IMG/VR virus record: IMGVR_UViG_3300037247_000414
Span: 1-26,441 of that record
From: a virus
Strand: one strand, 5' to 3'
Length of the DNA stretch: 26,441 nt
Part shown: in pieces, positions 1 to 26,441 of the stretch
Layout: every line of letters starts with the position of its first letter
Position numbering within the stretch: the stretch's first letter is position 1
Program-made: the position numbers and the translations under genes
The notes under the pieces: model-generated
The model's input: the letters and a program-made list of their open reading frames with translations, nothing else
Told to the model about the DNA's origin: nothing
Databases searched by the model: none

Positions 1-432
1 GACTTGACCATTCGTGTCCGTGACCTTGGTTCCTGCTACAGAACCGGACCTGCTATTGGAACTATTGATCCATACAGAGACACCTGGTACAGCAACCTCT
101 CCAATAGTTCGTATTGTTAAAGTAACCTCATAATCCCCTGGGGTATAGGAAGATGTATAGATAGCTTCAGGAACCCCTCTAACCTGAACGCTTCCAGTTG
201 TACTTTCTGGGGCAATAAGGATTAAATCGCCGTTTGATTCGGTCTGTGTTATGTCAAAAACATAATAGCCATCTTCTAATTCAGCGGGATTCGTGTCATC
301 TACCGGATTAGCCCCCGCTCCATCTATTCGTAAGTTGGCGGTTATATTTGCGGCGTCTCCTGTTACTGGCAGGAGAGTTGAAGTGTTCCAAGCATATACG
401 ACCCATTTTTGGCCTGCGACGTTTTTCCTCAT
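1..432 (-). CDS. Fibre- or tail-associated protein, C-terminus missing (partial)
   Basis: The reading frame begins at ATG 432 and stays open to the window edge, giving the first 144 residues only. The N-terminal half is a compact domain starting MRKNVAGQKWVVYAW, followed by a stretch with ELEDGYYVFDITQ. From about residue 100 a beta-rich segment (YEVTLTIRTIGEVAVPGVSV, then VTDTNGQV) looks like an immunoglobulin-like or carboxypeptidase-regulatory-like fold, a type common in phage fibres and adhesins. A weak AAGGAT sequence lies upstream of the start. It is the last visible gene of the minus-strand virion cluster, just after a holin-like gene. A role as tail or fibre component is inferred from context and composition; no catalytic motif is visible. 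Confidence 0.7.
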   Translation of the reverse strand, partial: MRKNVAGQKWVVYAWNTSTLLPVTGDAANITANLRIDGAGANPVDDTNPAELEDGYYVFDITQTESNGDLILIAPESTTGSVQVRGVPEAIYTSSYTPGDYEVTLTIRTIGEVAVPGVSVWINSSNSRSGSVAGTKVTDTNGQV

Positions 433-442
433 CTGACATCCT

Positions 443-598
443 TTATCGAAACCAGCTTAAACCAATAGCGACGGCGGTAGTAATGAAATAGTATATGTAC
501 TTGGAATGTGTCTGCTTATGTTCCACCGTCCAAGTCTTAATCCACTTGACATCATTAGCCGTCTCTATAATCAGTTTATCCCGTTGGTCATCAGTCAT
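443..598 (-). CDS. Small single-span membrane protein, holin / XhlA-like
   Basis: This encodes 51 residues. The start ATG (598-596) overlaps the TGA stop of the preceding gene by one base, so translation is probably coupled. The N-terminal part is charged and helical (MTDDQRDKLIIETANDVKWI). It is followed by EHKQTH and one hydrophobic segment (YIYYFITTAVAIGLSWF, residues about 34-50) that ends at the C-terminus. An amphipathic helix followed by a membrane span is the layout of haemolysin XhlA-type and small holin-like proteins, and the position behind the structural genes suits a lysis or membrane role. That function is an inference from topology and context. No endolysin is visible in this window, so the lysis cassette may continue beyond the left edge. 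Confidence 0.7.
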   Translation of the reverse strand: MTDDQRDKLIIETANDVKWIKTWTVEHKQTHSKYIYYFITTAVAIGLSWFR

Positions 599-846
599 CA
601 CTTAATTTTCCGTATCCATTTCTTTGGTATTAAAAGAACACCAAGAACATCATTTTTTATTGACTTACCAATAGTATGGGCAACTTTCACATACTCTTTA
701 TCTTCATCAAGATAAAAAGCACAAGTCTTACAATATACTTCGTCAATTACTTCGACAGCTTCTTCTACTGTTTTCCATCCAACCCTTTCTATAGCATCAA
801 TCCATTCAATGTAAATCTGGTCTCCAAATTTCTTTTTGGTTTTCAT
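598..846 (-). CDS. Conserved-type small phage protein, unknown function
   Basis: This encodes 82 residues starting MKTKKKFGDQIYIEWIDAIE. A strong AAGGAG site stands eleven bases before the ATG. The start overlaps the stop of the preceding 41-aa gene by four bases (ATGA). The protein is acidic in its middle and basic at both ends, with a CKTC pair near residue 40 that could bind metal but has no visible partner cysteines. The C-terminal segment ending KNDVLGVLLIPKKWIRKIK looks like a compact beta-strand and basic tail. No family was recognised with certainty. It sits in a chain of overlapping small genes between the protease and the holin-like gene, so it is likely co-translated with them in the late transcript. 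Confidence 0.75.
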   Translation of the reverse strand: MKTKKKFGDQIYIEWIDAIERVGWKTVEEAVEVIDEVYCKTCAFYLDEDKEYVKVAHTIGKSIKNDVLGVLLIPKKWIRKIK

Positions 847-968
847 TTATGAACTCCTTTTATCGTCCCTGCTTTCTCGGAAGCATAGAATACACTTTTT
901 CCTTTTTTCTTACCATACTGCCTAATCATCGTTGCAATTATTTTTTGGCCTTTTGTAGTCTTTGGCAT
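843..968 (-). CDS. 41-aa basic phage protein, unknown function
   Basis: This short gene encodes MPKTTKGQKIIATMIRQYGK followed by a lysine-rich stretch and FYASEKAGTIKGVHK. Its ATG (968-966) overlaps the TAA stop of the protease gene by one base (TAATG), and its own TGA overlaps the next ATG by four bases. It is therefore embedded in a translationally coupled chain. Small basic proteins with a K-G-x-S-V-F-Y-A-S core and a glycine-containing tail are common in the structural clusters of uncultured phages, to my recollection, but their role is unknown. The tight overlaps on both sides and the clean reading frame are the main evidence that it is real. Confidence 0.7.
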   Translation of the reverse strand: MPKTTKGQKIIATMIRQYGKKKGKSVFYASEKAGTIKGVHK

Positions 969-1834
969 TATTTCACTTCCCGCAAACCTATCTCAGCCAA
1001 TGCTTTCTGCATCGCAAGTTCTACTAATCTGGCATGGGTCACAATACTCCAGTTGTCACAACCGTACCTACCTCCAATGAGAATACCAACAACTTCACCC
1101 TCCATATTTATAACAGGAGATCCACTGTTACCGGGGTAAGAAGCCGCATCAATGTGCATCACCAATTTAACGCCAAAAAATAATTCTTCCCGATTAGATA
1201 AACTCACTACCCCTTGTGTTAAAGCGATACCATTATTCAATCCCCAAGGATAACCGAGAATCACAAGACTTTCACCGACTTCAACTTTTGTATTCAAGCT
1301 AAGAAAAGGATGCTCTAAAGGAGAAAGAGCAATACTACGATACTCTTTGCGTAATTGGATAAATCCGACATCACATCTATTCAAACTCTCCATGTGTACA
1401 AAATCAGCGTATGCTTGCGAACCATCCTGAAACTGTACTATAAAAGATTTGGTATCTTTAACCACGTGCCCGGCCGTTGCTATCAAATTAGGAGATACAA
1501 AAAATCCTGTTCCTTGCCACTTGACTGTAATGGGTATCTTTTTATCTCGCTTACGAGAAATTTCTTTCCAAGGGACGGAAAGAAACTCATCATCACTATA
1601 TTCAGCACCAATCCACACAACAGCGGGGAAGGTCTGGTTATAAAGTTTTGGTAAGTCATTATACCAAGTGTCACCTTTCTCCCCGACAATACCTTGTATG
1701 CCTCGTTCTCCTTGTAGTCCCCGGATAGTTACCGCAGGTTTCTCAATAAAACGATTTGGGAACAAATCTAATCCTAAATATACCAATAAAACACAAATCA
1801 GACCAATCCCAAAAATCTTCTGGGTCATCGACAC
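968..1834 (-). CDS. Membrane-anchored trypsin-like serine protease with collagen-like stalk
   Basis: This encodes 288 residues. A hydrophobic segment at about 5-22 is a likely signal anchor. Residues 39-54 form five to six Gly-x-x triplets (GLQGERGIQGIVGEKG), a short collagen-like stalk. From about residue 100 the protein has the chymotrypsin/HtrA-type catalytic triad: His123 in IATAGHVV, Asp155 in NRCDVGFIQL and Ser238 in YPGNSGSPV. No PDZ domain follows, so it is shorter than DegP/HtrA. The start is a GTG at 1834, one base after the previous stop, with AAAGGGGA as SD; an ATG at 1828 is the alternative. Phage head-maturation proteases are normally of other folds and sit before the capsid gene. 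This one lies far downstream of the capsid with fibre and lysis-like genes. It could therefore act in virion processing, at the cell envelope, or during infection. The trypsin-like fold is well supported; the biological role is not. Confidence 0.88.
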   Translation of the reverse strand: MSMTQKIFGIGLICVLLVYLGLDLFPNRFIEKPAVTIRGLQGERGIQGIVGEKGDTWYNDLPKLYNQTFPAVVWIGAEYSDDEFLSVPWKEISRKRDKKIPITVKWQGTGFFVSPNLIATAGHVVKDTKSFIVQFQDGSQAYADFVHMESLNRCDVGFIQLRKEYRSIALSPLEHPFLSLNTKVEVGESLVILGYPWGLNNGIALTQGVVSLSNREELFFGVKLVMHIDAASYPGNSGSPVINMEGEVVGILIGGRYGCDNWSIVTHARLVELAMQKALAEIGLREVK

Positions 1835-1835
1835 T

Positions 1836-2225
1836 TTATTCCCCTTTAACTACTCGTTCTTGCCGCTCTGTTTCCTCCGCATTCTCGTCTTGTAGATTGT
1901 GATAGTAATCACTGTCGGTCTTAACTATAGCTTCTCTGGTCATATCCGCCGTGACAGGTGCAAACAACCTCTGACGTAACTCATAAGCCTTTTTCCGCCC
2001 GAAATTCCCTAAAGATTTTCCGAGATTCATAACATCAACGAAAACATCTTTTGGTTTTCCCAACCATTCACAAATACAGAACACCCCAAGTTTGTTGTAT
2101 CTAACTAAAAACAGCTTATTCTTTCTCTCTCGACTGCCTTCCACAAGTTGATTAAGCCAACACGATAGTTCCCCCCCCACTATCGTGTGTTCTGTTAATG
2201 AATAGTTTGACACTAACCCAAGCAT
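1836..2225 (-). CDS. Hypothetical protein, 129 aa
   Basis: No family was recognised. The first 70 residues look like a globular alpha/beta domain (LFLVRYNKLGVFCICEWLGK). The middle is basic with several RKK/RQR patches, and the C-terminus is charged and probably disordered (ENAEETERQERVVKGE). The ATG at 2225 overlaps the TAA of the upstream 81-aa gene by one base (TAATG), and the protease start follows one base after its stop. It therefore belongs to a tightly coupled set downstream of the LamG-like protein. Position in the late operon suggests a virion-associated or assembly role, but nothing in the sequence fixes it. Confidence 0.7.
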   Translation of the reverse strand: MLGLVSNYSLTEHTIVGGELSCWLNQLVEGSRERKNKLFLVRYNKLGVFCICEWLGKPKDVFVDVMNLGKSLGNFGRKKAYELRQRLFAPVTADMTREAIVKTDSDYYHNLQDENAEETERQERVVKGE

Positions 2226-2470
2226 TACTTTTTCTCCGGGGACTTTATCGGAATGATATTGGGTTTTTTCTTGGGAACTTCCGACTTTTTCTTCTGGGCG
2301 GCGAGTTCTTGAGCCGCATCTAATCTTGATGCTTTCTCATATAACATCTGTTCCTCTTGGACTATCAATCCCAACTCATTGCCGGTCAGAGGCATTCCAT
2401 TAATCAATATCCGACCATTAAGCAGGAGATTCCTCAAATCTTTGTGTCCTTGTTCTGTTTGTTGATTCAT
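2225..2470 (-). CDS. Hypothetical small charged protein, 81 aa
   Basis: The protein starts MNQQTEQGHKDLRNLLLNGR and continues with a segment rich in Leu and Glu (LIVQEEQMLYEKASRLDAAQ) that would form a helix or short coiled coil. The C-terminal third is lysine- and proline-rich and probably disordered. It has the GAAAGGAACC SD seen before several genes of this genome, six bases from the ATG. It begins a chain of coupled genes running to the left edge. No known family was identified. The helical start and basic tail resemble small phage assembly or chaperone-like factors, but this is only a guess. Confidence 0.7.
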   Translation of the reverse strand: MNQQTEQGHKDLRNLLLNGRILINGMPLTGNELGLIVQEEQMLYEKASRLDAAQELAAQKKKSEVPKKKPNIIPIKSPEKK

Positions 2471-2548
2471 TTCCGGTTCCTTTCTAAAAAAGTTACATTT
2501 TTTTAGGGGCCAATATAGTTAACCCCCACCATTTTTTTAATCGTTTTC

Positions 2549-3559
2549 TCAATAGGTATCTTTATACAGATAAATCTCAAGTCCAAATGATCCATCTGTC
2601 TCATCAATTCGGAGTGGATTATTTCGCCCTATCTTCAAGGCGTGAGGTAGATTAACAACATTGGTCGGAATAACCCCCGCAGAAGTCAACACTCCTGTGT
2701 TATATTTTATTGATTTCTTGAGGGTATGTGGATCAACCGGAAAACCTATTCCATCAACCCAAGCCGTACTTGAGGATACCCCGTTATTACTCCCCACCAA
2801 ATCGGCGTGAGCAGTCCCGATACCTTCGTCAAGGTTCCAGGCAGCGGATAAATTATTTTCTGTTCCGATAAATTTACTACCTGCCCCCTCTGCCCAAAGA
2901 GCGTCCATTTCTGCGGAGGTAAGAATTTCATCATAAAGGCCAAAGACACTAATATCGAATGTCTCGGAGGCTCCACCGGTAATTACTAAGCTAATTCCAC
3001 TGTCGATGTTACCTACAGCCGAAATATCCACAGCATCAGCAGCAGAAATATTATCGACATACATAGTGAGACCGTCTGTTTCTCCCGCCTCAATATTAAT
3101 GACAACCCAATGCAAAACATCATCGTTGACGGCGTTACGACTCGTAATCGTTACTGGTGCAGTAGCCCCATCGTCAACTGTGCAGAATAACTTTCCATTA
3201 GCATCTATCCCGACGAGCCAGCCATCCCCACTGTCGTCCTTATCCATCATAGTCGGTAGAGAAATGGCATCGGCAGCAGCTTTGATTCCAAACACAATGG
3301 CAAAGTCTCCGGCCCCGGGTTCAAGAGCAGAATCATTGACTACGGTAAAGGTATCTGTATTTCCATTAAATCTCAAGGCAGCCCTCCGCAGAAAGCTAAA
3401 TCCATCTGCGGTTGCTCCGCCCGTAAGAATAAAACCCGTCACGTACCAACTCATATTTATACCGGGGGAATCAGCAAGTTTCGTAAAAGCCGCACCCCCA
3501 TTTAGATGGGAAATAGTACAGCCATCTTCGGGTTTCATTACGCGAATTTCTTGGCTCAT
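2549..3559 (-). CDS. LamG / concanavalin-like jelly-roll virion protein
   Basis: This encodes 336 residues. From about residue 60 to 230 the pattern of alternating strands with [50 protein letters not shown] and [20 protein letters not shown] is typical of the LamG / concanavalin A-like fold (LamG_3 type). That fold is used by phages for glycan binding on tails or capsids. The last 100 residues form a second, less clear beta-rich domain ending in [12 protein letters not shown]. An AAAGGA site precedes the ATG. The gene starts just after a strong terminator that closes the preceding fibre gene, so it may be expressed by readthrough or from a weak promoter I could not place. A receptor-binding or decoration role is inferred. 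Confidence 0.8.
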
Positions 3560-3573
3560 ATTGAAATCCTTTA

Positions 3574-3613
3574 AGAAAAAAGCCGGATGTCCCTATATCC
3601 TCAGGGACACCCG
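3574..3613 (-). terminator. Rho-independent terminator after the 935-aa fibre gene
   Basis: On the minus strand an 11-bp stem (CGGGTGTCCCT pairing with AGGGACATCCG, one G-U wobble) closes an 8-nt loop and is followed by GCTTTTTT. It lies 19 bases past the stop of the 935-aa gene and before the start of the LamG-like gene. The wobble pairs only in minus-strand RNA (it would be an A-C mismatch on the other strand), which supports termination of minus transcription. Confidence 0.85.
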
Positions 3614-3632
3614 CATTTATAAGTATTCAATT

Positions 3633-6440
3633 TTAAGTATTCGAGACGGTAGCACCGGCTTCCAGTGGCTCATACTGACAGAACCATTGGATAGAACCAC
3701 CACTGGTTTCATTTGCACTTGAAGTCATTATTACGGTTCCGGCAGGAAGTATTACCTCGATGCCGTCATCTATGGTTACTCCACCTGTCACTTCAATCAT
3801 AGCACCGCCGAGTGTGGTGTTCATCTTGTAAACTGTTCCGACAGCATCGTTATTACAGTCAAGGTCGGCGGTAATATCTATTGTCCCGCCCGGAGCAGTG
3901 GGAATACCTGAGATTTTCAGGTTCGTAGCTTGGGCATCAACCCCAACGAGTACTACGCCCCAAATCTTAGCCTTGACAGGAGCCGAGACCGTCCATAAAG
4001 CAACCGTAGTCGCACCCCAATCAGTAAGAGTTCTTGTCTGAAGTCTTTTTGCACCTGGGTCAATGACAGCAGTATCGACGAGAATGGCATTAGTATCTGT
4101 GAGAATTAAATCAAGGTGTGACATTAAATCATCTTCATCGTCTCCCCCACCGTCAAACGTGTATGGCCCTATTTTATCAGATAGAACTTCGAGTGAGTCA
4201 GTCCTACAATCAAAGGTGGTTACATCTGCGGCAACACTTAGGACGTGAGCCATCAAGGAACCGGAAACACAATATGTCTCCAAGTCAGAGCCAGCAGCGA
4301 CACTTGTGGTTGTTCCTACAAGATGGTCAAGTTGGTCGCCGTCTAAAGCCACAGAGGCTCCTGTTCCAGCCGCCAAAGCAACCGAGATAGCTTCCAGTGA
4401 ATCAGTGGAGCAGTTGAAATCTGTTACATCTTTTGTAGCAGACATAATGTGAGCCATCAAACTTCCGGCAACAGCAAATGCCTCCAAGTCGCCATCAATG
4501 ACAACACCCGTATCCACTGCCTGTAAGTGGTCAAGTTGAATCCCCGCCCCAAGAGTTATGTCGGTTCGGAGAATATTGGAAAGTGCTTCAAGCGAGTCGG
4601 TTGTGTTATTGTAGGTGCTTGGGTCAGCCGCACCACCTACACTACAGATTTTAGCAATAATCGAATCAGTAGCACAATTCTCAGGATACGCTGCCGTCCC
4701 GTCTATTTCAAGTAAGTAGTTAAGCTCTCTGCTATCAATAGCAGCAAGAGCCGCTGTTTGCTGATTGTCCCGAATGGCTTGGAGTGAATCAGTTGTTGGG
4801 TCAAAATCATTTACGTCACCACCAGCCGCCTTAACCAGAATATGAGCTAAAGCAGAACCAGTCGCTATTTCAGCAGACATATCTTGTTCATCAACGACCG
4901 CCGTCAACATAAAGTGGTCGAGATTTAGACCAGCTAAAACAACTGTGCCCGTTCTAAGAAGGTCAGAAATAGCTTCGAGGGAATCATCAGCAGCAAGGAA
5001 ACTTCCACTACCGTCTTTTTCCAGAATGTCTTGTACCGACCTTGCCGTTGGAGTTGTGCTTACAGCAGTCGTAAAGCCTGTAACTGCAGCTGCAATAGCT
5101 TGGAGCGAATCAGTTGAGGCATTAAAATTAGATGGGTCGGCATCTGTGGCCATAATATGACCCAATATAGATAGGGCCGTGATATGGCCATCCAATTCCC
5201 CATCAGCCGAAATACCTGTAGATGTTTTTGCCAAGTGGTCAAGATTTATACCTGCTAAAACATCCACATCGTCCCGGAGAAGGTTTGAAATGGCTTCCAG
5301 TGAATCTGTAGTATTGTCATAAGTATTTGCACCATCCAACTCCGATAAAATATCCTGTAACGATTTCTCAGTCGGGGTAAGTGGCACTGCTGAACTAACT
5401 ACTGAAGGGTCAACCGCATCAATCGCATCCCGAAGAGCCTCCAGTGAATGTAATTCATTATCGTAGGAAGTAGCCGATGGGATCGCACTTTTGCTCAAGA
5501 GATAAGCCCAAATACTCTCATCAGTTATACCAGACGGATAAGCAAGAGAGCCACGAGCCTCTACAATTAAAGACTCAGAATCATCCTCTCGAACCTGACC
5601 ATCGACATTGTTGACCCGTTTTGCAAATGTACTGGAACCGTCAAAGCTGTAGTTCGTGCCAGATACATCAACGGCACAATTTTCGAGGATATGACTCACG
5701 CCGGTTGCGTCCTCGACGATACCACCCGTAGCCCAAGGACCGTCAATTATAACATTCTGGAAAACTAAACGGTCAGATGCAGCATCAATGTAGATGGCAT
5801 GAGTCGCCCCACCGGCATCTGCGTGAACAAGAATTTTCACGTTCTTGAACTCTGTATCGTGATTGGCGGAAACCAAACGAACTGCCTTAACAAACTCATC
5901 GTCTCCGTTACCAGCTTCTCCCATATCAAAGTCAACATCTTCGAGAGAACAACCGGTAAAGCCGGACTCTATTTCAAGACCGATGGCTACAACAGGAGCA
6001 CCAGGTCGGAATATGACATTTTTAATTTGTACGTCGTTGGCCCCTATAACACATTTTGAGGAGGTATGGTCAAAGTCGAATCTTGCCTTCAAACTACCTC
6101 TCCCAAGGCCAATGATTTTTATACCTGCCACATCAGCATCAAAGCCGGTTGTGGAATCATCATAATCCTCGTAGTGGCCGGGGGCCAAAAGGATTATAGC
6201 CTCTTCACTTGCCTCACATAAGCCAATAGCGTAATCGACTGTGGCAAGTGGTTTTTCAAAAGAATGCCCGTGCTCGGTATCATCGGCATCGAGGGCATTT
6301 GTGTGGATTGCGTCAACGAATAGAAGTTGAGCCTCCGCAAGATTATCAATACCTAATGCGGCAAGATAAATCATTGCCTGCCATCCGTACTTACTTACTA
6401 AATCGGATGTGCGGAAGGGGTTAGTCGCTGGGGTTGCCAT
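3633..6440 (-). CDS. Large fibre/adhesin: beta-helix N-terminus plus tandem TDSLEAI repeats
   Basis: This encodes 935 residues. Residues about 65-280 look like a right-handed beta-helix (pectate-lyase-like), with rungs such as IKIIGLGRGSL, VQIKNVIFRPG, CSLEDVDFDM and TEFKNVKILVHA. About residues 310-810 carry eight degenerate repeats built on an aromatic-x-x-x-TDSLEAI/TDSLQAI core, followed in several units by a helix and GINLDHL or SLMAHIL. The last 115 residues form a separate beta-rich domain (VKAKIWGVVLVGVDAQ, GVTIDDGIEVILPAGT) that may be a trimerisation or knob domain. A good AGGAG site precedes the ATG at 6440. The gene follows the capsid gene through a structured 224-bp spacer and ends in a terminator. 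A surface fibre or capsid-associated adhesin is the best reading. The repeats may form a long stalk in which each helix packs on the next. Confidence 0.82.
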   Translation of the reverse strand: MATPATNPFRTSDLVSKYGWQAMIYLAALGIDNLAEAQLLFVDAIHTNALDADDTEHGHSFEKPLATVDYAIGLCEASEEAIILLAPGHYEDYDDSTTGFDADVAGIKIIGLGRGSLKARFDFDHTSSKCVIGANDVQIKNVIFRPGAPVVAIGLEIESGFTGCSLEDVDFDMGEAGNGDDEFVKAVRLVSANHDTEFKNVKILVHADAGGATHAIYIDAASDRLVFQNVIIDGPWATGGIVEDATGVSHILENCAVDVSGTNYSFDGSSTFAKRVNNVDGQVREDDSESLIVEARGSLAYPSGITDESIWAYLLSKSAIPSATSYDNELHSLEALRDAIDAVDPSVVSSAVPLTPTEKSLQDILSELDGANTYDNTTDSLEAISNLLRDDVDVLAGINLDHLAKTSTGISADGELDGHITALSILGHIMATDADPSNFNASTDSLQAIAAAVTGFTTAVSTTPTARSVQDILEKDGSGSFLAADDSLEAISDLLRTGTVVLAGLNLDHFMLTAVVDEQDMSAEIATGSALAHILVKAAGGDVNDFDPTTDSLQAIRDNQQTAALAAIDSRELNYLLEIDGTAAYPENCATDSIIAKICSVGGAADPSTYNNTTDSLEALSNILRTDITLGAGIQLDHLQAVDTGVVIDGDLEAFAVAGSLMAHIMSATKDVTDFNCSTDSLEAISVALAAGTGASVALDGDQLDHLVGTTTSVAAGSDLETYCVSGSLMAHVLSVAADVTTFDCRTDSLEVLSDKIGPYTFDGGGDDEDDLMSHLDLILTDTNAILVDTAVIDPGAKRLQTRTLTDWGATTVALWTVSAPVKAKIWGVVLVGVDAQATNLKISGIPTAPGGTIDITADLDCNNDAVGTVYKMNTTLGGAMIEVTGGVTIDDGIEVILPAGTVIMTSSANETSGGSIQWFCQYEPLEAGATVSNT

Positions 6441-6489
6441 TTGAATTTCTCCTAAACTATAAAAACTATATTCTTAATGGTTAATAAGA

Positions 6490-6638
6490 TTCGGAGGAAG
6501 CCTGAAAACACCGATTTTTTAGGATATATGCGGGAGTTTTAGCTCCCGCACAGTGTCCTCGGCATAAAGCCTTATTACGAGAAGATATAATCAACCCGCA
6601 ACACAGAGAAAGGAAGAAAAATGACGACTTCCTCCGAA
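6490..6638 (-). ncRNA. Structured intergenic RNA between capsid and fibre genes
   Basis: In the minus-strand transcript an outer 11-bp perfect stem is formed by TTCGGAGGAAG (6638-6628) with CTTCCTCCGAA (6500-6490). Directly inside it, GCC-GAGGACAC (6563-6553) pairs with GTGTTTTC-A-GGC (6511-6500), with two G-U wobbles and one bulge. Inside that is a perfect 8-bp hairpin, TGCGGGAG/CTCCCGCA (6550-6529), with a 6-nt loop. A second TGCGGG copy (6600-6595) could compete for the same arm. No T-tract follows, so it is not a simple terminator. It could be a processing or stability element separating capsid from fibre expression, or a free RNA. No known RNA family was recognised. Confidence 0.55.
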
Positions 6639-6664
6639 TATTCACTTTTTCAAAGAACAATCTT

Positions 6665-8215
6665 TTAGAGCATTGTGGCTTCTGTCAGACCCGTGAACTT
6701 GACTCCTCGGGGATCAACTGGGGCAATCAGGCAATAGTACCAGAAAGGACTCTCCAGTAAATCCTGCGGAGCACCACCAGAAGCGTGAGAAACCATAAAC
6801 ACGCCGGAGTGGCCGCCAAGCGGGGCAAGGAATTCAATTTCCTGACCCATAGTAGCTTCCATTCCACCGAGTCTCGGAGGACTGTATCGTTTGATATTGT
6901 CCCCAGCAAACTTCATAGCGTACAGAGTGTTGCTCAGGCACATCGGACTCATAATCCATTCGTAGGTTCGTCCACCGAACTCGTAGGAAATCTGAGACCA
7001 ACCGCCCTTGAAACTCAAGGCCTTGCCGGTACGCTCGTAGTTTTGCCGATTATTATACAGACCAGGCTGTTCGAGCCATTTCAACTGAACACCCTGTGTG
7101 GTAATCACGGTGTCTAAGGTTTCCCCTGGATACGCATCCAGGTATCCGCCAATGTAACCGTTGATTACATTATCAGTAAGTGGCCCATTTATGGCTTTGA
7201 CCTGAGACTTAAACTGAGGATATATAGCCAAGTCAAGCCCCGCCGCACCAGCGGCTCCACCTAAAATCTGACCAGACGACTTAATCCAGTCATTGATTCC
7301 CCAACTAAACTGAGGACGAGTGGCCGTTGTGTATCGGGTTGTCTTTGAGAATGCAATCCAGTCATCCACAGCCGGATTTTGGGTATAGGTACCATAAGCA
7401 GGTAAAGAGCCATCATTTGAATCTACGGGTCGAATAGTAAATAGCTTCCCAAGATAATCAACCGAGGCGATGATAAAGTGAATATAGTTATCAGACTTAT
7501 AGTTACGAACATCCGTGCCGTTAGTGAGTATGCCGTCTTGCAGTACGCCACTTCCATCATCCGCCACAATATCAATTCTCATGCCTTGGCGGAAATTGCT
7601 GATACGACCCTTGGACTCATCAATAGTAATATCAATGTAACCTGTGGTAGTTCCATTATCGGCTACGGCAGAGACCCGGCCAAGAACTTGATTCTCATTG
7701 TTGGAGGCATTTGTTACGATATGAGAGAAGAAACTGGAGGCTTCATAAATAGCTTTTAGTTTAGCTACGGCCTTCATATCCCTTGCCACTTTCTTAATCT
7801 GAGCGGCATTCAACAAATCGGCCTGTTTCCAAGCAGCGGGGATACTGAAGTTACCTACGACCTTATGAAGGGTAAGTTCCCTCTTAATATCGCCCATGTG
7901 AGGCGATTCCGCAGCATTCGGGAAAATAGACAAACCAGCCGCAGCCGTTCCCTGAGCGAGTAATTGGGTCATATTCCCAACAACAGCCGTCATTTCCGGG
8001 CCAAGAGGATCACCAGATTCAATCAGACCTGCTACACCGGTTTCGTAGAGATGAATTACTTTATATCCACGACCAAGACCCGTTTGGCTTTTAACCCCAA
8101 AAGCTGTTCGTTTAATCTTATCGAACACCGGAGCTATAACCGGCCCTATTTCGTGGATTATCATCGGCAACTCTTCACGCACCAAGTTGTCGAGACTATC
8201 AATCGCTTGTGCCAT
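6665..8215 (-). CDS. Major capsid protein (HK97-like fold expected)
   Basis: This encodes 516 residues from ATG 8215. A GGGAG SD lies eight bases before that ATG, inside what would be an N-terminal extension from a TTG at 8230, so 8215 is preferred. The start MAQAIDSLDNLVREELPMII is followed by a basic glycine-containing loop (FGVKSQTGLGRGYKVIHLYE) and long alpha/beta regions (WKQADLLNAAQIKKVARDMK, FRQGMRIDIVADDGSG). The C-terminal part, SPMCLSNTLYAMKFAGDNIK to SPFWYYCLIAPVDPRG, resembles the late domain of phage coat proteins. Size, abundance-type composition and position directly after the probable scaffold and portal make capsid the clear call. No short cleavable delta-domain is obvious, in keeping with a separate scaffold gene. 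Confidence 0.85.
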   Translation of the reverse strand: MAQAIDSLDNLVREELPMIIHEIGPVIAPVFDKIKRTAFGVKSQTGLGRGYKVIHLYETGVAGLIESGDPLGPEMTAVVGNMTQLLAQGTAAAGLSIFPNAAESPHMGDIKRELTLHKVVGNFSIPAAWKQADLLNAAQIKKVARDMKAVAKLKAIYEASSFFSHIVTNASNNENQVLGRVSAVADNGTTTGYIDITIDESKGRISNFRQGMRIDIVADDGSGVLQDGILTNGTDVRNYKSDNYIHFIIASVDYLGKLFTIRPVDSNDGSLPAYGTYTQNPAVDDWIAFSKTTRYTTATRPQFSWGINDWIKSSGQILGGAAGAAGLDLAIYPQFKSQVKAINGPLTDNVINGYIGGYLDAYPGETLDTVITTQGVQLKWLEQPGLYNNRQNYERTGKALSFKGGWSQISYEFGGRTYEWIMSPMCLSNTLYAMKFAGDNIKRYSPPRLGGMEATMGQEIEFLAPLGGHSGVFMVSHASGGAPQDLLESPFWYYCLIAPVDPRGVKFTGLTEATML

Positions 8216-8288
8216 TGCACTAACTCCCAACTAAACACATTTACGTTAATATGCAGTCAGTTGAGGTCTCCAATCCATCGAATTCCTA

Positions 8289-9254
8289 TTATCTCTGTTC
8301 TCGGACGGCTTTAACTACCTTTTGAAGATACCTTGCAACAAGGTTCTTCTCATCACCATCTTCAGGAGAAGGAACTCGCTTGATTGGTTCGTCAGCTTGG
8401 ATTGCAGATGAAAATCCTTCACTCGGTCCCAGGCCCAAAATGATGGGTTGCTGGTTGAGCTTTTTTGGGATACCGAGCTTAGTCAACTGCGACCGCACCC
8501 TCTGTACGCTCGCTGTAACCATCTCAGCCCCAAACGGTTTGCCATCTTGAATCTTCCTAAGAACATCCTCAGCTACCATATCTTTCACAGCAAGGACGAC
8601 TTCATCTTTGTCCTCACCTATTACCATTTTACCAATTATCTCATCTTTGTCAACCGCTTTGTCCGATATTTCTCGAATTTCTTTTCGAGCATCACTGACG
8701 TGCCTCGTAGAAGAATGCTCCAAAATAGCCCGAACCTCCGCAGGGGAAGCTCCCATTTGCTTCTTGAATTCATCGTTAAAGTCCGTAACAGCGGCTTTAC
8801 TGGTCGATTTCTGAGAAGATTTATCTTCCTCGTGGAGAGATGTCATAAATTCCTTAGGGTCGATTTCCAGTAAACCCGCAAGTTCCCGCACTTCCGCCTC
8901 GTTGGGGGCATCGGCTCCCGATATGCTTTTCACAAGAGCCTCCACTCGAATCCCTTTTTCCGCAGCTTTAGTGGCTGTGGCAGCTTCCTGAAACCGCTTA
9001 TCCGCCCCAGACGATTTCGAGGCTCGCTCTTTGAGTTCCTTGATGGTTAGTACGACATCTGTTCCGTCCACGTTAATCGTGTGGGTTTCTGGCTTATTAG
9101 CAGACTCGTCTTTATCCTTATCTACACCTCCACCACCAGCTTTATTAACATCGCCGGCGTTTCCACCATCAGCATTGGTATTGTTGGCCTCATTTTCTTC
9201 GCCGTCAAAGACCATCCTGTTTCCAAATCCAAATAGAGTTTTTAATCTAAACAT
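8289..9254 (-). CDS. Probable scaffolding protein
   Basis: This encodes 321 residues, highly charged and mostly helical or disordered. Residues about 18-55 are a low-complexity Asn/Gly/Asp/Lys segment. Residues about 58-75 form a short ordered strand region (HTINVDGTDVVLTIKELKER). The remainder is rich in Lys, Glu and Ala (VALVKSI and AVKDMVAEDVL types of helix). It ends with a basic helix, YLQKVVKAVREQR, a usual capsid-contacting tail in scaffold proteins. It has a GAAAGGG SD and stands between the portal region and the capsid gene, the canonical scaffold position. No protease motif is visible, so it does not look like a fused maturation protease. Confidence 0.75.
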   Translation of the reverse strand: MFRLKTLFGFGNRMVFDGEENEANNTNADGGNAGDVNKAGGGGVDKDKDESANKPETHTINVDGTDVVLTIKELKERASKSSGADKRFQEAATATKAAEKGIRVEALVKSISGADAPNEAEVRELAGLLEIDPKEFMTSLHEEDKSSQKSTSKAAVTDFNDEFKKQMGASPAEVRAILEHSSTRHVSDARKEIREISDKAVDKDEIIGKMVIGEDKDEVVLAVKDMVAEDVLRKIQDGKPFGAEMVTASVQRVRSQLTKLGIPKKLNQQPIILGLGPSEGFSSAIQADEPIKRVPSPEDGDEKNLVARYLQKVVKAVREQR

Positions 9255-9269
9255 TTTTTCCCTTTCGCT

Positions 9270-9554
9270 TTATTTTTTTACAGGTTGTACCCGCATTTCG
9301 TCTGGAGCTTCACAATAGAATCCTTCTTTTCGCCCAGGTTTATTTTTCCACCTTAACTGAATCCATCCATAGGGGATGTAGTGACTTATTTCCCCGGCCC
9401 CAACTCTATGCCCATTATCGGAGACGATGAGGAATTGAGGATTTTCAATACGGATAATTTCATTGCCGGGAAATACATACTCCCGCCATTCTTCCCAAGA
9501 GGATAAATCTAACTTCTTGTAATACGGAAGCAAACTTTTTTTTGTTGGTTTCAT
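9270..9554 (-). CDS. Hypothetical protein between portal and scaffold, 94 aa
   Basis: This encodes a 94-aa basic protein starting MKPTKKSLLPYYKKLDLSSW. It contains several Trp residues and beta-strand-like segments (IIRIENPQFLIVSDNGHRVG, HYIPYGWIQLRWKNK). GAAAGGAA stands seven bases before the ATG. It lies in the 315-bp gap between portal and scaffold, and both neighbours run in the same direction within a few bases. Genes in this slot are often small virion or assembly factors. I recognise no family and no metal-binding or catalytic motif. Confidence 0.72.
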   Translation of the reverse strand: MKPTKKSLLPYYKKLDLSSWEEWREYVFPGNEIIRIENPQFLIVSDNGHRVGAGEISHYIPYGWIQLRWKNKPGRKEGFYCEAPDEMRVQPVKK

Positions 9555-9568
9555 TTTTTTCCTTTCGA

Positions 9569-11593
9569 TTATTGTTGAGGTAGTTCTCCCTGCGGAGGCT
9601 CCATCTCTAATTCCGCTGCTTCTTCGGGTTGCAACATTTGTTCGGGTAATTCTCCTAATCCTGAACTGTGCTCCTCATCGTGTTTTATAAATTCTTCTCT
9701 TACTTTTACAGAGGCGGCGAAAAACTCCGGACGAGCCATGAAAGTAGCAAGGACTTCTTTGTGAATCATGTGCATATCTCTTTGAGATACAATTACTTTC
9801 CCGGGACTTTCTCCGTCTCCAAACAAGGCAAGATTCTCTAATTTAGCCCGGCGGTAGTTTTGATAAGCAAGTTCGTTACCAACCGGAGATGTTAGTCCCA
9901 TCTCCCTAACCTTAAAACTATATTCGTTAAGAGTTATTATTCCTTTCTCTAAAGCCTCTTTCAGTTCCATTTTCTGTTGTTCTTTAGATATAGGAACTTC
10001 GGAGGCCACGTTGATATTCACTTCATCGGGGGACGGAATAGCATTTCTGGCAAGGTTGATTTCTCCGGTTTCCATATCCAAAACTATCCCGGCAAGAGAA
10101 TCGTCCAAATTACTGATACTAACAACTTTAGTTGCTGGCCAAATGTCTCTACAAATTCCGAGCATAGCTCGATAGACCCCGGATATAGCCTCCGCCACAC
10201 TTTTTGCAGTAGGTGATAATGGAATAGCACTTGTTTCATATAGGAAGCCCAAGCCGGAGGCTGAATCAACACGGCCAGGTGCACCGCCTTTCAACATTTC
10301 TGTTGGTTGGTTTGCTACCTTATCCATCAAGCCCCCAGCAACCATAGCTGCTTCTATATTAGCTTTTCCCATTTTTACAGGTTGTAGCGGGAAGGGTTTC
10401 AACTCTGGGGTCGTATAATCAGGTTCGTATGTTATCCGTTTAATCCCATCCTGACCTCTATGTGCATCGGTAGGAGTCCCAAGAGACGCGGGCCACATCA
10501 TTACGCCGTATAAATCAAAATCAGCTACAGATTGAAAAAGACTACTTAAACTGTATTCCGCCTCAGTATTGAGTGGGAGTAGTTGATCAACAAAAGACCG
10601 ACCATAAAAACCTCCTACAGTAACATCCCTTGCAATTCTTATGGGCATATAGAAATGTTGTTTGGAATGGTCAAAACGATGTAGAAGATTCAGCTTATTA
10701 TAGGAACCGGCAAGTATAAGATACTCCGCCAAATATCCATCAGATGTTTCCGTCCAAACCTCCACAAGTAAAGTGACATCTGTCTGCGTCTTATCCTTTT
10801 TAGTTTTCCTCCCCGCCCATTGAGTCTCTACCTGACTATTACTGGTTGCACTCCTGACAAAGAAACCCCCTCCGACAGTAGTTAGAGAAGCCGTCCCTTG
10901 GAATTTACCGGTAGCATCCGCAGGCAAATCTCCAAATGGAACCTTAAAGTCATCCATTCCCTTATAAACTTTTTGGTTCTTACCCGGAGTTATCGAAAGA
11001 CTCTTCACCCAATCAGTAGGGACATATCTAACCCGAATCAATCCCCGCACATCTGTAGGAGTAGATACATCTATCGGAATCGGAATTAACTCCCAAGGAT
11101 TAATAACTTCAATTCCGATACTATCCGCCCCTTCTACCCATAATCCAAACCCGATTGTTCCATATTGCAACAATGATGGAAATGAATCAAGAGCCAACCG
11201 AGATACTTTCTCCTGCGGAAATACCGAATCCAAAACTACTTGAGCCGTACTTGCCTTTCTCAGCCCATCAAGACTCTGACCTTTTCGAGACACAGCCGGG
11301 GCTAGATTTATAGCCAACAATCTACCAAGTTGGGCTTGATATTTTGCGATAATATCCTCGTACTTAAATTTAAGTACCCCTGACTCATTTAAGTAAGAAG
11401 CATTAAGTGTCCCATCCCCGTAATTTATGTTAGTAAAATTTCTAAGACCCCTCATATAGAAATGATTTATATACCAATTAATCGAGATAGGATTCATCCG
11501 TGACCGACCAGACGTGACCAAGTATTGAAATATCTCCTCTATCTGGGGTTTATTGGCCGGCGTATCTTTCGGAAGTTGAAACTTATAGGACAT
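9569..11593 (-). CDS. Portal protein
   Basis: This encodes 674 residues. The N-terminal 60 residues contain a helix and a NPISINWYINHFYMRG segment. A long alpha/beta middle follows (YGTIGFGLWVEGADSIGIEV, INPWELIPIP). The central part has the portal-typical pattern FYMPIRIARDVTVGGFYGRS, then LLPLNTEAEYSLSSLFQSVA, a helical region of the clip and stem. The C-terminus is acidic and Pro/Glu-rich. The ATG at 11593 lies inside the previous gene, with a GGGGGG-TAATC SD, an 11-base overlap. It follows TerL and precedes scaffold and capsid, the standard order. The length is in the range of podovirus-type portals (P22-like are about 700 aa), but I cannot assign the subfamily. Confidence 0.85.
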   Translation of the reverse strand: MSYKFQLPKDTPANKPQIEEIFQYLVTSGRSRMNPISINWYINHFYMRGLRNFTNINYGDGTLNASYLNESGVLKFKYEDIIAKYQAQLGRLLAINLAPAVSRKGQSLDGLRKASTAQVVLDSVFPQEKVSRLALDSFPSLLQYGTIGFGLWVEGADSIGIEVINPWELIPIPIDVSTPTDVRGLIRVRYVPTDWVKSLSITPGKNQKVYKGMDDFKVPFGDLPADATGKFQGTASLTTVGGGFFVRSATSNSQVETQWAGRKTKKDKTQTDVTLLVEVWTETSDGYLAEYLILAGSYNKLNLLHRFDHSKQHFYMPIRIARDVTVGGFYGRSFVDQLLPLNTEAEYSLSSLFQSVADFDLYGVMMWPASLGTPTDAHRGQDGIKRITYEPDYTTPELKPFPLQPVKMGKANIEAAMVAGGLMDKVANQPTEMLKGGAPGRVDSASGLGFLYETSAIPLSPTAKSVAEAISGVYRAMLGICRDIWPATKVVSISNLDDSLAGIVLDMETGEINLARNAIPSPDEVNINVASEVPISKEQQKMELKEALEKGIITLNEYSFKVREMGLTSPVGNELAYQNYRRAKLENLALFGDGESPGKVIVSQRDMHMIHKEVLATFMARPEFFAASVKVREEFIKHDEEHSSGLGELPEQMLQPEEAAELEMEPPQGELPQQ

Positions 11594-11879
11594 GATTACC
11601 CCCCACAGTCAAGGTATAATCAGTATTCGGCGAGGCTTTCTTTTCCTCTTTATTGGTAGCAATCCCCTTCAACTTTCCCTTAGGAAGTTTATTTGATGCC
11701 GCTAAAGCCCGTAATGCCTCGGGTTTTACCTCTTTTCCGGCCACAACTATAAGAAGTTGCTTATTGGTTTCTGTAATTTGTTTAACCACTCTAAGCAGAA
11801 CAACCGCAAGAACATAGACGACAAAAAGCGTAAATATTCCAGCTACAATAATCAACCAAGGAATCACAATATTATTCAT
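11583..11879 (-). CDS. Small membrane protein before the portal gene
   Basis: This encodes 98 residues from ATG 11879, with GAAAGGAAGATTTG in front. A TTG three bases earlier is less likely. A strongly hydrophobic helix at residues about 5-30 (IPWLIIVAGIFTLFVVYVLA) is followed by a basic, lysine-rich cytoplasmic tail. It overlaps the portal start by 11 bases and is the first gene after a consensus promoter at 11905-11932. A membrane protein ahead of the portal is unusual. It may be an ejection or membrane-penetration factor, a superinfection-exclusion protein or an early membrane protein carried into the morphogenesis block. No family was recognised. Confidence 0.75.
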   Translation of the reverse strand: MNNIVIPWLIIVAGIFTLFVVYVLAVVLLRVVKQITETNKQLLIVVAGKEVKPEALRALAASNKLPKGKLKGIATNKEEKKASPNTDYTLTVGGNHVL

Positions 11880-11904
11880 CAAATCTTCCTTTCAATCTAC
11901 TATA

Positions 11905-11932
11905 ATTATATCACAATCTTAATTTTTGTCAA
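11905..11932 (-). promoter_or_regulatory. Consensus sigma70 promoter for the portal-capsid operon
   Basis: On the minus strand TTGACA (11932-11927) and TATAAT (11910-11905) are separated by 16 bp. TGA before the -10 gives an extended -10. Both hexamers are perfect. The start of the membrane-protein gene follows about 25 bases downstream. Confidence 0.88.
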
Positions 11933-11953
11933 TATGTTTCCTGATTATAACGA

Positions 11954-11971
11954 ATATCCTCCGCAGGATAT
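11954..11971. repeat. Small perfect palindrome carrying the dispersed CCTCCGCAGG motif
   Basis: ATATCCT and AGGATAT form a 7-bp perfect inverted repeat around CCGC. The 10-bp dispersed motif occupies the centre. It lies between the terL stop and the portal promoter. No T-tract follows on either strand, so it is not a terminator by itself. Confidence 0.6.
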
Positions 11972-12007
11972 AAGCCACAAACAGGAAAATTATCCAATAT
12001 CTTATCA

Positions 12008-13846
12008 TTACCCAACTATATTTTGTCTCCCCCGGAAGATACGCCGGTTGTTTTTGTCAATGGCAGACTTGCGGACATTTTTGGAAAGAACATCCAACAT
12101 CTCGTCCGTTATGTCAGATGTACTAACACCTGAAAGCAGTGGAGTACCTTTTATAAGAGGAATATTTCTACGGATTCGTTCTAATAAACTGGGCTTACCT
12201 TTTTCCTTCGTGAACATTCCACCCCGGTTCTTGACGACATAACCTGACATGGCAACTGTATCTATCACATCATCATGCGGGAGCAAAGCTAAATCCTTGG
12301 TAAAATCTTCTGTCTGTTGGTACAACTGATTGAACGGCCATTGCCCGGCAAGATGAACCGGATATTTAATTTTCCCGGGGTGGTATCTCCATTCCAAAGC
12401 CGATATTCGGTCAGCCTTACTCACTCTTGCCGGGTATGTAATGGGATAAACTCTGGCCCGCCAAAGATGACCCGTCTGACTTTCCTTTTCTTCCACATAG
12501 GTTTTAACGGCCTCCGCAAAACTCATCTGAATACTCACTGCTTCTATGCCGAGGATTCTTACCTGCCAAGCTAATCCCTTCTCATAAATCAAATTAAGAA
12601 GTGTCGCATCCTTGGCTCGGCCAAGCCATATATCCAAAATCCACATCACATTATTTGTATCAAATCCGACAATAACAATACAAGAATAATCATTGTACTG
12701 AGACATACCGCTTCCATAGTCGAACAGTAAAATCCGATACATCGGAAGAACCATTTCCCGAAACGGCTTATTGAAATCCTTATAAATCCTACGACCCGGC
12801 TCCATAAAACGCTCCGACCATTTTATATCTCCAATATGAGCCAATGGATTTTTCCAATCAAATTCCCCCTCCACAGTATATTCATTCTTCCGTTGGTCAA
12901 TTACCAGAATGCGTTCCTGTGCCGATACAGGTTCATTACAATATTCTGCTTGAAATGCCGGTCCGCCTATTTCTTTCTTACGAGCCTCAAGCACTTCTTG
13001 AGACCATTTCTCCGGCCAAAGAACACTTACTTTACTAGAGTCATTTTCATCGTAGGTTATCGCCTTCAATGTTTTACGATTCCAGAAATCAAAACGGGGG
13101 TCATCACCTGCTACGGCGTGGTAAAGAAAAGACCTTCTGTTAATTAGCGTACCGACCCAAAAAATAGACGAGCCAAACTCAAGCATCGGTAAAATCTGGC
13201 GAAAGAGGATCGTCTCAAACTTCTCAACAACTGCCTGTGCAGCAGCTTGGGATTCTGAATCCGGGTCATTCTCCGGGTCATCGAGAATAAACAACCTTGG
13301 ACGACCCCCCCGTTTCCGCCCCATAACCGACAATCCCTTTATAATCGCCCCATTCGTGAGACTTAATTGATGATGATTCCAAATCTTCTGACCCCTCGGC
13401 GGTTTCATTGCCCCGAAATCTTGAAGAATTAATTCATTCTCTACAAACTGTTGAATCATCTTATCAAATCTCTCTTCAACCAGTCTATCCGTAGCCAATC
13501 CAAGAGACATCTCATAATGAGGTCGAGTAATAGATATAAGTAAAGGAATCTCTAATCCAATCACTGTCGACTTAGCCGAGCCTCGTGGAGCCGCGGTTGC
13601 ATTTCTCGCATATTCCCCCAAGTCATAAATTAAATCGTAGTGAAACTGAGGACTTTCCTCAAAATTATTTTTATAAAAGAGTTTCCCTACTCCTGCTAAA
13701 TACACGCGACGAAAGAAATTCCACGCCTCAACAAGATGCTGTGGGGTATCCTGCCTATGCAACACAGCCAACCTTGCAGCCTTTTGACCATCAAGAGTTA
13801 GAGAAGGATAATCTATAGGAAGGGGATAATATGAATTTTTCTCCAT
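12008..13846 (-). CDS. terL: Terminase large subunit
   Basis: This encodes 612 residues from ATG 13846, which overlaps the HNH gene stop as TAATG. A longer start at 13876 is possible but has no SD. The ATPase half has a Walker A-like TAAPRGSAKST at about 84-94 and a Walker B RLFILDDPEND at about 184-194. The nuclease half has the RNase H-like acidic set: Asp376 in ILLFDYGSG, Glu435 in ILGIEAVSI and Asp525/526 in LLPHDDVIDT. These show an intact packaging motor and headful or site-specific nuclease. The protein docks on the portal, encoded two genes downstream. The usual small terminase is not obvious; the 139-aa or 312-aa proteins upstream are candidates. Confidence 0.92.
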   Translation of the reverse strand: MEKNSYYPLPIDYPSLTLDGQKAARLAVLHRQDTPQHLVEAWNFFRRVYLAGVGKLFYKNNFEESPQFHYDLIYDLGEYARNATAAPRGSAKSTVIGLEIPLLISITRPHYEMSLGLATDRLVEERFDKMIQQFVENELILQDFGAMKPPRGQKIWNHHQLSLTNGAIIKGLSVMGRKRGGRPRLFILDDPENDPDSESQAAAQAVVEKFETILFRQILPMLEFGSSIFWVGTLINRRSFLYHAVAGDDPRFDFWNRKTLKAITYDENDSSKVSVLWPEKWSQEVLEARKKEIGGPAFQAEYCNEPVSAQERILVIDQRKNEYTVEGEFDWKNPLAHIGDIKWSERFMEPGRRIYKDFNKPFREMVLPMYRILLFDYGSGMSQYNDYSCIVIVGFDTNNVMWILDIWLGRAKDATLLNLIYEKGLAWQVRILGIEAVSIQMSFAEAVKTYVEEKESQTGHLWRARVYPITYPARVSKADRISALEWRYHPGKIKYPVHLAGQWPFNQLYQQTEDFTKDLALLPHDDVIDTVAMSGYVVKNRGGMFTKEKGKPSLLERIRRNIPLIKGTPLLSGVSTSDITDEMLDVLSKNVRKSAIDKNNRRIFRGRQNIVG

Positions 13847-14385
13847 TAAGCAACTTTCGCCCAAAGATGTTTCCAACTTTTTTTATTAACAATATTAGAG
13901 ACAGTGGCTAATCCTACTTTGTAACCCGTTGCAATTTCTTGCATAAGAAATAAACCGGTACGATACATATAGATAATCATACGAACATCTTGCTCGGTCA
14001 ATCTTGCTTGCCCATTTTTCTCTCCGAAATGTCTGACTCGGGTTCCGTGATTAACTATGTCTTTCATATTTTCCTTTTTTGACCCCCAACATAAGTTCTC
14101 CAATTTATTGTCTTGCTTATTTCCATTTAGATGTCTCGTCTGCATTCCTTCTGGACATTGGCCAACATAGGTTTCAAGTACAAGACGATGAATTAAAACC
14201 CAACTAATGTGTCCATTATGGTATAATCCACAATGTAAATAACCACATTTAGTCTGCCTACTTTTTATCCAAATCCCCTGTTTACTACTACGTTGACGCG
14301 GGTTACTCCATACTTTCCCATCACGACTGATGGCGTAATTTGGAAATCCGGGAATAGGTTGTACCTTAACACCATCAACTATCAT
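13846..14385 (-). CDS. HNH homing endonuclease (NUMOD4-HNH-HTH)
   Basis: This encodes 179 residues. The N-terminal IPGFPNYAISRDGKVWSN is a NUMOD4 motif. Residues about 65-110 carry the HNH core (HRLVLETYVGQCPEGMQTRH, then LNGNKQDNKLENLCWGSKKEN). Residues about 128-175 form a helix-turn-helix (LTEQDVRMIIYMYRTGLFLM, then IATGYKVGLATVSNIV) like the DNA-binding ends of freestanding phage homing enzymes. It would cut a specific DNA site and promote its own spread. It lies tightly between the 312-aa gene and terL, with an 11-base overlap upstream, an embedded GAGGAATT SD, and TAATG into terL. It is intact and apparently co-translated, not an intron. Insertion next to terL is typical of such elements. 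Confidence 0.88.
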   Translation of the reverse strand: MIVDGVKVQPIPGFPNYAISRDGKVWSNPRQRSSKQGIWIKSRQTKCGYLHCGLYHNGHISWVLIHRLVLETYVGQCPEGMQTRHLNGNKQDNKLENLCWGSKKENMKDIVNHGTRVRHFGEKNGQARLTEQDVRMIIYMYRTGLFLMQEIATGYKVGLATVSNIVNKKSWKHLWAKVA

Positions 14386-15313
14386 TTTTCAATTCCTCTA
14401 AAGCCGGAAGTGTACGAATACAATCGAAGAAAGCGATTGTGGTTACTATACCCGCCGTCCACGCAGCATTCCCTTTATTTGTGCCCATAATGATTTTCAG
14501 GCTCGGCCATACCCCATCAAGATACCCCGGGGTACGCATAATCGCCCAAACCATATCCGGTATTTTAGCCCTATCCACAAAATCCCAACCTGTAGTCGAA
14601 GGGGTCACCAATGGTTGACTACACAACATAACAATGTGCATCGCTACTCCCGAGACGACGAATCCATCTTCCAGAATATATTTCTTCAAAGCCGTAAGTT
14701 CTTTATCCTCCGCAGGTAACTTTTTAACAGCTTCGTGGTCGGAAGTACATTCCCCACAATCAGGACACTCTAAGGACGGGTCGTTGATATGTTTACCCAA
14801 TGCCCACATATCAATTTTCTTCTGCGGAGGTTGAGATTCCTGGGAAGAGGTCTTGGTTGCAGGTTGGAGGTCGGGTTTTGACACAGGGACAGGAATCGTC
14901 TCGGCCAACACATCCTTTATCGTCTTTTGCGTGGGGATTGGACTCTTTGGAGTCGTTATTGGTAACGGCATCATCCCCGCCTCGTCGTTCAGAAGTCTTT
15001 CCTCCGTCTGCCGATTCAGTTCCTCCAGATTCACCATCTCCTGGGAGGGAGGCTCGTCGGGTATCTCGGATGGGTTCTGAGGAATCGGCTCCGTTTGGTA
15101 TTCCTTCGTGAACTTCTCCTGTGCATTCGGGTCTTTTGCCCGTTCCTCGGCTACTTCCTCTATTGAGAAGATTTTCTCTGGCTTGGCTCTGTCTCCTATC
15201 GCCGTCTCTATAGGGTTCAGTTTCAGATTTCGTTTTATCTTCTGTCCCGAGTCTCCTTTCAATATCGTTTCCGTGTCGAATGGGTTTGGTTCTGATTTTT
15301 TTGGTTTTGTCAT
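14375..15313 (-). CDS. Hypothetical 312-aa protein (overlapping gene, candidate packaging factor)
   Basis: Its ATG at 15313 has the AAGGAACC SD of this genome nine bases upstream, although it lies inside the preceding gene in the +1 frame. Residues 1-165 are Glu/Pro/Lys-rich, probably disordered, with purine-rich codons typical of a real coding frame. A CPDCGEC cluster near residue 183 is followed by a helix-rich C-terminal domain (LTALKKYILEDGFVVSGVAM, KIPDMVWAIMRTPGYLDGVW). That domain has no recognised family. It ends just inside the HNH gene. In this position it could be a small-terminase-like or packaging adaptor. The first 503 nt are shared with the upstream gene, and a slip of one base in an A7 run near 15297 would fuse the two frames. 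Confidence 0.75.
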   Translation of the reverse strand: MTKPKKSEPNPFDTETILKGDSGQKIKRNLKLNPIETAIGDRAKPEKIFSIEEVAEERAKDPNAQEKFTKEYQTEPIPQNPSEIPDEPPSQEMVNLEELNRQTEERLLNDEAGMMPLPITTPKSPIPTQKTIKDVLAETIPVPVSKPDLQPATKTSSQESQPPQKKIDMWALGKHINDPSLECPDCGECTSDHEAVKKLPAEDKELTALKKYILEDGFVVSGVAMHIVMLCSQPLVTPSTTGWDFVDRAKIPDMVWAIMRTPGYLDGVWPSLKIIMGTNKGNAAWTAGIVTTIAFFDCIRTLPALEELKNDS

Positions 15314-15677
15314 TTTCAGGTTCCTTAATAGTTGATTCTATTTTCTTAACCGGATTCAAAGCCCCGGCTATTCGTTTTGCGTGAAATGTAGTCACCCCAC
15401 CTTGGGCATTAGGAATACTCTGTGATACGTTGGCAACATATCCAGACGCTTCAGCAGCTTCTCGCAACAGTTCTCTTAAATGCTTTATTGCCTTAAATTT
15501 AATTGAGAGGTTGGCATTCTGTTTCGCCATAGTAACGGTCTCTTGAATCTCAAATGTGTAAGTCCACCCAAGGTCACGAAACAGATTCGTAATGATGCCG
15601 ACATCATTAAAACTCATAATGGCAGCAACTATATCCTCGGAATTAGGCTGTTCAGTTTTTTCAAGCTCATCTGTCAT
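14811..15677 (-). CDS. Hypothetical 288-aa protein overlapping the next gene by 503 nt
   Basis: The first 120 residues look like an ordinary folded domain (MTDELEKTEQPNSEDIVAAI, then helices SIKFKAIKHLRELLREAAEA). The ATG at 15677 overlaps the stop of the 139-aa gene (ATGA). Beyond about residue 122 the frame runs opposite the start of the 312-aa gene and becomes Arg/Gly/Ser/Asp-rich and low in hydrophobic residues (SSRGTGKRPECTGE, DDKGCVGRDDSCPC). The frame is open but its composition suggests a disordered or fortuitous tail. The N-terminal domain is therefore secure and the tail is not. It may instead be joined to the downstream frame by slippage. No family was recognised. Confidence 0.65.
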   Translation of the reverse strand: MTDELEKTEQPNSEDIVAAIMSFNDVGIITNLFRDLGWTYTFEIQETVTMAKQNANLSIKFKAIKHLRELLREAAEASGYVANVSQSIPNAQGGVTTFHAKRIAGALNPVKKIESTIKEPENDKTKKIRTKPIRHGNDIERRLGTEDKTKSETEPYRDGDRRQSQARENLLNRGSSRGTGKRPECTGEVHEGIPNGADSSEPIRDTRRASLPGDGESGGTESADGGKTSERRGGDDAVTNNDSKESNPHAKDDKGCVGRDDSCPCVKTRPPTCNQDLFPGISTSAEEN

Positions 15678-16093
15678 TTTTTCCTGCTTTCGGCATTAGA
15701 CTGGGCTATCAACTTTTTTACCATATCAGGACTACGGCCAGATACAGCCGCCATCTCGGCCAAGACACGGGGGGATGCGGCCTCGGTAAGAATCTCGTCG
15801 GTTACTTCAATGAGGAAATCCCCGGACTTTCGGAGGACGGCGTTGTTTTTCGCCCGACTGGCTGGGAACAGGAAACCCTTAGACCCTGGACGATTCAGGA
15901 CGTGCATAATACGATTGAAAGTAGATAGACAGAAGAATACATCGTCTCCGAAATACATTGGGCGAATATGAAGAACCTTGAGATATTTCATCGCAACTCG
16001 ATGGGAGATGGCGAACATGGTTTCTAAGTGCTTGACTTCAACAAGCTCTACGCCACCAAATTGATATGTTTTTGGTAAAATGGGATTAATCAT
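15674..16093 (-). CDS. Hypothetical protein with HTH-like start, 139 aa
   Basis: This encodes 139 residues starting MINPILPKTYQFGGVELVEV. Residues about 18-65 (VKHLETMFAISHRVAMKYLK, then a strand hairpin GDDVFFCLSTFNRIM) resemble a winged helix-turn-helix in the MerR/excisionase style. The C-terminal part has a helix MVKKLIAQSNAESRKK. It is the first gene after a promoter at 16117-16144 and overlaps the next start by four bases. First position ahead of the terminase region and a DNA-binding look make it a possible small terminase or a late regulator. I cannot choose between these. Confidence 0.72.
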   Translation of the reverse strand: MINPILPKTYQFGGVELVEVKHLETMFAISHRVAMKYLKVLHIRPMYFGDDVFFCLSTFNRIMHVLNRPGSKGFLFPASRAKNNAVLRKSGDFLIEVTDEILTEAASPRVLAEMAAVSGRSPDMVKKLIAQSNAESRKK

Positions 16094-16116
16094 TGATTCC
16101 TTTCTCTGCTATCACT

Positions 16117-16144
16117 ATTATAGCATATATTGAGTAAGTTTCAA
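16117..16144 (-). promoter_or_regulatory. Promoter for the packaging operon, with inverted-repeat operator
   Basis: TTGAAA (16144-16139) and TATAAT (16122-16117) are 16 bp apart on the minus strand, with TGC before the -10. An 8-bp inverted repeat, TTTCAAGG (16139-16146) and CCTTGAAA (16158-16165), covers the -35 hexamer, so a bound dimer would block RNA polymerase. GAAAGGAATC serves as SD for the gene at 16093. Confidence 0.85.
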
Positions 16145-16196
16145 GGGACTTTTGGAGCCTTGAAAAATAAATGTTTAGATAACCATCTGGGTATTC

Positions 16197-17684
16197 TCAT
16201 TTTTGATTTCTCCTTAGTGCTGCGGAGGCTACGTTAATCATTTTCTGTTTTTGCTCGTCCGTCTCCACAGTTTTAGTAACAGGCGGAGGCGTTTCTACGT
16301 GTAGTGTGATTTCTTGGCCGGGGACTGCTGCGATACGTTTTACCGAGATTTCACAGTATTCTCGTTCCTTCTCGATACCGATGAAGTTGATGCCAAGTTC
16401 CTTGCAGGCCATTCCGGTTGTACCGGAACCTAAAAATGGATCGAGAATTATCTGATCTGCGGGGGGCATCTTGAGTAAAGAACAAAGATATTTCATTAAC
16501 GTAAGGGGTTTGAGTGTTGGGTGATTGTTCTTCTGGTCAACCATACCTATATTGCGTTCTTTGCAGGAAACTTTTGCTTGGTAGAAAAATCGGGAAACTC
16601 CTCCAGAGTCCCCGTAGGTGTCATTTCGTACTGTGTCGGGATTGAATTTACCGTAGGTGTTTTTGTTGGGATTGTCGGACATCTTTCGTTTCGTGTCTGC
16701 AGCCATAAATCCACTTTTCTTGGTTCCGGTTTGCTCATCCAGCATCGCCCCGGCTTCTTCGTCGAGGACAAGATTCGCAGGCCAACGGCCTTGAACCTCA
16801 TGGGGGGGATTATTAGGTTTATTTTTATCGACAGAGCCAAAAACTTCTTCATCAGTTCTTCCCCGCCTGATAAATCCTGCTTCTGGATTCTTGCGTGTTT
16901 CTGTACCGATACGGGCAGCGTCGATGTTTAGGCCGGCGACTCCGTGTTTCTCGGCGTTGTGAGCGAATGTGCCGTCCAGAGGCTTCATTGCCACGATAAT
17001 TGGCTCCCAAGCAGGCTTGAGGGCGGTACCATAGCCATCCCAGAGCTTGGCAAGTTCAGTAGCAGGGGCAGTAATAGGACAATTCCCCGTTTCATTTTTC
17101 ATTTGAGAATACTGATAACTACTTCCACCAGAATGTAAACCTTTATGCCGTTCCTCGAGGACTTTGCGTTTTGCTCCTGCGGCTTTGTCGATGGCTTTGC
17201 TGATGTTGTGGGATTTTGGGAAGCCACTGCCATAGAGCCACATCATGCAGTCTCGGATTTCCCAACCAGCGTCCTCGATAGCACAGGCGAGACGGTGGTA
17301 GGTGCGGGTTCCGCCGAAGCAGAGCAAGAAGCCCCCGGGTTTGGTGATTCGGAGCATTGCCTTAGCCCAGACCGTAAACCATTGCTGAAATTCGGGATTA
17401 CGGGACAAGTCATAGGAACCGGCCCGTCTTGCACCACTATCACGAGTAACCATTTCTGGATTTTTACGTCGGACGGGAACACCATTGATATAATCTGTCT
17501 TATAAGTTAATTTGGTTGTTTTTGGCAGATTGACATTTTCTTGTTTGAAGGTGTCCCAATCCTTACCCATAAAGCCGAGACCATAAGGAGGATCGGTTAG
17601 GATGGCGGAGATGAAGTTGGAGGGCCAAGGAGTTACGACTTCGAGGTTACCTCCGCAGAATATCTTGTTTTTTAGTTGGTTCAT
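16197..17684 (-). CDS. Beta-class N4/N6 DNA methyltransferase, no restriction partner seen
   Basis: This encodes 495 residues from ATG 17684, two bases after the previous stop, with GGAGAACTGAAA as SD. The catalytic DPPY is at residues 31-34 (ILTDPPYGLG). The AdoMet-binding DPFLGSGTTGMA is near residue 415, followed by FIGIEKEREYCEISVKR. DPPY before FxGxG defines the beta class, which makes N6-methyladenine or N4-methylcytosine. The roughly 380 residues between them hold the target-recognition region. No endonuclease gene is nearby, so it is probably an orphan phage methylase. It would protect phage DNA from host restriction or mark it for replication or packaging. Its recognition sequence cannot be read from the sequence. 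Confidence 0.92.
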   Translation of the reverse strand: MNQLKNKIFCGGNLEVVTPWPSNFISAILTDPPYGLGFMGKDWDTFKQENVNLPKTTKLTYKTDYINGVPVRRKNPEMVTRDSGARRAGSYDLSRNPEFQQWFTVWAKAMLRITKPGGFLLCFGGTRTYHRLACAIEDAGWEIRDCMMWLYGSGFPKSHNISKAIDKAAGAKRKVLEERHKGLHSGGSSYQYSQMKNETGNCPITAPATELAKLWDGYGTALKPAWEPIIVAMKPLDGTFAHNAEKHGVAGLNIDAARIGTETRKNPEAGFIRRGRTDEEVFGSVDKNKPNNPPHEVQGRWPANLVLDEEAGAMLDEQTGTKKSGFMAADTKRKMSDNPNKNTYGKFNPDTVRNDTYGDSGGVSRFFYQAKVSCKERNIGMVDQKNNHPTLKPLTLMKYLCSLLKMPPADQIILDPFLGSGTTGMACKELGINFIGIEKEREYCEISVKRIAAVPGQEITLHVETPPPVTKTVETDEQKQKMINVASAALRRNQK

Positions 17685-17686
17685 TT

Positions 17687-17965
17687 TCAGTTCTCCATTT
17701 GGGCTTGGATTAGTTCCCAAAGCAGAGTGCCCGGGAATTCACGGGGGAATATTCGGTAGGAAAGATAAGGGTTGCCGTGATGTACCCAATATCGGTCGGT
17801 TTTGAAATTCATAAGAAGAACGTCTCCGAAATTTACGTCCGGGTGTTTTGGAAGAAAAAAGAAATGGTGTGTTTCTAAGTCGGAACTGCGAGCAACCACT
17901 ACCTGATTCTCGTTGTGAACGTAGGATTCAACAACAATACCAATTATAGATTCGTCGGTTTTCAT
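17687..17965 (-). CDS. Hypothetical protein, 92 aa
   Basis: This encodes 92 residues starting MKTDESIIGIVVESYVHNEN. It has a beta-rich pattern (NQVVVARSSDLETHHFFFLP, FGDVLLMNFKTDRYWVHH) suggesting a small barrel or OB-like fold. GGAGAACC provides the SD, and a good promoter lies 10 bases upstream of it. The stop is two bases before the methyltransferase start, so the two are co-expressed. It may be a regulator or accessory of that enzyme, but no family is recognised. Confidence 0.75.
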   Translation of the reverse strand: MKTDESIIGIVVESYVHNENQVVVARSSDLETHHFFFLPKHPDVNFGDVLLMNFKTDRYWVHHGNPYLSYRIFPREFPGTLLWELIQAQMEN

Positions 17966-17974
17966 AGGTTCTCC

Positions 17975-18003
17975 ATTCTAACATATCCTGCGGGGGAAGT
18001 CAA
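17975..18003 (-). promoter_or_regulatory. Promoter for the 92-aa gene and methyltransferase
   Basis: TTGACT (18003-17998) and TAGAAT (17980-17975) with a 17-bp spacer and TGT before the -10, on the minus strand. The -35 overlaps the stop of the zinc-finger gene. A variant of the dispersed motif (CCTGCGGGGG) lies in the spacer. Confidence 0.82.
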
Positions 18004-18167
18004 GTAGTTTTTCCATATTCGTAAATATATCTATCCCCGTATGTGTAAGTTATTATACAGGTTTCTTTTTTGTCCCGGTGTTTAGCTCGATGTCTTGCTA
18101 TTCCAAGATAATGGAACTCTTTATTGCAAGTCCCACAAAAACAGTTTTTTGCACGGGTTACTTTCAT
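18000..18167 (-). CDS. C2H2-like zinc-finger small protein
   Basis: This encodes 55 residues from ATG 18167; an ATG 15 bases upstream is weaker in its SD. The core CGTCNKEFHYLGIARHRAKH fits C-x2-C-x11-H-x3-H, a classical C2H2-like finger, followed by a short basic and beta-rich tail ending YGKTT. AGAGGA lies six bases before the start. Its upstream region holds the CCAGACCGCCA repeats, so it is a candidate DNA-binding regulator or a target of regulation by those repeats. The methyltransferase operon promoter sits at its 3' end. Confidence 0.72.
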   Translation of the reverse strand: MKVTRAKNCFCGTCNKEFHYLGIARHRAKHRDKKETCIITYTYGDRYIYEYGKTT

Positions 18168-18227
18168 TTGTAATCCTCTCAATCGTTATAGTCGTTATAA
18201 TATACAACCACGCCGCCAGAAAACCGT

Positions 18228-18446
18228 CCAGACCGCCAAAAGTACCAGACCGCCACTTGCGGAGCATAGGGGTAGGTTTTGGCGGTGTGGACAGGCGTTT
18301 AGAGCTGAATAATCCAGACCGCCAATACTACTCTCCCTGTGGTATGTTGTAACGGTTGTAGGGGTTATAAGGGTGTAGGTTGTGGGGGTTGTAGTGATTA
18401 TAGTCACGGAAGCCTCCATTCCCAACGCACTATTTTGGCGGTCTGG
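18228..18446. repeat. CCAGACCGCCA repeat cluster between AAA ATPase and zinc-finger genes
   Basis: CCAGACCGCCA occurs at 18228-18238, 18245-18255 and 18314-18324. In inverse orientation it occurs at 18436-18446 (inside the last codons of the ATPase gene) and, with one change, at 18280-18290. The 14-bp arms 18228-18241 and 18277-18290 form an inverted repeat with one mismatch. Between 18340 and 18400 there are short GTTGTAGG-type repeats. Minus transcription reads this as a set of hairpins; operators, iterons or transcript structure are all possible. Confidence 0.7.
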
Positions 18447-19483
18447 TTTTTTACGGGAATACCCAAGATTCCTGCTGATTTCTTGGCTCGTTCCAGAGTG
18501 CGTTTAGAGTAACCAAGGTGTTCGCCTTCCTCGAAAATGAGCTTAGAATCCACACCGCCATCGGCGAGGAAGGATTCGAGCCATTCTGAGGCGTCGGTTT
18601 GTTTTTTAGGACGACCCTGGGGTTGCTTGCGGGGAGCCAGGAGTTCTTGGGCGGTAAGGAGGACGGGTTCCCGCTCGAAATTGCAGGCTGGCTGAGGGGT
18701 AATGTCACCGTCTGATGTGGGGACGTTGACGTTTACGAGGCGGTAGGCGAGGCCGTGATGCTTGGGGGCGAGGTTGCCCTTGAGCCAGACAAAGTAGCGG
18801 CGGTCGAAGTCGTCGGGGTCGGTGGCGATTAGCCAGACCATACGGGCGGCGTTCTGTTGGCCGACACTGCCGAGGATGCGGAACTCGGCGGCGAGGTCTT
18901 GGTTTTTGTTGAGGTGGGTGATGCCGAGGATGGCTATGTTGTAGTCTGCTGCCATTTCCGAGAGAGGACGCAGAAAGCTTCTAACCTTTATATTGTCGTT
19001 GGAGTCAGCCTGACCCATATAGGCGGTATAGGGATCGACGATTACGAACTGGGGATTTTGGCAGTGTTTTATCATATCATCCAAGAGGCGTAGGTCGCCA
19101 TCTTTGGAGAGGTCGTCTATGCCCACAAATCCTATGGTTCCGTCCGGGAGGGTTATTTTGGAACCCTTGATGATGTAGATTCGAGATATGTCGGCCTGCA
19201 TTGCGATTAGGCGGGGGATGATTATTTTGCCGGGGATGTCCTCGGCGGAGAGGATGATTACGTCGCCAGGTTTTCGGGACGTGGTGGATTCGTCTATGAA
19301 TGGGCGACCTGTCGTAATTTGGGCGGCCATATAGAGACTGAGGGTTGATTTACTGACCCCGCCGATACCGGCGAAGATGGAGAGCATCCCCCGGGGGACT
19401 CGGTTGGGCCAGAGCCATTCTATCGGCTCAACCTTGACCTTATCGCCCCGCACAAAATCAAGTTCTTTCTTGAGGTTACTCAT
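18404..19483 (-). CDS. RepA-like AAA ATPase (AAA_25), replication helicase or loader
   Basis: This encodes 359 residues. Walker A is GIGGVSKST (39-47), the RecA-type hexameric helicase form. Walker B is FVIVDP (D150), and GITHLNK (187-193) is the expected motif. The first 40 residues (VKVEPIEWLWPNRVPRGMLS) match the usual entry strand of RepA / AAA_25 ATPases. Residues about 290-359 are Lys/Arg-rich with a probable winged-helix end (KRTLERAKKSAGILGIPVKN). In phages and plasmids this family acts as replicative helicase or its loader with a cognate origin. The start at 19483 has no SD, only TCTCCT, and follows the 53-aa gene stop by six bases, so it is probably reached by re-initiation. No polymerase or separate primase is visible here. 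Confidence 0.87.
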   Translation of the reverse strand: MSNLKKELDFVRGDKVKVEPIEWLWPNRVPRGMLSIFAGIGGVSKSTLSLYMAAQITTGRPFIDESTTSRKPGDVIILSAEDIPGKIIIPRLIAMQADISRIYIIKGSKITLPDGTIGFVGIDDLSKDGDLRLLDDMIKHCQNPQFVIVDPYTAYMGQADSNDNIKVRSFLRPLSEMAADYNIAILGITHLNKNQDLAAEFRILGSVGQQNAARMVWLIATDPDDFDRRYFVWLKGNLAPKHHGLAYRLVNVNVPTSDGDITPQPACNFEREPVLLTAQELLAPRKQPQGRPKKQTDASEWLESFLADGGVDSKLIFEEGEHLGYSKRTLERAKKSAGILGIPVKNQTAKIVRWEWRLP

Positions 19484-19489
19484 AGGAGA

Positions 19490-19651
19490 TTAGGGTTTAT
19501 GTTCATCAAGGAGACTAATGACTTCTATCAAGTCGTCCCATTCCTCCCAATCAAATTCTACCTCACCTCCTATATCGTCTCTTATCCGAAAAGACCGACT
19601 TCTGGCTTCCCCGGAGACGTTACCTTCTTCGCTTTCGAGACAAAATCCCAT
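19490..19651 (-). CDS. Small acidic 53-aa protein, coupled to the AAA ATPase
   Basis: Starts MGFCLESEEGNVSGEARSRS, then a basic patch and an acidic C-terminal helix (FDWEEWDDLIEVISLLDEHK). GAAAGGAACC stands five bases before the ATG. The gene comes directly after a terminator-like hairpin and ends six bases before the ATPase start. The tiny ORF's role may be to pass ribosomes to the ATPase, which lacks an SD, and it may be a partner of it. No homologue recognised. Confidence 0.7.
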   Translation of the reverse strand: MGFCLESEEGNVSGEARSRSFRIRDDIGGEVEFDWEEWDDLIEVISLLDEHKP

Positions 19652-19665
19652 GATTGGTTCCTTTC

Positions 19666-19704
19666 AAAAAAGTTGGGGGTGGAAAGCGGACACAAACCAC
19701 CCCC
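19666..19704 (-). terminator. Terminator-like hairpin in the leader of the ATPase operon
   Basis: In minus-strand RNA an 8-bp perfect stem, GGGGGTGG/CCACCCCC, closes a 14-nt loop and is followed by AACTTTTTT. It lies between the promoter at 19776-19803 and the 53-aa gene. Its loop holds TGTCCGCTT, which is the exact complement of AAGCGGACA at 19757-19749 further upstream in the same leader. Confidence 0.82.
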
Positions 19705-19775
19705 GGAATGGCCTGTGAGCCATTTTGATGTGTATGATTATGAGTACCTGTCCGCTTCATCTTTCCCATATCTAC

Positions 19776-19803
19776 ATTTTACCAAATATCAGGGGATTGT
19801 CAA
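19776..19803 (-). promoter_or_regulatory. Promoter for the 53-aa gene and AAA ATPase
   Basis: TTGACA (19803-19798) and TAAAAT (19781-19776) with a 16-bp spacer, TGG before the -10, minus strand. The -35 overlaps the TGA stop of the 90-aa gene. The likely transcription start is near 19769, leaving a leader of about 65 nt before the terminator stem. Confidence 0.8.
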
Positions 19804-20072
19804 GAGGCATGTTCTTGGCAGTCGGGGCAGGGGCCAGGAGTACGAGGGTCTGGAAACATTCCCCCAATAGGTACATAGGGAATCTTGCTGGCTCCGTTGC
19901 AGGTCTCGCAGGGGAGGAGGGCGTGAATTTTAGCCTGCTGCCGTTGCTCAAAGATGTCGTCAATTTTTTTGGCTTCCATATCAGCCATTTTCTCGTCAAT
20001 CTCCCCGGATGTCGGTTCTCGGTCCAACTCTACGGCAAGTAACTCCCTTGCTTTTATATATTCATCGTGCAT
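19800..20072 (-). CDS. Small protein with CxxC pairs (DnaJ-like zinc centre), 90 aa
   Basis: This encodes 90 residues from ATG 20072, with TAAAGGAACC as SD. A longer frame exists but lacks one. Residues 1-50 form charged helices (ARELLAVELDREPTSGEIDE, KKIDDIFEQRQQAKIHALLP). The C-terminal 40 residues carry CETCNG and CPDCQ, two CxxC pairs about 25 residues apart that would bind one zinc, similar to DnaJ-type or phage CxxC proteins. It belongs to the 20470-19800 operon with a second zinc-ribbon gene and a coiled-coil gene. Role unknown, possibly nucleic-acid binding. Confidence 0.78.
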   Translation of the reverse strand: MHDEYIKARELLAVELDREPTSGEIDEKMADMEAKKIDDIFEQRQQAKIHALLPCETCNGASKIPYVPIGGMFPDPRTPGPCPDCQEHAS

Positions 20073-20082
20073 TTTGGTTCCT

Positions 20083-20262
20083 TTAAAGATTTCTCTGGAA
20101 ATTTTCAACTCGAAGATGCAGGTCATACAGGGAATCTTCGGAGGCAAATTGAAAATCCCGTTCACATCGCTTCTTGAGCCATTTTTCGATGTAATCTAAT
20201 TCCTCTCTATGTTTCCGTTTCAGATTTTTAAGTTCAACTTGACATTTTTCGAGGGCTGTCAT
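20083..20262 (-). CDS. Small coiled-coil protein, 59 aa
   Basis: Starts MTALEKCQVELKNLKRKHRE and continues with EELDYIEKWLKK. The first 35 residues have heptad-like spacing of Leu and Ile and many charges, so a short coiled coil is likely. GAAAGGAACC precedes the ATG, and the stop overlaps the SD region of the 90-aa gene. No family recognised. Confidence 0.75.
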   Translation of the reverse strand: MTALEKCQVELKNLKRKHREELDYIEKWLKKRCERDFQFASEDSLYDLHLRVENFQRNL

Positions 20263-20296
20263 TTTCTGGTTCCTTTCATTTAATGTAACGCCCCTG

Positions 20297-20470
20297 TCAA
20301 ATGAATCGAGGACTGCGTGTCAAAGTACCAGTACAGCCACAGAATTCACAAGACTTCTCGTTGACGGCGGGCCAAATCTTCATTCCTTTAGGAATGTCGG
20401 CTAGGTTTGATTGGCGGTATCCACAGTTATTACAAACTAATACGACTTGGTATGTTTCTTTTTCGGACAT
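20297..20470 (-). CDS. Zinc-ribbon protein, 57 aa
   Basis: Starts MSEKETYQVVLVCNNCGYRQ. The pairs CNNC (13-16) and CEFC (41-44) with a further Cys (46) form a zinc ribbon with about 24 residues between knuckles, typical of small nucleic-acid-binding or transcription-modulating ribbons. GAAAGGAACC lies four bases before the start, and the promoter at 20522-20549 is upstream. First gene of the three-gene early-type operon. Confidence 0.8.
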   Translation of the reverse strand: MSEKETYQVVLVCNNCGYRQSNLADIPKGMKIWPAVNEKSCEFCGCTGTLTRSPRFI

Positions 20471-20521
20471 TCCGGGTTCCTTTCAAATAAGGGTTTCGAT
20501 TTCTATGAGTATTATAAGTAT

Positions 20522-20549
20522 ATTGTAACATACCAGAACCAAAAGTCAA
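20522..20549 (-). promoter_or_regulatory. Promoter for the small zinc-ribbon operon
   Basis: TTGACT (20549-20544) and TACAAT (20527-20522), 16-bp spacer, TGT before the -10, minus strand. The leader to the ATG at 20470 is about 45 nt. The promoter fires away from the adjacent 690-bp gene-free block. Confidence 0.82.
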
Positions 20550-20867
20550 GGGAATTGTGGGGATTTTGAAAATATTTTTGAGATTTTTTTATGGGCCGGA
20601 AATAGAATCCAGCATACCTTATCGGACTTACCTCCGCAGGGTAGGGACTGCGTGAATTTTGGCTGGGAATTTATTGGAGTTTCAACGGGGGAGGTCTTTG
20701 ACCTTAACATTAGCGTCCGATAAAAGGGGCCGACGGGGGGGGCCTCCGCAGGACTTATCGGCCTCGGTGGTTATAGGACTGGCGGTGGTGGATCATGCGG
20801 CGTGATGTTATCGGCATCGGTGGAAATGCGTCCGATACTAACCCCATTAGCCTACTGGGTTTAGCGT

Positions 20868-20992
20868 TTGGACATTTGGTTATTCAGACTTATCAAGCAG
20901 GTTAACCCACGTTAACCCCAACCATTGAGGGTAACAAGGCTAAGTCCCATACCCACAAGCAGTTGTAATTGGACACTTAGCTATTCAGACTT
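20868..20992. repeat. 24-bp direct repeat pair in the gene-free block
   Basis: TTGGACATTTGGTTATTCAG plus ACTT (20868-20891) recurs as TTGGACACTTAGCTATTCAG plus ACTT (20969-20992). Three differences, all transitions, at 101-bp spacing. No gene lies between them. Confidence 0.75.
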
Positions 20993-21038
20993 CATAACTG
21001 GAGTCAAGTCGGCATGATCCTGCGGAGGTAAAGAGGAA

Positions 21039-21082
21039 GGCCGCCCAGTAGTGGTGGCAGGAGGTAATTGCCCTGGACGGCC
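21039..21082 (-). ncRNA. Stem-loop element downstream of an orphan promoter
   Basis: Minus-strand GGCCGTCCAG pairs with CTGGGCGGCC (10 bp, one G-U), enclosing an inner GGCA/TGCC. A TTCCTCTTT tract follows. The pair is G-U only in minus RNA. A plausible promoter (TTGATA, 18 bp, TATAAT; 21157-21128) lies about 45 bp upstream with no gene in between, so a short RNA is possible. It could equally be the 3' end structure of the operon ending at 21242. Confidence 0.45.
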
Positions 21083-21127
21083 CTGATGAAAAAGGGATTT
21101 GTTTTGTGCCTTTTACTTAATTTTCAG

Positions 21128-21157
21128 ATTATAACCAATGCCCTCCAATTCTATCAA
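21128..21157 (-). promoter_or_regulatory. Possible promoter reading into the gene-free block
   Basis: TTGATA (21157-21152) and TATAAT (21133-21128) with an 18-bp spacer on the minus strand. It differs from the other promoters in having no TG before the -10. No gene follows. Confidence 0.5.
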
Positions 21158-21241
21158 TTATAATTCTAACAACCAGATAGGATACAATGTCCCATCCTCA
21201 AACCACAACACTAATGATTCACGATCAATAACTTTTTCATT

Positions 21242-21604
21242 TTACAACCTCCCATTCGCAATACAATCTCGTTTTAGTCCCGCCGATACTGTCCACAATA
21301 TCGGATAATCCTGCTCACGCTCCAACAAACAGAGCATAGGCCGGCGGTAACTAACAAGTTTTGTTTTATCTGAAACGGTTGACCCGGCCAAAACTTTCCG
21401 TTTGTAGTTTTTGAACCATCCTGCATCAAACATCTCATCTAAAGCCGTTTGTTTGTAGTGGTCACCATACCCATATCGAAACGTCCCGAACACGCAGACC
21501 CCGTCTTTGTGTCGAACACATCTAACGGAGTGATAAGTGTTTCCGTTTACCATATCAAACCATTTTACCGCAATAACTGTAAACTTGTATTCTTTTGTTT
21601 TCAT
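21242..21604 (-). CDS. Conserved-looking hypothetical protein, 120 aa
   Basis: Starts MKTKEYKFTVIAVKWFDMVN. It contains GNTYHSVRCVRHKDG and FGTFRYGYGDHYKQTALDEM, a compact alpha/beta protein with many aromatics and strands. I believe I have seen similar proteins in phage early regions but cannot name the family. GGAGG precedes the start, which overlaps the previous gene's stop by four bases. It ends NGRL at a TAA that is followed in frame by 27 further sense codons. Confidence 0.75.
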   Translation of the reverse strand: MKTKEYKFTVIAVKWFDMVNGNTYHSVRCVRHKDGVCVFGTFRYGYGDHYKQTALDEMFDAGWFKNYKRKVLAGSTVSDKTKLVSYRRPMLCLLEREQDYPILWTVSAGLKRDCIANGRL

Positions 21605-21786
21605 TTTTTACCTCCATATTTCCGGTCCAATGCTTTTCGTTTCGCCACTATCTTCTCATAGCACAACTTCGCTATCGTCTCGGCGTCTTGTATTCCATAT
21701 CCACCAATAAACCTCTCGGCAAATATCTGTGCCAATTCTGGTATCGGCTTATCCAACTTATTTGACCCCTTATTCTTTGCTCTCAC
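21601..21786 (-). CDS. Small helical protein, 61 aa
   Basis: GTG start at 21786 with an AGGAGG SD seven bases upstream. Basic N- and C-termini (MRAKNKGSNKLDKP, KRKALDRKYGGKK) surround a helix LAQIFAERFIGGYG and a second helix DAETIAKLCYEKIV. It may form a small helical DNA-binding or protein-binding unit. It lies right after the structured intercistronic segment and overlaps the next start (ATGA). Confidence 0.72.
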   Translation of the reverse strand: MRAKNKGSNKLDKPIPELAQIFAERFIGGYGIQDAETIAKLCYEKIVAKRKALDRKYGGKK

Positions 21787-21799
21787 TGTTTGTCCTCCT

Positions 21800-21884
21800 G
21801 GATAAACCCCTAAGCTCAGGTCAACCGGTAATGCTGGATCACTTTGCCGGATATTGCAGTTGACCTGTGCTTGAGAGTTTATCC
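21800..21884. ncRNA. Strongly self-complementary intercistronic element
   Basis: Two long stems span 85 bases: GGATAAAC/GTTTATCC (21800-21807 with 21877-21884, 8 bp) and AGC-x-CAGGTCAAC paired with GTTGACCTG-x-GCT (21813-21825 with 21859-21871, 12 pairs around one mismatch). An inner CGGTAA/TTGCCG is possible. In minus RNA the first stem contains the TAA stop of the peptidase gene, and the last bases abut the AGGAGG SD of the next gene. The element could control ribosome access to that gene, or act at the DNA level. Inner-stem mismatches are better tolerated in plus RNA, so the strand is uncertain. Confidence 0.65.
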
Positions 21885-22730
21885 TCCGATATAACCATTT
21901 TGAGTTATTTTACTAAAATCTGAACTCCCCATGTCCTCTACAAGGGACGAACTCAAGTCGTCCCTACCAATATCACCATAAAACATATACTCGAAACAGT
22001 CTATACAGATAATATGTCCGAACACATAATCTACATCGGATAACATCCCGCACAACTCACATTCTCCCGCAAAGCAATCGTCATATCTATTAACAAGAAG
22101 TTTTACGTCCTGGACATACTTTATGTCTTTATTCTTTTGGTAGAACTGTATAAATCGCTTAACTTGTTTTTTTAGAGTCTTCATATCCACATAACTATCT
22201 TTACTGTGTGCAAGCTCATATCCAATACCGACATTCATACAACAAGCCGTAGTTTTTAACTGTGATATATCCGAAAAGGAACCAATACCTATTTCCCAAT
22301 AGTTCCCGATAGCATCACGGAACTGGTCATTGTCAAGCTCATAAGTAACTACATCTCCTCCAGCCCTGTCAAATTCAGCTATCCAGTTATAGTTTTTCAA
22401 GTCGTGATATTGACCAGTTGACTCTATTTTTTCCTCGTTATCGCATATCAACAAGTCGGCATTAAGCTGTTCTGATAACTCATAAGCTACCATACAGCCA
22501 AGTCGGTCGTCAAGTCCATGAGCATATATCCTCTTAACCTTGCCCGACTTAATTCTCTGTTGTCTGATATATTTCGGTTTTATAGCCGTATCGATATGAG
22601 CTACAAACAGAACATCCGCATCTCTATCTATGAAAATCCTGTTTCGTTTTGGGTTTTCCCAGTCCAAAACAAAACTCTGGAGATCTATAAATAACCGCTC
22701 TTTCGATTTTAACCAATACTTTATGTTCAT
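21879..22730 (-). CDS. Zinc metallopeptidase, M20/M28/M42-like, with C-terminal zinc ribbon
   Basis: This encodes 283 residues. It contains the clan MH pattern: His45-x-Asp47 in LFVAHIDTA, HGLDDRLG (71-78, bridging Asp74/75), Glu99-Glu100 in CDNEEKIESTG, Asp154 in SFSDIS and a late His175 in YELAHSKDSY. A two-zinc aminopeptidase or amidohydrolase active site is therefore intact. The protein is short for a whole M20 enzyme because the dimerisation domain is missing, as in M28/M42-like forms. Residues 224-245 carry CELC and CIDC, a zinc ribbon not usual in this family. Its ATG overlaps the upstream cysteine-rich gene by four bases, so the two are co-translated. Substrate unknown; peptides, cell-wall or signalling compounds are possible. 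Confidence 0.8.
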   Translation of the reverse strand: MNIKYWLKSKERLFIDLQSFVLDWENPKRNRIFIDRDADVLFVAHIDTAIKPKYIRQQRIKSGKVKRIYAHGLDDRLGCMVAYELSEQLNADLLICDNEEKIESTGQYHDLKNYNWIAEFDRAGGDVVTYELDNDQFRDAIGNYWEIGIGSFSDISQLKTTACCMNVGIGYELAHSKDSYVDMKTLKKQVKRFIQFYQKNKDIKYVQDVKLLVNRYDDCFAGECELCGMLSDVDYVFGHIICIDCFEYMFYGDIGRDDLSSSLVEDMGSSDFSKITQNGYIGG

Positions 22731-23959
22731 AAGTCAAGTTCTCCCTGCCCTGCAAATTCAGACGGCACAAATACCGGTAGAGGTTTCGATTCCGGTTGAC
22801 AATCTTCACACAATCCATTCTCATCTACAAATAAATTGTCCGTAGACTGCTCACCACATTCCGCACACATCGGATATTTTTCTCCACAACTTTCACAATA
22901 ACAACAATCGCCTATAACTTGATAATTTTCTTTGTTATACTCTCCGCAGTCTTCACATTTTTGGTAGTTATCTGTACAATTACTGCACACATATATATCG
23001 ACATCTACGATACTTACCATATCGTCCCTGCTAACTAACTCGTCACAGTTTCCGCACCAAGAAAAAAGCTCATTGGCACAGCTTTCACAATAACAACAAT
23101 CGCCTGCACATATCGCTTCGTCCTCCGACGTATGGTCTCCACAATTTTCACAAACATAACCTCTTCCTAAACTCCCATCTGTAGATAGAAGCTCATAATC
23201 TTGACATCCGTAGGCAGATATTGACAATCCTGATCCACAAATACATCCATTTTCCATAGTGTCCATATAGGGAACTTGTCCATCTTCATAAGATAAACCG
23301 CTCACACTCAAGGTAGAATTTTCACAAGTAACGTCTCTACATCCAGCTTTAGTTGAGATTCGATAGTCCCAATCTGCCCCCTCCGCATAAGACTGCATTT
23401 TCTCAGCGAGCATATTACAACTGGAATATACTCTATCCATGAAAAACCTGCCATTGTCAAGTTTATGCACAATAGCCCTGGCACTATCCTCTTGATAAAA
23501 AATAGTCAACATCTGAAACCTATCGGGATTATTTTCATATAATAACGTACAGCCTGATCCTCCTCCAGGTCCTCCATCACACATACAAGACACCACACCG
23601 ACACCATTCTTATAAGCTCTTGTTATATCCTGCCCCCTAATAAGCTCTATGGCTATGTCATCGGAAAATAGCTCACTATTGATATTTTCCGCAATAACCG
23701 CAATAGACTTATCAGACAAAAACCCACTGTTTAGATTCAGTTTTCTAGTCAAAAATCTGCCTGTCTTAATCTTCATTCTGTTTTTGTCCGGCACATCGAA
23801 AGCTATCCTCCCAGTTGAGCTATCTTCTGGTATAGACGGTTGTAGTTTATCCAGTAGGTCATTGATTATATATCGTCTTGATAACCAACAGTTGAAACCC
23901 CTGGTTTGCAGTACCTCCGTCCCAATTAAGTCCCAAAACATATCAGATAAAACGTCCAT
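22727..23959 (-). CDS. Very cysteine-rich protein with tandem zinc-ribbon modules
   Basis: This encodes 410 residues from ATG 23959, with CGGAGGTATAGA as SD. The first 110 residues are basic with a helical start (MDVLSDMFWDLIGTEVLQTR). The middle has a CMCDGGPGGGSGC loop. From about residue 245 to 390 the sequence is dense in CxxC pairs: CENC, CYCESC twice in the form GDCCYCESC, CGNC, CSNC, CEDC, CAEC, CEDC. The order suggests four to six zinc-ribbon or RING-like knuckles. The acidic segments between them resemble eukaryotic-type multi-finger proteins, but no full RING or LIM signature was found. It precedes the metallopeptidase and overlaps it by four bases, a likely functional pair. Confidence 0.8.
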   Translation of the reverse strand: MDVLSDMFWDLIGTEVLQTRGFNCWLSRRYIINDLLDKLQPSIPEDSSTGRIAFDVPDKNRMKIKTGRFLTRKLNLNSGFLSDKSIAVIAENINSELFSDDIAIELIRGQDITRAYKNGVGVVSCMCDGGPGGGSGCTLLYENNPDRFQMLTIFYQEDSARAIVHKLDNGRFFMDRVYSSCNMLAEKMQSYAEGADWDYRISTKAGCRDVTCENSTLSVSGLSYEDGQVPYMDTMENGCICGSGLSISAYGCQDYELLSTDGSLGRGYVCENCGDHTSEDEAICAGDCCYCESCANELFSWCGNCDELVSRDDMVSIVDVDIYVCSNCTDNYQKCEDCGEYNKENYQVIGDCCYCESCGEKYPMCAECGEQSTDNLFVDENGLCEDCQPESKPLPVFVPSEFAGQGELDL

Positions 23960-24002
23960 TCTATACCTCCGAAAAAGTGAAAACCTCCAATTTACTCTGC
24001 CA

Positions 24003-24031
24003 AGTATAACACATCCCGTCCGGCAAGTCAA
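24003..24031 (-). promoter_or_regulatory. Promoter for the cysteine-rich protein and peptidase operon
   Basis: TTGACT (24031-24026) and TATACT (24008-24003), 17-bp spacer, TGT before the -10, minus strand. The leader to the ATG at 23959 is about 37 nt. Confidence 0.85.
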
Positions 24032-24075
24032 GTAAAAAATACTAAAGAATAGAAAAAATACCAGTTATTTTACAT

Positions 24076-24106
24076 CCTCCGCAAGATACCTCTTTTCCTG
24101 CGGAGG
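24076..24106. repeat. Inverted pair of the dispersed motif
   Basis: CCTCCGCA (24076-24083) and TGCGGAGG (24099-24106) form an 8-bp perfect stem with a 15-nt loop. This is two copies of the dispersed motif in opposite orientation, in the 90-bp gap between the tiny-gene cluster and the next promoter. No T-tract follows. Confidence 0.7.
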
Positions 24107-24119
24107 TTATGTGTAGTCG

Positions 24120-24197
24120 CTACAATCCCCCCAGCCCATCTTCTCCCTCCGACCGATACCATCCCCAAAAAGCCCCACAACAAAGAACTAAGCCCAT
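24120..24197 (-). CDS. Tiny 25-aa ORF, tentative
   Basis: MGLVLCCGAFWGWYRSEGED then GLGGL. The ATG overlaps the stop of the 42-aa gene (TAATG). The first 12 residues are hydrophobic with two Cys, so it may be a lipoprotein-like or membrane peptide. Supported only by coupling and the pattern of its neighbours. Confidence 0.35.
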   Translation of the reverse strand: MGLVLCCGAFWGWYRSEGEDGLGGL

Positions 24198-24325
24198 TAC
24201 TTTAATCTTGATAAGTAGTCTCGATAAGCCTGTCGTGCCTGGGCCACAGTTAAACTACCTTGTCGGACCAACATCCTATATCTGGTCTTTTTTTCTGCTC
24301 TATTATTCGGTAATGATATTGACAT
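24197..24325 (-). CDS. Small basic protein, 42 aa
   Basis: Starts MSISLPNNRAEKKTRYRMLV, then RQGSLTVAQARQAYRDYLSR. Basic helical protein of the kind common in phage early regions. AAGGGGGC lies six bases before the ATG. Gene-length and coding pattern are good for its size. Function unknown. Confidence 0.55.
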   Translation of the reverse strand: MSISLPNNRAEKKTRYRMLVRQGSLTVAQARQAYRDYLSRLK

Positions 24326-24336
24326 TTTTAGCCCCC

Positions 24337-24462
24337 TTAATTTATATCGCTTTCGTCCCATGTTTGAACAGCCGGACCTTCTCCCCGCTCCCCGTCTTCT
24401 TTTATGGAGCTACTCCATAGAATATAAAAGCCTATTATTATTGCTAAAATCAGTTTTCCCAT
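24337..24462 (-). CDS. Small membrane protein, 41 aa
   Basis: MGKLILAIIIGFYILWSSSI forms one N-terminal membrane segment, followed by an acidic tail rich in Glu and Asp. GAGGAGAT overlapping the previous stop serves as SD. One of a row of tiny membrane proteins after the minus promoter at 24571-24598. Confidence 0.6.
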   Translation of the reverse strand: MGKLILAIIIGFYILWSSSIKEDGERGEGPAVQTWDESDIN

Positions 24463-24473
24463 TCTCAATCTCC

Positions 24474-24551
24474 TCAGCATAAACTACAAAACGCAGCAAT
24501 TACCAGGATAAGCATTTGGTTTGTCGATATGTTGTCAAATATCATTTTCAT
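24474..24551 (-). CDS. Tiny 25-aa membrane peptide
   Basis: MKMIFDNISTNQMLILVIAA followed by FCSLC. A hydrophobic C-terminal half suggests a membrane peptide. AGGAGGTG stands seven bases before the ATG, and a minus promoter lies 20 bases upstream, so expression is likely. Confidence 0.5.
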   Translation of the reverse strand: MKMIFDNISTNQMLILVIAAFCSLC

Positions 24552-24570
24552 TTTTTCACCTCCTAAGTAA

Positions 24571-24598
24571 AGTATAGCACCTAAAACAAAAAAAACAA
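24571..24598 (-). promoter_or_regulatory. Promoter for the tiny-gene cluster
   Basis: TTGTTT (24598-24593) and TATACT (24576-24571), 16-bp spacer, TGC before the -10, in an A/T-rich tract. The -35 is weaker than elsewhere. Confidence 0.6.
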
Positions 24599-24599
24599 G

Positions 24600-24781
24600 T
24601 AAAAAATGATTTTTTTTATTGACTATCCTTTACTTATAAGGTATAATGAAAATGGATTTTTACCTGATATGCGGAAATAGTTATCGGACTATACAGGGGG
24701 GATGAGGGGTTTATCGGACGCAGAAGATTATCGGACTATCCCAATTTCGATACTGCGTGAATTTCCACTCACACTCCAAAC
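24600..24781. other. A/T-rich non-coding block with TTATCGGAC repeats and plus promoter
   Basis: No gene here. TTATCGGAC occurs at 24681-24689, 24711-24719 and 24728-24736, all direct; two copies extend to TTATCGGACTAT. ACTGCGTGAATTT follows at 24752-24764. The same sequences occur in the 20550-21241 block. A homopolymer-rich tract precedes the repeats. The combination of an A/T-rich stretch, a promoter directed across repeats and shared iterons suggests an origin or a protein-binding control site; inferred. Confidence 0.6.
24619..24647 (+). promoter_or_regulatory. The only plus-strand promoter, directed at the repeats
   Basis: TTGACT (24619-24624) and TATAAT (24642-24647), 17-bp spacer. It points rightward across the TTATCGGAC repeats into genes that are all on the minus strand. 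No plus-strand coding sequence longer than 17 codons follows, so it would make an untranslated or antisense RNA, or a replication primer. Confidence 0.75.
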
Positions 24782-24934
24782 CTACCGCCTCCTCCGCAGT
24801 AATCCCTCCCGTTTGAGCTTGGCGTATTCCCAATCAAACCGATGATGCCCAATCGTCCCAGTAGCATAAGCCCACCGTAAATCCAATTCCTCACGGCTAA
24901 CCTGCGGAGGTCTTCGTTTACTGCCTTTACTCAT
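24782..24934 (-). CDS. Small basic phage protein, 50 aa
   Basis: MSKGSKRRPPQVSREELDLR followed by WAYATGTIGHHRFDWEYAKL. The MSKGSxxRPxQVSREE start is a recognisable short phage-protein pattern in my memory, function unknown. The ATG overlaps the previous stop, the frame is clean and basic throughout. No motif beyond the start is assignable. Confidence 0.75.
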   Translation of the reverse strand: MSKGSKRRPPQVSREELDLRWAYATGTIGHHRFDWEYAKLKREGLLRRRR

Positions 24935-25160
24935 ATGCGAGCCTTTGAATAGATTCCTCTGTTTCCTTAATCTGGTTCAAAAGAGCCAAGCGTATATCCC
25001 GAATAATTAGTGCGGTGCTGTTAATATCCAGCGTCGCCGTCGTCTCCGGGTAGGCTATAGTGGCAACAGTAAGAGCCACACCGTTCCGATTACAGACGGT
25101 ATGAACTGCTTTCAAGGCTTTATGCTGTTCCGCAAGCCCACGAATCATGTTTACATCCAT
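24927..25160 (-). CDS. Hypothetical helical protein, 77 aa
   Basis: Starts MDVNMIRGLAEQHKALKAVH, with a middle strand region and a helix ending LLNQIKETEESIQRLAYE. AGGAGAC serves as SD. Overlaps the 50-aa gene by eight bases. No recognised family. Confidence 0.72.
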   Translation of the reverse strand: MDVNMIRGLAEQHKALKAVHTVCNRNGVALTVATIAYPETTATLDINSTALIIRDIRLALLNQIKETEESIQRLAYE

Positions 25161-25168
25161 AATGTCTC

Positions 25169-26074
25169 CTAATTCTTATGAGTAATGTGTCCGGCGAGTT
25201 TTGCGATGTGGATATGCTCCACAACCACGCCGTCAGGCCATACATCCAGAGCCACTAATCCAAACTGAACTTTCCGGGAGCATTGCCTAGCCCCAAACTT
25301 AGTTCCGTAGCTTTGAAGTGCTGGAATAGAAATCCCGATGCAATCTTCTAATCTGACGATACAAAACCGATGCGTATGAGCACGGACAAGTACATCCGCT
25401 TTAGGTTGTTCCCCTAACCCTGCCCATTCTCGATGATCCCTAATCTGTTGGAAAAGGCCAGTGGCCGGATTATCACAATTCCCCTGCTTATGCTTGAGAT
25501 CAAAAGTGCATCCATTGACCTCTTCCCACTCGTGTCCACCAATCTTGCATTTGAAATGATGAGCTATATCCATCTCGAAATCTTCATCTTGTCCCACATG
25601 ATAAGGTGTCCCGTACACCATCGTTATATCCTTAGCCTCTATCGCTTCAATAGCTTCGATAGCCATCTGCACCTGTACCTTCCTATCCACGAAGATAAGT
25701 TCAGTACCGCCTGACCTGTGGCCAGTACCGTCAATGGCATCTCCTAAAACAAAAAGTTTATTAATAGGTTTTAATAGGTTCAACTTACTGATATACCAAT
25801 CCCAACTTTCTTTTTGGAGTTTAGCCCACTTATTCAATGTCCGATGTTCCTCGGTCTTAGGATCAGGAGTAAACTTCGTCTGATATGCCGGAGGAGTTAA
25901 TCCCACATTACTTCCACAATGAGAGTCCCCCCACAATAATATCCGAGTCGGTCCGGCCTGGGATATACTGCTGACTGCACCTAATCCACATCCAGTCATC
26001 TTAGCAATAAGTTTCTGGGGCATCCCTAATCGCAATCCCTCGCAGATTAAATGAATCTTCTCTTTATTTAGCAC
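25169..26074 (-). CDS. Calcineurin-like metallophosphoesterase with N-terminal HTH
   Basis: This encodes 301 residues from GTG 26074, with GAGGTAAAAAG in front. A longer frame from 26128 overlaps the upstream gene by 49 bases and is less likely. Residues about 5-38 look like a helix-turn-helix (IHLICEGLRLGMPQKLIAKM). Metal-binding motifs are WGDSHCG (48-54), VLGDAIDG (109-116), YGTPYH (154-159, in place of GNHE) and RAHTHRF (231-237). This is the order of calcineurin-like phosphoesterases, enzymes that hydrolyse phosphodiesters or nucleotides with two metals. GTPYH instead of GNHD/E is a change worth noting. It may act on DNA or nucleotides in phage metabolism; the HTH could target it to DNA. 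Next gene is the DUF4406-like protein, another nucleotide-type enzyme. Confidence 0.82.
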   Translation of the reverse strand: MLNKEKIHLICEGLRLGMPQKLIAKMTGCGLGAVSSISQAGPTRILLWGDSHCGSNVGLTPPAYQTKFTPDPKTEEHRTLNKWAKLQKESWDWYISKLNLLKPINKLFVLGDAIDGTGHRSGGTELIFVDRKVQVQMAIEAIEAIEAKDITMVYGTPYHVGQDEDFEMDIAHHFKCKIGGHEWEEVNGCTFDLKHKQGNCDNPATGLFQQIRDHREWAGLGEQPKADVLVRAHTHRFCIVRLEDCIGISIPALQSYGTKFGARQCSRKVQFGLVALDVWPDGVVVEHIHIAKLAGHITHKN

Positions 26075-26079
26075 CCTTT

Positions 26080-26441
26080 TTACCTCATAAATGTTTGTAG
26101 TTGTCGATTGATTACCCTTATTCCACACTCGTCCAAACGACCTACTATAATCACAGGAATACCGTGTTCTCCGGCATATTCAATCTCGATGCTCATACCC
26201 CTCGATATATAACCATCTGGGGAATAGGCGATTATAAAACCACATTGTTGCACAATCTCACAATCCACCGCAAGAATTTGCTTTTCGCTCAAGAGTTTCC
26301 ACTTGTAGCAAATCAACACAAATTCATCGTGGTCTCCTGGAACATAGAAATTAATTCCTGGGAATTTACGTCGTAGGGTTTGTCCAAATACGATAGCCAG
26401 TGCATTATTGCGTTGCATATCCTCTCTTGTAGCATTTACAC
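26080..26441 (-). CDS. DUF4406 / deoxyribosyltransferase-like protein (5' end missing)
   Basis: The frame is open to the right edge, with VNATREDMQRNNALAIVFGQ directly upstream of the ATG at 26418. The true start is therefore probably beyond the window. The visible residues include FYVPGDHDEF, an acidic strand ILAVDCEIVQQCGFIIAYSP and SRGMSIEIEYAGEHGIPVII. These fit the Rossmann-like core of nucleoside 2-deoxyribosyltransferase / DUF4406 proteins (the GMxxEIxYA and GIPV patterns). Expected role is nucleotide or sugar metabolism. It precedes the phosphoesterase with the stop five bases before its start codon. Confidence 0.75.
   Translation of the reverse strand, partial: VNATREDMQRNNALAIVFGQTLRRKFPGINFYVPGDHDEFVLICYKWKLLSEKQILAVDCEIVQQCGFIIAYSPDGYISRGMSIEIEYAGEHGIPVIIVGRLDECGIRVINRQLQTFMR

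Follow-up and report, generated by a model that had tools for sequence, protein, structure and literature searches.

A dispersed, asymmetric word with strand-wise even spacing in a clade of uncultured tailed phages

The window analysed here, the whole 26,441-nt stretch of an IMG/VR record from an uncultured tailed phage, contains mostly leftward genes, and its proteins include a terminase (phrog_38), an N6/N4 methyltransferase, an AAA_25 helicase, an HNH endonuclease with NUMOD4 and a trypsin-like protease. Scattered through it are 20 copies of the TGCGGAGG core against 1.28 expected under a Markov-3 model, reading on the plus strand as 13 CCTCCGCA and 7 TGCGGAGG. The full 10-mer CCTGCGGAGG is present nine times (five on one strand and four on the other), where the same model predicts 0.10. 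The motif is the top over-represented 7-, 8-, 9- and 10-mer of the window under Markov orders 2 and 3, and the reversed word, used as a control, gave no 10-mer occurrences. An earlier note on this DNA had claimed twenty cores and nine complete 10-mers, with about one copy expected by chance; the counts agree exactly, and the case is stronger than the note made it. Two of its core coordinates call for correction: the core placed at 23390 is actually at 23380, and 24901 is the start of a 10-mer with its core at 24903. The inverted pair that it described at 24076-24106 is there, as is an imperfect palindrome around 11954-11971. The copies are listed below.

1874-1881, minus strand: TGCGGAGG core (AATGCGGAGG)
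2912-2919, plus strand: TGCGGAGG core (TCTGCGGAGG)
3383-3390, minus strand: TGCGGAGG core (TCTGCGGAGG)
6332-6339, minus strand: TGCGGAGG core (CTTGCGGAGG)
8735-8744, minus strand: full 10-mer CCTGCGGAGG
9589-9598, plus strand: full 10-mer CCTGCGGAGG
11958-11967, minus strand: full 10-mer within the imperfect palindrome ATATCCTCCGCAGGATAT (11954-11971)
12511-12518, minus strand: TGCGGAGG core within the terminase gene
14707-14716, minus strand: full 10-mer; left member of a divergent pair with 14823
14823-14830, plus strand: TGCGGAGG core (TCTGCGGAGG); right member of the pair with 14707
16221-16228, plus strand: TGCGGAGG core (GCTGCGGAGG)
17650-17657, minus strand: TGCGGAGG core (TCTGCGGAGG)
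20631-20640, minus strand: full 10-mer
20743-20752, minus strand: full 10-mer; left member of a divergent pair with 21021
21019-21028, plus strand: full 10-mer; right member of the pair with 20743
23380-23387, minus strand: TGCGGAGG core (TATGCGGAGG)
24076-24083, minus strand: TGCGGAGG core (CTTGCGGAGG); left arm of the tightest divergent pair
24097-24106, plus strand: full 10-mer; right arm of the tightest divergent pair
24791-24798, minus strand: TGCGGAGG core (ACTGCGGAGG); left member of a divergent pair with 24901
24901-24910, plus strand: full 10-mer; right member of the pair with 24791

A simple gene call places 15 of these copies inside genes and 5 outside them, bearing out the description of coding copies in several frames and intergenic copies in both orientations. 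The genic copies span five of the six possible frame/sense combinations (all six in most relatives), so that a single codon pair does not explain them. Nor does the motif behave as a ribosome-binding signal: genes contain it, both senses are used, and several leftward open reading frames are preceded by a different word, AAAGGAACC. The latter, seen as GGTTCCTTT just upstream of such frames at 2475, 19656, 20076, 20268 and 20475, is probably the usual ribosome-binding stretch of the phage. Another repeated word, GTCCGATA(A), lies mostly in non-coding DNA at 20620, 20715, 20830, 24682, 24712 and 24729, with three copies within ~60 bp (24682-24736). It is repeated also in five relatives (G003, G004, G009, G027 and G057), and its copies are possibly origin iterons or operators.

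All genomes used for comparison are metagenomic contigs, the ends of which are not defined, and the relatives are not independent of one another. Fifteen relatives at 73-83% terminase identity were fetched and the word is present in all 15; further members, at 40-65% protein identity and with a GC content of 38-55%, have it at densities of about 0.6 to 1.3 per kb. The clade consensus, drawn from 465 sites in 14 contigs, is YYCTGCGGAGG, in which position -1 is C in 88% of sites and positions -2 and -3 are mostly pyrimidines. Across 14 contigs CTGCGGAGG occurs 410 times against 7.2 expected, and the best tolerated variants, TTGCGGAGG and CTGCGGGGG, are enriched ~6-fold. Outside the ~11-bp consensus the flanks are unconserved, which argues against a mobile repeat of the MITE or REP type. 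One viral contig found by pattern search (G022; 13 copies against 3.3 expected, GC 60%) shares virtually no genes with the clade and was rejected as a member. A terminase query against 84,980 species genomes, run as a provirus search, returned no relative, and the nearest isolates in a phage collection have terminase identities of only 22-25%. The clade-specific word is also a simple marker for spotting contigs of this lineage.

Within aligned homologous genes, the word keeps its position at a much higher rate than other 8-mers do (0.62 vs 0.11 for proteins sharing 60-70%). Where the encoded amino acids are unchanged, it is identical in 51 of 55 comparisons at 30-45% protein identity, 183 of 223 at 45-60%, 151 of 174 at 60-75% and 138 of 154 at 75-90%. 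This amounts to 82-93% identity, where GC-matched 8-mers reach 13-18%, a wide difference even though the comparisons are not independent. Selection on the word at the DNA level, as opposed to a codon artefact, is therefore strongly supported. Codon-pair preference, the counter-explanation named by the earlier note, is excluded by the spread over five frame/sense combinations, the non-coding copies and conservation beyond the amino acids. In the most distant member of the clade (G015), few positions are shared but the density is similar, so sites turn over and their density is maintained.

The new result is the arrangement of the copies. Same-strand copies avoid one another and lie ~2-3 kb apart (mean gap 2.2 kb), with gaps below 500 bp making up 9.8% against 20.7% under random placement and gaps above 7 kb 1.3% against 4.3%. 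Gap evenness per strand is above random with a combined z of -8.9 over the 16 contigs of the TGCGGAGG clade, and strands alternate between neighbours in 97 of 142 cases, compared with 72 ± 6 after shuffling. As controls, 150 strand-balanced 6-mers of similar frequency were measured in a 12-contig set. There the motif had an evenness z of -8.0 (control mean +1.6, lowest -2.0), a strand alternation of 0.66 (controls at most 0.53) and a ratio of same- to opposite-strand copies below 600 bp of 0.34 (controls at least 0.75). Since the control 6-mers lack such geometry, it is a property of the motif and not general to these genomes.

Opposite-strand copies prefer the divergent order CCTCCGCA..TGCGGAGG. 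In the TGCGGAGG clade, 26 divergent pairs lie within 100 bp against 11.8 expected, whereas there are no convergent pairs at this distance against 11.7 expected. Even spacing strand by strand suggests that on each strand a site is required every few kilobases, and that another copy close by on that strand brings little benefit. The favoured divergent pairs, together with the exclusion of close convergent ones, indicate that the site has a direction, and most simply it acts toward the 3' side of its G-rich strand. Terminator hairpins do not account for this pattern, because most pairs span more than 100 bp, and either order of an inverted pair would form a hairpin, yet the main clade favours one. 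Taken with the DNA-level conservation, the geometry lends strong support to the original suggestion of a selected element.

Deeper relatives were reached via terminase and polymerase profiles, and 245 terminase relatives were found. Those at a terminase identity of ~53% or less lack TGCGGAGG and have their own top word instead. These sister words, among them TCTGCGGGGCA, TCTGCAGAGG, CCTGGGACCAC, CCAGTGGGGGT, ACCGGGAGAGT and GCAGAGACAGG, are dispersed, mostly G-rich and for the most part evenly spaced strand-wise, typically with about 17-46 copies per record. Assignments to records include the following.

TCTGCGGGGCA: G028
TCTGCAGAGG: G029, G057
CCTGGGACCAC: G030, G031
CCAGTGGGGGT: G032-G034, G045
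ACCGGGAGAG(T): G035, G052
ATCGGGAGAGAGT: G043
GCAGAGACAGG: G036
TGACGGGGGAC: G039

Per-strand evenness is clearest in G030/G031 (combined z -4.9) and G032-G034 (-3.8), with z about -2 in G028 and G029 and weaker values of -1.3 in G036 and G037. Strands alternate in 21 of 25 cases in G029 and 31 of 36 in G030/G031. Pooling all sister records gives 8 divergent and 8 convergent pairs within 100 bp, a count for which G030 and G031 were turned to read CCTGGGACCAC, an orientation chosen by resemblance; only the TGCGGAGG clade clearly lacks such close convergent pairs. A strand bias of ~2:1 marks the CAGTGGGG branch and its neighbour (G032, G033, G034, G045 and G040), in contrast to the balanced main clade. 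Further strongly repeated words in L317, L318 and G042 (CGATGCCG; GCCTTGGCGT, GGCGTAGGCG) are apparently separate repeats. In trees of TerL and PolA, the TGCGGAGG clade forms one branch, its neighbours carry one- or two-base variants (TGCGGGGC, TGCAGAGG) and unrelated words occupy deeper branches; the word drifts along the phage tree, in concert across sites. A small ERCC4 tree, built with no support test, places G015 among the sister branches. The same k-mer scan found no comparable word in the distant PolA relatives PMBT14 and MW202455, or in lambda, phiKMV and Tripp.

Gene presence was tabulated for 26 motif-bearing records of at least 38 kb and 4 motif-free ones, three of which had been picked up through PolA. 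An ERCC4-type nuclease is found in 25 of the 26 motif-bearing and none of the 4 motif-free records, an association based on few negatives. The corresponding figures are 25/26 and 3/4 for the family-A DNA polymerase (PolA), 25/26 and 2/4 for a Sak4-like gene, 26/26 and 1/4 for portal and capsid genes, and 26/26 and 2/4 for the terminase. One record (G038) has the virion genes in common but is without the polymerase, ERCC4 and Sak4 genes, and is also without a dispersed word. An exception is G044 (L443-L445), which has a dispersed word, ACGGGTCGG (18 and 12 copies), and no detectable ERCC4-type gene. The window's own N6/N4 methyltransferase family was detected in only 6 of the 26 motif-bearing full-length records and is therefore not the reason for the word, contrary to the methylation reading in the earlier note.

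The putative ERCC4-type gene is small and lies near the family-A polymerase gene. Its label is a weak one, resting on a sub-threshold Pfam score (21.4 bits, cut-off 24) and a moderate PHROG match (phrog_3490, E 2.6e-7); G-D-Y and E-R-K are invariant in the alignment. The single structure model of the protein is of low confidence, and no solved structure matched the protein. The replication half of G009 encodes 33 proteins, none of which matched a primase family apart from a helicase matching primase/helicase families; this is not proof that a primase is truly absent. PDDEXK_1 and Sak4-like families are encoded among the replication genes of G009 and/or G035 and G004. The family-A polymerase has an N-terminal uracil-DNA-glycosylase-like domain in G004 (L039:8740-11325) and G009 (L042:2739-5408).

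The earlier note had also suggested a HIP1-like or uptake signature of the host. However, the word is limited to one phage clade, sister clades have words of their own, and the drift follows the phage tree. In the phages CTGCGGAGG reaches about 0.66 per kb (about 0.65 in G003, with 35 copies in 54 kb), whereas it occurs at no more than about 0.04 per kb in 30 whole cellular genomes, drawn from an inverted-pair scan among the matches listed; the host may lie outside this sample. None of the 30 comes within a factor of 10 of the phage density, making a host signature unlikely. The scan itself, run in search of a host, gave among the matches listed mainly isolated pairs, several of them in Rikenellaceae and none in motif-rich surroundings. 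In several Rikenellaceae/Alistipes genomes (L129, L131, L138, L146, L151 and similar), short inverted pairs of the form CCTCCGCAG..CTGCGGAGG recur at a nearly constant gap and may be terminators. Uptake sequences, too, are described as evenly spaced with a minority forming inverted repeats, but their uptake is orientation-independent (PMC1939737), whereas spacing here is even per strand. Since most motif-bearing relatives also lack the methyltransferase family, we regard a signature imposed by the host, whether a DNA uptake sequence, a HIP1-like element or a host methylation motif, as very improbable. Chi-like control of recombination, in which an exonuclease or helicase reads the motif directionally and switches from degradation to recombination, deserves more weight, though it is still rather unlikely. 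The reader could be a host enzyme of the RecBCD/AddAB type or the phage PD-(D/E)XK nuclease with the Sak4-like protein, families present in the replication modules noted above. Known Chi sites are short, asymmetric and usually G-rich, as most of these words are, and even spacing on each strand would limit the loss from any break. A host Chi site, however, should be frequent in the host genome, which was the case in none of the 30 sampled, and drift on the phage tree would demand hosts diverging in parallel. While such control accounts for even spacing, it offers no clear reason for the missing close convergent pairs.

Two further possibilities are drawn from phages themselves. The motif could mark dispersed sites at which a phage repressor or an architectural protein binds, as with stoperators or P1 operators, with effects on transcription or genome folding, and such a protein could bridge divergent pairs. 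Cluster A stoperators are likewise dispersed and asymmetric, and their sequence follows genome distance, but they are predominantly in one orientation relative to transcription (PMC6550527). The motif uses both orientations about equally, though the genes run nearly all one way; most sites are intragenic, structural genes included, and no universal repressor-like gene emerged from the module comparison. We consider this explanation unlikely. Slightly more unlikely still is that packaged DNA bears permanent single-strand nicks at the motif, as the DNA of T5, phiKMV and tf does, and that these serve packaging or ejection and not replication. Phage tf has 14 localized nicks at a dispersed 9-mer, TACT/RTGMC, and in tf and related phages the nicks are confined to one strand, at positions common to tf relatives. 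The motif resembles these sites in being a dispersed, over-represented, asymmetric word of ~9 nt at positions conserved between relatives, and the T5 consensus R/GCGCRGG, as quoted in PMC3517423, is similar to GCGGAGG. All known examples are nonetheless on one strand only, and our k-mer scan recovers the tf 9-mer as the top word of tf with 0 and 11 copies by strand, whereas CTGCGGAGG is split 20 and 20 in G004 and the window cores 7 and 13.

A recombination or replication signal, also raised by the earlier note, is the best-fitting candidate class. Our preferred explanation, to which we give somewhat less than even weight, is that the motif is a directional, strand-specific recognition site of a phage-encoded DNA-processing system, likely a nick or primer start. 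Sites would be placed at regular intervals on each strand over the whole genome, and a phage enzyme would mark its strand at each copy by a nick or a primer. DNA synthesis or processing would then leave on the 3' side of the G-rich strand, so that divergent pairs would form small bidirectional start points, whereas close convergent pairs would collide and break the duplex. Nicks or primers would fit both properties of the geometry, because two close convergent starts would run off each other's template and divergent ones would not. Judging from gene neighbourhood and co-occurrence, the best-placed enzyme would be the small nuclease of ERCC4 type whose gene lies near that of the family-A DNA polymerase. 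The localized nicks of tf at a dispersed word provide a precedent, and the lack of a recognised primase family in G009's replication half also speaks for this reading. While selection and geometry are demonstrated in the sequences, the mechanism and the enzyme, including its phage origin, are inferred. One observation against this reading is that both strands are used about equally, unlike the one-strand nicks of T5-, phiKMV- and tf-like phages.

It is possible, if on balance doubtful, that these phages carry a genome-wide positional code not previously described, with a phage recogniser, a clade-specific word that is maintained at even distances along either strand and evolves in concert at dozens of sites, and divergent pairing. 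Such a code could represent distributed replication starts primed by nicks or primers without a conventional primase. The motif system is undescribed in the literature searched, the coverage of which leaves out many subscription journals. If the proposal is true, a large group of uncultured phages organizes DNA copying or recombination around distributed strand-specific signals. The lineage offers strong selection, clear geometry, many natural word variants and a short list of candidate enzymes, so that recogniser and word could be matched by evolution and tested in the tube.

To our knowledge, the role of dispersed nick sites in phages has not become clear since their discovery in T5. The motif shares with the interruptions of T5, phiKMV and tf a short asymmetric word, dispersal over coding and non-coding DNA and positions common to relatives. 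Those interruptions, however, lie on one strand (14 sites in tf), whereas the motif, known from sequence alone, occupies both strands about equally with ~40 copies, per-strand even spacing and divergent pairs. Chi sites of RecBCD/AddAB are likewise short, asymmetric, usually G-rich and in principle direction-dependent, but are a signal of the host genome, whereas the motif is specific to a phage clade and drifts along the phage tree. Cluster A mycobacteriophage stoperators are also dispersed asymmetric phage sites that drift in sequence with genome relatedness; they have one main orientation and are bound by the immunity repressor, whereas the motif is found in both orientations, inside genes and evenly spaced. 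The DNA uptake sequences of Haemophilus and Neisseria are similarly over-represented, with even spacing reported and some inverted pairs, but belong to cellular genomes and are orientation-neutral, in contrast to the strand-wise spacing of the motif in phage genomes. HIP1 of cyanobacteria is over-represented genome-wide as well, but it is a palindrome and host-wide, whereas the motif is asymmetric and specific to a phage lineage.
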